Shown here in pieces: positions 1 to 64,000 of a DNA stretch of 64,000 nt (position 1 is the stretch's first letter; each line of letters opens with the position of its first letter). Origin of the DNA: Agrococcus sp. ProA11. GTDB lineage: Bacteria > Actinomycetota > Actinomycetes > Actinomycetales > Microbacteriaceae. The stretch is taken from assembly GCF_039880525.1 (NCBI RefSeq), contig NZ_CP156989.1, forward strand, positions 124,001 through 188,000, written 5' to 3'. Position numbers and translations under genes: made by a program. The notes under the pieces were generated by a model. The model ran no database searches, was not told where the DNA came from, and was given only the letters and a program-made list of their open reading frames with translations.

Positions 1-1094
1 AGGCTGACCCGGGCGCCGAGCAGGGCCCGATCGTGATCGGCGCCGTGCTCGACATCACCGGCGTCGGCGCGAACCTCGGCGTGCCCGAGCAGAACACGCT
101 CAACATGCTCGCCGACCAGCTCAACGAGGATGGCGGCATCGACGGCCGCGAGGTCGAGCTCATCGTGCTCGACAACCAGTCGACCGAGGACGGCGCCGCA
201 CGTGCGACCACCGAGCTGATCGAGAACGAGGGCGCGCACCTCATCATCGGCGCGAGCCGCACGGGCCCCAGCCTGGCGATGCGCCCGATCGTGGAGCAGG
301 CGCAGATCCCGACCATCTCCATCGCCGCGAACGCCGCGATCGTCGAGGGCTCCGAGTGGATCTTCAAGACCGCGCAGAATGACGTCGTCGTGATCGAGAA
401 CATCCTCGACGACATGGAGTCGAAGGGCTACGAGACCGTCGCCCTCGCCCGCGACGCGACCGGCTTCGGTGAGGGCATCTCCGAGATGATCACCGAGCTC
501 GGCGCCGAGCGCGGCATCGAGCTCGTCGCCACCGAGGCGTTCGAGCCGAGCGCGACCGACTACACCGCGCAGTTCACGAACATCCGCAACGCTGGCGCCG
601 ACGCCAACATCATCTGGGGCATCACGCCGTCGGCCGGCCTCGCGCAAGCCGCCTACACCCAGCTCGGCATCGAGGCGCCCGTCTACCAGTCGCACGGTGT
701 CGCGAACTCGGCGTTCTTCGAGGCGGCCGGCGACTCCGCCGAGGGCGTGCTCGCCCCCATGGGCCGCCTGCTCGTCTCCGACCAGCTGCCCTCGGACGAC
801 CCGCAGCTCGAGGTCATCGACGCGTTCATCGCCGACTACACCGAGGCGTACGGCGAGGCCCCGTCGTCCTTCGCCGGGCACGCGTACGACGCCTGGATGA
901 TCGGCGTCGCGGCGCTTGAGGAGGCCGGCACGGATCCCGCCGCGCTGCGCGACGCGATCGAGGGCACCTCCGAGTTCGTCGGCATCTCGGGCATCTTCAC
1001 GATGACCCCCGAGAACCACTCGGGTCTTGAGGCTGACGCGCTGATCCTCGCTGAGGCGCGCGACGGTCGCTGGAACCTCGCAGACGGCCAGTAG
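1..1094 (+). CDS. ABC importer substrate-binding protein, branched-chain amino acid type (5' end cut)
   Basis: Periplasmic-binding-protein fold of the Leu/Ile/Val (LivJ/LivK, type 1) family, expected to be lipid-anchored outside the membrane and to deliver substrate to the permeases encoded next. The frame is open from base 3 and reads ADPGAEQGPIVIGAVLDITG, so the signal peptide and true start lie upstream of the window; the GTG at 33 is internal. Family hallmarks are an N-terminal strand followed by GVGANLGVPEQNTLNML, the Asn-Gln-Asp-Gly region before residue 50, and LIIGASRTGPSLAMRPIVEQ. The stop at 1092-1094 is 12 bases before livH and the genes form one operon. The exact ligand cannot be read from sequence; amides, urea and aromatic acids are also transported by this family. 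Confidence 0.9.
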   Translation, partial: ADPGAEQGPIVIGAVLDITGVGANLGVPEQNTLNMLADQLNEDGGIDGREVELIVLDNQSTEDGAARATTELIENEGAHLIIGASRTGPSLAMRPIVEQAQIPTISIAANAAIVEGSEWIFKTAQNDVVVIENILDDMESKGYETVALARDATGFGEGISEMITELGAERGIELVATEAFEPSATDYTAQFTNIRNAGADANIIWGITPSAGLAQAAYTQLGIEAPVYQSHGVANSAFFEAAGDSAEGVLAPMGRLLVSDQLPSDDPQLEVIDAFIADYTEAYGEAPSSFAGHAYDAWMIGVAALEEAGTDPAALRDAIEGTSEFVGISGIFTMTPENHSGLEADALILAEARDGRWNLADGQ

Positions 1095-1106
1095 GAGAGG
1101 CGCTCG

Positions 1107-1979
1107 GTGCTCACCGATTTCCTGCAGCTGACCGTCGCCGGTCTCTCACAGGGCAGCGTCTACGCGCTGCTCGCCGTGGGGCTCATCGCGACGTACACCG
1201 TGCGACACGTCATCAACATCGCGCAGGGAGACTTCGCAACGCTCGCGGGGCTCAGCGCGATCTCGATGGTGGCGGCGGGAGTCCCACTGCTCCTGGCGGT
1301 GGTGCTGGCGCTCGCGACGGTCACGCTCGCATCGGTGCTCATCGAGCGACTCATCATCGCGAGGGTCAAGAATCTGACGACCCTCGTCTCGATGATCCTC
1401 ACCCTCGGCGTCTCCACGCTGCTGCAGGCATGCATGCTGCTCGCGTGGGGCGCCGAGGGGCGTCGACTCACGCCGTTCCCCGGCTCGGACATCACGCTCG
1501 GCGGTGTCAGCATCCGCTCGCAGGAGCTGTGGATGCTCGCCGCGCTCGTCGTCGTCGGCGGCGGCATCCTGCTCTTCTATGAGAAGACCCGGTTCGGCAA
1601 GGCGCTCCGCGCCGTCGCCGAGCAGCCGGTGGCCGCCCGCATCGTCGGCATCTCGCCGGCGGTCGCCTCGATGGTCGCCTTCGGCATCGCCGGGCTGGCG
1701 GGCGCGAGCGCCGGCCTGGCCTCCTCACCGCTGCACCTGTCGCTCTGGTCCGCTGGCCTGCTGCTGGGCCTCAAGGGCTTCGTCGCGGCAGTGCTCGGCG
1801 GTCTCGTCTCCTTCCGTGCGGCAATCATCGGCGGCCTGCTGCTCGGCATGCTCGAGTCGTACGTCGCCGGTTACCTCGACTCGGGGCTCCGCGACGGCGT
1901 CGCCTTCCTCGTGCTCATCCTGGTGCTCATCATCCGCCCGGCCGGCCTCGTGCTGCGCCCAGTCCACTCGAGGGTGTGA
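1107..1979 (+). CDS. livH: LivH-type branched-chain amino acid ABC permease
   Basis: Integral membrane permease of 290 aa, the usual LivH length, with about eight hydrophobic segments. The N-terminus (GLSQGSVYALLAVGLIATYT, then HVINIAQGDFATLAG) is the family signature, and EKTRFGKALRAVAEQPVAARIVGI is the cytoplasmic EAA-like loop that docks with the ATPase. The GTG start at 1107 has AGGAG 8 bases upstream. The 3' end overlaps the next gene by four bases (GTGA), so the two should be translationally coupled. It would pair with the LivM half of the next protein to form the translocation pore. Confidence 0.93.
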   Translation: MLTDFLQLTVAGLSQGSVYALLAVGLIATYTVRHVINIAQGDFATLAGLSAISMVAAGVPLLLAVVLALATVTLASVLIERLIIARVKNLTTLVSMILTLGVSTLLQACMLLAWGAEGRRLTPFPGSDITLGGVSIRSQELWMLAALVVVGGGILLFYEKTRFGKALRAVAEQPVAARIVGISPAVASMVAFGIAGLAGASAGLASSPLHLSLWSAGLLLGLKGFVAAVLGGLVSFRAAIIGGLLLGMLESYVAGYLDSGLRDGVAFLVLILVLIIRPAGLVLRPVHSRV

Positions 1980-3939
1980 CCATGACCGCTCCTCTCACCC
2001 CCGCCAAGGCCGGATTCTTCTCCGGCCAGCGAGTCATGTGGCTCGGCATCATCGCCCTTGTGCTCGCGCTCGTGGCGATCCCGTTCGTGTCGTCGTCGCA
2101 GATGCTCTCGATCGCCGTGTTCGCGGCCATCTTCGCGCTGCCGGCGATCGGCCTGTCGCTGCTCATGGGCCTCGCCGGCCAGGTGAGTCTCGGCCAGGCA
2201 GCGTTCTTCGCGATCGCCGCGTACACGCACGCGATCCTGATCGAGCGCTACGAGGTGCCCGATCTGGTCGCCGCGATCGCCGCGATCGCGCTCGCGATGC
2301 TCGTCGCGCTGCTCGTGGGGCTGCCGCTGCTGCGGCTGCGCGGCCACTTCCTGGCGCTGGCGACGCTCGGCCTCGGCTTCATCGTCATGATCGTCGCGCG
2401 CGAGTCCGACTTCACGGGTCGCACGACCGGCATCTACGGCTTCGACCGCCCCACCGTCTTCGGCATCTCGATCGACAACAACGGCTACTTCTTCCTCTTC
2501 GTCGCACCCTTCGTCGTGATCGCGATGATCCTGGCGCTCAACCTCACCCGCTCACGCGCGGGGCGCGCGCTGTCGTCGGTGAACGACTCCGAGCTGGCGG
2601 CCGAGTCGCTGGGCGTCAACACCTACATCCTGCGCCTGAAGGTCTTCGTGCTCTCGGCGGCCTTCGCGGGCCTCGGTGGCGTCTTCTACGCCTACCAGGT
2701 GCGCGTCGTCTCGCCGCAGGTGGCGGAGTTCCACCTCTCGGTCGAGTTCCTGCTGATGGTCGTGCTCGGTGGCCTCGGCTCGGTGTGGGGCGCGCTCTTC
2801 GGCGCATTCATCGTCGAGCTGCTCTCCGAGGGCCTGCGCGCGCTCATCCCCGCGCTCATCCCCGGCGCGAGCGGCCAGGTGCAGCTGATCGGCTACGGCG
2901 CCGTGCTCATCCTCGTCATCCTGGTGCTGCCGGGCGGGCTCGTCGGTGCCGTCAAGCAGCTCACGCAGCGGCTGAAGCCGCGGCGCGGCGCCGCGACGAA
3001 GCCGGTCGAGCCGAGCGGCGAGGCGGCACCGCCCACGCGGGCGTTCAGCGCGCAGCTGCCGAGCGAGGAGGCTGCCGAGATCGACGCGGAGGTCGACGAG
3101 GCCGCGACGGCGCTGCCGCCCATGTCGACGCCCGTGCCCGCGGGCGAGACTATCCTGCGGCTCGAGGGCCTGACGAAGCGCTACGGCGGCGTGGTCGCGG
3201 TCGACGACGTCACGCTCGAGATCCCGGCGGGACGCATCACGGGCCTCATCGGGCCGAACGGCGCCGGCAAGACCACGTGCTTCAACATGATCTCCGGCGC
3301 CATCGCACCCACGAGCGGCACCGTGACCTTCCTGGGTCGGGAGATCCAGGGCAAGAAGCCGCACGTCGCCGCGGAGGAGGGTCTCACTCGCACGTTCCAG
3401 AACCTGCAGGTGTTCGCCTCCAGCGACGTCCTCGGCAACGTCTACATGGGCCGCTACCGGCTGGGACGTGCGGGCATCATCCGCGGCATGCTCGGCCTGC
3501 AGGGCGCCGAGCAGCGGCGCCACGAGGAGACCGCGCGGTCGATCCTCGACGCCCTCCGACTCGGTGACGTCGCCACGACCCCCGCGGCCGACCTGCCCTT
3601 CGGTCGCCAGCGCATGATGGAGGTCTGCCGGGCGCTCGCGCTCGAGCCGGCCCTGCTGCTGCTGGACGAGCCGATGGCGGGGCTCTCCGGCCGTGAGCGC
3701 GAGGTGCTCGCCGAGCTGCTCCGCTCGCTGCGCGACGCCGGTCTCACGATCGTGCTGGTCGAGCACGACGTGGCGCAGGTCATGTCGCTCGCCGACCACG
3801 TCGCCGTGCTCGACGACGGCGAGCTCATCGCGCTCGGCGTGCCGGAGGAGGTGCGCAACGATCCGAAGGTGATCAGCGCCTACCTCGGCACGGATGTGGA
3901 AGACGCCGAGCAGGAGCTCGGACAGCTGGGGGGGAACGC

Positions 3940-3943
<4 letters not shown>
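1976..3943 (+). CDS. livM-livG: Fused LivM permease - LivG ATPase of branched-chain amino acid ABC importer
   Basis: A 655-aa protein joining two subunits that are usually separate. Residues 1 to about 330 are a LivM permease (LSLLMGLAGQVSLGQAAFFA, the EAA loop near NDSELAAESLGVN, and VLGGLGSVWGALFGAFIVE). An acidic, Ala/Glu-rich linker of about 60 residues follows. From about residue 391 there is a LivG ATPase with Walker A GPNGAGKTT, the LivG-type signature LPFGRQRMMEVCRAL, Walker B LLLLDEPMAGLS and the H-loop LVEHDVAQV. GTG 1976 overlaps the livH stop; ATG 1982 is an alternative start. The gene overlaps livF by ATGA. No stop or frameshift separates the two halves, so the fusion looks genuine. 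Confidence 0.9.
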
Positions 3944-4644
<701 letters not shown>

Positions 4645-5014
4645 TCGCCGATCGCTGCCGTGGAGCGCGCGCAGCCGCTGTCGCTCGGTGAACGCCAGCC
4701 GCTCGGTGGCCGCAACAGTTCGCGCACGACGTCGAGCGACAGGTCGAGGTGCCGATCGGCGAGCGAACACGTCGCCCATCCGCGCGCCGAGAATCACGGT
4801 CTCCGTGCGATCGACGAGTGCGCGCTCGAGCGCGGCCCGCTGCTCCTCGGTCGCCAGCGCACGCACATCCCCAGGAGCTCATCCGCGGTGACGGAGGCTC
4901 GTGCACTCGGCATGACGGCAGGCTCGCACGCGGATCACCGGTGCACAAGCGTCACTCAGCATTGCGGCGTACGGTCCCGCACGTACCCCGATCACACACG
5001 AGAAGGAGACATCG
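4645..5014. other. Gene-free 370-bp gap between livF and the pfpI-like gene
   Basis: I see no intact gene here. On the minus strand near 4770-4866 a stretch reads like ordinary protein (MRALATEEQRAALERALVDR, then ETVILGARMGDVF). After a frame change it continues as LADRHLDLSLDVVRELLRPP towards 4700. This may be a frameshifted gene remnant. The right end supplies the ribosome binding site AAGGAGA, 6 bases before the ATG at 5015. Confidence 0.4.
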
Positions 5015-5554
5015 ATGGCAGACATCACCGGCAAGAAGGTCGCGTTCGTGCTCACGAACGGGTTCGAGGATTCCGAGCTCACCAGCCCGTGGGATGCGGT
5101 GCAGGGCGCGGGAGGATCGGCGACGCTGATCGCGCCCGAGGCTGGCGAGGTGGAGGGCAAGAAGGGCCACACGCAGTCGGTCGACGCGGTCGTTGCAGAT
5201 GTCGCGGCATCCGACTTCGACGCCCTGGTGCTGCCGGGTGGCGTCGTGAACGCCGATCACCTGCGGATGGATGAGGACGCCGTCGCGCTGGTGCGCGGCT
5301 TCGTCGAAGCGGGCAAGCCGATCGGCGTGATCTGCCACGGCTCCTGGATCCTCATCGAGGCCGGCGCGGTCGACGGTCGCACCATCACCAGCTACCCGAG
5401 CCTCAAGACCGATCTGCAGAACGCCGGCGCCACCTGGGTCGACCAGGAGGTCGTGACGGATCAGGGGCTCGTGTCGAGCCGCACGCCGGATGACCTGCCG
5501 GCGTTCAACGCGAAGATCCTGGAGGAGTTCGCGGAGGGCGTGCACGCAGGCTGA
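5015..5554 (+). CDS. DJ-1/PfpI family protein (YhbO-like)
   Basis: A 179-aa cytoplasmic protein of the class I glutamine amidotransferase-like DJ-1/PfpI family. Members are described as deglycases, stress chaperones or intracellular peptidases, and the true activity is debated. The nucleophile elbow is GVICHGSW with the reactive Cys followed by His. The family signatures LVLPGGVVNADHLR and TSYPSLKTDLQNAGATWVD are present. The start ATG has an AAGGAGA site. It stands alone, followed by a hairpin at 5567-5609. Confidence 0.88.
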   Translation: MADITGKKVAFVLTNGFEDSELTSPWDAVQGAGGSATLIAPEAGEVEGKKGHTQSVDAVVADVAASDFDALVLPGGVVNADHLRMDEDAVALVRGFVEAGKPIGVICHGSWILIEAGAVDGRTITSYPSLKTDLQNAGATWVDQEVVTDQGLVSSRTPDDLPAFNAKILEEFAEGVHAG

Positions 5555-5566
5555 TGGCGACCGCTG

Positions 5567-5609
5567 CGCGGATGGCGCTCGACGGCACGTGCCGCGGGCG
5601 CCATCCGCG
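5567..5609 (+). terminator. Hairpin after the pfpI-like gene
   Basis: A perfect 12-bp inverted repeat (CGCGGATGGCGC at 5567-5578 with its complement at 5598-5609) encloses the self-complementary 12-mer CGGCACGTGCCG. It sits 13 bases past the stop codon. There is no T tract, so termination efficiency is uncertain. Confidence 0.55.
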
Positions 5610-5689
5610 AGCGGTGTGCGTGTCGGCACTCGCGGCATGGCCGGGCTAGCATCGGCGGTTGGTGCAGAGGACGCGGGACGGAGCGCTCG

Positions 5690-6466
5690 ATGGAAGTTGT
5701 GATCACCGATGCCGATGCGATCGGCGCGCTCGTCGCCGACGAGGTGCAGGCGCTGCTTGAGCGCAAGGCCGACGCGGTGCTCGGGCTGGCGACCGGATCC
5801 AGCCCGCTGCGGGTCTACGACGAGCTCGCCGCGCGCGTGGACGCGGGCTCGCTCTCGTTCGCCCGCGCTCGCGGCTTCACGCTCGACGAGTACGTCGGGC
5901 TGCCCGAGGGCGATCCTCGCTCGTATCGCGCGGTCATCGACGAGGAACTCGTCTCCCGTGTCGACTTCGCCCCGGGGGCGGTGCGCGGCCCCGACGGCAC
6001 CGCCGCCGACCTCGACGCCGCCTGCGTCGACTACGAGCGACGCATCGCCGGGGCCGGGGGCATCGATCTGCAGATCCTCGGCGTCGGCACGACCGGCCAC
6101 ATCGCGTTCAACGAGCCCTCCTCGTCGTTGGCCTCGCGCACGCGCGTGAAGACGCTCACCGCCCAGACGCGGCGCGACAACGCCCGCTTCTTCGATGGCG
6201 ACATCGACGCCGTGCCGCGGCACTGTCTCACGCAGGGGCTCGGGACGATCCTCGAATCCCGGCAGGCGGTGCTGATCGCAACCGGGTCGGCCAAGGCCGC
6301 CGCCGTGCGCGAGATGGTCGAGGGCTCGATCTCGGCACGCTGGCCCTGCACGGCGCTGCAGCTGCATCCGAACGTCACGGTGTACCTCGACGAGGCCGCC
6401 GCTGCCGAGCTCGAGCTCGCCGACTACTACCGCGAGGTGGTGGCGCACCGCAGCGCGGTGCAGTGA
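5690..6466 (+). CDS. nagB: Glucosamine-6-phosphate deaminase
   Basis: Converts glucosamine-6-phosphate to fructose-6-phosphate and ammonia in amino-sugar catabolism. The 258-aa length matches the family. Visible motifs are the phosphate/sugar-binding LGLATGSSPLRVYDEL, the catalytic Asp region GFTLDEYVGLP, the catalytic His-Glu motif GTTGHIAFNEPSSSLASRTR and QTRRDNARFF. The start MEVVITDAD is typical of NagB and has GGACGGAG upstream. No nagA or sugar transporter lies beside it, so it appears to be a stand-alone gene. Confidence 0.93.
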   Translation: MEVVITDADAIGALVADEVQALLERKADAVLGLATGSSPLRVYDELAARVDAGSLSFARARGFTLDEYVGLPEGDPRSYRAVIDEELVSRVDFAPGAVRGPDGTAADLDAACVDYERRIAGAGGIDLQILGVGTTGHIAFNEPSSSLASRTRVKTLTAQTRRDNARFFDGDIDAVPRHCLTQGLGTILESRQAVLIATGSAKAAAVREMVEGSISARWPCTALQLHPNVTVYLDEAAAAELELADYYREVVAHRSAVQ

Positions 6467-6499
6467 TCGAGGTTGGGGACTGACCGCGACGCTCGCACG

Positions 6500-7333
6500 T
6501 CAGCCGTCGGCGAAGACGGGCTCGAAGAACCGGAAGAGCTGCTCAGCGATCGCCTCGGGATGCGTCAACGGGCCCGTATGGCCAGCGCCGGGGATCGTGA
6601 CTGCACGCGCGTCGCGCACGTGATCGATCACGTGCTGCGCGCTGGCCTGCATGAACGTCCCCGTTTGCGAGCCATGCAGCACGAGCACGGGCGCACGGAT
6701 GGCGCCGAGCACCTCCGGTTCCTCCGGCATGCGGCCGCGGTAGTCCGCGAGCTGCGCGAAGACCTCCAGGAGGTGGGGTGTGTAGCGGGCCGTGGCCTCG
6801 AAGTAGCCCGCGTCGTCCGCGGCTGCGATGTCGTCGGGGGTGAAGGGGAACGCGGCGATCGCGCGCATCGCTCCCGGCAGGTCACCCTGCTCGACCAGCT
6901 CGCGGCCGCGACCGAGGCTGCCGATCAGTGCCGCGCGGTCATCCTCGTTCATCAGCATGCTCGCGACCGGCTCGTATGAGGCTGTCGCAGCGACCGCATC
7001 CAAGCGCGACGCCAAACCGAGGGCGTGACCGGCGCCGGCGGACCATCCGACGAGCGCCGTCGGTTCCCCGAGGCTCTCGATGTAGGCGGCGTAGTCCGCA
7101 CTGATCCGGTCGAGCTGCACGTTCGGGTGATCGTCGCTGCGACCCCGACCGCGCATGCTCGGCATGTGACACGTGAACCGCGTCGCAAGGAGCGGCGCGA
7201 GTGCTCGCCAGTCGACGTCACCGTCGCCCATCACCCCCTGCAGCAGCACCAACGGCGGTCCTTGACCCAGCACGGTCGCGCGGATCGCGACCCCGTCGTC
7301 GGTGATGACCTCGTGGCTTCGCTGCGCATCCAT
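6500..7333 (-). CDS. Alpha/beta hydrolase
   Basis: A 277-aa alpha/beta-hydrolase. The oxyanion region PPLVLLQGVMGDGDVDW is followed by the nucleophile elbow LVGWSAGAGHAL (Ser in G-W-S-A-G), a late acidic residue near VLVLHGSQTG and the catalytic His in IPGAGHTGPL. I chose the ATG at 7333 (MDAQRSHEV) because the upstream in-frame extension is not protein-like. Substrate is unknown. It runs convergently with nagB and downstream of the luciferase-like gene on the same strand. Confidence 0.85.
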   Translation of the reverse strand: MDAQRSHEVITDDGVAIRATVLGQGPPLVLLQGVMGDGDVDWRALAPLLATRFTCHMPSMRGRGRSDDHPNVQLDRISADYAAYIESLGEPTALVGWSAGAGHALGLASRLDAVAATASYEPVASMLMNEDDRAALIGSLGRGRELVEQGDLPGAMRAIAAFPFTPDDIAAADDAGYFEATARYTPHLLEVFAQLADYRGRMPEEPEVLGAIRAPVLVLHGSQTGTFMQASAQHVIDHVRDARAVTIPGAGHTGPLTHPEAIAEQLFRFFEPVFADG

Positions 7334-7466
7334 CGGTATGCCTCCGCAATTGTCAGCGAGAATCCTCCCGGCCGAGCTCGGGCGCAACCCCCGTCATGGG
7401 GGCCACGCCGCCATCGACTCCCACTGCGTCCCTGTCGACCGCAGCACCGTGCAGTGCGTGCGCGGC

Positions 7467-8495
7467 TCAGCCCTCGTGCCAGCCGAGCTCTCTGGCGAGC
7501 TCGCCGAGTGAGGCGAGCAGTCGCGCGTTGACGTCGTAGCCGAGCTGGCTCGGCAGCGCGAAGAGCACGGTGTCGGCCTCCTGCACGGCGTCGTCGGCGA
7601 GCAGCCGCTGGGCGACGTGCTCAGGGTCGCCCGCGTAGGTCGGGCCGCTGCGCGCCGCGCTGCCGTCGAGGTGCCCGACACCGTCCGCGCGCTGGTCGGC
7701 GAGGCCGAAGTAGCGGCGGTCGTCGTCGCTCGCGATCGGGAACGCGCTGCGTGTGACGGCGGTGCGCGGCTGCCGTGCGTGACCGCCCACGGCGTAGGCG
7801 TCGCGATAGGCGCGCACCTGGTCGGCCTGCTGCACATGGAAGGGGCGGCCGTCGTCCTGCAGCAGCAGGGTGGAGGAGAGCAGGCGGTAGCCGTGCTCGG
7901 CCGCCCACAGCCCTGAGGTGTGGTTGCCGGCGCCCCACCAGAGGCGATCGGCCAGCCCGGGGGAGTGCGGCTCGACCGGCAGGTCTGGTCCTTGGCCGAG
8001 CTCGGCCGCGCGCGCCGAGTGCGCCTGCGGCTCGCCGCGGAGGGCGCGCCGCAGGCGGGCGGCGCGGGTGCGGGCCTCGGTCGACCAGTCGCCCGCGTCG
8101 CCAAGCCCGAGGCCGAAGCGCTCTTGGCCGTCGACCGCGCGCTCGGGTGAGCCGCGCGAGATGCCCAGTTGCAGCCGGCCGTTCGTGATGAGGTCGGCGG
8201 CGCTCGCGAGCTCGGTCATCGCCAGCGGCTGTTCGTAGCGCATGTCGATCACCCCGGTGCCGAGCTCGAGCGTCGACGTGCGCGCGCCCATCGCGGCAAG
8301 CAGCGGGTACGGCGCGGCGAGCGACTGGTCGAAGTGGTGCACGCGCACCCAGGCGCCGTCGACTCCGGCCTCCTCGGCCGCCACAGCGAGGTCGACGTGC
8401 ATGCGCAGCGAATCTCCGGCCGTGGGCACGCGGGAGCCGGGCACGTCGCGATAGTGCCCGAACGAGAGGAAGCCGATGCGTTTGCGCATGCTCAC
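7467..8495 (-). CDS. Luciferase-like (LLM class) flavin-dependent oxidoreductase
   Basis: About 342 aa with the bacterial-luciferase-like TIM barrel. RIGFLSFGHY begins strand 1; VDLAVAAEEAGVDGAWVRVHHF, LELGTGVIDMRYEQP and LQLGISRGSPE are the usual FMN/F420-side motifs. Such enzymes use reduced flavin or F420 to oxidise small molecules; the substrate is not evident. The start is either GTG 8495 or ATG 8489, two codons apart. It is divergent from the symporter gene at 8637, so 8496-8636 must hold both promoters. Confidence 0.85.
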   Translation of the reverse strand: MSMRKRIGFLSFGHYRDVPGSRVPTAGDSLRMHVDLAVAAEEAGVDGAWVRVHHFDQSLAAPYPLLAAMGARTSTLELGTGVIDMRYEQPLAMTELASAADLITNGRLQLGISRGSPERAVDGQERFGLGLGDAGDWSTEARTRAARLRRALRGEPQAHSARAAELGQGPDLPVEPHSPGLADRLWWGAGNHTSGLWAAEHGYRLLSSTLLLQDDGRPFHVQQADQVRAYRDAYAVGGHARQPRTAVTRSAFPIASDDDRRYFGLADQRADGVGHLDGSAARSGPTYAGDPEHVAQRLLADDAVQEADTVLFALPSQLGYDVNARLLASLGELARELGWHEG

Positions 8496-8636
8496 TCGAA
8501 CCGGCCGCGCGTCGCGCGCATTCCATCCTCACGACGCACATGAAGATGCAAGGTCACGTAATGGATGCTATAACTGAATCTGCACCCGGGCGACGTCGCC
8601 TGGACACCCCCACCCATCGCATCCCTGAGGAGCCCT

Positions 8637-10085
8637 GTGTCCGCGACCACCCAGACTGCGTCACCGCGCGCACCCAAGAGCCGAAGCCGCGCACTGCTCG
8701 GCTCATTCGGCTTCCAGATCACCGCCGCGCTCGTGCTCGGCGTGCTGCTCGGGCTCGTCGCCCGGCAGCTCGGACCCGGCGCCGATGAGGCTCCCAACGC
8801 GCTCGCGGCGACCCTAGCCACCATCGGCTCCAGCTACGTTGCGCTGCTGAAGACCGCGGTCGTGCCGCTCATCCTCACCGCGATCATCGCCTCGATCGCG
8901 CAGCTGCGGAAGGTGCAGAACGCCGCGCGGCTCGCCGGCCAGACCCTGCTCTGGTTCGCGATCACCGCCGCCATCGCCGTCTCCATCGGCATCACGCTCG
9001 GTACCACGCTGCAGCCGGGATCCCGCATCGACACCGGCGCCCTCGAGACCGCGGAGCCCAGCCGGGTCGGCGGCTGGTGGGACTTCCTGGCCGGCCTCGT
9101 GCCGCAGAACTTCCTCGGCCTGACCGTCTCGACGCGCGTCTCCGACACCGGCGACGTCTCCTCGAGCGTCGGCTTCAACGTGCTGCAGGTGATCGTGATC
9201 GCGGCCGCGATCGGCATCGCCGCGCTCAAGCTCGGCAAGCGGGCGGAGCCGTTCCTCGACTTCACGCAGTCGGCGCTGAAGGTCATCCAGAAGGTGCTGT
9301 GGTGGATCATCCGCATCGCCCCCATCGGCACCGTCGGCCTGCTCGGCAACGCGGTCGTGCAGTACGGCTGGGAGAAGCTCGGCACCCTCGCCTGGTTCGT
9401 CGCCGCCGTCTACCTCGGCCTCGCGATCGTGCTGTTCGTCGTCTACCCGGTGCTCATCAAGACGCACGGCCTCTCGGTGCGCAAGTACTTCTCGGGCGTG
9501 TGGCCCGCGGTGCAGCTCGGCTTCGTGAGCCGCTCATCGATGGGCACGCTGCCGCTCACGCAGCGGGTCACCGAGCGCAACCTCGGCGTGCCGCGTGAGT
9601 ACGCGTCGTTCGCCGTGCCGTTCGGCTCCACCACGAAGATGGATGGCTGCGCTGCGATCTACCCGGCGATCGCCGCGATCTTCGTCGCCCAGTTCTTCGG
9701 CATCGAGCTCACGCTCATCCAGTACGTGCTGATCGCGTTCGTCTCGATCGTCGGCTCTGCAGCGACGGCCGGCACGACCGGCGCGACGGTGATGCTCACG
9801 CTCACGCTGTCAACGCTCGGCCTGCCGCTCGAGGGCGTCGGCCTGCTGCTGGCCGTCGACCCGATCCTCGACATGGGTCGCACCGCGGTCAACGTCGCCG
9901 GCCAGGCACTCGTGCCGACGATCGTCGCCAAGCGCGAGGGCATCCTCGATGTGGAGCTGTACCACGCCGACCGCGGCGACGGTCCGTTCATCGACGACGC
10001 CGACGACGAGCTCGAGGCCGGCACGGACGGCGCCGCCGACGCTGGGAACCCGGACTCGCGGCGCGAGCCCGTGCCCGCCGTCTGA
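8637..10085 (+). CDS. Dicarboxylate/amino acid:cation symporter (GltP/DctA family)
   Basis: A 482-aa secondary transporter of the DAACS family, probably importing glutamate, aspartate or C4-dicarboxylates with Na+ or H+. The serine-rich re-entrant loop (SRSSMGTLPLT), the substrate/cation motif FGSTTKMDGCA (equivalent to the usual NMDGT) and LLLAVDPILDMGRTAVNVAG are all present. About eight membrane segments are followed by an acidic C-terminal tail. The start is GTG 8637, preceded by GAGGAG. A strong inverted repeat follows the stop codon. Confidence 0.93.
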   Translation: MSATTQTASPRAPKSRSRALLGSFGFQITAALVLGVLLGLVARQLGPGADEAPNALAATLATIGSSYVALLKTAVVPLILTAIIASIAQLRKVQNAARLAGQTLLWFAITAAIAVSIGITLGTTLQPGSRIDTGALETAEPSRVGGWWDFLAGLVPQNFLGLTVSTRVSDTGDVSSSVGFNVLQVIVIAAAIGIAALKLGKRAEPFLDFTQSALKVIQKVLWWIIRIAPIGTVGLLGNAVVQYGWEKLGTLAWFVAAVYLGLAIVLFVVYPVLIKTHGLSVRKYFSGVWPAVQLGFVSRSSMGTLPLTQRVTERNLGVPREYASFAVPFGSTTKMDGCAAIYPAIAAIFVAQFFGIELTLIQYVLIAFVSIVGSAATAGTTGATVMLTLTLSTLGLPLEGVGLLLAVDPILDMGRTAVNVAGQALVPTIVAKREGILDVELYHADRGDGPFIDDADDELEAGTDGAADAGNPDSRREPVPAV

Positions 10086-10139
10086 CGGGTGCCGGGTCGC
10101 CCCGCGCGACCCGGCGCATCCGACCCCGGACCCCACGTT

Positions 10140-10192
10140 GGCAGGCGGACCCCAGATCTTGGGTCCGCCTGCCGATCTGGGGTCCGCGTGCC
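10140..10192 (+). terminator. Inverted repeat with a third overlapping arm after the symporter gene
   Basis: GGCAGGCGGACCC (10140-10152) pairs perfectly with 10161-10173 around an 8-base loop. A third copy of the arm follows at 10174-10192 and can pair with the first arm with one mismatch over 19 bases (10140-10158). Two mutually exclusive hairpins are therefore possible. The position 55 bases after the stop suggests a terminator, although there is no T tract. Confidence 0.55.
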
Positions 10193-10375
10193 GTTGCGGC
10201 ACGCGCGTTCGGCGACCCTTTGCGCCGAGTCGACCCGGTGCGCCGGGTCCGCGGAGGCAGCAGGGGTCGCCCTGGCGCCATCGGAGGGGCATGATCGGAG
10301 GCAGTGCAGCGCCGAAGCATGCCGCGCCGCGGCCGACAGCGGCGGCGCGGGGACCCGACGAGAGGAACGGCACCG

Positions 10376-10813
10376 ATGGTCGACGACGACAGCACGCTCT
10401 CCGCCGCTGAGCGGAAGGCCCTCAAGGAGCGCACGGCGGAGCTGCGCAAGCAGTCCGGCCGCAAGGGCGGCAACAAGAAGGAGCGCGAGCTGCAGGATGT
10501 GCTCGACGCGATCGAGGGTCTGCCCGAGCCCGACAAGGCGCTCGCACAGATGGTGCACGAGGTGGTCTCGGAGGTCGCTCCCGACCTGGATCCGAAGACC
10601 TGGTACGGCTTCCCGTCCTACGCGCGCGACGGCAAGGTGCTGGTGTTCTTCCAGCAGGCGTCCAAGTTCGACGAGCGCTACTCGACACTCGGCTTCCAGA
10701 CGATCGCGAACCTGGACGACGGCGACATGTGGGCGACCGCCTTCGCCGTCGTGGCGGATACGCCGGACGTGCGCAAGCGCATCGCCGCGCTCGTCACCAA
10801 GGCGGTGAGCTGA
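10376..10813 (+). CDS. DUF1801 (YdhG-like) domain protein
   Basis: A 145-aa protein. The segment KTWYGFPSYARDGKVLVFFQ followed by STLGFQTIANLDDGDMWATAF is characteristic of the DUF1801/YdhG fold, whose biochemical role is not established. The N-terminus is charged and helical (SAAERKALKERTAELRKQSG). ATG 10376 is chosen over a more upstream in-frame start because GAGAGGAA lies 8 bases before it. It sits just before the HAIR-controlled clp gene but has its own spacing, so co-regulation is not implied. Confidence 0.8.
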   Translation: MVDDDSTLSAAERKALKERTAELRKQSGRKGGNKKERELQDVLDAIEGLPEPDKALAQMVHEVVSEVAPDLDPKTWYGFPSYARDGKVLVFFQQASKFDERYSTLGFQTIANLDDGDMWATAFAVVADTPDVRKRIAALVTKAVS

Positions 10814-10854
10814 GTCCGACCGCTGGGAATGCATCCCACCGCGCGGTGTTGTAA

Positions 10855-10875
10855 CTTGAGTCGAGCACGCTCAAG
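10855..10875 (+). promoter_or_regulatory. HAIR operator (HspR-binding inverted repeat) upstream of clp
   Basis: CTTGAGT, seven bases, then GCTCAAG. This matches the actinobacterial HAIR consensus CTTGAGT-N7-ACTCAAG at 13 of 14 positions. It lies 29 bases before the clp start codon, so HspR, encoded at 58311-58742, should repress this gene until heat shock. Confidence 0.85.
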
Positions 10876-10904
10876 TTCGACGCCACGACTTCGGGAGGAT
10901 GCAC

Positions 10905-13433
10905 ATGGCAGCGATCTACGGACCCATCGGCGACGGCTCCTACGAGGATTTCATCGCCCGGATGCTGCAGGGGCAGCGCCTGCCCGCGCAGCGGTCCGTC
11001 GACCTCACGCGCTTGGTGTCGAGGCGGATGAGCTCCGTGATCGCCACCGCGATCGAGTACGCCCGCGAGCACAAGCACGCGGAGGTCGACGCGCTGCACC
11101 TCCTGCACGCCCTGCTTGAGCTGCCGCAGGTCGCCGCCGCCGCAGCGGGGGCGCGCGCCGACGTCGACGCGCTGCGCACGAGCATCGAGGATCGGATGCC
11201 GGCCGACGGCGAGCGCGAGACGCAGGGCCCGCCGTCACTGACCGCATCCGCCCAGCGCGCCCTCCGCGACGCGTACCAGATCGCGCGCGCCAACGGCTCG
11301 AGCTACATCGACCCCGAGCACCTCTTCTTCGCCTTCCTCATGGCGGGCGACAGCGCCGTCGGCGCGCTGCTGCAGGAGGCGGGCATCTCGCAGGAGTCGC
11401 TGCAGCGCGCGGCGACGGAGGCGAGGCAGCACGCCATCGAGGGGCAGCAGGGCCAGCAGCCGTCGAAGGCGGTCGATGTGAACTCCACGACGCCGACGCT
11501 CGACGAGTTCGGCATCGACCTCACGCAGCGCGCTCGCGACGGGAAGCTCGACCCGGTGATCGGCCGCGCCGACGAGATCGAGCAGACGATCGAGATCCTC
11601 TCCCGCCGCTCGAAGAACAACCCCGTGCTGATCGGCGAGGCCGGCGTCGGCAAGACCGCGATCGTCGAGGGGCTCGCCCGCGCGATCGTCGAGGGCGGTG
11701 TGCCCAAGTCGCTGAAGGGCAAGCGTGTGGTCGGGCTCGACCTCACCGCGATGGTGGCGGGCACGCGCTACCGCGGCGACTTCGAGGAGCGCATCACGAA
11801 GGCGATGGATGAGATCACCGAGCACAGGGACGAGCTGATCGTCTTCATCGATGAGCTGCACTCGATCCTGGGCGCGGGTGGCGGCGGTGACGGCGGCATG
11901 GACGCGGCGAACATCCTCAAGCCGCGCCTGGCGCGCGGCGAGCTGCACATGATCGGGGCGACCACGCTGGCGGAGTTCCGCCGCATCGAGAAGGATGCCG
12001 CGCTCACGCGCCGCTTCCAGCCCGTCATGGTCGCCGAGCCCTCGGTCGAGGACGCCGTGGCCATCCTCGACGGGCTCAAGGGCGCCTACGAGGAGCACCA
12101 CCGCGTGAGCTACACCGACGACGCGGTCCGCGCCGCCGTCGAGCTCTCGCACCGCTACATCTCCGACCGCTTCCTGCCCGACAAGGCCATCGACCTGATC
12201 GATCAGGCTGGCGCGCGCCTGCGCCTGCGCCTCGGCGCGAAGGTCGACGTTGATGCGCTGACGAAGGAGCGCGACCACCTCATCGACGAGAAGCAGCAAG
12301 CGGTCGAGGCCGAGGAGTTCGAGGAGGCGATGCGGCTGCGCGACCGCATCGCGGCCATCGAGGCCGCGATCGATTCCGGCTCCGGTGAGGACGGCGTGGT
12401 CGACGAGGAGGAGATCGCCGAGGTCGTGGCGCGCGCCACGGGCATCCCAGCATCGCGCCTCACCGAGGGCGACCGGCAGCGGCTGGCCGTCCTCGAGGAT
12501 GAGCTGCACCACCGCGTCGTCGGACAGGATGACGCCGTCGAGGCCGTCGCCAAGGCAGTGCGGCGTTCGCGGTCGGGCCTGGGCGATCAGGGTCGACCCA
12601 TCGGCTCGTTCCTATTCCTCGGCCCCACCGGCGTCGGCAAGACCGAGCTGGCGAAGTCGCTCGCCGACAGCCTGTTCGGCTCGGAGGGCGCGCTCGTTCG
12701 GTTCGACATGTCGGAGTTCGGCGAGCGGCACACGGTCGCGCGCCTCATCGGCGCCCCTCCCGGCTACGTCGGCTACAACGAGGCGGGCCAGCTGACCGAG
12801 CGCATCCGCCGGCAGCCCTATGCGGTGGTGCTGCTCGACGAGATCGAGAAGGCGCACCCGGATGTCTTCAACCTGCTGCTGCAGGTGCTGGAGGACGGCC
12901 GCCTCACCGACGGGCAGGGACGCACCGTCGACTTCCGCAACACCGTGGTCATCATGACCAGCAACCTGGGCGGCGAGTTCCTCGCCTCGAAGTCGGGCCC
13001 GGTCGGGTTCCACGCCGGCGACGGCTCGGGCAGCGCCGCGGAGCTGCGCGCGAAGGTGATGGGCAAGCTGCGCGAGCAGATGCGCCCCGAGCTCATCAAC
13101 CGCATCGACGAGATCGTGCTGTTCCAGAAGCTCGAAGCCGGGGAGCTGCGCCGAATCGTCGCGCTGCTGCTCGACCGCGTGCGCGACCGCCTGCACGCGC
13201 AGGATCTCGAGCTCGAGGTGACCGATGCTGCGCTCACCTGGCTGGCGGAGCACGGGTACGAGCCCGAGTTCGGCGCGCGGCCGCTGCGCAGGCTCATCCA
13301 GCGCGAGGTCGAGGATCGGGTCGCCGACCTCATCGTCGGCGGGCTCGAGCACGGCACCGTGCGCGTCGACGTCGAGGGCGATGCGCTGTCGGTGACCGCG
13401 AGCGAGGCGCCGGCCGCGGCCACCGCACAGTAG
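10905..13433 (+). CDS. ClpC-like AAA+ unfoldase (double Clp_N, two AAA+ domains, UVR motif)
   Basis: An 842-aa Clp/Hsp100 ATPase. Residues 1-150 hold paired Clp_N repeats. AAA+ module 1 has Walker A GEAGVGKT (near residue 243) and Walker [13 protein letters not shown]-type helix pair follows near residue 457 ([20 protein letters not shown]), and module 2 has GPTGVGKT (near 572). A VGF tripeptide (PVGFHAGDG, near 700) sits where ClpP-binding ClpC/ClpX/ClpA proteins carry I/L-G-F, which suggests a proteolytic partner rather than ClpB-type disaggregation. ATG 10905 is chosen because GGGAGG sits 6 bases before it and directly abuts the earlier ATG. The HAIR operator makes it an HspR target. Confidence 0.9.
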
Positions 13434-13438
13434 TCGCC

Positions 13439-13537
13439 GGTTCGCCCCGGCGTTCCTCGGCCGAGGGCGGCGGTTCGACCCGGCTGCCCTCGGCCGAGGG
13501 CCGCGGTTCGACCCGGCTGCCCTTGGCCGAGGGCCGC
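13439..13537. repeat. 33-bp tandem repeat, three copies
   Basis: Three direct copies, at 13439-13471, 13472-13504 and 13505-13537, each contain GGTTCG, CCCGGC and a self-complementary CCTCGGCCGAGG core. They start 5 bases after the clp stop codon and fill the gap to the oxidase gene. Each can fold into a short hairpin, so they may act as a 3' barrier for the clp transcript. Confidence 0.85.
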
Positions 13538-13624
13538 GGGCACCCGGCGTTCAACCGTGCAGGTGGCGTGGCACCGGCATAATCGGCGTGAGCGACCACA
13601 GGGTCGGTGAACGAGGGAGCTGGC

Positions 13625-14560
13625 ATGGGCGAGCGGATCGCAGTGATCGGGGCGGGCGTGATCGGCATGTCGATCGCGCACGAGCTTGGCGATCGCGACG
13701 TCACCGTGCTGCACGACCAGGACCCGCTCGAGACCACCTCCGCGGTCGCGGGCGCCCTGTGGTTCCCCTACGCAGCCGAGTCGTCGGCGACGGTCGACGC
13801 GATGCTCAGCGCATCGCTGCAGCGCTTCATCGCCATCGCGGCAGAGCACGCGGATGCCGGCGTCGACCTGCGCAGCGGCATCGTCATCGAGCGCTCGCCG
13901 CAACCGGACCGCGCGTGGACCGCGCAGCTGCAGGCGGCCGAGGTCGACGCATCCGAGCTGCCGGCCGGGGCCACCGGGCTGCGCACGATCGTGCCGCTGG
14001 CGACCATGACCGAGTACCTGCCGTGGCTGCGCGCGCAGTGCGAGGAGCGGGGCGTGCGCTTCGAGCGTCGCGTCGTCGACGATGTGGACGCGCTGACCGG
14101 GGAGTTCGACACCGTGATCGTCGCCGCGGGCGCACGCGGCGGCACGCTGCTGGGCGACGACGAGAGCGTCGTGCCGATCCGCGGTCAGGTCGTGCGCGTC
14201 GAGCGCCGCGGCATGGCGGAGTTCGTGCTCGACGATGCGAACCCTGCAGGGCTCGTCTACGTGCTCCCGCGCCGCGACTGCGTCGTCCTGGGGGGCACCA
14301 ACGAACCGGGCGAGACGGATGTCGAGCCGGACCCGGCCGTCGAGGCCGCGATCATCGAGCGCTGCACGGCGCTCGTACCGGCCCTCGCCGGCGCTCGCGT
14401 CCTCTCGCGCGCCGTCGGGCTCCGGCCGGGCCGAGAGAAGCTGCGCATCGAGGAGGTACCCGGCCGGGGGCCGCGCGTCATCGCAGCGTACGGGCACGGC
14501 GGTTCGGGCATGACGCTGTCCTGGGGCACGGCGGAGCGGGTGGTGGCGCTGCTCGCGTGA
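13625..14560 (+). CDS. FAD-dependent D-amino acid oxidase (DAO family)
   Basis: A 311-aa flavoprotein expected to oxidise D-amino acids to 2-oxo acids, ammonia and H2O2. The N-terminus has the FAD dinucleotide motif IAVIGAGVIGMSIAHEL. VAGALWFPYAAES, VVPIRGQVVRVER, VYVLPRRDCVVLGGTNEPGE and the C-terminal flavin signature YGHGGSGMTLSWGTAERV are typical of D-amino acid oxidases. ATG 13625 is preferred over the upstream 13607 because GAGGGAG lies 6 bases before it. Glycine or sarcosine oxidases are related alternatives. Confidence 0.88.
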   Translation: MGERIAVIGAGVIGMSIAHELGDRDVTVLHDQDPLETTSAVAGALWFPYAAESSATVDAMLSASLQRFIAIAAEHADAGVDLRSGIVIERSPQPDRAWTAQLQAAEVDASELPAGATGLRTIVPLATMTEYLPWLRAQCEERGVRFERRVVDDVDALTGEFDTVIVAAGARGGTLLGDDESVVPIRGQVVRVERRGMAEFVLDDANPAGLVYVLPRRDCVVLGGTNEPGETDVEPDPAVEAAIIERCTALVPALAGARVLSRAVGLRPGREKLRIEEVPGRGPRVIAAYGHGGSGMTLSWGTAERVVALLA

Positions 14561-14657
14561 GCGCGAGCGCGTCGGTCGACCGCGCTCGTCGTCAAGGCTC
14601 GAGGCACGGTCGGCAGGCGTACAGTGTCGCTGTTGCGCTCGCGTCCGAAGGAGCCCC

Positions 14658-16316
14658 ATGCGTCACGCCGCTGCCATCGGCACCCAGCAGGCGGACCGCC
14701 ACGTGCGCTACCGCTGGTGGGGGCTGCTCGCGATCAGCCTCGGCGTCGCGATCATCATCATGGACTCGACGATCGTGTCGGTTGCCGTGCCGGCCATCGT
14801 CGACGACCTGGGCATCTCGAGCACCGAGATCCAATGGGTGCAGGAGATCTACACGCTGATCTTCGCCGCCCTCCTGCTGACCTGGGGGCGTCTCGCCGAC
14901 AGCGTCGGGCGCCGCCGCATGATGCTGCTCGGCATCGTCGTCTTCGTCATCGCCAGCGTGCTGTGCGCGCTGGCCGAGAATGGCTCGCTGCTGATCGCGG
15001 GCCGCGCGCTCCAGGGCCTTGGCGGCTCGATGGTGCTGCCGACCACGCTCGCGCTGCTGAACGCCAACTTCCACGGCCGCGAGCGGGGCATCGCGTTCGC
15101 CGTCTGGGGCTCCACCATCGGCGGCATGGCCGCCATCGGCCCGCTCGCCGGCGGCTGGCTCATCGAGTACGCCAGCTGGCGCTGGGCGTTCGGCATCAAC
15201 GTGCCGGTCGGCGTGCTCATCGTCGCCGGCGTGCTGCTGTTCGTCGCGGAGTCGAAGGAGGCTGCGAGTGCCAAGGGGCGGCTCGACCTCGGCGGCGCCC
15301 TGCTGACCATCATCGGCTTCGGCGCGCTCGTGTTCGCGCTCATCGAGGGCCGCAGCTACGGCTGGTGGCTCGCGGAGGAGGCCGCACCGTTCCGCATCGG
15401 CGAGCTCTCGCCCGTGCCATTCGCGTTCCTCATCGCGATCGTCGCGCTCACCGCATTCGTGTTCCTGGAGCGCGCGCGCACCGCTGCAGGCAAGAGCGTG
15501 ATCCTCGACTTGTCACTGTTCCGCATCCCCTCGTTCGCCAACGGCAACGTCACCGCGCTCATCGTCAGCTTCGGCGAGTTTGGGCTCATCCTGTCGCTGC
15601 CGCTGTGGTTCCAGAACGTGCTCGGCTTCACGGCGTTCCAGGCCGGCCTCGCGCTCGTGCCGCTCGCCGCCGGCTCATTCCTCGCCAGTGGCGCCGTCGC
15701 GCAGCTCTCGCGCAGGCTCTCCGCGGTGGTGGTCGTGCGCATCGGGCTCGGCCTCGAGATCCTCGCGATCGCAACGCTCGCGCTGCTCATCCGCCCCGAG
15801 AGCACCGCCTGGCTCACCTCTCCCGCACTGTTCGTCTACGGCATGGGGGTGGGGCTCGCGACCGCGCAGCTCACGAGCGTCGTGCTGGCGGATGTGCCGG
15901 TCGAGCGCAGCGGGCAGGGCTCGGCGACGCAGAGCACGGCGCGACAGACGGGCTCCGCGCTCGGGATCGCGGTGCTCGGCACCGCCTTCTTCAGCACGCT
16001 GCGCTTCGGCACGGAGAATCGGCTCGTCGACGCCGTGGCGGCCAACCCCGAGCTGCAGCGCGTCGTCGACTCGGTCACGGCGAGCTCCGGCGGCACGATC
16101 GGGGCGCTCGCGGCCGATCCGCAGACGGCCGTGGTCGCCGACGCCGCGCGCGCGGCGATGACCGATGGCACCTCGCTCGCGGCGTGGATCGCCGTGGCGG
16201 CCCTCGTCATCGGTCTGCTGTCGAGCCTGCGGATCCGCCCCGCGTTCGATGCCCCTGCACCCGAGGTGCAGAAGCCTCCGGCAGCGGCGACCGACCGGTC
16301 ATCGCGCGCTGAGTGA
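14658..16316 (+). CDS. MFS transporter, DHA2 (14-TM) drug:H+ antiporter family
   Basis: A 552-aa major-facilitator protein. The motif-C-like LLAISLGVAIIIMDSTIVSV and the IQWVQEIYTLIFAALLLTWG start are the hallmark of DHA2 (EmrB/QacA type) exporters. Motif A is GRLADSVGRRRMMLLG. Fourteen hydrophobic segments are expected from the length. It probably exports hydrophobic toxins or drugs using the proton gradient. An AAGGAG site precedes ATG 14658. There is no adjacent TetR or MarR repressor. Confidence 0.88.
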   Translation: MRHAAAIGTQQADRHVRYRWWGLLAISLGVAIIIMDSTIVSVAVPAIVDDLGISSTEIQWVQEIYTLIFAALLLTWGRLADSVGRRRMMLLGIVVFVIASVLCALAENGSLLIAGRALQGLGGSMVLPTTLALLNANFHGRERGIAFAVWGSTIGGMAAIGPLAGGWLIEYASWRWAFGINVPVGVLIVAGVLLFVAESKEAASAKGRLDLGGALLTIIGFGALVFALIEGRSYGWWLAEEAAPFRIGELSPVPFAFLIAIVALTAFVFLERARTAAGKSVILDLSLFRIPSFANGNVTALIVSFGEFGLILSLPLWFQNVLGFTAFQAGLALVPLAAGSFLASGAVAQLSRRLSAVVVVRIGLGLEILAIATLALLIRPESTAWLTSPALFVYGMGVGLATAQLTSVVLADVPVERSGQGSATQSTARQTGSALGIAVLGTAFFSTLRFGTENRLVDAVAANPELQRVVDSVTASSGGTIGALAADPQTAVVADAARAAMTDGTSLAAWIAVAALVIGLLSSLRIRPAFDAPAPEVQKPPAAATDRSSRAE

Positions 16317-16335
16317 CCCCGTCACGGCGCGCGGG

Positions 16336-17085
16336 TCAGGACTGCGGATAGCCCTGGCTGTAGGGGCGGTCGCCGGTCGACTCCTCGGTCGACTGGCCGT
16401 AGGGCGCGCTGTAGGGCTGGTCGTACGGCTGGCCGTCGGGCTGCTCCGGGTACGGCTGCTGCCCGTACGGCTCCGGGTACGGCTGCTCTCCGTACGACTG
16501 CTGCGCATACGCCTGCGCGGGTTCCCCGTAGTGCAGCGCAACCGGATTCGGGTACTGCGGCGGCTGCTCGTAGCCAGCGAGACCCCTCCCCGCGAAGCGC
16601 GGGTCGAATCGGATGCCCTCGGGGTTCGACTCGAAGAAGCACAGGATGAGCGGCACGATCCCCAAGCTGACCAACGACAGCAGCGCGAACGCCCCGTGGA
16701 AGTTCGCGTCCTGCAGCCGTCGCCACATGACTGCCAGAGACGGCAGCGTGAGGGCGAGCGAGACCAGCACCAGCACGCCGCCCGCCAGCAGCATCCCGCC
16801 CATGATGCCCGCGAGGTCCTGTGGCATGCCGGTGACCCCGGTCGGGTTGCCGCCCGTCGTGGCGGCGCTCGCGACCACGCGCGTCATGAACACGGCCCAG
16901 ATGATCCAGAACGGGATCTGCACCGCGAGTGAGACGAGCGTCGTGAACAGCATCGCCCACCAGAACTCGCTGCGACTGGCGCGCCCCGAAAACTGCACGT
17001 AGCCGCGGAAGAAGCGCGCGACGGCCTGGCCGAACGAGGTGCCGTGCAGCGGCTGTCCGACGGGCGCGATGGTCGATGAACTCAT
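16336..17085 (-). CDS. DUF805 membrane protein with Tyr/Gln/Pro-rich tail
   Basis: A 249-aa membrane protein. Residues about 15-150 match the DUF805 family (RFFRGYVQFSGRASRSEFWW, several hydrophobic segments, then LPSLAVMWRRLQDANFHG), whose function is unknown. The last 75 residues are a low-complexity cytoplasmic tail of repeated YGQQPYPEQ-like units. The repeats are visible in the DNA as short imperfect direct repeats between 16370 and 16510. ATG 17085 is preferred; an in-frame ATG at 17103 adds six residues. It is convergent with the MFS gene with only 19 bases between the stops. Confidence 0.8.
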   Translation of the reverse strand: MSSSTIAPVGQPLHGTSFGQAVARFFRGYVQFSGRASRSEFWWAMLFTTLVSLAVQIPFWIIWAVFMTRVVASAATTGGNPTGVTGMPQDLAGIMGGMLLAGGVLVLVSLALTLPSLAVMWRRLQDANFHGAFALLSLVSLGIVPLILCFFESNPEGIRFDPRFAGRGLAGYEQPPQYPNPVALHYGEPAQAYAQQSYGEQPYPEPYGQQPYPEQPDGQPYDQPYSAPYGQSTEESTGDRPYSQGYPQS

Positions 17086-17176
17086 GCCTCTATTGTCCCC
17101 CATCCGTAGCCGCGCTCCGACCGTTCCGGAGGCATACCTGCCCGCGCCGGAGGCACAGCTGCCCGCCGGCGCGCGG

Positions 17177-17905
17177 CTACGGGGTCAGTCCGGCGCGCAG
17201 GATCGACGTCGCATGCGCGGGGTCGCCCTCGACCACGTCGATGCCGTCGGCGCCGAGCGGGTCGTCGCTCGGTGCGCCACGGCCCCACGCGAGCAGTGCG
17301 AGCGCGCGAACGGGCCCGGCGATGACGATCCGGGGCGCCTCGTCCGGTGCGCCGCTCACCGCGAGCGACGCCGCGACGTCCGTCGGGCGGAAGACGACGC
17401 GCGCCGACGGCGGGCTGCCGCGCTCGAGTCGCAGCTGGCGCGGGTGCATGACCGTGACGACCTCGTCGAGGCAGTCGAGCCAGGCCCCCGCAGGCGCCTC
17501 GACCGCCTCGCCGACCGCAGTGTGCAGGTCCCACAGGTGCACGAGGGTCTCGTTGGCCAGTCGGCGATGCCAGAAGCGCACCGTGCCGGTCTGCGCCTCT
17601 GCGGGCACCCCGTCGTCGATGAGCGCCCACGCGGGCGCATCCGGGTCGAGCTCGCTCAGCGTCGCCAGCACCCCGCTCGCCGTGTCGGCATAGAGCCGCG
17701 GCAGGTCGAAGGGGCCGCGACCGAGCGACGCGGAGGCCTGCCGCCGCGCCTTCCCGTCGGCCCAGTGATAGATGCGCGCGAGGTGGACGACGAGCTGCTC
17801 GATCGTCCATTCGCCCAGCCAGGGGATGGGCGTGGCAGGGTCGACGCTGCGAGTGGTCTGGAGGAACTGCGCTTGGTGCGTTGCCAGCGCTCGCAGGTGA
17901 TCCAT
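17177..17905 (-). CDS. Mycothiol-dependent maleylpyruvate isomerase-like protein
   Basis: A 242-aa member of the DinB-fold mycothiol-dependent isomerase family of actinobacteria. The N-terminal four-helix domain has LGEWTIEQLVVHLARIYHW and, later, WHRRLANETLVHLWDLH. Together these supply the usual three-histidine metal site (His in VHL, His in RLANETLVH, and a flanking His/Asp). The C-terminal domain (from about residue 165) resembles the sterol-carrier-like half of the family. Real substrates are rarely known, so maleylpyruvate should not be assumed. Confidence 0.78.
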   Translation of the reverse strand: MDHLRALATHQAQFLQTTRSVDPATPIPWLGEWTIEQLVVHLARIYHWADGKARRQASASLGRGPFDLPRLYADTASGVLATLSELDPDAPAWALIDDGVPAEAQTGTVRFWHRRLANETLVHLWDLHTAVGEAVEAPAGAWLDCLDEVVTVMHPRQLRLERGSPPSARVVFRPTDVAASLAVSGAPDEAPRIVIAGPVRALALLAWGRGAPSDDPLGADGIDVVEGDPAHATSILRAGLTP

Positions 17906-17940
17906 GGGGGCAGGCTACGCCGTGCCGCCCGGTCGACCGC

Positions 17941-18714
17941 TCAGTCTCGCCCGGTGAACGTCGGCTTGCGCTTCTGCTGGAAGGCCGCGAAGCCTTCGCG
18001 GAAGTCGGCCGTCTGCCCCAGCTCGATCTGCGCCGCGTTCTCCGCTTCGACCGAGCGCCACAGGCCCTGCCGCTCGTCGCGCAGGCCCCGGATGATCTCC
18101 TTCGACGCGCGGAACGCGAGCGTCGGGCCCTGCGCGGCTTGCGCGGCTGCCGCGCGCGTGGCCTCCAGCACCTCGGCATCCGGGAATGACTGCGAGAACA
18201 GGCCAGCGGCGACGGCCTCGGCGCCCGACAGCAGCTTGCCCGAGTAGATGAGGTCGAAGGTGCGATGCGCGCCGAGCCGCTCGAAGAAGAGCGCGTGGCC
18301 ACCGGAGTCGAGGGTCGCGCCGAGCGCCGCGAACGGGCTGCCGAGCTTGGCCGACTCCGCCACGTAGACGACGTCGGTGGCGATCAGCAGGCCCAGCCCG
18401 ATGCCGAGGCAGGCGCCGTGCGCGACGGCGAAGGTGGGCGCCGGGAAGGCGGCCATCTGCTCCAGCACCGGCTGCAGCGAGGCGCGCAGGAAGCTGGCGG
18501 CATCATCGGTGCGCGGATCCACCTGCGAGATGTCGCGGCCGGCGCAGAACGCCTTGCCCTCGCCGCGCAGCACGAGCGCGCGCACGCCGGCGCGCTCGGC
18601 CTCGGTGTACGCATTCGCGAGCTCCTTCAGGGCGGATGCGTCGACCGCGTTGCGCTTTTCGGGTGCGGTGAGCACCACCTCGGCGACATCCGCATCGATG
18701 GTCAGCTCGATCAT
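17941..18714 (-). CDS. paaG: 1,2-epoxyphenylacetyl-CoA isomerase-like crotonase (PaaG)
   Basis: A 257-aa crotonase-superfamily enzyme, placed last in the paaABCDE operon. PaaG converts the ring epoxide made by PaaABCE to the oxepin-CoA. The oxyanion-hole motif FCAGRDISQVDP is present, and the catalytic position reads ATLDSGGHAL, where PaaG carries Asp (PDCGG in E. coli). The C-terminal TADFREGFAAFQQKRKPTFTG closely matches the PaaG ending. ATG 18714 has a perfect AAGGAG site. A general enoyl-CoA hydratase role is less likely because one of the two hydratase glutamates is absent. Confidence 0.78.
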   Translation of the reverse strand: MIELTIDADVAEVVLTAPEKRNAVDASALKELANAYTEAERAGVRALVLRGEGKAFCAGRDISQVDPRTDDAASFLRASLQPVLEQMAAFPAPTFAVAHGACLGIGLGLLIATDVVYVAESAKLGSPFAALGATLDSGGHALFFERLGAHRTFDLIYSGKLLSGAEAVAAGLFSQSFPDAEVLEATRAAAAQAAQGPTLAFRASKEIIRGLRDERQGLWRSVEAENAAQIELGQTADFREGFAAFQQKRKPTFTGRD

Positions 18715-18782
18715 GGGAACTCCTTCGTTGCACAGCGGATGGTCGGGAGCGGCCGTGGGCGGGCATGCCGCGGCCGGCAGGG

Positions 18783-19925
18783 TCAGACGTCGTAGTCGAC
18801 GACGACCTTCTCGCTGCCGTCCTTCGGATGCGACTGGCAGGTGAGCACGTAGCCGCGCTCGATCTCGTCGGGCTCGAGCGCGTAGTTCTCGGACATGCTC
18901 ACGCTGCCGGAGACGACCTTCGCTCGGCAGGTGCCGCAGACGCCGCCGGCGCACGCGAAGGGCACGTCGGGGCGCACGCGCAGCGCGGCGTTCAGGATCG
19001 ACTCGCGCGCCGAGACGGGGCTCTCGACCTGCGACGACTGGCCGTCGAGGGTGAAGTCGAGCGCCCAGGTGTCCTCGCCGGCTTCGACCTGCACCGGTCG
19101 GCCGCGGTCGCCGCCGGCATCGACGGGCTTGCCGGTGGTGAACAGCTCGTAGCGCACGTGATCAGCCTCGACGCCGACCTCGTCGAGCACGTCGCGGCAG
19201 AGCTGCACGAGCTCGAACGGCCCGCACAGGAACCACTCGTCGACGCTCTCCGGGCGGATCAGCTCGGCCAGGATGCGGTCGAGGCGCTCCTGGTCGAGAC
19301 GGCCCGACATCAGCGGCGCCGCACGCTGCTCGCGCGAGAGCACGTGGTGCAGGGCGAGCCGCGATGGGTAGCGGTCCTTCAGGTCGGCGAGCTCCTCGAT
19401 GAACATCACGTCGAGCGTGGAGCGGTTCGAGAACAGCAGCGAGAACGTGGAGGTCTCGGAGCGCGAGAGCACCTGGTGGGCGAGCGCCATCATGGGCGTG
19501 ATGCCGCTGCCGGCGGCGATGCCCACGACGTGGGCGCCGTCGACGTCGTCGAGTGCCGACGTGAACGTGCCCTGCGGGCTCATCACGTCGATGCGGTCGC
19601 CCGCCTGCAGCTCGCTGTTCGCCCAGGTGGAGAAGCGGCCGCCGAGGTCGCGTTTGATCGCGACCGAGATCGCCCCGGGGGTCGGTGGGCGGCAGATCGA
19701 GTAGGAGCGGCGCATCTCGTGGCCGTCGATCGTGGCGCGCAGCGCCAGGTGCTGGCCGGCGACGTAGCCAAAGGCATCGTGCAGCTCCTCGGGCACAGCG
19801 AAGGTGACCTCGACCGACTCGGCGGTGAGCGGGCGCACCTCGGCGACCTCGAGCGAGTGGAACTGCCCCCGCTTGCGCGACGATCCGACGCCCAGTCCGG
19901 TCGAACCCAGATTCAGCGCGGCCAC
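18783..19925 (-). CDS. paaE: Phenylacetyl-CoA epoxidase reductase subunit PaaE
   Basis: The 380-aa electron-transfer subunit passes electrons from NADPH to the PaaA di-iron centre. The N-terminal FAD domain (MRRSYSICRPPTPG) and NADP domain (GIAAGSGITPMMALAHQVLS) are followed by a C-terminal plant-type [2Fe-2S] ferredoxin (CAGGVCGTCRAKV with a fourth Cys in LTCQSHP). GTG 19925 is chosen as start because it lies one base after the paaD stop and the preceding open frame is antisense-like. It is translated from the paaA-E operon. Confidence 0.92.
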   Translation of the reverse strand: MAALNLGSTGLGVGSSRKRGQFHSLEVAEVRPLTAESVEVTFAVPEELHDAFGYVAGQHLALRATIDGHEMRRSYSICRPPTPGAISVAIKRDLGGRFSTWANSELQAGDRIDVMSPQGTFTSALDDVDGAHVVGIAAGSGITPMMALAHQVLSRSETSTFSLLFSNRSTLDVMFIEELADLKDRYPSRLALHHVLSREQRAAPLMSGRLDQERLDRILAELIRPESVDEWFLCGPFELVQLCRDVLDEVGVEADHVRYELFTTGKPVDAGGDRGRPVQVEAGEDTWALDFTLDGQSSQVESPVSARESILNAALRVRPDVPFACAGGVCGTCRAKVVSGSVSMSENYALEPDEIERGYVLTCQSHPKDGSEKVVVDYDV

Positions 19926-19926
19926 C

Positions 19927-20538
19927 TCAGTGCACCTTGAAGTGGTCGAAGGGCTCGAGGCACGCGAGGCACTCGAAGTGGCTCTTGCAGGCGGTCGAGC
20001 CGAAGCGCGAGACCTCGCGGGTGCGGAGCGATCCGCAGCGCGGGCACTTGACGCCGATGGAGACCGGGATGGGGCCGGAGCGGGCGCCTGCCTGATGCGT
20101 GGGCGGCGCGATGCCGTACGCCTCGAGCTTGGCCTTGCCGGCCTCACTCATCCAGTCGGTGGTCCAGGCGGGGGAGAGCGTGAAGTCGACCGTGACGTCG
20201 CGGAAGCCCGCGGCGGTGAGCGCGAGCAGCACGTCGTCGCGCATCTGGTCGATCGCGGGGCAGCCCGAGTAAGTGGGGGTGAGCGTGACGCGCACGTCAT
20301 CGCCGTGCGTCTCGACCGCGCGCAGCACGCCGAGATCCTCGATCGTCAGCACCGGCACCTCGGGGTCGACGACGGCGGCGGCGATCTGCCAGGCCTCCTG
20401 CTGCCGGGTCGTGTCGGTCTCGTGACGCGCGCGGTCTGCGGCCGCGTGCTCCTCGACCTGCGAATGGCGCGCGCCTGCGGCCGCGTGCTCCTCGACCTGC
20501 GGGGTCTGCTGGGCGGCGGCGTGCGCGTGGCGGGTCAC
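19927..20538 (-). CDS. paaD: Phenylacetyl-CoA epoxidase assembly protein PaaD, repeat-derived N-terminus
   Basis: A 203-aa protein of the PaaD/SufT-like (DUF59) family, thought to help mature the iron centres of the PaaABCE complex. The core begins near residue 48 (VVDPEVPVLTIEDLGVLRAV). It continues through TYSGCPAIDQM and ends in a zinc-ribbon-like segment (CPRCGS, later CLACLEPF). The first 45 residues are unusual: QVEEHAAAGARHS is followed by QVEEHAAADRARH, a 13-residue tandem repeat encoded by an intergenic repeat family. GTG 20538 overlaps the paaC stop by GTGA. Confidence 0.88.
   Translation of the reverse strand: MTRHAHAAAQQTPQVEEHAAAGARHSQVEEHAAADRARHETDTTRQQEAWQIAAAVVDPEVPVLTIEDLGVLRAVETHGDDVRVTLTPTYSGCPAIDQMRDDVLLALTAAGFRDVTVDFTLSPAWTTDWMSEAGKAKLEAYGIAPPTHQAGARSGPIPVSIGVKCPRCGSLRTREVSRFGSTACKSHFECLACLEPFDHFKVH
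20416..20502. repeat. Family-2 repeat, 39-bp tandem duplication inside paaD
   Basis: Two tandem copies of a GC-rich repeat (…GGCCGCGTGCTCCTCGACCTGCG) with 39-base period lie inside the 5' part of paaD. The full unit, GGTCTCGTGACGCG at one end and CTCCTCGACCTGCG at the other, is also found between genes at 24896-24939 and 36204-36347. Because 39 is a multiple of three, the reading frame is kept. Confidence 0.85.
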
Positions 20539-21488
20539 CACGATGCCCCCGGATGCGAGCGGGCGAGCACCTGCATCTCGGCCAGCAGCGGGCCGAGGTG
20601 CGTCGAGTGCGTGCCGAAGCGGCCGCCACCGGAGGACTGCCCGATCTTCTTGTTGGTGAAGTCGGCTTCGGTGATCTCCGCCTCGGCCAGCACCGCGTTC
20701 CAGACCTCGTCGAAGCCCGCGCGGAGCGTCGACGGACGCGGCGCGATCCCCTCCAGGCGGTCGTGCAGCTCGTCGTCGCGGAACAGCTCTTCGGTGTACG
20801 GCCACAGGTCGGTGAGCGCCACGAGCATCCGCTCGCGCGAGAGCTCGGTGCCGCCGGCCAGGCGCAGCGTCCACTGCACGGCGTGGTCGCGGTGGTAGGC
20901 CACCTCCTTGACCGACTTCGCCGCGATGGCCGCGAGCGACGCATCCGTCGACTGCGCCATCGCGGTGTAGAGCTCCTGCATCCAGATCGCGGCGATGAGG
21001 CCGCGCGCGATGGTGTGCGCGAAGTCGCCGTTGGGCTGCTCGAAGAGCCACGCGCTGCGGAACTCCGGCTCGTCGCGGAAGTAGGCGAGGTCGTCCTCGG
21101 AGCGGCCGGATGCGGTGCCCGCGTAGTGCAGGAGGCTCCGCGCGTGGCCGAGCAGGTCGAGGGCGATGTTGCCGAGCGCCATGTCCTCCTCGAGCTCTGG
21201 CGCTCGCGAGATCCACCAGCCGAGCCGCTGGGAGAGGATCAGGGCGTCGTCGCCGAGCCGCAGCGCGAACTCCGCCACGTCGTCGGTCGCCTTCGCGGAG
21301 GGCACGCCCGAGAGCTCGGCTGCCAGGTCGAGCTCGTCGACGGTGACATCGCCGTGCACATCGGCCGCTTCGGCCTCGTACTCGGCGTTGACCGCGGCGG
21401 CGTCGCGCTGCTTGGGCTGTGCGCTCTCGCGCGGGTCGTCGGGCTGCGGATCGGCGGCGAGCTCGGCGTCGTTGAGCTGCGCGTTCAC
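20535..21488 (-). CDS. paaC: Phenylacetyl-CoA epoxidase structural subunit PaaC
   Basis: A 317-aa ferritin-like subunit that forms the (PaaAC)2 core with PaaA but lacks an active di-iron site. The family segments GDDALILSQRLGWWISRAPEL, LALGNIALDLLGHARSLLHY-like helices and VAYHRDHAVQWTLRLAGGT are clear, as is the C-terminal GRFGTHSTHLGPLLAEMQ. GTG 21488 overlaps the paaB stop by GTGA. The N-terminal 60 residues before the conserved domain are acidic and poorly conserved in character. Confidence 0.92.
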   Translation of the reverse strand: MNAQLNDAELAADPQPDDPRESAQPKQRDAAAVNAEYEAEAADVHGDVTVDELDLAAELSGVPSAKATDDVAEFALRLGDDALILSQRLGWWISRAPELEEDMALGNIALDLLGHARSLLHYAGTASGRSEDDLAYFRDEPEFRSAWLFEQPNGDFAHTIARGLIAAIWMQELYTAMAQSTDASLAAIAAKSVKEVAYHRDHAVQWTLRLAGGTELSRERMLVALTDLWPYTEELFRDDELHDRLEGIAPRPSTLRAGFDEVWNAVLAEAEITEADFTNKKIGQSSGGGRFGTHSTHLGPLLAEMQVLARSHPGASW

Positions 21489-21790
21489 AGGTGGGGGACC
21501 TCCGCGCTCTTCTCGTAGTACTTGGCGTGCCGGTAGTTCTTGCCGGCGGGGCTCTCGAAGAAGGCGCCCTTCTGGTCGGGGTCGCTCGTGGTGATCGCGG
21601 TGGAGCGCGCCACCCACACCGAGACGCCCTCGTTGCGCCTGGTGTACAGGTCGCGCGCGTTGCGCAGCGCCATCTCGTCGTCGGGCGCATGCAGCGAGCC
21701 GACGTGCACGTGGCTCAGGCCACGATTAGCGCGCACGAACACCTCATACAGCGGCCAGCCTTCGCCAGCGACGTTGCCGGGTGTTGCCAT
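21485..21790 (-). CDS. paaB: Phenylacetyl-CoA epoxidase subunit PaaB
   Basis: A 101-aa subunit that links the PaaAC heterodimers and the reductase. The family pattern WPLYEVFVRANRGLSHVHVG, then DLYTRRNEGVSVWVARS and KNYRHAKYYEKSAEVPHL, is unmistakable. ATG 21790 has a GGAG site in GAGGAGATTGAG. It is separated from paaA by 167 bases that hold a pair of palindromic repeats, then coupled to paaC by a GTGA overlap. Confidence 0.94.
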   Translation of the reverse strand: MATPGNVAGEGWPLYEVFVRANRGLSHVHVGSLHAPDDEMALRNARDLYTRRNEGVSVWVARSTAITTSDPDQKGAFFESPAGKNYRHAKYYEKSAEVPHL

Positions 21791-21820
21791 CTCAATCTCC
21801 TCGAATCCGTGTGTCTCGCT

Positions 21821-21948
21821 CGAGCTTCCCGAACCGGTGCGGTTCCCGCTCGAACGGCGCTCCTTGGGGAAGCTCGATCGTGTGTCTCTCGGCGAGCTTC
21901 CCGAAGCGGTGCGGTTTCCGTCCGCGAAGCGCCGTTCGGGGAAGCTCG
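21821..21948. repeat. Paired 56-bp palindromic repeats (72-bp period) between paaA and paaB
   Basis: Two copies, 21821-21876 and 21893-21948, each begin CGAGCTTCCC and end GGGGAAGCTCG and are 56 bases long. The start-to-start distance is 72 bases. The same element, in opposite orientation and with the same 72-base pairing, occurs between paaH and paaZ (28879-29006). Each can fold into a long hairpin in the paa mRNA. Confidence 0.9.
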
Positions 21949-21957
21949 ACAATCCGG

Positions 21958-22959
21958 TCAGGCGGCGATGCGCTCCCGCGCTGCCTGCTTCTCGGCGTAG
22001 GCGGCGGCGGCCTCGCGCACCCACGCGCCGTCCTCGTGCGCGTCGCGGCGGTGCTGGATGCGCTGCGCGTTGGCGGGGCCGCGGCCGGCGAGCACCTCGT
22101 TGAACTCGGTCCAGTCGATCTCCGACATGTCCCACTCGCCGCGCTCCTCGTTCCAGCGCAGGTTCGGATCCGGCAGCGTCAGCCCCAGCACCTCGGCCTG
22201 CGGCACGCACATGCCGACGAAGCGCTGACGCAGCTCGTCGTTCGAGAATCGCTTGATCTTCCACGCCATCGACTGCGCCGAGTTCGGCGACTCGTCGTCG
22301 GGCGGGCCGAACATCATCAGGCTCGGCCAGTACCAGCGGTTCACGGCGTCCTGCGCCATCTGGTGCTGCGCGGGCGTGCCCTGACTGAGCTCGAGCAGGA
22401 TCTCGAATCCCTGCCGCTGGTGGAACGACTCCTCCTTGCAGATGCGCACCATCGCGCGCCCGTAGGGTCCGTAGGAGGCGCGGCACAGCGGCACCTGGTT
22501 GCAGATCGCGGCGCCGTCGACGAGCCATCCGATCGCCCCCATGTCTGCCCAGGTGGGCGTGGGGTAGTTGAAGATCGACGAGTAGCGGGCGCGCGACTCG
22601 ATCAGCTGCTCGGTCATCTCGTCGCGGCTGATGCCGAGCGTCTGCGCGGCAGAGTAGAGGTAGAGCCCGTGGCCGGCCTCGTCCTGCACCTTGGCCATCA
22701 GGATGGCCTTGCGCTTGAGGCTGGGCGCGCGCGAGATCCAGTTGCCCTCCGGCTGCATCCCGATGATCTCGGAGTGCGCGTGCTGCGAGATCTGCCGCAC
22801 GAGCGTCTTCCGGTAGGCATCGGGCATCCAGTCGCGCGGCTCGATGCGCTGGTCTGCCTCGATGATCGCGTCGAATCGGGCCTGCGCCTCGGCGCGTTCC
22901 GCGTCGGTCATCTCCTGCTCGCCTTGGCGAGCGGATGCATCTGGTGCCGTCAGCGTCAT
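21958..22959 (-). CDS. paaA: Phenylacetyl-CoA epoxidase catalytic subunit PaaA
   Basis: A 333-aa di-iron monooxygenase subunit that adds oxygen across the ring of phenylacetyl-CoA. The ferritin-like helices carry the iron-ligand motifs [17 protein letters not shown] and [16 protein letters not shown], together with [15 protein letters not shown]. The C-terminal part ([18 protein letters not shown]) is typical. ATG 22959 has GGAGGAG upstream. It is the first gene of the leftward operon and lies directly downstream of the PaaR-type operator at 22996-23017. Confidence 0.94.
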
Positions 22960-22995
22960 CGTCGACTCCTCCCTCGTTGCGCCCGGACACGAATT

Positions 22996-23024
22996 AGTGA
23001 CCGAACGTTCAGTAAGTATATACT
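22996..23024. promoter_or_regulatory. Probable PaaR operator and divergent paaA/paaI promoter
   Basis: The core ACCGAACGTTCAGT is an imperfect palindrome centred at 23006/23007. It is followed by the overlapping -10-like sequences TATACT on the plus strand (23019-23024) and on the minus strand (23020-23015). A near-identical site, sharing CGAATTAGTGACCG, lies upstream of paaJ at 31877-31898. The pattern resembles the TetR-type PaaR site described for Corynebacterium glutamicum as I recall it. PaaR here is encoded at 24968-25570. Confidence 0.75.
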
Positions 23025-23079
23025 CGCGGGGTGCGGACCTGCAACGGGCCCGGATGACACCGAACGCAATGGAGCGTGC

Positions 23080-23535
23080 ATGCCACTGCAGACGACCAGG
23101 GACGAGACCTGGCTGGCCACGATCATGGCCGAGACCGACCGCGCGAAGGTCGCCTTCGGGATCGAGATCGCCGAGCTCGAGCGGGGCCGCGCGGTCCTGA
23201 CGATGCCGATCGCCGAATCGATGGTGAACGGCTTCGGCATCACGCACGGCGGCTTGGTCTTCACGCTGGCCGACACCGCCTTCGCCTACGCCTGCAACGA
23301 GGATGCGCACGTGACGGTCGCCTCCGGCGCCGACATCACCTTCGCGAAGGCGACGCACGCCGGGCAGACGCTCACCGCCACCGCCGAGCGCCGCTGGAAG
23401 AGCGGCCGCAACGGCATCTACGACGTGACCATCGTCGATGAGACGGGCGAGACGGTCGCCGAGTTCCGCGGCCGCTCCTTCACCACGAACCGCACGGCAC
23501 CCGCGGCGCCCGAGGGCGCCGGCGGCCCTGCCTGA
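23080..23535 (+). CDS. paaI: Hydroxyphenylacetyl-CoA thioesterase PaaI
   Basis: A 151-aa hot-dog-fold thioesterase. It should release CoA from dead-end paa intermediates. The motif [24 protein letters not shown] contains the catalytic Asp and the His-Gly-Gly loop, and [20 protein letters not shown] is the second strand pair. ATG 23080 is chosen on GGAG five bases before it; an ATG at 23069 is out of context. It starts the rightward paaI-paaK unit, divergent from paaA across the PaaR-type operator. Confidence 0.9.
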
Positions 23536-23556
23536 TCTCGAACGACAGGAGCAACG

Positions 23557-24885
23557 ATGCCCACCGAGCCCACCGCGTCCGACCACCTTCTCGCCGCGGA
23601 GGATCTGCGCGACGAGGGCGAGCGCCTCTCGCTCGACGAGCTGCGCGCGCTGCAGCTGACCCGCCTGCAGGAGACCGTGCGGCACGCGTACGCGAACGTG
23701 CCGACCTACACGCGCAAGCTCGACGAGGCCGGCGTGCATCCGGATGACATCCGGGAACTCTCCGACCTGCAGCGGCTGCCGTTCACGACCAAGGAGGATC
23801 TGCGCCAGTCGTACCCCTTCGGCATGTTCGCGGTACCGATGGCGCAGGTGGCGCGCATCCACGCCTCCTCCGGCACCACCGGCCGCCCGACCGTCGTCGG
23901 CTACACGAAGGATGACCTCGACGTGTGGGCCGAGGTCGTCGCGCGCTCGCTGCGCGCCTCGGGCGTGCGCCCGGGCATGAAGGTGCACAACGCCTACGGC
24001 TACGGCCTCTTCACCGGTGGGCAGGGTGCACACGCGGGCATCGAGCGCCTCGGTGCGACGGTGATCCCCGTCTCCGGCGGCCAGACGGCGCGGCAGGTGC
24101 AGCTGATCCGCGACTTCGAGCCTGACGCGATCATGTGCACGCCCTCGTACCTGCTGACGATCGCGGATGCGTTCGAGGATGCCGGGCTGGACCCGCGCGA
24201 GACGTCGATCAAGGTCGCCATCTGCGGCGCAGAGCCGTGGACCAACGAGATGCGGCTCGAGCTCGAGCGGCGCATGGGCATCGATGCCGTCGACATCTAC
24301 GGGCTCTCGGAGGTCATGGGGCCGGGTGTCGGCAGCGAGTTCGCCTCCACCAAGGATGGTCCGACGATCTGGGAGGACCACTTCCTGCCGGAGATCATCG
24401 ACGGCGAGACCGGAGCGCAGCTCGGCGATGGCGAGATGGGCGAGCTCGTGTTCACCTCGCTGACGAAGCAGGCGTTCCCGGTGATCCGCTACCGCACGCG
24501 CGACCTGACGCGGCTGCTGCCCGGCAGTGCGCAGCCGACGATGCGGCGCATCGAGAAGATCACCGGCCGCAACGACGACATGCTCATCGTGCGCGGCGTC
24601 AACATCTTCCCGACCCAGATCGAGGAGATCGTGCTCGAGATCGAGCACCTGACGCCGCACTTCATCCTCGAGCTCGTCAACCGCGGCCGCATGGATGGCC
24701 TGGTCGTGAAGATCGAGTGCACGCCGGGCCTGAAGCCGGTCGTGTCGACCGCGGCAGCCGAGGTGCTGAAGCTGCGAGTGAAGGAGCGCATCGGCACGAC
24801 GGTCGACGTGGAGGTCGTGCCGAGCGGCTCGCTGCCGCGCTCGGAGGGCAAGTACAAGCGCGTCTACGACCTGCGCGACAAGTGA
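23557..24885 (+). CDS. paaK: Phenylacetate-CoA ligase
   Basis: The 442-aa AMP-forming ligase makes phenylacetyl-CoA from phenylacetate, ATP and CoA, the entry step of the pathway. The P-loop-like ATP motif [16 protein letters not shown], the adenylate motif [11 protein letters not shown], the hinge region [21 protein letters not shown] and the C-terminal catalytic lysine region [13 protein letters not shown] are all present. An AGGAG site precedes the ATG. It follows paaI by 21 bases and precedes paaR, from which it is separated by a family-2 repeat that can fold as a hairpin. Confidence 0.94.
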
Positions 24886-24895
24886 GTCCGCTCCC

Positions 24896-24939
24896 GCAGG
24901 TCGCGGAGCGCGCGGCATCGCCGCGCGCGTCACGAGACC
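24896..24939. repeat. Family-2 repeat copy between paaK and paaR
   Basis: GCAGGTCGCGGAGC at the left and GCGCGTCACGAGACC at the right match the reverse complement of the paaD repeat. The middle GCGCGCGGC-ATC-GCCGCGCGC forms a perfect 9-bp hairpin. It lies 10 bases after the paaK stop codon, so it may end or attenuate the paaIK transcript. Confidence 0.75.
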
Positions 24940-24967
24940 GGTCCGCCGACGCTGACAAGATGGTCCG

Positions 24968-25570
24968 ATGACCGCCACCGAGCCCGTCGCCCGCCGCGGC
25001 CGCCCCGGCTACGACCGCGACTCGATGCTCGAGGTCGTCGTCGAGGCCTTCAACGAGCGCGGCTATGACGCCACCTCGCTCGGCGTGCTCGCCGAGCGGC
25101 TCGGACTGTCGAAGTCAGCGATCTACCACCACTTCGACTCCAAGGAGCAGATGCTCGAGGTCGTGCTCGGCAAGGCGCTCGACGCGCTCGACGACGTCTT
25201 CGACGCGCCGGAGGCGACGACCGGGCCGGTGCAGGACCGCATCCGCTACGTCGTCCGCGGCGCGGTGCTCGTGCTCGCCGAGCGCAAGCCCTACGTGACG
25301 CTGCTGCTGCGCCTGCGCGGCAACACCGCGGTTGAGCGGGCGGCGGTCGAGCGTCGACGCGCCATCGACGCGAAGATGCGGGCGCTCTTCGAGCTCGCGC
25401 GCGACGAGGGAACGCTGCGCGCCGACATCGATCCCCGCGTCGCCGAGCGCCTCACGTTCGGCATGGTCAACTCCACCGTCGAGTGGTACCGCCCCGAGGG
25501 CCGCACCACGCCCGACGAGCTCGCGGATGCCGTGCTCGCCTACGTCGATGCGGGGCTCATCGCGCGCTGA
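24968..25570 (+). CDS. paaR: TetR-family regulator, probable phenylacetate repressor PaaR
   Basis: A 200-aa TetR repressor. The helix-turn-helix is in residues about 17-60 ([20 protein letters not shown], then [20 protein letters not shown]). The remaining helical domain would bind the inducer, most likely phenylacetyl-CoA as reported for TetR-type PaaR proteins. Its place at the end of paaIK, together with two matching palindromes in front of the two paa operons, supports control of the whole regulon. No recognisable operator lies directly in front of its own start. Confidence 0.85.
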
Positions 25571-25661
25571 GCCGTCCCGCCGAGGCGCTGCTCGCGCCCC
25601 CGCCGCCATGGCGACGGGGGCGCCGACCCGCGCCGCGCGCACTCCTGCGAGCCTAGCAATA

Positions 25662-26523
<862 letters not shown>

Positions 26524-26538
26524 CGCGGCAAACGCGAG

Positions 26539-26562
26539 GCGGGGGTCCTTCGGGACCCCCGC
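26539..26562 (+). terminator. Rho-independent terminator after the rpf-like gene
   Basis: GCGGGGGTCC and GGACCCCCGC form a perfect 10-bp stem with a stable TTCG tetraloop, followed by TTTCGT. It starts 16 bases after the stop codon and is the strongest classical terminator in the window. Confidence 0.92.
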
Positions 26563-26606
26563 TTTCGTCGTCTCGCGCCCGGCGCTGCCTCGCCCTGCCG
26601 GGTTCC

Positions 26607-26736
26607 GGTACCAAACGGTCGCCTCGCGCCTGACCGCGCGACACATCCGTACCGGTCGCGGCACGCCTTGCCTCCCGGCTCCGCGCTCCGGTACCGAAGT
26701 GTCGCGTGGCGTGGGCGGAGGCGACACTTCGGTACC
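26607..26736. repeat. GGTACC 47-bp palindromic elements, cluster A (2 copies)
   Basis: Copy A1 (26607-26653) is degenerate; copy A2 (26690-26736) is perfect: GGTACCGAAGTGTCGC, 15 bases, then GCGACACTTCGGTACC. Both have exactly the same 16-15-16 layout as nine other copies at 48948-51265. They lie between the convergent rpf-like and paaZ genes. Confidence 0.92.
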
Positions 26737-26786
26737 GATGCCGCGCGACCGGCCGACCCCGCAGCGGGAGCCGGCCGGCGCGCAGG

Positions 26787-28853
26787 TCAGGCCTGCGGCT
26801 GCGTCTTCGCGACGTAGGTGAGCAGGTCGTACTGCGCGACGACCTCGTCGTCCTGGTTGGTCAGCACCGCATCCCAGCGCACCTCGCCGTACTCGTCGGT
26901 CTCGCGCGGCGTGATCTGCTTCGCGGTCAGGGTGACGCGCAGGGTGTCGCCGGGGGAGACCGGCGTCATGAAGCGCAGGTTGTCGAGACCGGTGTTCGCG
27001 AGCACGGGGCCGGGCGCGGGCTCGACGAAGAGCCCGGCAGCGAACGACAGCAGCAGGTAGCCGTGCGCGACGCGACCCGGGAAGAACGGGTTCGCCTCGG
27101 CGGCCTCCTGGTTCATGTGGGCATAGAACGTGTCGCCCGTGAACTCGGCGAAGTGCTCGATGTCGTCGAGCGTGATCTCGCGCCGCTCCGACACGACCCG
27201 GTCGCCGATCTCGAGCTCCGCCAGCGACTTCCGGAACGGGTGCGGGGGCTCGGTCGAGGCCGGGGCACCCGAGTGCCACACGCCCGTGACCGCGGTCAGC
27301 ATGGCGGGGGAGCCCTGGATGGCCGTGCGCTGCATGTGGTGGAGCACCGAGCGGATGCCGCCCAGCTCCTCACCGCCGCCGGCGCGACCCGGGCCGCCGT
27401 GCACGAGCATCGGCAGCGGCGAGCCGTGCCCCGTGGAGGCGCGCGCGTCGTCGCGATCGAGCAGCAGGATGCGGCCGTTGTGCGCCGCGATGCGCCGCGT
27501 GAGCTCGCCGACGAACGCGCCGTCGTAGCTTGCGACCGAGGTGACGAGCGAGCCGCCGCCGCGGGCGACGAGCTCTGCTGCCTGCTCGGGGCTGCCGTAC
27601 TCGACCAGCGATGACACCGGGCCGAAGGCCTCGACCGAGTGCAGTGCCTCGGCCTCCGCGTCGGTGAAGGCGAGCAGCGTCGGCGCGACGAAGGCGCCCT
27701 CCTCTGCGGCTCCCATCGAGCCGTCGGCCAGCCGCACCGAGGCGGCGTCGCCGCCGACCACGACGCGGCCGCCGCCCTCGCGCAGCTTCATGACCTGCTG
27801 CAGCACCTCGTCGCGCTGCTCGACGGAGGCGAGCGGGCCCATGGTGACGCCCTCGCCGCGCGGGTCGCCGAGCACCACCTTCGCGGCGATGCGCGCCTCG
27901 ACCGCGGCAGCCACCGCATCGGTCATGCCCGTCGGCACGATCGCCCGACGGATGGCCGTGCACTTCTGCCCGGCCTTCGACGTCATCTCGGTGACGAGGC
28001 CGCGCACGAAGGCGTCGAACTCGGGCGTGCCCTCGACGGCATCCGGGCCGAGCACGGAGGCGTTGATCGAGTCGGTCTCTGCCGTGAAGCGCACGCCGCG
28101 GGCCTGCACCGCGTCGTGGCGGCGCAGTGCGTCGGCGGTCGAGGCGCTGCCCGTGAAGCCGACGGTGTCGCCGAGCTGCAGGTGGTCGAGCAGATCGCGG
28201 GCGGAGCCGTTGACGATCTGGACGGCGCCGGCGGGGAGGAGGCCCGACTCGGCCAGGATGCGCACCATGTGCTCGGCGACGAAGCCCGTCGGGGTGGCGG
28301 GCTTGATGACGGTCGGCATGCCGGCGAGGAAGGCCGGCGCGAGCTTCTCGAGCGAGCCCCAGACGGGGAAGTTGAAGGCGTTGATCTGCACCGCGACGCC
28401 CGGCAGGGTCGTGCAGATGTGGCGGGCGAGGAACGAGCCGTCCTTCGACAGCGGCTCGACCGCGCCGTCGAGGTAGACGGTCGACTGCGGCATCTCGCGG
28501 CGGCCCTTCGACGAGTACGTGAAGAGCACGCCGATGCCGCCGTCGATGTCGACCCACGAATCCGCCTTCGTGGCACCCGACTGATAGCTGAGGTCGTAGA
28601 GCTCCTGCTTGCGCTCGGTCAGCGCGATCGCGAACTGCTTCAGCAGGATGGCGCGCTGGTGGAAGGTGAGGGGCGCGAGGCTGTGCTGGCCGATCGTGCG
28701 CGCGTGGTCGAGGGCGGCGACGGTGTCGAGGCCGTTCGCGCTCACGCGCACGACCTCCTCGCCGGTGCTCGCGTCGCGCACGACGGTCGCGTCGCTCGCG
28801 TCGGTGGGCTCCCACCATGCGTCCTGGATGTAGCTGGGCAGCAGTCGAGTCAT
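26787..28853 (-). CDS. paaZ: Bifunctional ring-opening protein PaaZ (aldehyde dehydrogenase + oxepin-CoA hydrolase)
   Basis: A 688-aa two-domain enzyme. The C-terminal MaoC-like hydratase (from about residue 540; TGDTFYAHMNQEAAEANPFF, PGRVAHGYLLLSFAAG) opens oxepin-CoA to an aldehyde. The N-terminal aldehyde dehydrogenase then oxidises it (VAVQINAFNFPVWGSLEKLA, GFTGSAST, catalytic Cys in SKAGQKCTAIRR). ATG 28853 has an AAGGA site; the longer upstream frame runs through the palindromic repeats and is rejected. It is the last gene of the paaJ-F-H-Z unit and is set apart from paaH by a pair of 56-bp repeats. Confidence 0.94.
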   Translation of the reverse strand: MTRLLPSYIQDAWWEPTDASDATVVRDASTGEEVVRVSANGLDTVAALDHARTIGQHSLAPLTFHQRAILLKQFAIALTERKQELYDLSYQSGATKADSWVDIDGGIGVLFTYSSKGRREMPQSTVYLDGAVEPLSKDGSFLARHICTTLPGVAVQINAFNFPVWGSLEKLAPAFLAGMPTVIKPATPTGFVAEHMVRILAESGLLPAGAVQIVNGSARDLLDHLQLGDTVGFTGSASTADALRRHDAVQARGVRFTAETDSINASVLGPDAVEGTPEFDAFVRGLVTEMTSKAGQKCTAIRRAIVPTGMTDAVAAAVEARIAAKVVLGDPRGEGVTMGPLASVEQRDEVLQQVMKLREGGGRVVVGGDAASVRLADGSMGAAEEGAFVAPTLLAFTDAEAEALHSVEAFGPVSSLVEYGSPEQAAELVARGGGSLVTSVASYDGAFVGELTRRIAAHNGRILLLDRDDARASTGHGSPLPMLVHGGPGRAGGGEELGGIRSVLHHMQRTAIQGSPAMLTAVTGVWHSGAPASTEPPHPFRKSLAELEIGDRVVSERREITLDDIEHFAEFTGDTFYAHMNQEAAEANPFFPGRVAHGYLLLSFAAGLFVEPAPGPVLANTGLDNLRFMTPVSPGDTLRVTLTAKQITPRETDEYGEVRWDAVLTNQDDEVVAQYDLLTYVAKTQPQA

Positions 28854-28878
28854 CGTCGATCCTTCGTCTCGTCGTCGT

Positions 28879-29006
28879 CGAGCGTCCCCGAATCGAGCGG
28901 TTCGGTGCGGAACCGCTCCGTCTCGGGAAGCTCGGCGGTGGGTGCGGGGGCGAGCGTCCCCGAATCGAGCGGTTCGGGGTGGAACCGCGCCGTTTCGGGA
29001 AGCTCG
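28879..29006. repeat. Paired 56-bp palindromic repeats (72-bp period) between paaH and paaZ
   Basis: Copies at 28879-28934 and 28951-29006 each run from CGAGCGTCCCCGAA to CGGGAAGCTCG. They are 56 bases long with 72-base period, the reverse orientation of the pair between paaA and paaB. The first copy also contains a perfect inner stem, GAGCGGTTC and GAACCGCTC around six bases. Confidence 0.9.
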
Positions 29007-29019
29007 ACGGTTGGGGGCG

Positions 29020-29901
29020 TCACGCGTCGTGCCAGTCGTAGAAGCCGCGGCCGGACTTCTTGCCGAGGCGGCCGTCGGCGACCATGTCGCGCAGCAGCTG
29101 CGGCGGCGCGAAGCGGTCGCCCAGGTCGCGGTGCAGCTGCTCGGCGATGCCGAGCCGCACATCCAGGCCGACGATGTCGGTGGTGCGCAGCGGCCCCACC
29201 GGGTGCTTGTAGCCGAGCTCCATCGCCGCGTCGATGTCGCCGGGGCTCGCGACGCCCTCCTCGACCATGCGGATGGCCTCCAGTCCGATCGCGACACCGA
29301 GCCTCGAGCTCGCGAAGCCGGGCGCGTCATGCACGGTCACGGGCGTCTTGCCGATCGCCTCGACCCATGCGCGGGCGTCGTTCGCGAGCCGCGGCTCGGT
29401 CGCGTCGCCCAGCACGATCTCGACCAGGGCGGATGCGGGGACCGGGTTGAAGAAGTGCAGGCCCAGGAACCGCTCGGGGCGGTCGAGGCGAGTCGCCAAG
29501 CGATCGATGGAGATGGAGGAGGTGTTGCTCGCGAGCGCCGCATGGGAGCCGAGGACGGCCTCGACGCGGGCCAGCGCATCCGCCTTCAGATCCTCGTCCT
29601 CGGGCACCGCCTCGACCACGAGGTCGCTCTCGTCGAACGCGCTGACGTCGAGCGCGACCGCGATGCGGCCCTCGAGCTCGACGAGCGACTCCGACCAGCC
29701 GCGCTCGACGCTCTTGCGCAGGCTCGCGGTGACGCGCTCGCGAGCGGCGTCGGCCGCGGCCGCGTCCCGCTCGACGACCACCACCTGGCTGCCCGCGAGC
29801 ACGAAGGCGTGCGCGATCCCGGCGCCCATGCGTCCGCCGCCGAGCACACCGACGCGCTCGGGGGCGCCGGCACCGAGCACAGCATCCGTCTGGTCGTTCA
29901 T
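29020..29901 (-). CDS. paaH: 3-hydroxyadipyl-CoA dehydrogenase (PaaH-like)
   Basis: A 293-aa NAD-dependent 3-hydroxyacyl-CoA dehydrogenase that oxidises 3-hydroxyadipyl-CoA in the beta-oxidation part of the pathway. The Rossmann motif GVLGGGRMGAGIAHAF, the SNTSSISIDRLA loop and the catalytic-site segment GLHFFNPVPASALVEIV (His-Asn) are present. The C-terminal domain has DAPGFASSRLGVAIGLEA and ends KKSGRGFYDW. Its ATG overlaps the paaF stop by ATGA. The length fits the single-module PaaH type. Confidence 0.9.
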   Translation of the reverse strand: MNDQTDAVLGAGAPERVGVLGGGRMGAGIAHAFVLAGSQVVVVERDAAAADAARERVTASLRKSVERGWSESLVELEGRIAVALDVSAFDESDLVVEAVPEDEDLKADALARVEAVLGSHAALASNTSSISIDRLATRLDRPERFLGLHFFNPVPASALVEIVLGDATEPRLANDARAWVEAIGKTPVTVHDAPGFASSRLGVAIGLEAIRMVEEGVASPGDIDAAMELGYKHPVGPLRTTDIVGLDVRLGIAEQLHRDLGDRFAPPQLLRDMVADGRLGKKSGRGFYDWHDA

Positions 29902-30635
29902 CGCTTGCGCCTCTCGAGGAAGTCGGTCATGCGTCGCATCTTCTCGTCGCTCTCGAACAGCACCGACTGCTCCTGCAGCTCCATCTCGGGGTGGGCGCTC
30001 GCCGGCGCGAGGAGCGCGCGCTTGGTCGCCTGCGTCGCCGCCGGGTCGAGCTTCGCGATGCGCTCGGCGAGCTCGGTCGCGTGCGCGAGGGCGGCGTCGG
30101 GCTCCAGCACTGCGCTCACCAGGCCCGCAGCGAGCGCCTCGTCGGCGTTCAGGATCCGGCCGGTGAGCAGCATCTCGGCGGCACGCGCGTCGCCGACGAT
30201 CTGCGGCAGCCGCCAGGTGGCGCCGGCGGCGGCGATGATGCCGAGGCCGGTCTCCGGGTTGCCGATCTTGAGGCTCGGAGTGCCGATGCGGATGTCGGCG
30301 GCATAGGCCAGCTCGGCACCGCCGCCCAGGGCGTAGCCGTCCAGCACCGCGATCACCGGCATGGGGAGGGCACGGATGCGCTGGAAGCAGCGCGTGTTGA
30401 TGCCCTCGAGCGCGTCGGCGGCGCGACGCTCGCGGAGCTGGGCGATGTCGGCGCCCGCGGCGAACGAGCCGCCGGCCCCGGTGAGCACGAGCGTGCGGTG
30501 CTCGACCTCGAGCCGGGCGCAGAGCGCGTGCAGCGCGTCGACGAGCTCCTGGTCGATCGCGTTGCGCTTCTCGGGCCGGTCGAGGGTGGCGAGCACGTGC
30601 GTGGCGTGCTCCTCGATGCGCAGCGTCTCGCTCAC
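29898..30635 (-). CDS. paaF: 2,3-dehydroadipyl-CoA hydratase (PaaF-like)
   Basis: A 245-aa enoyl-CoA hydratase of the crotonase family. Unlike the PaaG-like protein at 17941-18714, it keeps both catalytic glutamates (GGGAELAYAADI and IGNPETGLGIIAAAG). The substrate should be 2,3-dehydroadipyl-CoA. GTG 30635 is chosen because it overlaps the paaJ stop by GTGA. The 3' end overlaps paaH by ATGA, so J, F and H are coupled. Confidence 0.88.
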   Translation of the reverse strand: MSETLRIEEHATHVLATLDRPEKRNAIDQELVDALHALCARLEVEHRTLVLTGAGGSFAAGADIAQLRERRAADALEGINTRCFQRIRALPMPVIAVLDGYALGGGAELAYAADIRIGTPSLKIGNPETGLGIIAAAGATWRLPQIVGDARAAEMLLTGRILNADEALAAGLVSAVLEPDAALAHATELAERIAKLDPAATQATKRALLAPASAHPEMELQEQSVLFESDEKMRRMTDFLERRKR

Positions 30636-31816
30636 ACGCGCTCCAGGATGATCGCCGTGCCCTGGCCGACGCCGATGCACATGGTCGCGAGGCCGCGGTC
30701 GGCGCCCTCCCGCTCCATGCGGCCGAGCAGCGTCACGACCAGCCGCGAGCCGGAGGAGCCGAGCGGATGCCCGAGGGCGATCGCGCCGCCGTCGGCGTTC
30801 ACGAGGCTGTCGTCGAGGCCGAGCCGACGGATGGTGCCGATCGACTGCGTCGCGAACGCCTCGTTCAGCTCGATCGCGCCGAGATCCTCCACCTGCAGCC
30901 CAGTCCGGGCCAGCAGCTTCTCGGTGGCCGGCACGGGGCCGAGCCCCATGATCTCGGGCGCGAGGCCGACGCTGGTGCCGCCGACCACGCGCGCCCTGGC
31001 GGTGAGCCCGAACCGCTCGACGGCGGCGTCGCTCGCGACCACGATCGCCGATGCGCCGTCGTTGAGGCTGGATGCGTTGCCAGCGGTGACCACGGATCCT
31101 CCGGTGACGACGGGGCGCAGGCGCGCCAGCGCCTCCATCGTCGTCTCACGGCGCGGCCCCTCGTCGACCGTCACGTCGCCCGCCTTCGTCGGCACGGCGA
31201 CGATCTCGTCGTCGAACCGGCCGGCGTCGATCGCGGCGATGGCGCGCTCCTGCGAGCGCAGCGCGAAGGCGTCCGCCTCCTCGCGGGTGATGCCGTCGAC
31301 GCGCGCGACCTCCTCGGCGGTCTCCGGCATCGAGAAGGTGGCCTTGTCGCGCGCAGTCATGCGCGGGTTGACGAAGCGCCAGCCGATCGAGGTGTCGAAC
31401 GCCTCGCCGGGCTTCGCCCACGGGCGCTCGGGCTTGGCCTGCACCCAGGGGGCGCGGGTCATCGACTCGACGCCGCCGGCGACCACGATGTCGGCATCGC
31501 CAGCGCGGATCATCTGCGAAGCCATGATCATCGCCGACATGCCGGAGGAGCAGAGCCGGTTGACCGTGATGCCGGGCACCTCGTCGGGCAGGCCCGCGAG
31601 CAGGGTCGCCATGCGGGCGACGTTGCGGTTGTCCTCGCCGGCCTGATTGGCGGCGCCGAAGATGACCTCGTCGATCGTGGCCGGTTCGATGCCGGCGCGG
31701 CGCACGGCCTCGCCGATCACGAGCGCTGCGAGGTCGTCGGGGCGGACGCCGGCGAGCGCGCCGCCGTAGCGGCCGACCGGCGTGCGTGCGCCGCCGACGA
31801 GAAGGGCCTCGGGCAT
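30632..31816 (-). CDS. paaJ: 3-oxoadipyl-CoA/3-oxo-5,6-dehydrosuberyl-CoA thiolase (PaaJ)
   Basis: A 394-aa thiolase that releases acetyl-CoA and, in the last step, succinyl-CoA. The catalytic Cys is in VNRLCSSGMSAMIMA, the His motif in IALGHPLGSSGSRLV, and the second Cys in LATMCIGVGQGTAI. NPRMTARDKATFSMPETAEE is also typical. ATG 31816 has an AGGAG site. It leads the second leftward paa operon, behind the PaaR-type palindrome at 31877-31898. Confidence 0.92.
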   Translation of the reverse strand: MPEALLVGGARTPVGRYGGALAGVRPDDLAALVIGEAVRRAGIEPATIDEVIFGAANQAGEDNRNVARMATLLAGLPDEVPGITVNRLCSSGMSAMIMASQMIRAGDADIVVAGGVESMTRAPWVQAKPERPWAKPGEAFDTSIGWRFVNPRMTARDKATFSMPETAEEVARVDGITREEADAFALRSQERAIAAIDAGRFDDEIVAVPTKAGDVTVDEGPRRETTMEALARLRPVVTGGSVVTAGNASSLNDGASAIVVASDAAVERFGLTARARVVGGTSVGLAPEIMGLGPVPATEKLLARTGLQVEDLGAIELNEAFATQSIGTIRRLGLDDSLVNADGGAIALGHPLGSSGSRLVVTLLGRMEREGADRGLATMCIGVGQGTAIILERV

Positions 31817-31876
31817 GGGACTCCTGACTCCGTCGTCACTGACGATCACCGGGCCGGCTCGAGCCGCACCCGAATT

Positions 31877-31898
31877 AGTGACCGATCGTTCAGGAATA
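31877..31898 (-). promoter_or_regulatory. Probable PaaR operator upstream of paaJ
   Basis: AGTGACCGATCGTTCAGG, centred on the CGATCG at 31883-31888, matches the site between paaA and paaI. The shared left flank, CGAATTAGTGACCG, is identical in both. It lies 61 bases before the paaJ start. Confidence 0.72.
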
Positions 31899-32028
31899 CA
31901 GTATGCCCCCGCGGAGGCGCGTGCAAGCGAGCGGCCCGTCGGCCGACCGAGCTGGTGGTTCGGGAAGCGGATTTTCGTGCTGCGGGACCAGGGAGCCGGT
32001 TGACGGACGGGGGGGCGGCGGCTCAGGC

Positions 32029-32078
32029 GGGTCGGGCGCGCCAGGGACGGCGGGTCGGGCGGGTCAGGCGGGTCAGGC
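32029..32078. repeat. Short 9-bp direct repeats (GGGTCRGGC)
   Basis: One copy at 32029-32037 and three tandem copies at 32052-32078. The stop codon of the small membrane peptide gene falls inside the last copy. It is a simple low-complexity tract. Confidence 0.6.
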
Positions 32079-32222
32079 GTGGCGGTCGCGGCCGGCGAGT
32101 GCGCCGAGCGCCCACGCGCCGGCGATGACGGCGCTGCCGACCACGACGATGGTCGCCGTCGCGAGCGCCAGCGCTGCGAGCGCAACGTTCGCGATCGTCC
32201 CGAGCAGGTCGAACATGTCCAT
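32073..32222 (-). CDS. Small hydrophobic membrane peptide (49 aa)
   Basis: The frame reads MDMFDLLGTIANVALAALAL and then a second hydrophobic stretch (TIVVVGSAVIAGAWALGALA), ending in a short basic tail, GRDRHA. ATG 32222 has AAAGGGG at suitable spacing; a second ATG at 32216 is two codons in. One long or two short membrane helices are likely. I do not recognise the family. It stands alone between paaJ and the DinB-like gene, facing away from the latter. Confidence 0.6.
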   Translation of the reverse strand: MDMFDLLGTIANVALAALALATATIVVVGSAVIAGAWALGALAGRDRHA

Positions 32223-32352
32223 GACAGGCCCCTTTCGTGTGCGGCGTCGCCGTGTGTTCGACGCTAGGAAAGGGGCGTGGCCGGGCGCATCCGCCTGCCG
32301 GTCAGCGACGGTCATCCTTCCGGATGATCCGCGCGGGTGGGATGCTCGGAGC

Positions 32353-32877
32353 ATGCCGATCGAACCCGACACCAAGGACTGGACCTGGGTGCTGCACGAG
32401 CGCTGCCCCGAGTGCGGGTTCGACCCGCTGGAGGTGGAGCGCGACGACCTGGGCCGCCGGATCCGGCACGCGGCGGCGGCGATGCATGAACGGCTGCATG
32501 GCGAGGCCGTGACGAAGCGGCCCGACGACGCGACCTGGTCGCCGCTCGAGTACGGCGCGCACGTGCGCGATGTGTGCGGCGTGATGCTGACGCGGCTGCG
32601 CCAGATGCTCGAGCAGGACGACCCCGAGTTCGCCAACTGGGATCAGGATCGGGCGGCGCTCGACGGCCGCTACCCGAGCCTCGACCCCGAGCACGTGGCG
32701 GCCCAGCTCGACCTGGCGGCGGCATCGCTCGCGAACGCGGCGGATGCCGTGCCCGACGACGCGTGGGCCCGCAGCGGCCGGCGCTCGAACGGCTCGATGT
32801 TCACGGTCGAGACGCTGCTCGTCTACGCGCTGCACGACCTCGAGCATCACGTCGTCGACGTGCGCTGGGCCGACTGA
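32353..32877 (+). CDS. DinB-family protein
   Basis: A 174-aa four-helix-bundle protein. The N-terminal WVLHERCPECGFDPLEV motif, then WSPLEYGAHVRDVCGVMLTR and the C-terminal YALHDLEHHVVDV, supply the histidines expected of the DinB metal site. Actinobacterial members often act as thiol-dependent transferases, but the reaction here is unknown. ATG 32353 follows CGGAG. The stop codon is immediately followed by the GTG of the HAD gene, so the two form a small operon. Confidence 0.8.
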   Translation: MPIEPDTKDWTWVLHERCPECGFDPLEVERDDLGRRIRHAAAAMHERLHGEAVTKRPDDATWSPLEYGAHVRDVCGVMLTRLRQMLEQDDPEFANWDQDRAALDGRYPSLDPEHVAAQLDLAAASLANAADAVPDDAWARSGRRSNGSMFTVETLLVYALHDLEHHVVDVRWAD

Positions 32878-33696
32878 GTGGCTGCCGACTGGCGCGAGCT
32901 GCCTGGGGATCTCGACATCCGTCTCGTCGTCGCCGACATGGACGGCACGCTGCTCGACGCCCACGGGCGCGTGCCCGACTCGTTCTGGCCGCTGCTCGAG
33001 CGCATGCACGATGCGGGCATCGCCTTCGTGCCCGCGAGCGGTCGCCAGCTCGCGACGCTCGAGCACCTCTTCGAGCGCGCCGGTCGGCTCTCGAGCATCG
33101 CCGAGAACGGCGCCATCGTCACGCACGGCGGCGAGGTGATCGGCACCACCACGGTGACAGCGGATGCCGTGCGGCAGGTCGTGCATCGCGTGCGCGAGAC
33201 CGACGGGCAGCTGGGCCTCGTCGTGAGCCGCCGCGAGATCGCCTCCATCGAGTCGCGGGAGGCCACATTCGTCGAGCAGGCGCACAAGTACCACGTGGCG
33301 CTCGAGTCGGTGGCGGATCTCCTCGAGCACACCGACGACGTGCTGAAGCTCGCGGTGCACGCGAACGGCACATCCTCCGCCGACGCCGCGCGCTGGCTCG
33401 AGCCGGTGCACGACGGGCATCGCATCACGATCGGGTCGCCGCGCTGGGTGGACGTGACGCGCGACAGCGTCGACAAGCGGCTGGGTGTGGAGGCGCTGCA
33501 GCGCGAGCTCGGCGTGACGGCCGGGCAGACGGTCGTCTTCGGCGACTACCTCAACGACCTCGGCATGCTCGCCGACGCCGAGTGGACCTTCGCGATGGAG
33601 AACGCGCATCCCGAGGTGCACTCGACCGCCCGCTACCGCGCGCCCGGCAACGACCAGCACGGCGTCGTGCAGGTGCTGGAGCGACTGCTGGCTTGA
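32878..33696 (+). CDS. HAD-superfamily hydrolase, Cof type
   Basis: A 272-aa sugar-phosphatase-like HAD protein. Motif I is VVADMDGTLLD with the nucleophile Asp, motif II is FVPASGRQLATL, and motif IV is VVFGDYLNDLGMLADA. A C2-type cap domain between them is expected from the spacing. Cof-like enzymes dephosphorylate sugar phosphates, FMN or PLP. The GTG start follows the DinB stop codon without a gap. Confidence 0.88.
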   Translation: MAADWRELPGDLDIRLVVADMDGTLLDAHGRVPDSFWPLLERMHDAGIAFVPASGRQLATLEHLFERAGRLSSIAENGAIVTHGGEVIGTTTVTADAVRQVVHRVRETDGQLGLVVSRREIASIESREATFVEQAHKYHVALESVADLLEHTDDVLKLAVHANGTSSADAARWLEPVHDGHRITIGSPRWVDVTRDSVDKRLGVEALQRELGVTAGQTVVFGDYLNDLGMLADAEWTFAMENAHPEVHSTARYRAPGNDQHGVVQVLERLLA

Positions 33697-33731
33697 CGCT
33701 CCGCGGGCCGCGTCCCGGTCGGCGCGACGGC

Positions 33732-34904
33732 CTACCCGCGGAAGGCCGCCAGCCCCGTCAGCGCCTGCCCGATCACGAGCGTGTGCACCTCGTCGGTGCC
33801 CTCGTAGGTGCGGACGCTCTCGAGGTTGGCCGCGTGCCGCATCGGCGAGTGCTCGAGCGAGACGCCGTTGCCGCCCAGGATCGCGCGCGCCTCACGGCAG
33901 ATGTCGATCGCGGTGCGGCAGGAGGCGAGCTTGCCCATCGAGATCTCGTGCGGCCGCAGCAGGCCCGCGTCCTTCCGCCGCCCGAGGTGCAGCGCCAGCA
34001 GCTGCGCCTGCTGCAGCGACAGCACCATCTCGGCCAGCCGTGCCTGCGTCAGCTGCATGCCCGCGAGCGGTCGCCCGAAGATCTCGCGCTCCCCGGCATA
34101 GGCCAGCGCGACCTCGAGCGCGTCGCGCCCGGCGCCCAGCGCGCCCCAGGCGATGCCGAAGCGCGCCTCGTTGAGGCACTCGAACGGCGCCCGCAGCCCG
34201 CGCGCCTCCGGCAGCCGCATCGACTCGGGCACCCGCACCCCGTCGAGCTCGATGTCGCACTGGATCGACGCGCGCATCGACAGCTTCGGCTCGATCGGCG
34301 TCGCCGTGAAGCCCGCGGTCGGCACACCGTCGGTTGATGTCTCCACCAGGAAGCCGCGCACGCCCTCGTCGGTCTGCGCCCAGATGACCGCCACGTCGGC
34401 GATCGAGGCGAGCCCGATCCAGCGCTTCGCGCCGTCGATCACCCAGTCGTCGCCGTCGCGGCGCGCGAAGGTCTGCATCGCGCCGGGGTCGCTGCCGGCG
34501 TTCGGCTCGGTGAGCCCGAAGCATCCGATCGCCTCGCCGGCGGCCATGCGCGGCAGCCACTGCTGCTTCTGCTCCTCGGAACCGTGCTTCGCGATCGCCG
34601 ACATCGCGAGCGATCCCTGCACCGACACGAACGTGCGGATGCCGCTGTCGCCCGCCTCGAGCTCCTGCATCACGATGCCGTACTCGACCGAGGACGCGCC
34701 TGCGCATCCATAGCCCGAGATGTGCATGCCGAGCAGCCCCTCGGCGGCGAGCGCGGGGATGAGCTCGCGCGGGAAGTGCGCGCGCTCGAACCAGTCGGCG
34801 ATGTGCGGCTTGATCTCGCGGTCGACGAGCCCCCGCACCCGCGCGCGCACGGCGCGCTCCTCGTCGGTGAGCAGCGACTCGATGTCGAGCAGGTCGGTGG
34901 TCAT
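33732..34904 (-). CDS. Glutaryl-CoA dehydrogenase-like acyl-CoA dehydrogenase
   Basis: A 390-aa FAD enzyme. It follows the glutaryl-CoA dehydrogenase pattern closely: IGCFGLTEPNAGSDPGAMQT, NEARFGIAWGALGAGRDALE, ARAILGGNGVSLEHSPMRH, and the catalytic-base segment VRTYEGTDEVHTLVIGQALT. It should oxidise and decarboxylate glutaryl-CoA to crotonyl-CoA. ATG 34904 overlaps the stop of the upstream CoA-transferase gene by ATGA and has GAGGAG. Confidence 0.88.
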   Translation of the reverse strand: MTTDLLDIESLLTDEERAVRARVRGLVDREIKPHIADWFERAHFPRELIPALAAEGLLGMHISGYGCAGASSVEYGIVMQELEAGDSGIRTFVSVQGSLAMSAIAKHGSEEQKQQWLPRMAAGEAIGCFGLTEPNAGSDPGAMQTFARRDGDDWVIDGAKRWIGLASIADVAVIWAQTDEGVRGFLVETSTDGVPTAGFTATPIEPKLSMRASIQCDIELDGVRVPESMRLPEARGLRAPFECLNEARFGIAWGALGAGRDALEVALAYAGEREIFGRPLAGMQLTQARLAEMVLSLQQAQLLALHLGRRKDAGLLRPHEISMGKLASCRTAIDICREARAILGGNGVSLEHSPMRHAANLESVRTYEGTDEVHTLVIGQALTGLAAFRG

Positions 34905-36151
34905 GGCGCTCCTCTGTCGGATGCAGACGGGTAGAGAGCAGGCGAATGCGGCTGCGAGAGCCAGGCTCGCACGGCCGCGTCGTGCTCGCCGAGCAGCGGC
35001 GGCGCGGCGCTCGCGGTGCGCGCCACGCGATCGAGGCGAATCGGCGACGCGAGCTGCCGCCCGGGGCCGGCAGCGCCGTGCACGGCACGGATGGGGTCGA
35101 GCCCGACATCGACGGCCAGCTGCAGCCCCTCGCTGATCGTGCGCACCCGGCTGGCGACGAGGCCGGCGGCGAGCATCCGCGCCTCCCAGGCCTCGGCGCC
35201 GGCGGATGCAAGTGCGCCCTCCAGCAGCGGCACGAGCTCGTCGCGGTGCGCGACGCGCTGCGGGTTGGTCGCGAAGCGCGGGTCGTCGGCGAGGGCGGGC
35301 TCGCCGAGCAGCGCCGCGAAGGCGCGGAACTGCCCGTCGGTGCCGACGGCGACCGCGAGCGGGCCGTCGCCGGTCTCGAGCAGCTGGTAGGGCACGATCG
35401 ACGGATGCCCGCTGCCGGCGCGGCGCGGCTCCTGCGCCGGCGTCGAGCTCGCGGCATCCGGGTCGGCGCCGTCGCCGATCGGGCCCAGCACCGCCTGCAG
35501 CTGGTTCACGAGCGCCGCCTGGATGCTCGACAGCAGGGCCACCTCGACCAGGCCCCCGCGACCGGTGCGTCCGCGGCGCAGCAGCGCGGCGAGGATGCCG
35601 GCCAGCGCGTCCTTCGCGGTCAGCACGTCGACGAGCGCGACGCCCGCCTTCGTCGGCGGGCCGTCGGCGTCGCCGGTGATGTGCATGAGGCCGCTCGCGG
35701 CCTGCAGCACGAAGTCGTAGCCGGCACGATCGGCGCCACCGGGCTGCGAGCCGTAGCCGGTGATGGAGCACCACACGAGACCCGGATGCTCTGCCAGCAG
35801 CGCATCGCGATCGAGGCCGAGGCGGGCGCCGCCGCCGGGCCGGAAGTTCTCGATCACCACGTCGGCGCGGGCGATGAGCTCGCGGGCGAGCTCGAGATCG
35901 CCGGACTCGGCGAGGTCGAGCAGCACGGACTCCTTGCCGCGATTGGCGCTGTCGAAGTAGGTGGAGCCGGTGGCGGATGCGGGCGGGGACCAGGAGCGGG
36001 TGCCGTCGCCGGTGCCGGGCTGCTCGACCTTGATCACGCGGGCGCCGAGGTCGGCGAGCGTCGCGCCGACGAGCGGGCCGGCGAGCACGCGCGACAGGTC
36101 GGCGACGAGGATGCCTGCCAGTGGCGCGTCGTCGCGCGCGTCATCGGTCAT
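34901..36151 (-). CDS. Class III (CaiB/BaiF) CoA-transferase, probable glutarate CoA-transferase
   Basis: A 416-aa family III CoA-transferase. The start LAGILVADLSRVLAGPLVGA, the segment DLGARVIKVEQPGTGDGTRS and the catalytic Asp region GYDFVLQAASGLMHITGD are family hallmarks. Coupling by ATGA to a glutaryl-CoA dehydrogenase makes a glutarate/succinyl-CoA transferase (SUGCT-like) role the best guess. Other dicarboxylates are possible, since family members differ widely in substrate. Confidence 0.82.
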   Translation of the reverse strand: MTDDARDDAPLAGILVADLSRVLAGPLVGATLADLGARVIKVEQPGTGDGTRSWSPPASATGSTYFDSANRGKESVLLDLAESGDLELARELIARADVVIENFRPGGGARLGLDRDALLAEHPGLVWCSITGYGSQPGGADRAGYDFVLQAASGLMHITGDADGPPTKAGVALVDVLTAKDALAGILAALLRRGRTGRGGLVEVALLSSIQAALVNQLQAVLGPIGDGADPDAASSTPAQEPRRAGSGHPSIVPYQLLETGDGPLAVAVGTDGQFRAFAALLGEPALADDPRFATNPQRVAHRDELVPLLEGALASAGAEAWEARMLAAGLVASRVRTISEGLQLAVDVGLDPIRAVHGAAGPGRQLASPIRLDRVARTASAAPPLLGEHDAAVRAWLSQPHSPALYPSASDRGAP

Positions 36152-36203
36152 GGCTCCAGCATGGCGGATCGGGCGCGGAGCGCGGGCGGCGCAGGGCGGT
36201 CCC

Positions 36204-36347
36204 GGTCTCGTGACGCGGGCGCCTGCGCCGCCCGCTCCTCGACCTACGGGGGTGGGGCCCTGCGGCGGAGAGCCCGCTCCTCGACCCGCGGAGGAGAGCC
36301 CGCTGATCGAGGAGGCCGCGGCCGGAGGCCGTGGGCGTCACGAGATC
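36204..36347. repeat. Family-2 repeats upstream of the CoA-transferase gene
   Basis: A full copy at 36204-36249 (GGTCTCGTGACGCG … CTCCTCGACCTACGG), a partial copy at 36273-36291, and a diverged reverse copy at 36305-36347 (GATCGAGGAGG … GCGTCACGAGATC). They fill the gap between ligD and the CoA-transferase gene. Similar 'TCGTGACGCG…CTCCTCGACC' repeats are common between genes in Microbacteriaceae, from memory. Confidence 0.75.
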
Positions 36348-36360
36348 GAGGGCGGGCGCG

Positions 36361-38808
36361 CTACTCCGCGTGCAGGTCGGCCAGCGACTTGTCGGGACGC
36401 AGGCCCCGCCACACCGGATGCCGCAGCGCACCCGAGGCGGTCTGCTCGGTGTGCTCGACCTCGGCGACGGCCGCGCGCACCCAGCGTGCCTTGCGCGCCA
36501 CATCCGCCGGCAGGTCGTCGACAGTGGGCGTCGTCTTCCGGGGCTGCAGCCGGTCTCGCAGCCGATCTCGCTCGGCGTGCGAGAAGCCGGTGCCGACCCT
36601 GCCCGCGTAGCGCAGCCGCCCGTCCTCACCCGGCAGCGCCAGCACGAGCGCGCCGACCGTGCCGGCCAGCGACCCGTTGCCCTCCAGCCATCCCACCACG
36701 ACCACTTCGCGGGCCAGCACGTGCTTGAGCTTCAGCCAGTCCGCCGATCGCCTGCCCGGCTTGTAGCGACTGTCGTGCCGCTTGGCGATCACGCCCTCCA
36801 CGCCCCGATCGGCGGTCGCCTCGAGGATGCGGGCAAGCCGGCCGCGCAGCGGCTTCGACACCTTCACGCGTGCGCTCTCGTGCACGAGCTGATCGAGTCG
36901 CGACTGCCGCTCGTCGAGCGGTTCGCCGACGATCCGCTCGCCATCGATCTCCAGCGCGTCGAACAGCATGAGCGTCGCCGGCGACTGCGCCGCCGCCCGC
37001 GCGGCAGGCCGGCCCGAGAGCCCGGCGCGCTCCTGCAGCGCCTCGAACTTCGCGACGCCCTTGCGCAGCATCACGATTTCGCCGTCGAGCACCGCCTGCT
37101 CCGCCCCGATGGCGGCCGGGAGCGCCTCCACCAGCTCGGGGAACGCCTCCGCCAGATCCTTCCCGTTCCTGCTGACGAGCCGCACCGCGTCGCCGGCGCG
37201 CTGCACGATGGCGCGCCACCCATCCCACTTCACCTCGAACGACCACTCGTGCTCGTCCTCGAGGTCGGATGCGTCGCCCAGCGTCGCGAGCATCGGTCGC
37301 AGCTCGGTCGTGGGCAGGGCGCGGCGCTTCGCGCCCGAGCGCAGCGTCAGCGAGCGCCGCGCGGGCACGCCCTCGGTGCGCGCGCCGCGCCGCGAGCGCG
37401 CGCGCGCCTCGGTGCCGCCCTGCTCGTCGGCGTGCGCCGAGTCGTCGCCGGGCTGCGCCTTCATCCGCTTCACCAGCCACTGCCGCTTCTTCGCGTCGGT
37501 GCGGATGAGCGCGAACCGCGTCGGCGTGCCCGAGAGGCCGCCGTCGGCGCGCCCCTGCAGCACCACGATCACCTCGTCGTCGCGCCACTTCTCGAGCTCG
37601 AACTCGCCCGCATCCCAGATCTCGACCGTGCCGGCCCCGTACTCGCCCTTGGGGATCGTGCCCTCGAACGAGCCGTACTCGAGCGGATGATCCTCGGTCT
37701 GCACCGCGAGCCGATTCTGCGCCGGCGTCGTCGGCAGGCCCTTCGGCACCGCCCACGAGACGAGCACGCCCTCCTGCTCCAGCCGGAAGTCGTAGTGCAG
37801 CCGGCGCGCCTGATGCCGCTGCACCACCCACGAGCGCCCCTCGCCGGGCACGGCGGGCTCGGCCGGCACGGGCTCCGGCGTGCGTTCGGCCGAGCGCATC
37901 CCCCGATACTTCTCCAGGCGGTCAGGGGGCGGATCGAGCGCCGCGATCAGGTCGCCGTCGCGCTCCAGGCGCTCGAGCACCTCCGGGTATTCGAGCTGCT
38001 CGAGCCCGCCGGCCTCGATCTCCTCCCAGGTGCGCGGCGCCGCGACGGTGGGTCGCAGCCTGCCGCGCAGCGAGTACGGCGCGATGGTCGTCTTCGACGC
38101 GGAGTTCTGACTCCAGTCGATGAGCACCTTGCCGTGGCGCAGCGCCTTCTTCATGTCGCTGACGATCTCGTCAGGATGCATCTGCTCGAGCGACCGCGCC
38201 AGCTGTCGCGCGACCTCGCTCGCCTGCTCGCTGGTGACCGTGCCGTCGAGCCGCGCATACAGGTGGATGCCCTTGCTGCCGCTCGTCAGCGGCACCGGAT
38301 CGAGCCCGATGTCGACCAGCAGCTCCCGCACCTGCAGCGCCACGCGCGCGCAGTCGTCGAGGTCGGCCCCGTCGCCGGGGTCGAGGTCGAGCACCAGCCG
38401 GTCGGGGTTCGCCCGTTCGCCGTCGACCATCCGCCACTGCGGCACATGCAGCTCGAGCGCACCCATCTGCGCCATCCAGGCGAGCGTCGCGGGCTCGCTC
38501 AGCACCGGGTACTGCTTCTTGCCGGTGCTGTGCTGCTGCTCGACGGTCTCGACCCACTCCGGCGCACCCCGCTCGAGTCCCTTCTGGAAGAAGAGCTTCC
38601 CGGGCTTGCGCGCCGTGCCCACCCCGTCCGGCCAGCGCTTGCGGGTCACCGGTCGCAGCGCCGAGTGCGCGATCAGGGCGTCGGATGCCCGCAGCACGTA
38701 CTCGAGCACGTCGCGCTTCGTCGTGCCGGTCGACGGGTAGAGCACCTTGTCGGCGTTCGTCAGCCGCAGGGTCCTGCCGCCGACGGTGATGCGCTCGGCC
38801 GCGGCCAC
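36361..38808 (-). CDS. ligD: ATP-dependent DNA ligase LigD (POL-PE-LIG), NHEJ
   Basis: An 815-aa multidomain NHEJ enzyme. The primase-like polymerase domain (residues about 1-300; LTNADKVLYPSTGTTKRDV, catalytic Asp pair in LVLDLDPGDGADLDD near 139) is followed by the 3'-phosphoesterase (HYDFRLEQEGVLVSWAVPKG near 338, YGAGTVEIWDAGEFE). The ligase domain comes last (FEVKWDGWRAIV with the adenylated Lys near 525, ending in the OB-fold segment LRYAGRVGTGFS). Domain order is that of mycobacterial LigD. GTG 38808 lies one base after the ku stop. Confidence 0.93.
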   Translation of the reverse strand: MAAAERITVGGRTLRLTNADKVLYPSTGTTKRDVLEYVLRASDALIAHSALRPVTRKRWPDGVGTARKPGKLFFQKGLERGAPEWVETVEQQHSTGKKQYPVLSEPATLAWMAQMGALELHVPQWRMVDGERANPDRLVLDLDPGDGADLDDCARVALQVRELLVDIGLDPVPLTSGSKGIHLYARLDGTVTSEQASEVARQLARSLEQMHPDEIVSDMKKALRHGKVLIDWSQNSASKTTIAPYSLRGRLRPTVAAPRTWEEIEAGGLEQLEYPEVLERLERDGDLIAALDPPPDRLEKYRGMRSAERTPEPVPAEPAVPGEGRSWVVQRHQARRLHYDFRLEQEGVLVSWAVPKGLPTTPAQNRLAVQTEDHPLEYGSFEGTIPKGEYGAGTVEIWDAGEFELEKWRDDEVIVVLQGRADGGLSGTPTRFALIRTDAKKRQWLVKRMKAQPGDDSAHADEQGGTEARARSRRGARTEGVPARRSLTLRSGAKRRALPTTELRPMLATLGDASDLEDEHEWSFEVKWDGWRAIVQRAGDAVRLVSRNGKDLAEAFPELVEALPAAIGAEQAVLDGEIVMLRKGVAKFEALQERAGLSGRPAARAAAQSPATLMLFDALEIDGERIVGEPLDERQSRLDQLVHESARVKVSKPLRGRLARILEATADRGVEGVIAKRHDSRYKPGRRSADWLKLKHVLAREVVVVGWLEGNGSLAGTVGALVLALPGEDGRLRYAGRVGTGFSHAERDRLRDRLQPRKTTPTVDDLPADVARKARWVRAAVAEVEHTEQTASGALRHPVWRGLRPDKSLADLHAE

Positions 38809-38809
38809 G

Positions 38810-39721
38810 TCAGGCGGACTTCTTCTTCGCGGCCGGCTTCTTCGCAGCGGCCTTCTTCGCCGCCGGCTGCTTCGCGGCCTTCGACGTGCCGCTGGAGCGC
38901 TTGGCCGAGGCGTCGCCATCCTTCGCCGTCGAACCCGACCCGCGCTTGCGCTCGACCGATGCCTGCAGCGCCTCGAGCAGGTCGATGACCTCGCCGCCCT
39001 CGCCGTCCTCCTGCTCGCCGAAGGTCGCGGCGGTGTCGAGCGCCTCGCCCTGGTCGAGCTTCGCCTCCACCAGGGTGCGCAGCTGCTCCTGGTACTCGTC
39101 GACATACTGCTCGGGCTCGAAGTCGGCCTCCAGGTCGCTCACGATCGAGCGGGCCAGCTCCATCTCGCGCTTGCCGATCCGCACATCCTCCTCGAGGCTC
39201 TCGAACGAGGCCTCGCGCACCTCGTCGGCCCACCGCATCGTCTGCACCATCAGCACGCCATCGCGCACCCGCAGCGAGGCGAGCCGGGTGCGCTGCCGCA
39301 GCGACAGCTTCACGATCGCGGTGCGCTCGGTGTCCTCCAGCACGCGTCGGAGCAGCACGTAGGCCTTCGAGCTCTTCGAGTCGGGCTCCAGGTAGTAGCT
39401 GCGCTCGTACAGGATCGGATCGATCTGCTCGTTCGGTACGAACTCCAGCACCTCGATGTCGCGGCTGCGCTCGACCGGCAGCGCCTCGAAGTCCTCGTCG
39501 GTGAGCACCACCGTCTGCTCGCCATCGTCATAGGCCTTGTCGATGTGCTCGTACGCCACCTTCTTGCCGCACACCTCGCAGCGCCGCTGATAGCGGATCC
39601 TGCCGCCGTCGGCGTCGTGCACCTGATGCAGCTCAAGGTCGTGCTCCTCGGTCGCCGAATACAGCTTGACCGGTACGTTCACGAGCCCGAACGTGATCGA
39701 GCCCTTCCAGATCGCTCGCAT
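38810..39721 (-). CDS. ku: DNA end-binding protein Ku
   Basis: A 303-aa bacterial Ku homodimer subunit that rings DNA ends and recruits LigD. MRAIWKGSITFGLVNVPVKL is the universal start; RCEVCGKKVAYEHIDKAYD and ERSYYLEPDSKSSKAYVLL follow. The C-terminal 50 residues are a Lys/Ala-rich tail (AAKKAAAKKPAAKKKSA), like the DNA-binding tails of actinobacterial Ku. ATG 39721 is divergent from the YbdK gene. ku and ligD form a two-gene operon. Confidence 0.94.
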   Translation of the reverse strand: MRAIWKGSITFGLVNVPVKLYSATEEHDLELHQVHDADGGRIRYQRRCEVCGKKVAYEHIDKAYDDGEQTVVLTDEDFEALPVERSRDIEVLEFVPNEQIDPILYERSYYLEPDSKSSKAYVLLRRVLEDTERTAIVKLSLRQRTRLASLRVRDGVLMVQTMRWADEVREASFESLEEDVRIGKREMELARSIVSDLEADFEPEQYVDEYQEQLRTLVEAKLDQGEALDTAATFGEQEDGEGGEVIDLLEALQASVERKRGSGSTAKDGDASAKRSSGTSKAAKQPAAKKAAAKKPAAKKKSA

Positions 39722-39830
39722 GCTCTCACTGTCCACCACCGATCTGAGCGCCGCTAGGGGGCATCTCCCAGGAAACGCGCGGCTGGATGCTGTCACCGGG
39801 CGCTCAGCCAGCAGGGGGACAATCCCGGAC

Positions 39831-40940
39831 ATGACGGTCACCGCGCCGATCTCAGCCTCGCCCCGCACGTTCGGCATCGAGGAGGAGGTCATCCTGCTGA
39901 CCCCGGACACGCTCGACCCGGTGGACGTGGCCGACGAGGTGATCGCCGAGGTCTGCGACGGGCACGCCGTGTCCGACTGGGTGAGCGCGGAGTACCTCAA
40001 GGCGCAGGTGGAGTTCTCGTCGCCGCTGCTCACCAACGGCGACACCGCCGACCGCGTCGTGCGGCAGTTCCGCGACACCCTCCAGCGTGCTGCCGAGCGC
40101 CGCGGGCTGCTGGTCGCGAGCGTCGGCACCACCTTCGGCGGCGGCCACTCGTCGGTGGGCACGGGGGAGCGGTACGCGCGCTTCGTCCGCACGCTCGGGG
40201 CGATCCATCCCGACCACCGCATCCAGGGCCAGCACGTGCACGTGGCGGTCGCCTCGGCCGACGAGGGCGTGGCGGTGATGAACGCGCTGCGGCCGTGGCT
40301 CGCGCCGCTCATCGCCCTGACGGCGAACTCCCCCTGCTTCTCGGGTGCCGACACCGGCTTCGCGAGCTGGCGCACCATCGTCGGGCGCCGCTTCGCGACC
40401 GCGTCGGTGCCGCCCGCGTTCGCCGACGGAGAGGACTATCGGCGGCGCATCCGCGGGCTGCTGGGCATCGGCACGACATTCGATATCGCCTCGATCGCGT
40501 GGATGATGCGGCTTCCCGAGCGCTATCCGACGCTTGAGCTGCGGGTGTTCGACGCGCAGCTGACGGCCGACGAGACGGTCGCCGCGGCGCTGCTCACCCG
40601 CGCGCTCGTCGAGACCGCAGCGGCGGGCGACCTGCCGCACGCGGCGGCTGCGGAGCACCACGAGTTCGTCGACTCGGCGGTCTGGCATGCGGCCCGGCAC
40701 GGGCTCGAGGAGACGCTCGTCGACCCCGTCACTGCCACGCTCGCCCCCGCGTGGGTCGTGATCGAGCGGATGCTCGATGCGGTCGGGCCCGCGCTGGCCG
40801 CGGTGGGTGACCTGCCGCGGGTCGCTGCGCTGGTCGAGCGCGCGCGCGCCGACGGCAACGGCGCCGCCCGGCAGCGCGCCGCGCTCTCGGAGGGGCCTGC
40901 CGCGCTCGCGCGGCTGCTGCGCGCCGCCTTCGTGGCCTGA
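39831..40940 (+). CDS. YbdK-type carboxylate-amine ligase (glutamate-cysteine ligase family 2)
   Basis: A 369-aa protein of the GCS2 family. The N-terminal FGIEEEVILLTPDTLDPVDV carries the ATP/Mg-binding glutamates. GQHVHVAVASADEGVAVMNA and LTANSPCFSGADTGFASWRT are the family core, and RYPTLELRVFDAQLTADET lies near the end. Weak gamma-glutamylcysteine synthesis is known for E. coli YbdK; the physiological product in mycothiol-making bacteria is unclear. ATG 39831 is preferred because the upstream open frame covers the ku start. Confidence 0.85.
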   Translation: MTVTAPISASPRTFGIEEEVILLTPDTLDPVDVADEVIAEVCDGHAVSDWVSAEYLKAQVEFSSPLLTNGDTADRVVRQFRDTLQRAAERRGLLVASVGTTFGGGHSSVGTGERYARFVRTLGAIHPDHRIQGQHVHVAVASADEGVAVMNALRPWLAPLIALTANSPCFSGADTGFASWRTIVGRRFATASVPPAFADGEDYRRRIRGLLGIGTTFDIASIAWMMRLPERYPTLELRVFDAQLTADETVAAALLTRALVETAAAGDLPHAAAAEHHEFVDSAVWHAARHGLEETLVDPVTATLAPAWVVIERMLDAVGPALAAVGDLPRVAALVERARADGNGAARQRAALSEGPAALARLLRAAFVA

Positions 40941-40952
40941 CGCCGGCGCGGA

Positions 40953-41609
40953 TCAGCCCAGCAGGTGCTCGCGCAGGAAGGCCACCGTCGACTCCCAGGC
41001 CTCGGCCGAGGCATCCGCGTTGTAGCGCTTCGCGATCTGCGCGTTCTGGAACCCGTGCACCGAGCCCGCGTAGTGCCGCAGCTCGACGTCGTCGTAGCCC
41101 TCGCCGCTCAGCCGCGCTCGGTAGTCCTCCGGCGCCTCGCGGCCGCTCCAGTCGTCGGTCTCGGCGAGCTGGAAGAGCACCGGCGTGCGCGGCCCCGTCT
41201 GCGTGCCGGGCATCGCGGCGCCGTAGTAGGCCACGACCGCCTCCAGCGCACCGTGCGCCGCGTAGCCGAGCGCGAGCGTCGAGCCCATCGAGAAGCCGAC
41301 GACGGCCGCGCGCTCGCTGCCCTCCGCACGGGCCTCGCCGATCGCCTCGCTGAGGATGCGGTACGCGCCGTCGAGATCGTCGTACCGCTCGGCGAGGAGC
41401 GCGCCGGCCTCGTCATCGTCAGTCGTGGTGCGGCCCTCGAAGAAGTCCGGGACCGCGACGCGGAATCCCTCGCCCGCGAGCGTCTCGGCGAGCTCCTCGA
41501 TCCACGGCAGTCTGCCGTTCCAGTCGTGCGCCAGCACCACCACCGGGTCACCGGCGGTGCCGTGCCAGCTCGTCGCTGCCTGCGCGCTCGCTCCGGTCGT
41601 CTCGCTCAT
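40953..41609 (-). CDS. Dienelactone hydrolase-like alpha/beta hydrolase
   Basis: A 218-aa small alpha/beta-hydrolase. PVVVLAHDWNGRLPWIEELA opens the fold, AAVVGFSMGSTLALGYA gives the nucleophile, and GSVHGFQN has the catalytic His in the dienelactone-hydrolase position. The nucleophile is Ser, not the Cys of true dienelactone hydrolases, so a general esterase role is more likely. ATG 41609 has GAGGAGG. It is convergent with the YbdK gene. Confidence 0.83.
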   Translation of the reverse strand: MSETTGASAQAATSWHGTAGDPVVVLAHDWNGRLPWIEELAETLAGEGFRVAVPDFFEGRTTTDDDEAGALLAERYDDLDGAYRILSEAIGEARAEGSERAAVVGFSMGSTLALGYAAHGALEAVVAYYGAAMPGTQTGPRTPVLFQLAETDDWSGREAPEDYRARLSGEGYDDVELRHYAGSVHGFQNAQIAKRYNADASAEAWESTVAFLREHLLG

Positions 41610-41723
41610 GCTGCCTCCTCGCTCGGGGAGCCGGACGGCTCCGTCCTGTCGCACGCGGCCGTGCCGCGTCGCATCGCGTCAGAGGGTAGTCGGCGTTCCG
41701 GGTCGTTCCCCTAGGCTGACGGG

Positions 41724-42584
41724 ATGTTCGCCCGGGCAACGGCTCTCGCGCTCTCCTCCCACCCGGGTCCGACGGTGGCGGTGACCGCGCTCTCCGCCGT
41801 CCTCGCGGCAGCCATCGGGATGTCGCCGCTGCGCGTGGCCGCGCTGGCGCTCGCGATCGTCGCGGGACAGCTCTCGATCGGCTGGTCGAACGACTGGATC
41901 GACGCTGAGCGCGACCGGGCGGTCGGCCGCAGCGACAAGCCGGTCGCGCAGGGGCTCGTGACCGTCGGCACCGTGCGCACGGCGGCGTTCGTCGCTGTTG
42001 CGGTGGCGATGGCGGTCTCCTTCGCGCTCGGCCTCTGGGCGGGGGTGGCGCACCTGGTGCTCGTGGCATCCGGATGGGCGTACAACGCGGGTCTCAAGCG
42101 CACGGCCTGGTCGGTGGTGCCGTTCATCGTGAGCTTCGGCCTGCTGCCGACCGTCGTCACGCTCGCGCTGCCGGAGCCGGCCGTCGCGGCACCGTGGGCG
42201 ATCGCCGTCGGCGCGGTGTTCGGCATCTCGATCCACTTCACGAACGTGCTGCCCGACCTCGCCGACGATGCACGCACCGGCGTCGTCGGGCTGCCGCACC
42301 GGCTGGGCCGTGTGGTGTCGGGAGTCGTCGCGTTCCTCGCACTCGCCGTCGCCGCGCTGCTCGTGCTCGTCGGGCCGTGGGTGTCGAGCGGCGTCGCGGG
42401 CGCGGCTGCGACGCCGTCGCCGGTCGCGATCGGCGGGCTCGTGGCATCGCTCGGGATCGCCGCGTGGGGCATCGTGCTCGTCGCGAGTCGGCCGCCGAGC
42501 CGACTGCTGTTCCGGCTCATCATCGTCGCGTCGCTGCTGATCGCGGTGCAGCTGGGCCTCAGCGGCACCCGTCTCATCTCCTGA
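41724..42584 (+). CDS. UbiA-family prenyltransferase
   Basis: A 286-aa, roughly eight-helix membrane enzyme. It attaches an isoprenoid to an aromatic or lipid acceptor. The two Asp-rich Mg-pyrophosphate motifs are SNDWIDAERDRAVGRSDKP and NVLPDLADDARTGVVGLP. It is convergent with the type III PKS operon (stops 20 bases apart). Functional linkage to that operon is therefore plausible, with the PKS-derived phenol as acceptor, but this is unproven. Confidence 0.87.
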   Translation: MFARATALALSSHPGPTVAVTALSAVLAAAIGMSPLRVAALALAIVAGQLSIGWSNDWIDAERDRAVGRSDKPVAQGLVTVGTVRTAAFVAVAVAMAVSFALGLWAGVAHLVLVASGWAYNAGLKRTAWSVVPFIVSFGLLPTVVTLALPEPAVAAPWAIAVGAVFGISIHFTNVLPDLADDARTGVVGLPHRLGRVVSGVVAFLALAVAALLVLVGPWVSSGVAGAAATPSPVAIGGLVASLGIAAWGIVLVASRPPSRLLFRLIIVASLLIAVQLGLSGTRLIS

Positions 42585-42603
42585 CGCAGAGCGGCGGGGC
42601 GCG

Positions 42604-43755
42604 TCAGGACCAGCGCATGGCGTAGACCGACGCCAGCAGCCTGCTCGCGGGGCTGCGGAGCGCGATGCGCAGCCCGGCGTTCCGTGCCGCGAGCCGAGCG
42701 CCGCGCACCGGTCGGCCGAGCGCCATGTTCAGCTCCGCCTGGCGCGCCGCCCGGCGCGCGCTCGTCGTGCGACGCGCCTCGAACGTGCGGAGCGCCGCCG
42801 CATCCGGTCTGCCGGCACGCACGCTCGCCACCAGGATCGGCGCGAGCGCGGCGGCATCCAGCCAGCCCAGATTCATGCCCTGGCCGCCGATCGGGCTGAT
42901 CTCGTGCGCCGCATCGCCGATGAGCACCACGCGCCCCGCGACCATCCGGGCGGCGAGCCGTCGTCGCACGCCGAACGCGCTCAGCATGGTCGCGGTCGCC
43001 GGATCGAGGTCGACGCCCGTGCGCGCGGCGACGAGCTCGGCGAGCCAGGCCGGCGTCGGCTCGGCGGGGTGCGGGGTGTGCGCGACGTATCGGCGCATGC
43101 CGCCCGGCAACGGGAACGCCTCGACCACGCCGCCCGCCTCCAGGTGCACGAAGGCGTCGGGCGCGCGCCAGCTGTCGGCGAAGTCGCCCATGACGTAGGT
43201 GTCGGGGTAGTCGTGCACGGGCGCGGCGATCCCGAGCAGGTCGCGCACGGCGCTGCGCGCACCGTCGGCGCCGATCACGAAGCGCGCGCGCTCCTCGACG
43301 GGCGCCCGGTGCTCGACATCCGTCCGCGTCGCGCGACCGGCCGCCCGCACGTCGCCGTCGGTCGGGTGCAGCGACTCCAGCGCGACGCCGCGGCGCAGCG
43401 CCCCGGGCGCGAGCCGCTCGAGGCGCGCCGCGAGCAGCGTCTCCGTGCGGGATTGCGGCAGCGCCGCGACGAACGGGAAGCGCGGATGGGCACGGTCGAA
43501 CGCGACCTGACCGAGCACGCTGCCGCCCGAGCTCGCGATGCCGCGCCGGATCGGCAGCGCCTCGGCGAGCACGGCGTCGGCGACCCCGGCCCGCTCGAGC
43601 GCGACGAGCGACGGCGGGTGGATGCCGATGGCGCGCGACAGCGGCGCGACCGACTCCCGGCGCTCCCACACCGCGGCGTCGAGGCCGGCATCGGCCAGCA
43701 GCGTCGCGAGCAGCAGGCCGACGGGGCCGCCGCCGATGATGAGGACATCACGCAC
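42604..43755 (-). CDS. FAD-dependent aromatic monooxygenase
   Basis: A 383-aa class A flavoprotein hydroxylase. It has the N-terminal FAD motif VLIIGGGPVGLLLATLLADAG, the DG motif FVIGADGARSAVRDLLG and the GD motif VLIGDAAHEISPIGGQGMNL. NADPH-dependent ring hydroxylation is expected. Its ATG lies inside the end of the methyltransferase gene (8-base overlap). Third in the PKS-methyltransferase-monooxygenase operon, it parallels SrsC of Streptomyces griseus, which turns alkylresorcinols into quinones. Confidence 0.88.
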   Translation of the reverse strand: MRDVLIIGGGPVGLLLATLLADAGLDAAVWERRESVAPLSRAIGIHPPSLVALERAGVADAVLAEALPIRRGIASSGGSVLGQVAFDRAHPRFPFVAALPQSRTETLLAARLERLAPGALRRGVALESLHPTDGDVRAAGRATRTDVEHRAPVEERARFVIGADGARSAVRDLLGIAAPVHDYPDTYVMGDFADSWRAPDAFVHLEAGGVVEAFPLPGGMRRYVAHTPHPAEPTPAWLAELVAARTGVDLDPATATMLSAFGVRRRLAARMVAGRVVLIGDAAHEISPIGGQGMNLGWLDAAALAPILVASVRAGRPDAAALRTFEARRTTSARRAARQAELNMALGRPVRGARLAARNAGLRIALRSPASRLLASVYAMRWS

Positions 43756-44533
43756 GCGACTGCCCGTCCCGAGGCGGCGTCCACCGCAGGATCATGCGGA
43801 AGGGCACGGAGGTGTCGACGTGCCATCCGTCGTCGGCACCGATGTCGCGCAGCGTGCTGCGCAGCTCGGGTGCGCGGTAGCTGCGCCGGATGGAGAGCGA
43901 GCCGTCGAAGTGCACGAACGAGCCGCGCGCCAGCGGCACGGTCGCCGCTCGGTACACGGCGTAGGCCAGGTTGCCGCGGGCGATGTCGTTGTGGACGACG
44001 AGCCGCCTGGCGAGCCGCTCGCTGTCGGCGAGCAGGGCGGCGAGGCCCGCCTGGTCGAGGTGGTGCAGGAGGTGGTTCGACGTGACGATGTCGAACCGCT
44101 CGTGGGCGGCGACGAGGTCGGCGCTCAGCATCCGACGGAACCGCACGTTCGCCACCGGGTCGAGCCCGCTCGCGAACTCGTGCGCGCGCTCGTCGGGGTC
44201 GATGGCGGTGACGTCGAGCAGCAGGCCGTCGCGTGCGGCCCATGCGGCCAGCGCGCGCGGCACGTCGCCGCCGCCGGAGCCGATGTCGAGCAGCGTGGTC
44301 GCGCGGGTCGGCGAGAACGCCGGGCGGAGCTGGCGGAGGTAGATGCGGCGCCAGCCGGAGACCAGCCGGTTGATCGGCCGGAAGAGCGCGTAGGTGGTGC
44401 GCAGGGCGACGGGATCGCAGTCGGGGTCGTCCATGAGCTCACGCTCGCGGCGCTCGCGGGTGGTGAGATCGGGCCAGCGCGGCGGGCGGGGGATCGCGTT
44501 CCCATCGCCTGCAGACGCGGGAGGGGGCGTCAC
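43748..44533 (-). CDS. Class I SAM-dependent methyltransferase
   Basis: A 261-aa methyltransferase. Motif I is TLLDIGSGGGDVPRALAAWA, followed by DVTAIDPDERAHEFA and FDIVTSNHLLHHLDQAG. It overlaps the PKS stop by ATGA and the monooxygenase start by eight bases, so the three genes are made together. It probably C- or O-methylates the polyketide phenol. It is related to UbiE-like enzymes rather than to small catechol O-methyltransferases. Confidence 0.87.
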   Translation of the reverse strand: MTPPPASAGDGNAIPRPPRWPDLTTRERRERELMDDPDCDPVALRTTYALFRPINRLVSGWRRIYLRQLRPAFSPTRATTLLDIGSGGGDVPRALAAWAARDGLLLDVTAIDPDERAHEFASGLDPVANVRFRRMLSADLVAAHERFDIVTSNHLLHHLDQAGLAALLADSERLARRLVVHNDIARGNLAYAVYRAATVPLARGSFVHFDGSLSIRRSYRAPELRSTLRDIGADDGWHVDTSVPFRMILRWTPPRDGQSRA

Positions 44534-45714
44534 GCCGCCGGCTCGCCGATGCCGGCGACGCGATGGGTGAGCAGGGCGGTCTCGACCGTGAGGCCGGGGC
44601 CGAATGCCATTGCGCAGACCAGGTCACCTTCCTCGTGCTGACGGTCGCCGTGCAGGATGCGGCGCAGCACGAACAGCACCGTCGCGCTCGAGATGTTGCC
44701 GACCGTGCGCAGCGTCTCGCGCGACGGCTCGAGCTGCGCGTCGGAGAGGCCGAGCGTGGCCTGCACCTTGTCGAGGATGCTCCGGCCACCGGGGTGGATC
44801 GCCCACCGGGGGATCGCGGCGTGCGGCTGCTCCGCCACATCCGGGACCGTCTCGAGCAGCGGCGTCAGCGCGCTGACGATGTGCTCCTCGATGATGGAGG
44901 GGACGTAGCGGCTGAGCACCATCTCGAAGCCGTGGTCGCCGATTGTCCAGGCCATGTCCGCCTCGCCGATCGGGGTGATGACCGTCTCGAACGCGTCGAG
45001 GTCGAGCACCGCAGCGCCGGCCGGTGCGGGGCGCGCGGTGACGACCGCGGCTGCCGCGCCGTCGGCGAAGACCGAGGATGCGACGATCGTGTCGGGGTCG
45101 TCGGAGGAGGCCAGGTGCAGCGAGCACAGCTCGACGGAGACGACGAGCACCACGGCATCGGGGTCCGCGAGGCAGAACGCGTGGGCCGCGCGCAGGGCCG
45201 GGAAGGCGGCGTAGCAGCCCATGAAGCCCAGGTGGTAGCGCTGCGTGGAGGGCGCGAGGCCCAGGTCCTGCACGATCGCGAAGTCGGGGCCGGGCGCGAA
45301 GAATCCCGTGCACGACACCGTGATCACGTGGGTGACGTCGGCGGCGTCGAGATCCGGCACCGCGTCGAGCGCGGCGCGTGCCGCGCCGAGGAACAGCGCG
45401 GGTGAGGTGTCGGTGTAGACGTCGTTGCGCTTGCCCGTGGCGGGGGAGAGGATCGCGCCCGACGCCGCGTCGTAGAACGTCGCGCGCTCGGCATCCGCGT
45501 CCGCCGCGTCGACCACCCGGCGGCCGTGCTCGGTGCCGAGCTCGTCGATGACCGTGTACCTGGTGTCGATCCCGGAGGCGTCGAACGCGGCATGCACGAG
45601 GCGGCCGCCCAGGCGGCTGAGGTCGGGCTGGCCCGCGAACAGGTCGCGGATCTCGTCCTGCCGCAGCTCCGTGGCGGGCACCGCGGTCTCGATGGAGCGG
45701 ATGGAGATGGCCAT
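44530..45714 (-). CDS. Type III polyketide synthase (chalcone/stilbene synthase family)
   Basis: A 394-aa ketosynthase-like enzyme that extends an acyl-CoA starter with malonyl-CoA. The catalytic triad is present: Cys in YHLGFMGCYAAFPALRAA, His in WAIHPGGRSILDKVQATLG, and Asn in LRTVGNISSATVLFVL. ITVSCTGFFAPGPDF is also typical. ATG 45714 starts MAISIRSIETAVPATEL. The operon with a methyltransferase and an FAD hydroxylase resembles srsABC, so an alkylresorcinol/alkylquinone phenolic lipid is the best guess. Starter specificity cannot be read. Confidence 0.9.
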   Translation of the reverse strand: MAISIRSIETAVPATELRQDEIRDLFAGQPDLSRLGGRLVHAAFDASGIDTRYTVIDELGTEHGRRVVDAADADAERATFYDAASGAILSPATGKRNDVYTDTSPALFLGAARAALDAVPDLDAADVTHVITVSCTGFFAPGPDFAIVQDLGLAPSTQRYHLGFMGCYAAFPALRAAHAFCLADPDAVVLVVSVELCSLHLASSDDPDTIVASSVFADGAAAAVVTARPAPAGAAVLDLDAFETVITPIGEADMAWTIGDHGFEMVLSRYVPSIIEEHIVSALTPLLETVPDVAEQPHAAIPRWAIHPGGRSILDKVQATLGLSDAQLEPSRETLRTVGNISSATVLFVLRRILHGDRQHEEGDLVCAMAFGPGLTVETALLTHRVAGIGEPAA

Positions 45715-45822
45715 ATGCGACTGTAACGAGCGAACCCTTTGCGTTCCCCGGTGTGGCCTGGGTCGGCGACGGTCGCGAACCTGCAGGACGCTGATCCCAG
45801 CCGCACGGACTAGCGTGTGCGC

Positions 45823-46668
45823 ATGGCAAGCAACGGCGGACACGGCTCCGCGGCATCCAAGGCGAAGTCGTCGGCTGATGACGCGACCGACAAGGCGCAG
45901 TCCGCGGCGGCGAGCGCCGAGAACCACCCCGCGGCCGATTGGGTGACGGCCGCCGGCCAGATCGCCAACGGCTTGGTGCACTTCATCATCGGTGCGATCG
46001 CGCTCGGCATCGCCTTCGGCGACGGTGGCTCGGCCGACCAGCAGGGCGCGATGCGCGCAATCGAGCAGACGCCGCTCGGGGGCGTGGCGATCTGGGCGGT
46101 CGCGATCGCGATGCTCGCGCTCGCGCTGCACGCGTTCGTGTCCGCGGTCGCCGATTCGCGGCGCGATCGGACGGATGCGCTGAAGAGCGCGGGCCGCGGC
46201 ATCGCCTACGCGGCAGTCGGCGTGACCGCCCTCACGGCAGCGCTCGGCAGTTCAGGCAGCGGTGATTCCGATGCGAAGTCGCTCTCGGCGGCGCTCATGG
46301 AGCAGCCGTTCGGGCTGTTCCTGGTCGGTGCGGTGGGCGTCGCCACCGCCGCGGTCGGCGTGTACTTCGTGATCAAGGGCGTGCAGAAGAAGTTCCTCGA
46401 GGACGTCGCGCCGCCCGCCCGCTTCCGCCACGCCGTCGAGCTGCTCGGCATGGTCGGCTATCCGGCGAAGGGGGTCGCGATCTTCATCGTCGGCGCCCTG
46501 TTCGTGATCGCCGCGTTCACGCACGACGCCGACCAGGCGGCCGGGCTCGACGGCGCGCTGCAGTCGCTCACGACGGTGCCGGGAGGTGTGTTCGCGCTGA
46601 TCGCGGTCGCGCTCGGCCTGATGATCTACGGCGTGTACTGCTTGGCGCGCGGTCTCTGGAATCGCTGA
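45823..46668 (+). CDS. DUF1206 membrane protein
   Basis: A 281-aa membrane protein made of three related two-helix modules (DWVTAAGQIANGLVHFIIGA, GRGIAYAAVGVTALTAALG, LLGMVGYPAKGVAIFIVGAL), the DUF1206 architecture. Function is unknown. The first 40 residues are Ala/Ser-rich and hydrophilic. ATG 45823 is preferred to the GTG at 45817. It is divergent from the type III PKS gene. Confidence 0.85.
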   Translation: MASNGGHGSAASKAKSSADDATDKAQSAAASAENHPAADWVTAAGQIANGLVHFIIGAIALGIAFGDGGSADQQGAMRAIEQTPLGGVAIWAVAIAMLALALHAFVSAVADSRRDRTDALKSAGRGIAYAAVGVTALTAALGSSGSGDSDAKSLSAALMEQPFGLFLVGAVGVATAAVGVYFVIKGVQKKFLEDVAPPARFRHAVELLGMVGYPAKGVAIFIVGALFVIAAFTHDADQAAGLDGALQSLTTVPGGVFALIAVALGLMIYGVYCLARGLWNR

Positions 46669-46692
46669 CGCCCACCGCAAGAGCGGTGGCGC

Positions 46693-47163
46693 TCAGGCGC
46701 GGCGACCGCGTCCGGGGTGCGGCAGGATCGGGTTGCGCAGCCGTGCAAGCTGGAGGGCGAGCTGCGCGGGAGTCAGCTTGGAGCGCTGCTGGCCCGGCAG
46801 GTCGCGCAGCGTCGGCTCGGGGTTCTGCTCGACGCTCTGCTCGGGGTTCTGCTCGGGGACGTCTGCCACGAGCTGGTCATGCGTCGCGGCGTCCTCAGGC
46901 GTCTCCGGCACATGCGGGTGGTGCTCCACATGGGCGGAGGCGCGCAGCCGCTCGTCGAGCGCCGTGAGGTCGGCGCCGGTGGACTGCAGATCGCGCCCCA
47001 TGGTGCGCAGCACGCGCACGACCGTGTCGTAGTCCTCGTCGGAGACCGATGCCTCGACGCGGCGAGCCACCTCGTCGGCGCCGATCGACCTGCGGGAGCG
47101 CTCGACGGCGGCAGCGGCGAGCTCGACCCAGTCCTCGAGTCGGCGATTGCGATTGCGATCCAT
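46693..47163 (-). CDS. Hypothetical protein, actinobacterial, acidic/Gln-rich middle
   Basis: A 156-aa soluble protein I do not recognise. The N-terminal half is helical (RNRRLEDWVELAAAAVERSR, VVRVLRTMGRDLQ). The middle is low-complexity with repeated EQNPEQSVEQNPEP, encoded by short direct repeats near 46815-46860. The end is basic (LALQLARLRNPILPHPGRGR). ATG 47163 is chosen because AGGAGG lies six bases upstream. It is convergent with the DUF1206 gene. Confidence 0.7.
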   Translation of the reverse strand: MDRNRNRRLEDWVELAAAAVERSRRSIGADEVARRVEASVSDEDYDTVVRVLRTMGRDLQSTGADLTALDERLRASAHVEHHPHVPETPEDAATHDQLVADVPEQNPEQSVEQNPEPTLRDLPGQQRSKLTPAQLALQLARLRNPILPHPGRGRRA

Positions 47164-47291
47164 CATGCACCTCCTATGCAGACCATCGTCCTCTGTTCCG
47201 CTATGAACTGCGCTAGCCGATCGGCCAGCCGTGGGATTCGCCTGCCGGGCGAGTCCGCCGACGGCAGGTGACGGGCGATACGCTCGCACTC

Positions 47292-47900
47292 GTGCTGCTC
47301 AGCGATCGCGACATCCGTGCCCGGCTCGACTCCGGCTCCCTCGGCCTCGACCCGCTCGAGCTGTCGATGCTCCAGCCCTCCAGCGTCGACGTGCGCCTTG
47401 ACCGCGGGTTCCGGCTGTTCGACAACCACAAGTACCCGTTCATCGACCCGGCGGAGGATCAGCCCGAGCTGACGCGGCTGGTCGAGGTCGCGAACGATGA
47501 GGCGTTCATCCTGCACCCCGGGGAGTTCGTGCTCGGCGCGACGTACGAGCGGATCTCGCTGCCCGACGACGTCGCCGCGCGGCTGGAGGGCAAGTCGTCG
47601 CTGGGGCGCCTCGGCCTCCTCACGCACTCGACGGCCGGCTTCATCGATCCGGGCTTCTCGGGTCACGTCACGCTCGAGCTCTCGAACGTCTCGACGCTGC
47701 CGATCAAGCTGTGGCCGGGCATGAAGATCGGGCAGGTCTGCTACTTCCAGCTGTCGAGCCCCTCAGAGCACCCGTATGGCCAGGGTCCGAATCTCAACCG
47801 CTACCAGGGCCAGCGCGGGCCGACGGCGTCGCGCTCGTTCCAGAACTTCCACCGCACGGCCATTCCTGCCGCCGACATCCCCGCCGCCGAGAGCGAGTAA
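47292..47900 (+). CDS. dcd: dCTP deaminase (probably bifunctional, dUMP-forming)
   Basis: A 202-aa trimeric pyrimidine-nucleotide enzyme. The start [55 protein letters not shown], the catalytic Glu in [13 protein letters not shown] and the nucleotide-closing tail [16 protein letters not shown] are all there. The M. tuberculosis homologue makes dUMP directly from dCTP, and this sequence is close in all these motifs. GTG 47292 is chosen by alignment with MLLSDRD starts; GTG 47268 would add eight residues. Confidence 0.93.
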
Positions 47901-48799
47901 TGGCGGGCCCGCTGCGCGTCGAGCCCGATGTGTCGAGCGCGCGCTGGGTGCAGGAGGCGCTGCACGAGGACGGCACGGTCGCCACGCTCGTGCCGCCGAT
48001 CTTCGATGCCTACGCACGCATCCTGCACCCCGCCACGCTCGAGACGCCGACGGGCGAGGTGAACGAGTGGAGCGTGCCGGAGTACGCCGGGCGTGCGATC
48101 TCGTGGGCCGACGCCGCCGAGCTCATCGACGACCGGTCGGGAGGACAGCGGTGGACCGCCTGGCAGCAGCGCTTCGGCGACGACCAGCACGCGCTGCGCG
48201 ACGGCCGACGTGTGCTGGCGCCGCACCTCGGCGACATCCCGATCGGGCTGCTCGCTGAGCTTGCCGCAGTGCTGCGCGACGAGCACGGCGACGTCGAGGT
48301 GCTCGCGGGCGTCTGGGAGGGGAGCGGCCTCGACCCGACCGGCTCCAGCCTCTTCTTCATGGTGAGCGACGACGAGCAGATGACGGCGGCCGAGCGGCAG
48401 GAGCTGGAGCGCACGGCGCAGCGGCGGCATCGCGAGGAGCTCATCAGCGCGGTCGACCCGGAGGTCGCCGCCGCGATGCGACGACAGCAGGTGCTGGGGC
48501 TGCCGCGACCGCAGCAGGCTCGCGGACACGTGCTGCTCCGCGCGCAGCTCGAGGTGTTCTGCAACCCTGCGTGGGAGCGCGAAGCGGGCCTGGGCTGGCG
48601 CGCGGACTGGCCGTATCAGGGCCGCACGCCCAACGCGCTCTGGCCCGTCGAGCCCGCCGGAGCCCCCGCCTGGTTCGTCGCCACCGACATGGATCTCGAC
48701 ATCACGCACGTCGGCGGCAGCGGCCACCTGATCGGGCGCCTATTGGGTCATCCCGGCATCGAGGCCGAGCGCGTGCGCCCCACCGATCCGATCGTCTGA
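47900..48799 (+). CDS. Hypothetical protein, coupled to dcd
   Basis: A 299-aa soluble acidic protein of unknown function. Its ATG overlaps the dcd stop (TAATG), so it is translationally coupled. Recognisable features are limited: ILHPATLETPTGEVNEW, ADAAELIDDRSGGQRWTAW and YQGRTPNALWPVEPAGAPAW near the C-terminus, without signal peptide or membrane segments. The pattern looks like a conserved actinobacterial protein. Coupling to dcd need not mean a nucleotide role. Confidence 0.7.
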   Translation: MAGPLRVEPDVSSARWVQEALHEDGTVATLVPPIFDAYARILHPATLETPTGEVNEWSVPEYAGRAISWADAAELIDDRSGGQRWTAWQQRFGDDQHALRDGRRVLAPHLGDIPIGLLAELAAVLRDEHGDVEVLAGVWEGSGLDPTGSSLFFMVSDDEQMTAAERQELERTAQRRHREELISAVDPEVAAAMRRQQVLGLPRPQQARGHVLLRAQLEVFCNPAWEREAGLGWRADWPYQGRTPNALWPVEPAGAPAWFVATDMDLDITHVGGSGHLIGRLLGHPGIEAERVRPTDPIV

Positions 48800-48823
48800 C
48801 GCGCGCCGCGCCCCTGCGCCCAC

Positions 48824-48919
48824 CCCTCGCCCGGCCCCGCTCCTTCCCTTGCCCGGCCCCGCCTCCTCCCTCGCCCGGCCTCGCCCCATCCCTCGCCCGG
48901 CCCCGCCCCATCCCTCGCC
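48824..48919. repeat. 22-bp GC-rich tandem repeat, 4.4 copies
   Basis: Four consecutive 22-base units (first half CCCTCGCCCGGCCCCGC, second half variable) at 48824-48911 plus a partial unit. They sit just after the stop of the gene at 47900 and before GGTACC element cluster B. The tract is pyrimidine-rich on the plus strand. Confidence 0.85.
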
Positions 48920-48947
48920 GTCGTCACCCGGCGACTGCGCCGCTTCC

Positions 48948-49067
48948 GGTACCGAAGTGCCGCCTCTTGCGTTCCGGCGCGACGATTCCGTACCGCAACC
49001 TCGCCCGGTACCGCAGATCCGGTACCGAACGGTCGCGATCGGTCGCCGTAGCCGACAGTTCGGTACC
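48948..49067. repeat. GGTACC 47-bp palindromic elements, cluster B (2 copies)
   Basis: B1 at 48948-48994 and B2 at 49021-49067, each 16-base arm, 15-base centre, 16-base arm. B2 has arms GGTACCGAACGGTCGC and CCGACAGTTCGGTACC. A lone half-arm starts at 49007. They lie between the convergent genes at 47900-48799 and 49098-49721. Confidence 0.9.
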
Positions 49068-49097
49068 GCAAGTGCCGCGGGCGGCGCGGGGAGCGCG

Positions 49098-49721
49098 TCA
49101 GCGGATGTCGACGCTCGAGACGGTGGCCGACGCCGCATCCCAGCGGCGCAGCGCGACGCCGTGCGCTTCGATCTCCGGCCCGAGCAGCCGGAGCGCGGCC
49201 GGCAGGTCGACGAGGCGGATGCGCCGGGCGAGCGTCACGTGCGGCGTCCAGCGTCCCGGCGCGAAGAACTGGCCGTCGTTCCCGTTCCCGCTTGCGTGGC
49301 CGTGCCCGAGCCCGTGCTCGTGCGCGCTCCAATCCCCACGCGCAAGCCCGGGCCCGTCGTCAGGGCCGCCGCTGCCATCCCCATTTCCAGCCGCGGTGAG
49401 CACCGCGCGCTGGAGACCGAGCAGACCCGACGATGGCACGACCGAGCGCGCGAGCACCCGTCGATCGCCCTCGCCGAACAGCAGCGGAGCGCCGAGCACG
49501 ATCGGCAGCGGCAGGCTGACCCCTCCGACGCGGAGCGGATGCGGCACCGGCAGCGACCGCGCGAGCAACGTCACGTGCGGTCGATTGCTCGCCGCTTCGT
49601 GACCGGCCATGCTCGACATCCCGGCGGCTGCGAGCGCCTCCCACTCGGCGCGAATCCGCGCCTCGGCGTCGTCGTCGAGCAGCAGCTCGATGCTGGTGAT
49701 GCCGCTCGTCTCGGGAGCCAT
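49098..49721 (-). CDS. 2'-5' RNA ligase/cyclic phosphodiesterase-like protein
   Basis: A 207-aa 2H phosphoesterase-like protein. The two His-x-Thr motifs are NRPHVTLLARSL near residue 48 and WTPHVTLARRIR near 160, the hallmark of this superfamily. Between the motifs is a Gly/His/Asp-rich low-complexity insert (HEHGLGHGHASGNGND). ATG 49721 is preferred to ATG 49739; the open frame further upstream runs through repeat array C and is not real coding. The substrate (2',3'-cyclic phosphate RNA or nucleotides) is unknown. Confidence 0.8.
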   Translation of the reverse strand: MAPETSGITSIELLLDDDAEARIRAEWEALAAAGMSSMAGHEAASNRPHVTLLARSLPVPHPLRVGGVSLPLPIVLGAPLLFGEGDRRVLARSVVPSSGLLGLQRAVLTAAGNGDGSGGPDDGPGLARGDWSAHEHGLGHGHASGNGNDGQFFAPGRWTPHVTLARRIRLVDLPAALRLLGPEIEAHGVALRRWDAASATVSSVDIR

Positions 49722-49764
49722 GGCACCATGCTCGCGCATCGAGCCGGCGCCTTCGCCCTGCTCC

Positions 49765-49934
49765 GGTACGGAATTGCCGGCTGTGCCTGCCGGAGCCGAC
49801 ACTTCGGTACCGGACGGCCGCTCGCGCCTGCCGGAGCCGACACTTCGGTACCGGACGGCCGCCTGGGCCTGCCGGATCCGACACTCCGGTACCGAATGGC
49901 CGCCTGTGCGTGCCGGAGCCGACACGTTGGTACC
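49765..49934. repeat. GGTACC element array C: four units with exact 41-bp period
   Basis: Units start at 49765, 49806, 49847 and 49888; each is 47 bases and shares its end GGTACC with the next, giving a 41-base period. Right arms (CCGACACTTCGGTACC and close variants) are more conserved than left arms. The 15-base centres are related (most end GCCGGAG) but not identical. The array separates the DUF559 gene from the RNA-ligase-like gene and ends 44 bases from the latter's start. Confidence 0.95.
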
Positions 49935-49959
49935 GCTGAAGACGGCGTTCGCGCGCCGC

Positions 49960-50898
49960 TCACGCGGTCACGCCTCGCCGCGCGAGCGCCGAGCGCACTC
50001 GCCGCAGCAGACCGCGCGCGCCGTCGTACAGGTCAGCCTTCGTGACGCGGATGACGATCCAGCCGAGCGACTCGAGCAGCTCCTGCCGCCGGATGTCCCG
50101 CGCCCACTGCGCCGGGTCGAGCAGATGGTGCTCGCCCTCGTACTCGATCGCGATCATCCACTCGGGGTAGGCGAGGTCGATCACCGCTTGCAGGATGCCC
50201 TCGAGCCACACCTCGAACTGCACCACGGCCTCCGGCAGCCCTGCGGCAACGATCGCAAGCCGCGAGCGCGACTCCTGGGGCGAATCCGCTCCGGCGCGCA
50301 CGCGATCGAGCGCGGCACGCAGCGCGGCTGCGCCACGCAGCCCACGGCAGTGCTCCGCGAACGCATGCAGCGCGGGGATGCTGGAGTACGGCCGCATCGG
50401 CAAGCGCAGGCCCCGGTAGATCTCCGACGGCGTGACGAGCGCATCCATGAGCACCACGAGGTCGTCGCTCGTCGTCTCGCGGGCGAGCAGCATCGCCGTG
50501 CCCAGCGGATCGAGGATCGGCAGGCCGTCGAGCTCGCACACCGCTAGCCGCTCGGTGTCGAACTCGCGCGTGACCACCCCGCGGGCGCGCGTTCTCGTCG
50601 TCCCGGCGGGGATGCCGATGACCAGCGGCTCGGCGGGCCGCCATCGGGTGGTCTCCGGCAGCCCCCACAGCCGCGCAGCGGTCACGCCTGCGAACACGTG
50701 GCCGGGACGCATCCGCTGTCGGTAGGCCTCGGCGAGCTCGTGGACGCCGGCAGCGGGCGACGCAGCTCGCACGCCGTGGAACGGCGCGGTGAGGTCGGTG
50801 CCGCGGAGGCGTCGGGGCGTCACGCCCGCCTCGCGAGCGCGCACGACCGAGAAGGGGCCGCTCGCGAGCGGTTCGGGCAGCGGAGCGTGGCGGACCAT
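49960..50898 (-). CDS. DUF559 / AbiEi-like protein with restriction-endonuclease-like C-terminus
   Basis: A 312-aa protein of a family frequent in actinobacteria. The N-terminal part (PFSVVRAREAGVTPRRLRGT, then FAGVTAARLWGLP) resembles the winged-helix domain of AbiEi-type antitoxins. The C-terminal part resembles DUF559, related to very-short-patch-repair nucleases, with acidic residues in the order needed for a PD-(D/E)xK-like site (VIDLAYPEWMIAIEYEGEHH, then LESLGWIVIRVTKADL). ATG 50898 is chosen because the upstream frame runs through repeats. Catalytic activity is not established. It is flanked on both sides by GGTACC element arrays. Confidence 0.82.
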   Translation of the reverse strand: MVRHAPLPEPLASGPFSVVRAREAGVTPRRLRGTDLTAPFHGVRAASPAAGVHELAEAYRQRMRPGHVFAGVTAARLWGLPETTRWRPAEPLVIGIPAGTTRTRARGVVTREFDTERLAVCELDGLPILDPLGTAMLLARETTSDDLVVLMDALVTPSEIYRGLRLPMRPYSSIPALHAFAEHCRGLRGAAALRAALDRVRAGADSPQESRSRLAIVAAGLPEAVVQFEVWLEGILQAVIDLAYPEWMIAIEYEGEHHLLDPAQWARDIRRQELLESLGWIVIRVTKADLYDGARGLLRRVRSALARRGVTA

Positions 50899-51031
50899 GT
50901 CGCGCAGTGTGCGGCGCTGGCAGCGGCGCGCGTCGCGCGATCGCCGCGCCCTGTGGAGAGAGGCGCCCCGCCGAGCCTCGCGTCGCCCCTCGGAGCCTTG
51001 CCTCGCCGCGCGCGCCGGCTCGCGCGATTGC

Positions 51032-51265
51032 GGTACCAAAGTGTCGCGCGCGGGATGCGGACGCGACGATTCGGTACCGGTGCGGCGCCAGGCCCGCGGA
51101 GTCGCCCCCGGCGCGCGGCGGGGCGGTACCAAAGTGTCGCGCGCGGGATGCGGACGCGACGATTCGGTACCGGTACGGCGCCAGGCCCGCGGAGTCGCCC
51201 GCGGCCCGCGGCGGTTGCGGTACCGAAGTGTCGCGTCAGGGACGGGGAGGCGACGCTTCGGTACC
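51032..51265. repeat. GGTACC 47-bp palindromic elements, cluster D (3 copies)
   Basis: D1 51032-51078, D2 51125-51171 and D3 51219-51265, spaced 93 and 94 bases apart. D1 and D2 have identical arms and an identical 15-base centre. The roughly 46-base spacers after them (GCGGCGCCAGGCCCGCGGAG and following) are also near-identical. A larger segment was therefore duplicated. The MFS gene's stop codon lies inside the centre of D3. Confidence 0.95.
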
Positions 51266-52720
51266 GGTGCGGTCGTCGCTGATCACCGTCGGCTTCGGGT
51301 GCACGGGCAGCACGAGCGCGAGGCCCGCGAGCAGCACGAGCACGATGCCGAGGATGCCGAAGCGGGTGTCGCCGGTCACCGAGACGAAGATGCCGAACAG
51401 CGTCGGCGCCAGGAACGACACCGCGCGCCCGGTCGTCGCGTAGAGGCCGAACATCTCGCCCTCGCGGCCCTCCGGCGTGATGCGCGCCATGAACGAGCGC
51501 GACGCCGACTGCACCGGCCCGACGAACGTCGACAGGGCGAGGCCGAACACCCAGAACATCGACTTGCCCTCGACGAACAGCACCGCGAGGCCCGACAGCG
51601 ACAGCACGATGAGCGAGACGATGATGACGATCTTCGGCCCGAAGCGGTCATCCGCCCAGCCGCCGATGAAGGTGCCAGCGCCCGCGGTCACGTTCGCGGC
51701 GATGGCGAAGAGGATGACCTCGGTCGCGGTGAAGCCGAACACCGACGAGGCGATGATGGCGCCGAAGGTGAACACGCCAGAGAGCCCATCCCGGAAGATG
51801 GCGGATGCCGCGAGGAACAGCAGTGTCTTCGGCGCCGTGCGGCCGATGCGGGCGATGGTGCGGAAGAGGATGCGGTACGACTCGGCCAGGCCGATGCGCG
51901 GCGGCACCGCGCCGGTCGGCGGCAGCTCGGGCACCTTGAGCAGCAGCGGCAGCGCGAAGATCAGGAACCACGCGGCGGAAGCCAGCACCGCCAGGCGCAC
52001 GTCGAGCGCACCGCCAGCCAGCCCGTTCGGCACCGCGAGCACCCCGCCCGCGTCGGGGGAGGCGATGGGGAAGATGAACAGCACGAGCAGCAGCCCCAGC
52101 AGCACGATGCCACCCACGTAGCCCATGCCCCAGCCGTAGCCGGAGGTGCGGCCGAGCGATGCCTTCGTGGAGACCTGGTGCAGCATCGCGTTGTAGTTGA
52201 CGGAGGCGAACTCGAAGAAGAGGTTGCCGGCGGCCAGCAGCGCCGCGCCCAGCCAGAGGTACTCGGGTACCGGCGTGACGAAGAACATGCCGACCATCGC
52301 GACGATCGTCAGCCCCGTGTTCACCGCGACCCACAGCTTGCGGCGACCGCCGCCATCCGACCGCTGGCCGATGATGGGCGCGAGCAGCGCGACGAGCAGC
52401 CCCGCGATCGCGACCGCCCACGCGACCACCGAGGCGTTGCCGGCGAGTGCACGCGTGAGGCCGTCGCCGCCGGCATCCACGATCTCGGCGTCGACGAAGA
52501 GGTCGGATGCGATGTACCGGCTGAACACGAAGGTCGTCACGACGGCGTTGAACGAGGCCGAGCCCCAATCCCACATCGCCCAGGCGGTGGCGCGGCGCCG
52601 CAGCTCGCGCTGCGTGACGGGCTCGACGCCGATCTGCGACGGCTGCACGAGGCCGTCGGGCGCGCCGACTGCGGGCGATGGGGTGCCGTCGGCGGCAGGC
52701 GGCTGCTGAGGGACGCTCAT
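51236..52720 (-). CDS. MFS transporter, UMF1/Atg22-like family
   Basis: A 494-aa transporter with about 12 hydrophobic segments. AWAMWDWGSASFNAVVTTFV near the N-terminus and FEFASVNYNAMLHQVSTK are typical of the UMF1 (Atg22-like) group. GGWADDRFGPKIVIIVSLIV is motif A of the second half. Substrates are unknown; yeast Atg22 exports amino acids. The last residues (RTGTEASPPRP) are encoded by the right arm and centre of GGTACC element D3, so the element supplies the stop codon. The start is ATG 52720. Confidence 0.85.
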   Translation of the reverse strand: MSVPQQPPAADGTPSPAVGAPDGLVQPSQIGVEPVTQRELRRRATAWAMWDWGSASFNAVVTTFVFSRYIASDLFVDAEIVDAGGDGLTRALAGNASVVAWAVAIAGLLVALLAPIIGQRSDGGGRRKLWVAVNTGLTIVAMVGMFFVTPVPEYLWLGAALLAAGNLFFEFASVNYNAMLHQVSTKASLGRTSGYGWGMGYVGGIVLLGLLLVLFIFPIASPDAGGVLAVPNGLAGGALDVRLAVLASAAWFLIFALPLLLKVPELPPTGAVPPRIGLAESYRILFRTIARIGRTAPKTLLFLAASAIFRDGLSGVFTFGAIIASSVFGFTATEVILFAIAANVTAGAGTFIGGWADDRFGPKIVIIVSLIVLSLSGLAVLFVEGKSMFWVFGLALSTFVGPVQSASRSFMARITPEGREGEMFGLYATTGRAVSFLAPTLFGIFVSVTGDTRFGILGIVLVLLAGLALVLPVHPKPTVISDDRTGTEASPPRP

Positions 52721-52810
52721 GGCTTGAGCGTAGGGGGCGTGAGTGAAATCCGGGCGCAACGCGAGCGAACGGCAAGCGTCGGCGGCACGCTGCGGTGCGA
52801 GAATGCCCCC

Positions 52811-53293
52811 GTGGAGATCACACAGACAATGCTCCCCGGGGTCGGGATGCGCTACGACATGACGACGGTCAAGGGCGTGCCGCTCTCGCTCGTCGTGCAC
52901 AGGGACGGCCACGCCGACGTGTTCGTGCTCGGCGCCGAGGATCCGGACGAGGTGCGCTTCTCGCTGTCGCTCAACGAGCGCGAGGTGGATGCGCTGGCAG
53001 AGCTGCTGGGCGCCGCGCGGATCGCCGAGGGCATGCTCGACGTGACCCGCGAGATCCCCGGCCTGGACTCGGCGCGGCTGGCCATCGAGCCCGGCTCGCC
53101 GTTCGACGGCGAGACGCTCAGCAGCACCAAGGCGCGCACGCTCACGGGCTGCTCGATCGTCGCGATCGTGCGCGGCGACGACGTGATCGCCGCACCCGGC
53201 CCGGATCAGCCGCTCGCGGCGGGCGACGTGCTCGTGGTCACGGGATCGGCGACCGGCATCGATCAGCTGCGAGCAAGACTGCAGTCGGCCTAG
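52811..53293 (+). CDS. KhtT-like regulatory subunit of a cation/H+ antiporter (TrkA_C)
   Basis: A 160-aa cytoplasmic protein. The N-terminal half (MLPGVGMRYDMTTVKGVPLS, LGAEDPDEVRFSLSLNERE) and the C-terminal TrkA_C/RCK-C domain (SIVAIVRGDDVIAAPGPDQP, GDVLVVTGSATGIDQLRARL) fit the KhtT type. This subunit gates a CPA2 antiporter in response to pH or a ligand such as c-di-AMP in related systems. The GTG start at 52811 is three bases before the antiporter pair's operon context begins; the next gene starts four bases after its stop. Confidence 0.85.
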   Translation: MEITQTMLPGVGMRYDMTTVKGVPLSLVVHRDGHADVFVLGAEDPDEVRFSLSLNEREVDALAELLGAARIAEGMLDVTREIPGLDSARLAIEPGSPFDGETLSSTKARTLTGCSIVAIVRGDDVIAAPGPDQPLAAGDVLVVTGSATGIDQLRARLQSA

Positions 53294-53296
53294 CTC

Positions 53297-54448
53297 ATGC
53301 ACGACGTCGCCCCTCTCCTGCTCGAGCTGGGGGCCGTCGTGCTCGGGGTGTCGCTGCTGGGGCTGATCGCGCACCGCTTCGGCATCTCGCCCGTGCCGCT
53401 GATGCTGCTCGCCGGCGTCGGCCTGGGCGCTGGCGGTTTCATCGACGTCTCGCATGCGGAGCCCTTCATCGGTCCCGCTGCCGAGATTGGCGTGCTGCTG
53501 CTGCTGCTGATGCTGGGCTTGGAGTTCACCTCCGAAGAGCTCATGCACTCGCTCAAGCGCCACAGCGCCTCGGGACTGCTCGACATGGTGCTCAACGCCG
53601 GCACCGGCTACCTGATGGGCGTGCTGCTCGGCCTGCCGCTGCCCGCGTGCCTGGCGCTCGCGGGCATCACCTGGGTCTCGTCGTCGGGCATCGTGTCGCG
53701 GCTGCTGAGCGACCTGGGCCGCATCGGCAACCGCGAGACGCCCGCCGTGCTGTCGATCCTCGTGATCGAAGACATCGCGATGGCGATCTTCCTGCCCGTG
53801 CTCATCGCCGTGCTGACCGGAGCAGCGTGGTGGCAGGCGCTCGCTGCGGTCGCGCTCGCGCTCGGCGCCGTGCTGTCGATCCTGATCGCCTCGCGGAGGG
53901 CCTCTGCGCGGCTGGGGCGCCTGCTGAGCCACCCGAGCGACGAGCAGGTGCTGCTGCGTCTGCTCGGCATCATGCTGCTCGTCGCGGGGCTCACGCAGCT
54001 GCTCGGCGCATCGGCGGCGGTCGGCGCGTTCCTCGTCGGCATCGCCGTGCCGCCGTCGCTCGCGGTGCGCGCGCGCGTCATCCTCAGTCCGCTGCGCGAT
54101 CTGTTCGCCGCGATCTTCTTCTTCTCGTTCGGGCTGCCGATCGTGCCCATCGAGCTCGTGCCCGTGCTGCCGGCGGCCTTCATGCTGGCGGTGCTCACCA
54201 CGGCGACGAAGCTCGCCACCGGCTGGATCGCGGCGCGTCGCGACGGCGTGCAGTGGCGCGGCCGGCTGCGTGCGGGCGCCGCGCTCGTGCCGCGCGGGGA
54301 GTTCTCGATCGTGATCGCCGCACTCGCGGTGGGCGCCGGGTACCCCGAGATCGGTGCGCTCGCCGCCTGCTACGTGCTCATCACCGCCATCGGTGGGCCG
54401 CTGCTCGCGCGCTTCATCGTGCCGTCGCTGCGCCGCGTCGGCACGTAG
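53297..54448 (+). CDS. CPA2 monovalent cation/H+ antiporter (KhtU/KefB-like)
   Basis: A 383-aa membrane antiporter with about 12 helices and no fused RCK domain. GPAAEIGVLLLLLMLGLEF, the paired-acid region VLSILVIEDIAMAIFLPVLI and GASAAVGAFLVGIAV are the CPA2 core; VPRGEFSIVIAALAVGAGYP lies near the end. With the preceding KhtT-like protein it would export K+ (or Na+) in exchange for protons for pH and osmotic control. Confidence 0.9.
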   Translation: MHDVAPLLLELGAVVLGVSLLGLIAHRFGISPVPLMLLAGVGLGAGGFIDVSHAEPFIGPAAEIGVLLLLLMLGLEFTSEELMHSLKRHSASGLLDMVLNAGTGYLMGVLLGLPLPACLALAGITWVSSSGIVSRLLSDLGRIGNRETPAVLSILVIEDIAMAIFLPVLIAVLTGAAWWQALAAVALALGAVLSILIASRRASARLGRLLSHPSDEQVLLRLLGIMLLVAGLTQLLGASAAVGAFLVGIAVPPSLAVRARVILSPLRDLFAAIFFFSFGLPIVPIELVPVLPAAFMLAVLTTATKLATGWIAARRDGVQWRGRLRAGAALVPRGEFSIVIAALAVGAGYPEIGALAACYVLITAIGGPLLARFIVPSLRRVGT

Positions 54449-54511
54449 CGCGAGCCACGGCGCGCCCCCGCCGCCGGGGCTGAGGCCCATGGCAAACCCA
54501 TGGCCGCCAAA

Positions 54512-56585
<2,074 letters not shown>

Positions 56586-56587
56586 CG

Positions 56588-57304
56588 ATGACGAATCACG
56601 AGGAGTTCGAGGAGCCGCGCGTCAATGACAAGCGTCGCATCGACCCCGTGACGGGTGAGCCCCGCGAGTCGGCTGAGGCCGGCTCCGGGGCCGCCCCGTC
56701 GGCGGGCGAGGCCGGCGGCGACGCCGCGGACCAGACGGCGGCGACGGATGCGCCGGCGCCCGCCACGGACGAGGGCGACGCCGCCAGCGGCGAGAGCCCG
56801 GAGGCCGGCGACGAGCTGAGCGCCGAGGATCGCGCCCTGCTCGAGGGCGAGGCCGCCGCGGTCGACGCCGAGCGCGCGGCGCTCGAGGCGAAGTCCGCAG
56901 CGCAGCTCGACGAGCTGCAGCGGCTGCGCGCCGAGTACGTCAACTACCGCAACCGCGTCGAGCGCGAGCGGGCGGGCGACCGCGAGGCGACCACCGCATC
57001 CGTCCTCACGTCGCTGCTGCCGGCGCTCGACGACCTCGACCTCGCCGACAAGCACGGCGATCTGGCCGAGGGACCGCTCGCGATCGTGGCGGAGAAGCTG
57101 CGCGGCTCCTTCGCCGCGCTCGGCGTCGAACGGCTCGGTGAGGTCGGTGAGGTCTTCGACATCGACAAGCACGAGGCTGTTGCACAGCTGCCGAACCCGG
57201 AGGTGACCGAGACGGTCGTCGCCGACGTGATCCAGTCCGGCTACCGCGTGGGCGAGCGAGTGCTGCGCGCCGCCAAGGTCGCGGTGTTCGCCCCGGCAGA
57301 GTGA
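56588..57304 (+). CDS. grpE: Nucleotide exchange factor GrpE
   Basis: A 238-aa co-chaperone that releases ADP from DnaK. The first 90 residues are acidic and low-complexity (Ala/Glu/Asp-rich). The conserved coiled coil and beta domain begin with LQRLRAEYVNYRNRVERERA and include LLPALDDLDLADKHGDLAEG and GYRVGERVLRAAKVAVFAPA at the end. The start is two bases after the dnaK stop codon. The long acidic leader is more extended than in E. coli GrpE. Confidence 0.94.
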   Translation: MTNHEEFEEPRVNDKRRIDPVTGEPRESAEAGSGAAPSAGEAGGDAADQTAATDAPAPATDEGDAASGESPEAGDELSAEDRALLEGEAAAVDAERAALEAKSAAQLDELQRLRAEYVNYRNRVERERAGDREATTASVLTSLLPALDDLDLADKHGDLAEGPLAIVAEKLRGSFAALGVERLGEVGEVFDIDKHEAVAQLPNPEVTETVVADVIQSGYRVGERVLRAAKVAVFAPAE

Positions 57305-57351
57305 GCCGGGCAGGATGTGGAGCGGCCGCACGAGACATGAGGAGGTGACGC

Positions 57352-58311
57352 ATGGCGAGCAATGACTGGTTCGACAAGGACTTCTATGCAGTGCTGGGCG
57401 TCGCGAAGGATGTCTCGGCAGCCGATCTGAAGAAGCAGTACCGCAAGCTCGCGCGGCAGTTCCACCCGGACTCCAATCCGGGCGACGCGGCAGCCGAAGC
57501 GCGCTTCAAGGAGATCTCCGAGGCCCATGCGGTGCTCGCGGATCCCAAGCAGCGTCAGGAGTACGACGCGGTGCGCGCGATGGCTGGCGGCCGTCCGCGC
57601 TTCGCGCCCGGCGGCTCCGGCGGGTTCGAGGACGTCTTCGGCGGCTTCGGCGGCGGCCCGCGCGTGCAGTACTCGCAGGGCGACTTCGACGATCTGCTGG
57701 GCGGCATGTTCGGCGGCGGGGGCGCGGGCTTCGGTGGTGGCTTCGGCCAGCGCCGGCCGCCCAGGGGCCGCGACATCAGCGCGCGTGCGGCACTCGACTT
57801 CACCTCGGCGGTGCAGGGTGACACGCTCAAGCTCACGGTCGGCGGCAAGACGATGACCGTCAAGATCCCCGCGGGGGTGCACGACGGGCAGAAGATCAAG
57901 CTGGCCGGCAAGGGCGACGCGTCGCCCGCCGGCGGTGAGCCCGGCGACCTGATCCTCACGGTGCAGGTGCGGCCGCATCCGGTCTTCACGATGGATGGGC
58001 TCAACCTGCGCGTCGACGTGCCGGTCACGTTCGCGGAGGCCACGCTCGGCGCGACGATCGAGGTGCCGACGCTCGGCGGCAGCCCGGTGCGGCTCAAGGT
58101 CGCGCCCGGCACCCCGTCCGGCCGCGTGCTGCGCGTCAAGGGTCGCGGCGTCGCCGGCAAGAAGGGCACGGGCGATCTGCTCGCCACCATCCAGGTGGCG
58201 GTGCCGGGTCACCTCACCAAGGAGCAGGTCTCCCACCTCGAGGCGTTCGTGCAGGCCGGCCCTGCCGAGTCGCCGCGTGAGGATCTGCTCACCAAGGCGA
58301 AGGCCTCCTGA
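57352..58311 (+). CDS. dnaJ: DnaJ-family co-chaperone without zinc finger (CbpA-like)
   Basis: A 319-aa J-protein. The J domain (residues 10-75) has KKQYRKLARQFHPDSNPGDA with the HPD tripeptide, followed by a Gly/Phe-rich segment of about 75 residues (GGFEDVFGGFGGGP). The two C-terminal beta domains follow (LTVGGKTMTVKIPAGVHDGQ, VRLKVAPGTPSGRVLRVKG). The four CxxCxGxG zinc-finger repeats of classical DnaJ are absent, so this is a type II (CbpA-like) protein occupying the dnaJ position. Its stop overlaps hspR by one base (TGATG). Confidence 0.92.
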   Translation: MASNDWFDKDFYAVLGVAKDVSAADLKKQYRKLARQFHPDSNPGDAAAEARFKEISEAHAVLADPKQRQEYDAVRAMAGGRPRFAPGGSGGFEDVFGGFGGGPRVQYSQGDFDDLLGGMFGGGGAGFGGGFGQRRPPRGRDISARAALDFTSAVQGDTLKLTVGGKTMTVKIPAGVHDGQKIKLAGKGDASPAGGEPGDLILTVQVRPHPVFTMDGLNLRVDVPVTFAEATLGATIEVPTLGGSPVRLKVAPGTPSGRVLRVKGRGVAGKKGTGDLLATIQVAVPGHLTKEQVSHLEAFVQAGPAESPREDLLTKAKAS

Positions 58312-58742
58312 TGCTGGGCGTGCCCGAGGGCCTCGACGAGTCGTCGCCGATCTTCTCGATCGCGGCGGCCGCCGAGCTCGCGGGCCTGCACGCCCAGACC
58401 CTCCGCCAGTACGACCGGCTCGGCCTCGTCGAGCCAGCCCGCACCGCGGGCAACACGCGCCGCTACTCGATGCGCGACGTCGGGCGGCTCAAGCAGGTGC
58501 AGCTGCTCTCGGGCGAGGGAGTCTCGCTCGAGGGCATCCGCCGCATCCTCGAGATGAGCGATGAGAATCGCGACCTGCGTGCGCGCGTGCGCGAGCTCGA
58601 GGCGGCGCTCGCGGATGCGGTGATGCAGCAGTCGGGCCGGCGCGTGTTCGCGGTCGGCCACACGGGCATCACCGCGCTGCGCGCCGGTGTGCGGCCGGCG
58701 AAGCCCGGGCAGATGGTGCTCTGGCGGCCGCACCGCCACTGA
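58311..58742 (+). CDS. hspR: MerR-family heat-shock repressor HspR
   Basis: A 143-aa repressor with an N-terminal MerR helix-turn-helix: PIFSIAAAAELAGLHAQTLR, then QYDRLGLVEPARTAGNTRRY. A coiled-coil helix (NRDLRARVRELEAALADA) follows. It should bind the HAIR sites at 54512-54561 (its own operon) and 10855-10875 (clp). Its place at the end of the dnaK operon is the standard actinobacterial autoregulatory loop. Confidence 0.94.
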   Translation: MLGVPEGLDESSPIFSIAAAAELAGLHAQTLRQYDRLGLVEPARTAGNTRRYSMRDVGRLKQVQLLSGEGVSLEGIRRILEMSDENRDLRARVRELEAALADAVMQQSGRRVFAVGHTGITALRAGVRPAKPGQMVLWRPHRH

Positions 58743-58745
58743 CTG

Positions 58746-58767
58746 CCGCTGCGGACTGCCGCAGCGG
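58746..58767 (+). terminator. Hairpin after hspR
   Basis: CCGCTGCGG and CCGCAGCGG form a perfect 9-bp stem with a 4-base loop (ACTG), starting 4 bases past the hspR stop. There is no T tract. It probably marks the end of the dnaK operon. Confidence 0.65.
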
Positions 58768-58860
58768 GCTGCCAGACCGCGATGAGTGTTCGTCGCGCGT
58801 GGGCCACAGCGCTGCCGGCTTCCGCCGCGCGACGTCGCGGCGCAGTGCCACAATGTGGCC

Positions 58861-60114
58861 GTGGAAGAGACTGCCGGGGTGCCGGGCGCGCCACCGCCGC
58901 CGGGTGCTGACAGCCCCGTGCCGGCGGATGCGGGTGCGCGGGCGGCGGCCGCCGGCCGAGCGAAGCGGCGCGCGGCGCAGGCCGCACCCGGTCGAGACGA
59001 GCTCGTGCCATCGACCGCGATCGAGAACCGCGCGCGCGATCGCGAGCAGGCTCGCCGGGCACGGCTCGGGGTCGCCTCGGTAGCCGGTGCCTCGGTGCCG
59101 CAGGTCGCGAACCCCGGTGTGGGCATGCCGGGCCGGCTGCTGCCGCCTGGCTTCGCACCTGCCGTCGCCGAGTCGATGCCGACGCGCTTCGTACCTGCCG
59201 AGTGGCAGGTGCAGAAACCCACCGCGGGCATGCCCTTCGGCGGTGCGCCGGTCGTGCGGCAGGTTCCGCCGCCGAGCCCCGCCTACGCGCAGCAGCTGCC
59301 GTACGCCGCGGCACCGTACGCCGCGATGCCGCACGCCGCGATGCAGTACGCCGCGATGCCGCACGCCGCGATGCAGCACCGAGCACCGCAGTACGCCCCC
59401 ATGGCGCCGCCACCACCCCCGCGTGTGCCCTGGACCCGCGCGCAGCGCCGCACGGCGCTGCTGAGCGCTTGGCTCGGGCAGACGGTGATGGCGCTCGCCA
59501 CCCACCTGCTCGCCGCCTTCTTCCTCATCGTCGCCCTTGCGCTCCTGCTGCACGGCTCGGGCGACTCGAGCGACGTCGAAGCCGACTCGTTCACCGCGAT
59601 CATCGCGCGCTGGACCATGGTCGATCGAGTCTGGGCGACGGCGCTCATCGGGCTGCTGGTCGGTGGGGGCATCCTGGCGGCCGGCTGGCTGCTGCAGGCG
59701 ATGTGGGGCAGGGCCGCGGGTCTTGCCAAGCCACATCGGTCGACCTGGCTCGCCTGGCTCTGCACCACCGCCTCGACCGGCCTGATCGGGCTGCTGGTCT
59801 GGCCGGCGGCACTCATCGGCGGGTTCGTGCTCGTGCTCGCGAACGACCAGGCATCGCTCACCACCGGCACGATGTGGGAGGTGCTGTTCGTTGAGCTGGC
59901 CGTCGCGGTCGTGCTGACCGGCGGCGTCGGCCTGCTGTACGGCTGGCTCTTCTGGTCGCAGGCGCGTCTACGCGTCGACTACCGGGCGATCGCGGAGGCT
60001 GCGGAAGCAGCCGCGCGGGCCGCAGACGAGGCCGAGCTCACCGGGGTGCGGCTGCGCGGCGAGCCGTCGAGGCGCGGGGGCGGCGCCGCCGAGCCGGGCC
60101 GGGCGCCGCGATGA
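58861..60114 (+). CDS. Hypothetical membrane protein with Tyr-Ala-Ala-Met/Pro repeats
   Basis: A 417-aa protein, function not recognised. Residues 1-190 are cytoplasmic, Ala/Pro-rich and contain a 10-residue tandem repeat (YAAMPHAAMQ), encoded by a 30-base DNA repeat near 59335-59390. From about residue 195 there are four hydrophobic helices (LSAWLGQTVMALATHLLAAF, WATALIGLLVGGGILAAGWL and two more). The last 50 residues are charged. GTG 58861 is the likely start; GTG 58855 is two codons upstream. It overlaps the next gene by ATGA. Confidence 0.7.
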   Translation: MEETAGVPGAPPPPGADSPVPADAGARAAAAGRAKRRAAQAAPGRDELVPSTAIENRARDREQARRARLGVASVAGASVPQVANPGVGMPGRLLPPGFAPAVAESMPTRFVPAEWQVQKPTAGMPFGGAPVVRQVPPPSPAYAQQLPYAAAPYAAMPHAAMQYAAMPHAAMQHRAPQYAPMAPPPPPRVPWTRAQRRTALLSAWLGQTVMALATHLLAAFFLIVALALLLHGSGDSSDVEADSFTAIIARWTMVDRVWATALIGLLVGGGILAAGWLLQAMWGRAAGLAKPHRSTWLAWLCTTASTGLIGLLVWPAALIGGFVLVLANDQASLTTGTMWEVLFVELAVAVVLTGGVGLLYGWLFWSQARLRVDYRAIAEAAEAAARAADEAELTGVRLRGEPSRRGGGAAEPGRAPR

Positions 60115-60707
60115 GTCGCAAGCGCACCCGCCGACCCGAGCGGCCAGATCCGCTGCGTCCGGAGCAGAGGGCAGCGGTGCAGTCCGCGGGCGCCGTCGGC
60201 CTCGCGTTCGTCGCGGCCGGCGCCAGCCTGCTCTGGGGTCTGCTGGTGGCGGCGCTCGTGCTCGTGATCCTGCGGGCCGCCATCATCGACCTGTTCGACG
60301 ACGTCGAGTGGGGGCTGGGCGTCGTCGATTGGATCGAGCAGCTGCAGCCCGGCTGGCTGACGCCGCTCGTGCTCGGCCTGGTCGTGCTCGCCGTCGGGGC
60401 GATCGCGCTCGGCAGCTGGCTGAGCACGCGGCGGATGCTCGCGGCAGGCGTGGTCGGTGCGACGGCCGTCACCTTCCAAGGTGCGGCGATCGGCACCGGC
60501 CTGCAGGCGGTGCTGTCGACGCTGTCGAGCTGGCTGCTCGGGCTGCTGGTGCTGCTCACCGGCGTCGTCGGCTTCTGGATCATCGCGTCGATCTGGGTGG
60601 TGCTGTCGATCATCATCTCGACGCTCATCGGCTGGCTCGCGGGCCCTCGCACCTGGCTCGCGATCGCCCGCCGCGAGGCACGGCGGGCGGGCTCCGAGCC
60701 GGTGTAG
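60111..60707 (+). CDS. Hypothetical membrane protein, coupled to the preceding gene
   Basis: A 198-aa protein with four to five predicted membrane helices (GLAFVAAGASLLWGLLVAAL, WLTPLVLGLVVLAVGAIALG, SSWLLGLLVLLTGVVGFWII and others) between basic ends (MSRKRTRRPERPDPLRPEQR; RREARRAGSEPV). I do not recognise the family. The ATGA overlap with the gene before it suggests that the two proteins work as a pair. Confidence 0.68.
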   Translation: MSRKRTRRPERPDPLRPEQRAAVQSAGAVGLAFVAAGASLLWGLLVAALVLVILRAAIIDLFDDVEWGLGVVDWIEQLQPGWLTPLVLGLVVLAVGAIALGSWLSTRRMLAAGVVGATAVTFQGAAIGTGLQAVLSTLSSWLLGLLVLLTGVVGFWIIASIWVVLSIIISTLIGWLAGPRTWLAIARREARRAGSEPV

Positions 60708-60762
60708 CGCACCGCACCGCACCGCAACACACCGAGACCTGCGACCCGGCGGCACGCGCAGT

Positions 60763-60792
60763 GCGACCGGGCGGCAGCTGCCGCCCGGTCGC
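60763..60792. terminator. Perfect 30-bp palindrome between convergent genes (bidirectional terminator)
   Basis: GCGACCGGGCGGCAG followed at once by its exact reverse complement. It lies between the stop of the gene at 60111-60707 and the stop of hsp20 (60813, minus strand), so it would serve both transcripts. Confidence 0.75.
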
Positions 60793-60812
60793 GAATGCTG
60801 CTCGGCGAAGCG

Positions 60813-61298
60813 CTAGGCCGATGAGCTGCTCTCGGCCTTCGCCGAGCTGAACTCGCCCTCCTGGCCTCCGGCGTCGATCGCCGTCTGCCCACCGCTGTGC
60901 TCGATCGTGATCTTGCGCGGCTTCGCGCGCTCGGCGATCGGGATCGTGAGCATCAGCACGCCGTGCTCGTAGTTGGCCTGGATCTTCTCCAGGTCGACGT
61001 CGTTCCCCAGCCCGAGCTGGCGGATGTAGCGGCCGGCCGGCCGCTCCTGCGCGAGCCACTGCGCGCCCTCGGCGGCGCCGATCGTGCGCTCTGCCTGGAT
61101 GGTGAGCGTGTTCGCATCGACGTCGAGATCGATCGAGCCGGGGTCGACGCCTGGCAGGTCGACGTTCACCACGTAGTGATCGTCGGCGCGGTACAGGTCC
61201 ATCGGCATCCAGCTCGCCGAGCGCTGCGTGCCGCCGCTCGTCAGCAGGCGGGCGGCCATGCGGTCCATCTCGCGGAAGGGATCAAAGGTCAGCGCCAT
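60813..61298 (-). CDS. Small heat-shock protein, Hsp20/alpha-crystallin family
   Basis: A 161-aa chaperone that holds unfolding proteins. The N-terminus is MALTFDPFREMDRMAARLL. The alpha-crystallin domain runs over residues about 36-135 (MPMDLYRADDHYVVNVDLPG, VDANTLTIQAERTIG, GVLMLTIPIAERAKPRKITI). It is controlled by the perfect CIRCE element 82 bases upstream, so HrcA (not encoded here) should repress it. Confidence 0.93.
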   Translation of the reverse strand: MALTFDPFREMDRMAARLLTSGGTQRSASWMPMDLYRADDHYVVNVDLPGVDPGSIDLDVDANTLTIQAERTIGAAEGAQWLAQERPAGRYIRQLGLGNDVDLEKIQANYEHGVLMLTIPIAERAKPRKITIEHSGGQTAIDAGGQEGEFSSAKAESSSSA

Positions 61299-61380
61299 GA
61301 CAACCTCCTCCTTGTCTGAGGTCGTCGCCCTGCGCGACGACCCGGTGTCTGTCGCGGCCCTTCTCGGGCCATCTCCATTG

Positions 61381-61407
61381 TTAGCACTCTCTCTATGAGA
61401 GTGCTAA
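61381..61407 (-). promoter_or_regulatory. CIRCE element (HrcA operator) of hsp20
   Basis: TTAGCACTC, nine bases, GAGTGCTAA. This matches the CIRCE consensus at all 18 positions. It is 82 bases before the hsp20 start codon on the minus strand. Confidence 0.96.
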
Positions 61408-61496
61408 AAGTCGTCTGCGGAGATGCTCATGGATGCGCGCCAGATGTGTCACGAACGGCGCGCAACGCGGCGCCGAAGCAGCCGATCATGACAATT

Positions 61497-61587
61497 CTGC
61501 GAACTGCGAGCTGCGAGCTGCGAGCTGCGAGCTGCGAGCTGCGAACTGCGGGCTGCGAACTGCGGGCTGCGAGCTGCGAGCTGCGCG
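61497..61587. repeat. Heptanucleotide tandem repeat (CTGCGAR), 13 units
   Basis: Thirteen consecutive 7-base units of CTGCGAG, with some CTGCGAA, CTGCGGG and a final CTGCGCG. The tract begins about 90 bases upstream of the CIRCE element and ends 18 bases past the stop of the kinase gene. It is a candidate for length change by replication slippage. Confidence 0.92.
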
Positions 61588-61605
61588 CTCGCGCTCGCAG
61601 CAGCG

Positions 61606-62205
61606 TCAGCGCTCGGGGGCGAGCATCCGCGTCGCCGCGCGCACCCGCACGGGCCGACACCCGGCATCCGTGAGCCGCCGCACGATCACCGGCTCGCGCT
61701 GCGCGAGCATGATGCCGCGCTTGACGAGGAACGCGACACTCTTGCGGTGCTCGCGCAGGTCGCGCGCGAACCGCAGGCCCATCGTCGCCCAGCGCGAGCG
61801 GTGCACCACGATGGCGTCGTGCAGGATGCCGAGGCGATCGGCTTCTGCCACGACCTCGCTCACGAAGATGCCCTCGGCGACGAATCGGGTGGCGCCGTCG
61901 AGCGTCACCTCGTGGTCGCCGACGGATGCGCTGCGCGAGATGTCGTAGATCGGCGCGGTCGTGCGGCCGGTGCGCGCGAGCTCGTCGAGCGCGCGGATGG
62001 CGCGGTCGCGGTGCCAGCTGCCGGGATGATCCCAGTCGACCTCCCCCGACTCCAGGCGGGGCAGCGCCGGGTCGTCGCCCTCGCGGTAGAAGTCATCGAG
62101 CCGCAGCACGGGCAGCCCGGAGTGCTTCGCGATGCGCGACTTGCCGGATCCCGATGCGCCTCCGATGAGGACGAGCGTCGCGAGGGGCTCGGAGGGCGCA
62201 GGCAT
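61606..62205 (-). CDS. Uridine kinase-like P-loop protein
   Basis: A 199-aa P-loop kinase. Walker A is LIGGASGSGKSRIAKHSGLP; LRLDDFYREGDDPALPRLES and DWDHPGSW fit the substrate side of uridine kinase/phosphoribulokinase-like enzymes. DGATRFVAEGIFVSEVVAEA is the lid-side segment. It is shorter than E. coli Udk, so the phosphoryl acceptor is uncertain. The end of the gene abuts the heptamer repeat tract. Confidence 0.82.
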   Translation of the reverse strand: MPAPSEPLATLVLIGGASGSGKSRIAKHSGLPVLRLDDFYREGDDPALPRLESGEVDWDHPGSWHRDRAIRALDELARTGRTTAPIYDISRSASVGDHEVTLDGATRFVAEGIFVSEVVAEADRLGILHDAIVVHRSRWATMGLRFARDLREHRKSVAFLVKRGIMLAQREPVIVRRLTDAGCRPVRVRAATRMLAPER

Positions 62206-62259
62206 GGGGACAATTCTGCCGGATGCGCGGCGGCCCCGGGTGCGCCGCCGGCCGCCGCG

Positions 62260-63027
62260 TCAGTCGTCGGTGAGGAAGCGCGAGAGCACCTCGGTGAACA
62301 CCTTCGGCTGCTCGGCGTGCACCCAGTGCCCCGCCTCCTTGATGGTCACGCGTCGCACGCGCGGGAAGCGCGCCTCCATGGCGTCGGCGAACTCGTCGCG
62401 CACGTAGCCGGACTCCGCCCCGCCGATCCACAGCACCGGGCCCTCGTAGACGGCGTCGGTCTCCGGGAAGCCGCGCAGCACGTCGAGATCGCGGCGCAGC
62501 ACCTCGAGGTTCGGCAGCCAGCGCCAGCCGTCCTCGTCGCGGCGCAGGCTCTGCAGCAGGAACCCGCGGATGCCCCGGTCGGGCACGGCTTCGCTGAGCG
62601 CCGCATCGGCGTCGGCGCGCGACTCGACCTGCGCGAGGTCGATGGCGAGCATGCCGTCGATGAAGCCGCGGAACTCGTCGGTCGAGCGATACTGCACCGG
62701 CGAGACGTCGACGACCACGAGCCGCTCGACGAGCTCTGGATGCCGCAGCGCCGTGAGCATCGCCGCCTTGCCGCCCATCGAGTGGCCGATGAGCGCGCCC
62801 GGCTCGTCGAGCAGGCCCGCCACCGCATCCGCCATCTCGACGTAGTCGAGCCGCTCCGTCCAGTCGGACTGGCCGTGGTTTGGCATGTCGACGAGCGTGA
62901 CGCGGTGCCGGGGGCTGAGCGCCTTGCCGATCTGGGTCCAGTTCTTGCCCTGCCCGAAGAGGCCGTGGCAGAAGGTGACCCGGGAGCCGTGCTCACCGAG
63001 CTGCGTGGTGTGGAGCGCGCCGGTCAT
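62260..63027 (-). CDS. Alpha/beta hydrolase, YbfF/ABHD11-like
   Basis: A 255-aa hydrolase of the YbfF/ABHD11-type esterase group. VTFCHGLFGQGKNWTQIGKA is the oxyanion region, ALIGHSMGGKAAMLTALRH holds the nucleophile Ser, and IKEAGHWVHAEQPKVF the catalytic His. The substrate is probably a short acyl ester. It lies 34 bases downstream of the Pr6Pr-like gene on the same strand. Confidence 0.87.
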   Translation of the reverse strand: MTGALHTTQLGEHGSRVTFCHGLFGQGKNWTQIGKALSPRHRVTLVDMPNHGQSDWTERLDYVEMADAVAGLLDEPGALIGHSMGGKAAMLTALRHPELVERLVVVDVSPVQYRSTDEFRGFIDGMLAIDLAQVESRADADAALSEAVPDRGIRGFLLQSLRRDEDGWRWLPNLEVLRRDLDVLRGFPETDAVYEGPVLWIGGAESGYVRDEFADAMEARFPRVRRVTIKEAGHWVHAEQPKVFTEVLSRFLTDD

Positions 63028-63061
63028 GCCCCCACGCTACCGAGGGGGTCGGTGGGGCGTG

Positions 63062-63817
63062 TCAGGCGACGACGGCCTCGGCGCCGGATGTGCGCCGGCG
63101 CCAGCGCGCGTAGGCGATGAGGCCGGCGGCCACGAGCACCACCGTCACGGCGATGATGACGCTCATGATGGCCACGCCGCCGTAGCCGTTCGCGTGCGAG
63201 GCCGGGTCGAGGAACGGGTACGGGTACCACCAGTCGCGACCGGTCGCCTGATCCATCGTGAAGGGTCCGCGCAGCAGCGTGTAGGCGAGCCACACGATCG
63301 GGAAGACGATCACGATGCCGAGATCGCGGAACCGCACATCGCGCTTGCCGGAGCTGAGCAGCCAGTCGGCCAGCATCCACAGCGGCGCGACGAGGTGCAG
63401 GATCTCGTTCGACCATCCCAGCGTCGCGCCCTGCGGCAGCTCGATGCCGCGCAGGAGGATGTTGTAGACGATGCCGGTGATGACCATGTAGGAGGTCACG
63501 CTCAGCAGCAGCACGTCGAAGCGGCGGCCGATCCTCGGGCGCCCGAGCTGCGCCGCCACGAGCACGCCGAGCACCACCATGGCCAGCACGTTCGACTCGA
63601 TAGTGAAGAACGAGAAGAAGTTGAGCACGTTGAGCGGGATCGACTCGTCGCCGCGCGCAGTCCAGAACGTGACGCTCGTGATGAGCTGGCCGATCACCGC
63701 AGCCAGGATCAGCAACGCGATGAGGGCGCGGCCGACGAGCAGTACGCGGCGCACGATCGACGGCTGTGGCGCAGCGGGGGCGTGAGTGGTGGGCGCGGGC
63801 TGCGGGGCGGTCGACAT
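63062..63817 (-). CDS. Pr6Pr family membrane protein
   Basis: A 251-aa membrane protein with six or seven helices and a Pro-rich cytoplasmic N-terminus. NFFSFFTIESNVLAMVVLGV and LHLVAPLWMLADWLLSS are the characteristic segments of the Pr6Pr/FAR-17a/AIG1-like group, whose eukaryotic relatives are lipid (FAHFA) hydrolases. The bacterial role is unknown. ATG 63817 has an AGGAG site. The gene upstream is a partial paralogue. Confidence 0.82.
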   Translation of the reverse strand: MSTAPQPAPTTHAPAAPQPSIVRRVLLVGRALIALLILAAVIGQLITSVTFWTARGDESIPLNVLNFFSFFTIESNVLAMVVLGVLVAAQLGRPRIGRRFDVLLLSVTSYMVITGIVYNILLRGIELPQGATLGWSNEILHLVAPLWMLADWLLSSGKRDVRFRDLGIVIVFPIVWLAYTLLRGPFTMDQATGRDWWYPYPFLDPASHANGYGGVAIMSVIIAVTVVLVAAGLIAYARWRRRTSGAEAVVA

Positions 63818-63873
63818 GGTCGCTCCTGGGGATTCGGCTCGTGCTCGGGGCGAGCGCCCCGTCGCGGCCCAGC

Positions 63874-64000
63874 CTAGTTGCGCGAAAGCTGCCGCCAGCG
63901 CACATATGCGACCTGCGCGGCGGCTGCCAGCACCAGCAGCGCGGTCACCGCGAGGCACGTCGTGGCCACGCCGAAGTAGCCGTCGTCGTAGGTCGACGGG
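63874..64000 (-). CDS. Second Pr6Pr-like membrane protein (3' end only)
   Basis: The minus strand from the window edge reads YDDGYFGVATTCLAVTALLV, then VAYVRWRQLSRN and a stop at 63876-63874. It aligns with the end of the preceding protein (NGYGGVAIMSVIIAVTVVLV, then IAYARWRRR), so the genes are tandem paralogues. The 5' part lies beyond the window. Confidence 0.75.
   Translation of the reverse strand, partial: PSTYDDGYFGVATTCLAVTALLVLAAAAQVAYVRWRQLSRN

Follow-up and report, generated by a model that had tools for sequence, protein, structure and literature searches.

The chromosome of Agrococcus sp. ProA11 (referred to as G000; other G-numbers denote the further genomes compared) carries a dispersed family of palindromic dyads, which we interpret, with a probability of roughly 60% and on the strength of the sequences, as double-stranded DNA sites of a putative trans-acting protein that would occupy them cooperatively and whose specificity would have changed together with the sites. 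In the window, the whole 64-kb stretch of this chromosome that was analysed, all eleven palindromes of the original prediction were recovered at the predicted starts, with arms and centre measuring 16-15-16 bases. They deviate from the predicted consensus at 0 to 6 of their 32 arm bases, while the next-best positions in the window show 12 mismatches; with at most 3 mismatches allowed, four copies are found in the window and none in 100 shuffles. The elements and the genes around them are as follows, the dyads being given without strand:

25750..26523, plus strand: transglycosylase and LysM gene (PF06737, PF01476), whose product we take to be Rpf-like; cluster A lies in its 3' spacer
26607..26653: dyad element 1, cluster A, in the spacer behind the Rpf-like gene; its arms differ from the predicted consensus at 5 positions
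26690..26736: dyad element 2, cluster A; arms identical to the consensus; spacing from element 1 is 83 bp, roughly 8 helical turns
48948..48994: dyad element 3, cluster B, in a convergent spacer
49021..49067: dyad element 4, cluster B; spacing from element 3 is 73 bp, roughly 7 turns
49098..49721, minus strand: LigT-like gene (PF13563 below cut-off) between clusters B and C; the reading frame is open from 49925, and the ATG at 49721 was picked by eye
49765..49811: dyad element 5, cluster C, an array of four with common GGTACC boxes and a period of 41 bp
49806..49852: dyad element 6, cluster C; partial match to the model
49847..49893: dyad element 7, cluster C; partial match to the model
49888..49934: dyad element 8, cluster C, on the 3' side of the DUF559 gene
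49960..50898, minus strand: DUF559/MTES_1575 nuclease-like gene (both families below cut-offs) between clusters C and D; the reading frame is open from 51132, and the ATG at 50898 was picked by eye
51032..51078: dyad element 9, cluster D, in the spacer between the MFS-like and DUF559 genes
51125..51171: dyad element 10, cluster D; spacing from element 9 is 93 bp, roughly 9 turns
51219..51265: dyad element 11, cluster D; its centre holds the TGA stop (51236-51238, minus strand) of the MFS-like reading frame
51236..54550, minus strand: open reading frame with an MFS/ATG22-like transporter domain, C-terminal part (PF11700, PF07690); the coordinates are the extent of the reading frame

We read the element as a dyad at the level of DNA, in which the bipartite half-site GGTACC-RAA-NN-GTCGC occurs twice. 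The boxes are preceded by C in 41 and followed by G in 42 of the 43 copies counted in G000, and the symmetry extends outward by a further 3-4 bases that are lineage-specific. A profile of 23 G000 copies reveals no one-sided tag, the 47-bp dyad being symmetric, and the half-sites behave as independent units with a common consensus, as would be expected for the sites of one sequence-specific chromosomal protein. The centre, held to be invariant in the original prediction, measures 15 bases in 41 of the 43 copies and 16 bases in two, both at the 2415k locus of G000, and 14, 15 or 16 bases in other species, so that its length is tightly but not absolutely fixed. Likewise, most but not all copies are intergenic: the MFS-like gene has its stop codon within element 11, and the 2415k locus lies inside a gene.

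The 43 copies are distributed over 19 loci of the 2.67-Mb chromosome. The pattern CGGTACC-N20..50-GGTACCG occurs at 26 places, 20 of them with exactly N35, which corresponds to the 47-bp element, compared to a single place for the reversed pattern; the half-site GGTACCGAANNGTCGC with at most one mismatch occurs at 55 places (reversed control 0), all of which belong to counted dyads. The anticipated genome-wide dispersal is thus found, although with tens rather than hundreds of copies and mostly, not solely, between genes. Some clusters are tandem arrays, as a local duplication would produce, but a family that occupies 19 loci across the chromosome and orthologous loci in other species is not an artefact restricted to the window, and this explanation is refuted. 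There is a hint of an origin-proximal bias, since 12 of the 19 loci are no more than 340 kb away from dnaA (mean distance, p=0.005) and, after merging of neighbouring loci, 9 of 16 (p=0.033).

Neighbouring dyads are separated by nearly whole helical turns. At 10.45 bp per turn, 39 of 40 distances fall within 0.2 turn of a whole number, as do 27 of 28 when one spacing is taken per cluster and 23 of 24 when orthologous loci are collapsed by hand; the exception is a spacing of 100 bp. When the period is left free, the best fit is obtained at 10.25 for all distances, at 9.85 for one distance per cluster and at 9.55 for G000 by itself, rather than at 10.5. The linkers of the 83-bp class are near chance identity (0.405 versus 0.383, sd 0.012), even with the inclusion of one same-locus pair at 0.89.

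As stated in the original prediction, the two arms do not co-vary. When 94 elements from 9 species are compared to within-species shuffles, pairing exceeds the shuffled level at p<0.05 at 1 of 22 arm positions (-3, with p=0.033); at the two NN positions it matches that of the shuffled set (41 versus 36.7 and 30 versus 31.6). A separate count of 21 G000 copies, a subset of the 94, gives 86.8% paired against 87.4% shuffled. Outer stems that appeared compensatory between species at first lost this appearance after within-species shuffling, and the 94 elements do not display the compensatory base changes expected of structured RNA. Of 55 elements with at least two G:T/A:C pairs, 13 have all of them on one strand, where 17.9 are expected by chance. 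As the arms vary independently and no strand is preferred, a selected RNA hairpin is unlikely, which bears out the doubt voiced originally. We consider it very improbable that the elements act in RNA as transcription terminators or protectors of mRNA 3' ends, even though many are located close behind stop codons and strong hairpins are predicted from either strand: no T-tract hairpin or terminator-like site was detected in the one spacer scanned (window positions 26500-26800), Rfam returned no match near the gathering score for the 8 loci tried, and at locus A inspection by eye shows that G014 has a separate GC-rich hairpin in addition to the element and G016 retains this hairpin but not the element. 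Together with the whole-turn spacing, the independence of the arms and the strand neutrality favour a DNA-binding function over an RNA hairpin, as had been suggested.

Analysis of 39 loci places 19 in convergent, 14 in tandem and 3 in divergent spacers, while 3 are intragenic (L205, L334 and L337, which represent one orthologous locus). Pfam searches of 36 proteins encoded near elements left 6 without a match; most are metabolic, transport, cell-wall or nucleic-acid enzymes. None of the 36 matches a transposase or integrase, and neighbouring genes were therefore not retained as candidate mobiliser or binder. One neighbour is a GntR-type regulator (L327, G001).

The family is present in at least 8 congeners, with centres of 14-16 bases. 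The GGTACC model finds no match in 9 of 24 genomes of the genus and only 1-2 weak matches in 6. A profile (R1) run under stricter filters and at E<=1e-4 against 347 genomes of the order hits only G000, G018 and, weakly, G135 (6e-5). The place in G135, which belongs to another genus, reads GGTCCCGAATCGTCGC-N15-CCGACCATATAGGCCC and by eye lies behind a tRNA-like 3' end. Among the loci fetched, those found separately in different species prove to be orthologous: the spacer of cluster A has dyad-bearing counterparts in G003 and G005, elements are likewise present 3' of the DUF559 gene in G005, G014, G016 and G022, and one common locus lies inside a gene. The bases outside GGTACC track the species and not the locus, the identity of the outer 4 bp being 0.63 for different loci of the same clade, 0.32 for the same locus between clades and 0.37 for different loci between clades; the corresponding values for the loop are 0.49, 0.51 and 0.44. 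In G007 and G017, pairs of a different box, GCACATGTGC, are separated by exactly N41 in 10 of 10 cases (N30-55 allowed; control 0), and in each of the two genomes one GCACATGTGC-N41-GCACATGTGC dyad sits in a spacer that holds GGTACC dyads in other species. Ten comparisons of orthologous copies yield 3 changes in 160 core positions and 27 in 155 loop positions, a contrast that is biased because the copies were found via core positions; one G016 copy enters two of these comparisons, and a decayed copy was excluded. We found no description of this element family in the titles and abstracts searched.

The main rival to sites bound by a protein is a lineage-specific selfish element of the REP or MITE type, the arms of which would be recognised by a transposase or by some other enzyme that mobilises the element, and which would have been re-amplified in each lineage at hot spots behind genes. 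We regard this as rather unlikely, but it has several observations in its favour. Sequence types are lineage-specific, copy number varies, and close species differ in which copies they have: by eye, of 4 loci that carry elements in G014 and/or G022, G016 has none at 3 and a decayed copy at the remaining locus. Tandem arrays occur, one copy replaces the stop codon of the MFS-like gene (by eye), others lie within a low-complexity part of a gene, and loops of different G000 loci are slightly more alike than shuffled ones (0.48 versus 0.41). REP elements, BIMEs and REPINs are likewise short, dispersed and mostly extragenic palindromes, often paired or arrayed and specific to lineages; REPs are scarce in divergent spacers, as are the elements here, and the 39 loci as a set show the extragenic, clustered location near gene 3' ends that marks REP/BIME elements. 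MITEs, too, have inverted repeats and are mostly non-coding. On the other hand, RAYT-mobilised REPs bear a single-end GTAG or CGTC tag on a stem-loop of 20-40 bp, while our elements, at 47 bp (61 bp), are dyads of two bipartite half-sites and lack such a tag, and a search of 24 genomes of the genus for PF01797, the RAYT family, gave no match (control positive in 5 of 14), so that RAYT-mobilised REPs were rejected as a candidate. They also number only tens of copies, with whole-turn spacing across unrelated linkers, and many loci are common to several species with changed sequence. In G000, the genome covered by half-site tracing, 55 of 55 half-sites reside in short dyads (G003 and G005 have one half-site each outside this tracing), and no larger transposon bounded by such arms was found there, although divergent parents or parents in other species are possible. 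Comparison of filled and empty sites by eye at four loci uncovered no target-site duplication, the spacers being too diverged to fix boundaries, and just 14-16 bp separate the arms. Finally, loops are barely more alike within than between clades (0.49 versus 0.44), which copying of whole elements should not produce. Of the options named in the original prediction, binding by a protein has thus gained support, while for a mobile origin neither RAYT, parent transposon nor clean target duplication was found. A viral origin was rejected, as the GGTACC pattern has 0 matches in viral contigs and the sole viral match of GCACATGTGC is, by eye, a CRISPR-like repeat array.

One study describes CGTC-tagged REPs as palindromic families without a dedicated transposase, having stems of 8-9 bp, loops of 4-5 bp and a one-sided tag, with some copies of REPs inside genes (PMC3733652). 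Our elements resemble them in being palindromes with some intragenic copies, but not in stem, loop or tag. The dyads share with the sites of ParB (parS), Noc, SlmA and MatP (matS) their palindromic nature and dispersal over the chromosome, here with 12 of the 19 G000 loci near dnaA. Those sites comprise about 12-16 bp, whereas the dyad spans at least 47 bp and changes its sequence within a genus. In the BIME-2 model, elements that gyrase binds and cuts relieve supercoils between convergent genes, and binding of the present elements by DNA gyrase or another general topology protein would fit the excess of convergent over divergent spacers and the helically phased arrays, which could wrap around a protein. 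We nevertheless judge this improbable, as gyrase is conserved, yet this single genus shows a complete change of the outer box, and the tandem and intragenic loci are not accounted for.

We return to the reading of the dyads as sites of a dedicated protein. Each would consist of two inverted half-sites with an outer box that differs between lineages (in this one GGTACC together with 3-4 flanking bases) and an inner box A-A/T-NN-GTCG, the 14-16-bp centre keeping the outer boxes about four helical turns apart. A putative trans-acting protein, at least a dimer, would contact both half-sites, and adjacent dyads would be occupied cooperatively on one face of the helix. We infer that such a protein may read the sites and that its specificity shifted together with them. 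A wider proposal, which we put forward as tentative, is that of a genus-specific, chromosome-wide cis-system in which dyads are inherited at fixed places and read by one fast-evolving DNA-binding protein. Its outer-box specificity would have switched more than once (GGTACC; GCACATGTGC; perhaps GATGTGCAC and TGGGTCRC), with the sites following in concert while the inner GTCG and the helical geometry were kept. As to function, we can only guess at a role in chromosome structure or segregation, or in the insulation of neighbouring, often convergent, genes.

If the elements were mobile, they would constitute a REP-like class without a known mobilising enzyme, and the whole-turn geometry would be unexplained. 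If a single chromosomal protein binds them, the genus is a natural series of genomes whose full set of binding sites was rewritten at constant positions, and how a DNA-binding protein and tens of its sites evolve together can be tested directly. This would amount to a new chromosome-organising or gene-insulating system for Actinomycetota.

The 11 palindromes of the original prediction, each with two 16-base arms bounded by GGTACC around a 15-base centre, all lie at their stated positions in the window, and the family is dispersed over the single-contig chromosome of ProA11 (2,665,899 bases, dnaA at base 304). Scoring 28 arm positions and allowing up to 6 mismatches, we counted 43 copies at 19 loci in stretches fetched around matches, not base by base along the chromosome; the proposed dispersal was thereby found, but with 43 copies and not hundreds. 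The centre, proposed to be fixed, has 15 bases in 41 copies and 16 bases in the other two. With the distance left free (N20-N50), CGGTACC...GGTACCG occurs at 26 places in this genome, 20 of them with exactly N35, against one place for the reversed-pattern control. A sequence-only model made from 21 ProA11 copies (E<=0.01, both strands) gave, among the matches listed, hits in at least 15 of the 24 genus genomes, with eight or more in nine genomes including ProA11, one or two in six others and none in nine. Among 347 sampled genomes of the order, nothing was found beyond the genus except one weak match in another genus. A loose screen of the fetched stretches returned 106 raw places; 94 of these, from nine species, were kept (up to 6 mismatches, centre of 14-16 bases) and 12 dropped.

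Both arms share one half-site: a lineage-specific outer part, GGTACC, R-A-A/T, two free bases and G-Y-C-G-C. Outside GGTACC the inverted repeat extends as TTGC in G001, ACC in G003, AGA-N-C in G005 and GGGT in G014, G016 and G022 (genomes compared with ProA11). The first impression left by this extension, a covarying stem, is not borne out by shuffling arms within species: left-right pairing is no better than shuffled at 21 of 22 positions (exception, position -3, p=0.033). In agreement with these shuffles, 86.8% of positions are paired in alignment A1 against 87.4% after shuffling, which bears out the earlier observation that the arms do not co-vary. Strand preference is likewise absent: of 55 elements with two or more G:T or A:C pairs, 13 carry all of them on one strand, where chance predicts 17.9. 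The two arms thus act like independent versions of a single recognition sequence, as one would predict from sequence for sites of a protein whose two DNA-binding parts are equivalent.

The GGTACC boxes of one dyad lie 41 bp apart (40-42 with other centre lengths), and dyads at most 260 bp from each other (up to 7 mismatches) are spaced by 41, 63-64, 73-75, 82-84, 92-94 or 105 bp, with a single exception of 100 bp. At 10.45 bp per turn, a period chosen after the data had been seen, at the value usual for B-DNA, 39 of 40 spacings fall within 0.2 turn of whole turns, a concentration equalled in 0 of 2000 random draws; the best freely fitted period is 10.25 for all spacings, 9.85 with one per cluster and 9.55 for ProA11 with one per cluster. 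Many values stem from tandem or orthologous arrays; counting one spacing per cluster gives 27 of 28 at whole turns, and merging orthologous loci manually gives 23 of 24. In the 83-bp class the linkers are almost unrelated in sequence, and length is therefore kept without sequence. One further dyad (L193 1544-1590, G000:C1:262043) combines TGTCGC-type outer boxes with standard inner boxes and a 15-base centre; left out of the counts at 8 mismatches, it is separated by 73 bp, or about 7 turns, from a GGTACC dyad at 262116.

Separately fetched loci of different species proved to be the same places.

Shared places of the dyads (G000, ProA11; other G numbers, genomes compared)
Behind the Rpf-like gene (25750-26523, +): G000, G003, G005
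Helicase-ROK: G000, G022
1305k locus: G000, G003
1135k locus, one side compared: G000, G009
Intragenic 2415k locus: G000, G003, G005; by weaker similarity G016, G022
One or both sides of the DUF559 gene: G000, G003, G005, G009, G014, G016, G022
A shared spacer: G001, G014, G022
Another shared spacer: G001, G009

At such places the spelling changes. The MFS-DUF559 spacer has a GATCTGCGG variant in G001 and a GCACATGTGC-box dyad instead in G007 and G017; with N30-55 allowed, GCACATGTGC pairs occur five times in each of these two and in no other of the 24 genus genomes, all 10 with exact N41. A third type, GATGTGCAC...GTGCACATC, akin to the GGTACC dyads by design alone, occurs in G008 (n=5), G004 (n=4) and G021 (n=1) at 62-64 bp, four times in G014/G016/G022 (55 bp each) and at one 76-bp place in G019. 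Taking G014, G016 and G022 as one clade, identity of the outer four bases is 0.63 for different loci within a clade, compared with 0.32 at one locus and 0.37 at different loci between clades; the corresponding loop identities are 0.49, 0.51 and 0.44. Thus the bases that change with lineage are the recognition bases, and the loops are hardly homogenised. By eye, L317 (G010:C6:359000-359700) has TGGGTCRC outer and ATCGTCG / ATCGGTCG inner boxes; this locus has GGTACC dyads in G022, and G010 is without strong GGTACC copies. A well-kept AT-richer dyad, ATGCATGTCA..TGACATGSAT, in one gene neighbourhood of six species (L247, L258, L259, L260, L262, L263) is probably a promoter or operator unrelated to the GGTACC family.

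By a simple GC-frame ORF call, 39 loci (19 of ProA11, classed by hand with a few uncertain, and 20 from six relatives, three of them of the GCACATGTGC type; some orthologous) are 19 convergent, 14 tandem, 3 divergent and 3 intragenic. Convergent and divergent gaps are equal in number on a circular map; 19 against 3 gives p=0.0009. Intergenic placement, noted for the 11 window copies, thus holds for most loci but not for the three inside a gene, which are one orthologous locus (2415k). At 264k, 533k and 565k of ProA11 the element lies inside or just ahead of the first codons of a called ORF. The two intragenic copies at 2415k (L205 1513-1653, G000:C1:2415512-2415652) are the only ones in ProA11 with a 16-base centre; each is therefore 48 bp long and the frame is kept. 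They lie in an Ala/Pro-rich stretch, the rest of which repeats RRGLPR-x-x-GG-E/D-PWP motifs, ahead of a cytochrome b561-like domain (match just under the family cut-off), in a gene directly behind etfA.

Adjoining genes are mostly ordinary; the sole sequence-specific regulator among 36 neighbour proteins scanned is of GntR type (L327 1144-1854, G001), its gene ending 103 bp ahead of a dyad pair. An MFS-like ORF enters element 11 (51219-51265) and ends within it. By eye, the matching frame of G005 stops right where this element begins, which suggests that the element took the place of the original stop codon. Also by eye, the Rpf-like stop codon is followed, ahead of the first dyad, by a GC-rich UUCG hairpin with a few T bases (about 26539-26566), which a consensus scan for terminator-like sites did not pick up. 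A 22-bp tandem repeat (CCCTCGCCCGGCCCCGCCCCAT-like) occupies 48824-48911, right ahead of the dyad cluster beginning at 48948.

Individual sites are non-essential. When close relatives are compared by eye, G014 and G022 carry a pair at locus A and G016, G010 and G006 do not, its GC-rich hairpin occurring both with (G014) and without (G016) dyads; locus B has a pair in one of five relatives, G014; at locus C, G022 carries a GGTACC pair, G016 retains a decayed copy, and G014, G010 and G018 are empty; at locus D, pairs are present in G014 and G022, GAGTGGCGCC repeats in G016 and G006 and other sequence in G010. Tandem GAGTGGCGCC repeats fill L320 (G016:C1:901100-901750) and L323 (G006:C3:746700-747350), in a spacer with GGTACC dyads in G014, G022 and G001. 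Orthologous copies changed at 3 of 160 core and 27 of 155 loop positions, a contrast inflated by searching for copies through their cores and by leaving out the decayed one.

The original prediction could link the palindromes to no described family, and we likewise file the element under none. It resembles REPs and BIMEs, known dispersed palindromes, in place and dispersal; unlike them, it comes with no RAYT, their Y1-transposase, found in the 24 genus genomes, has bipartite, independent half-sites and whole-turn spacing, and is re-spelled lineage by lineage at conserved loci. Duplication of entire elements would not readily produce such re-spelling with little-homogenised loops. It would arise easily if the specificity of a protein reading these sites changed along with them.
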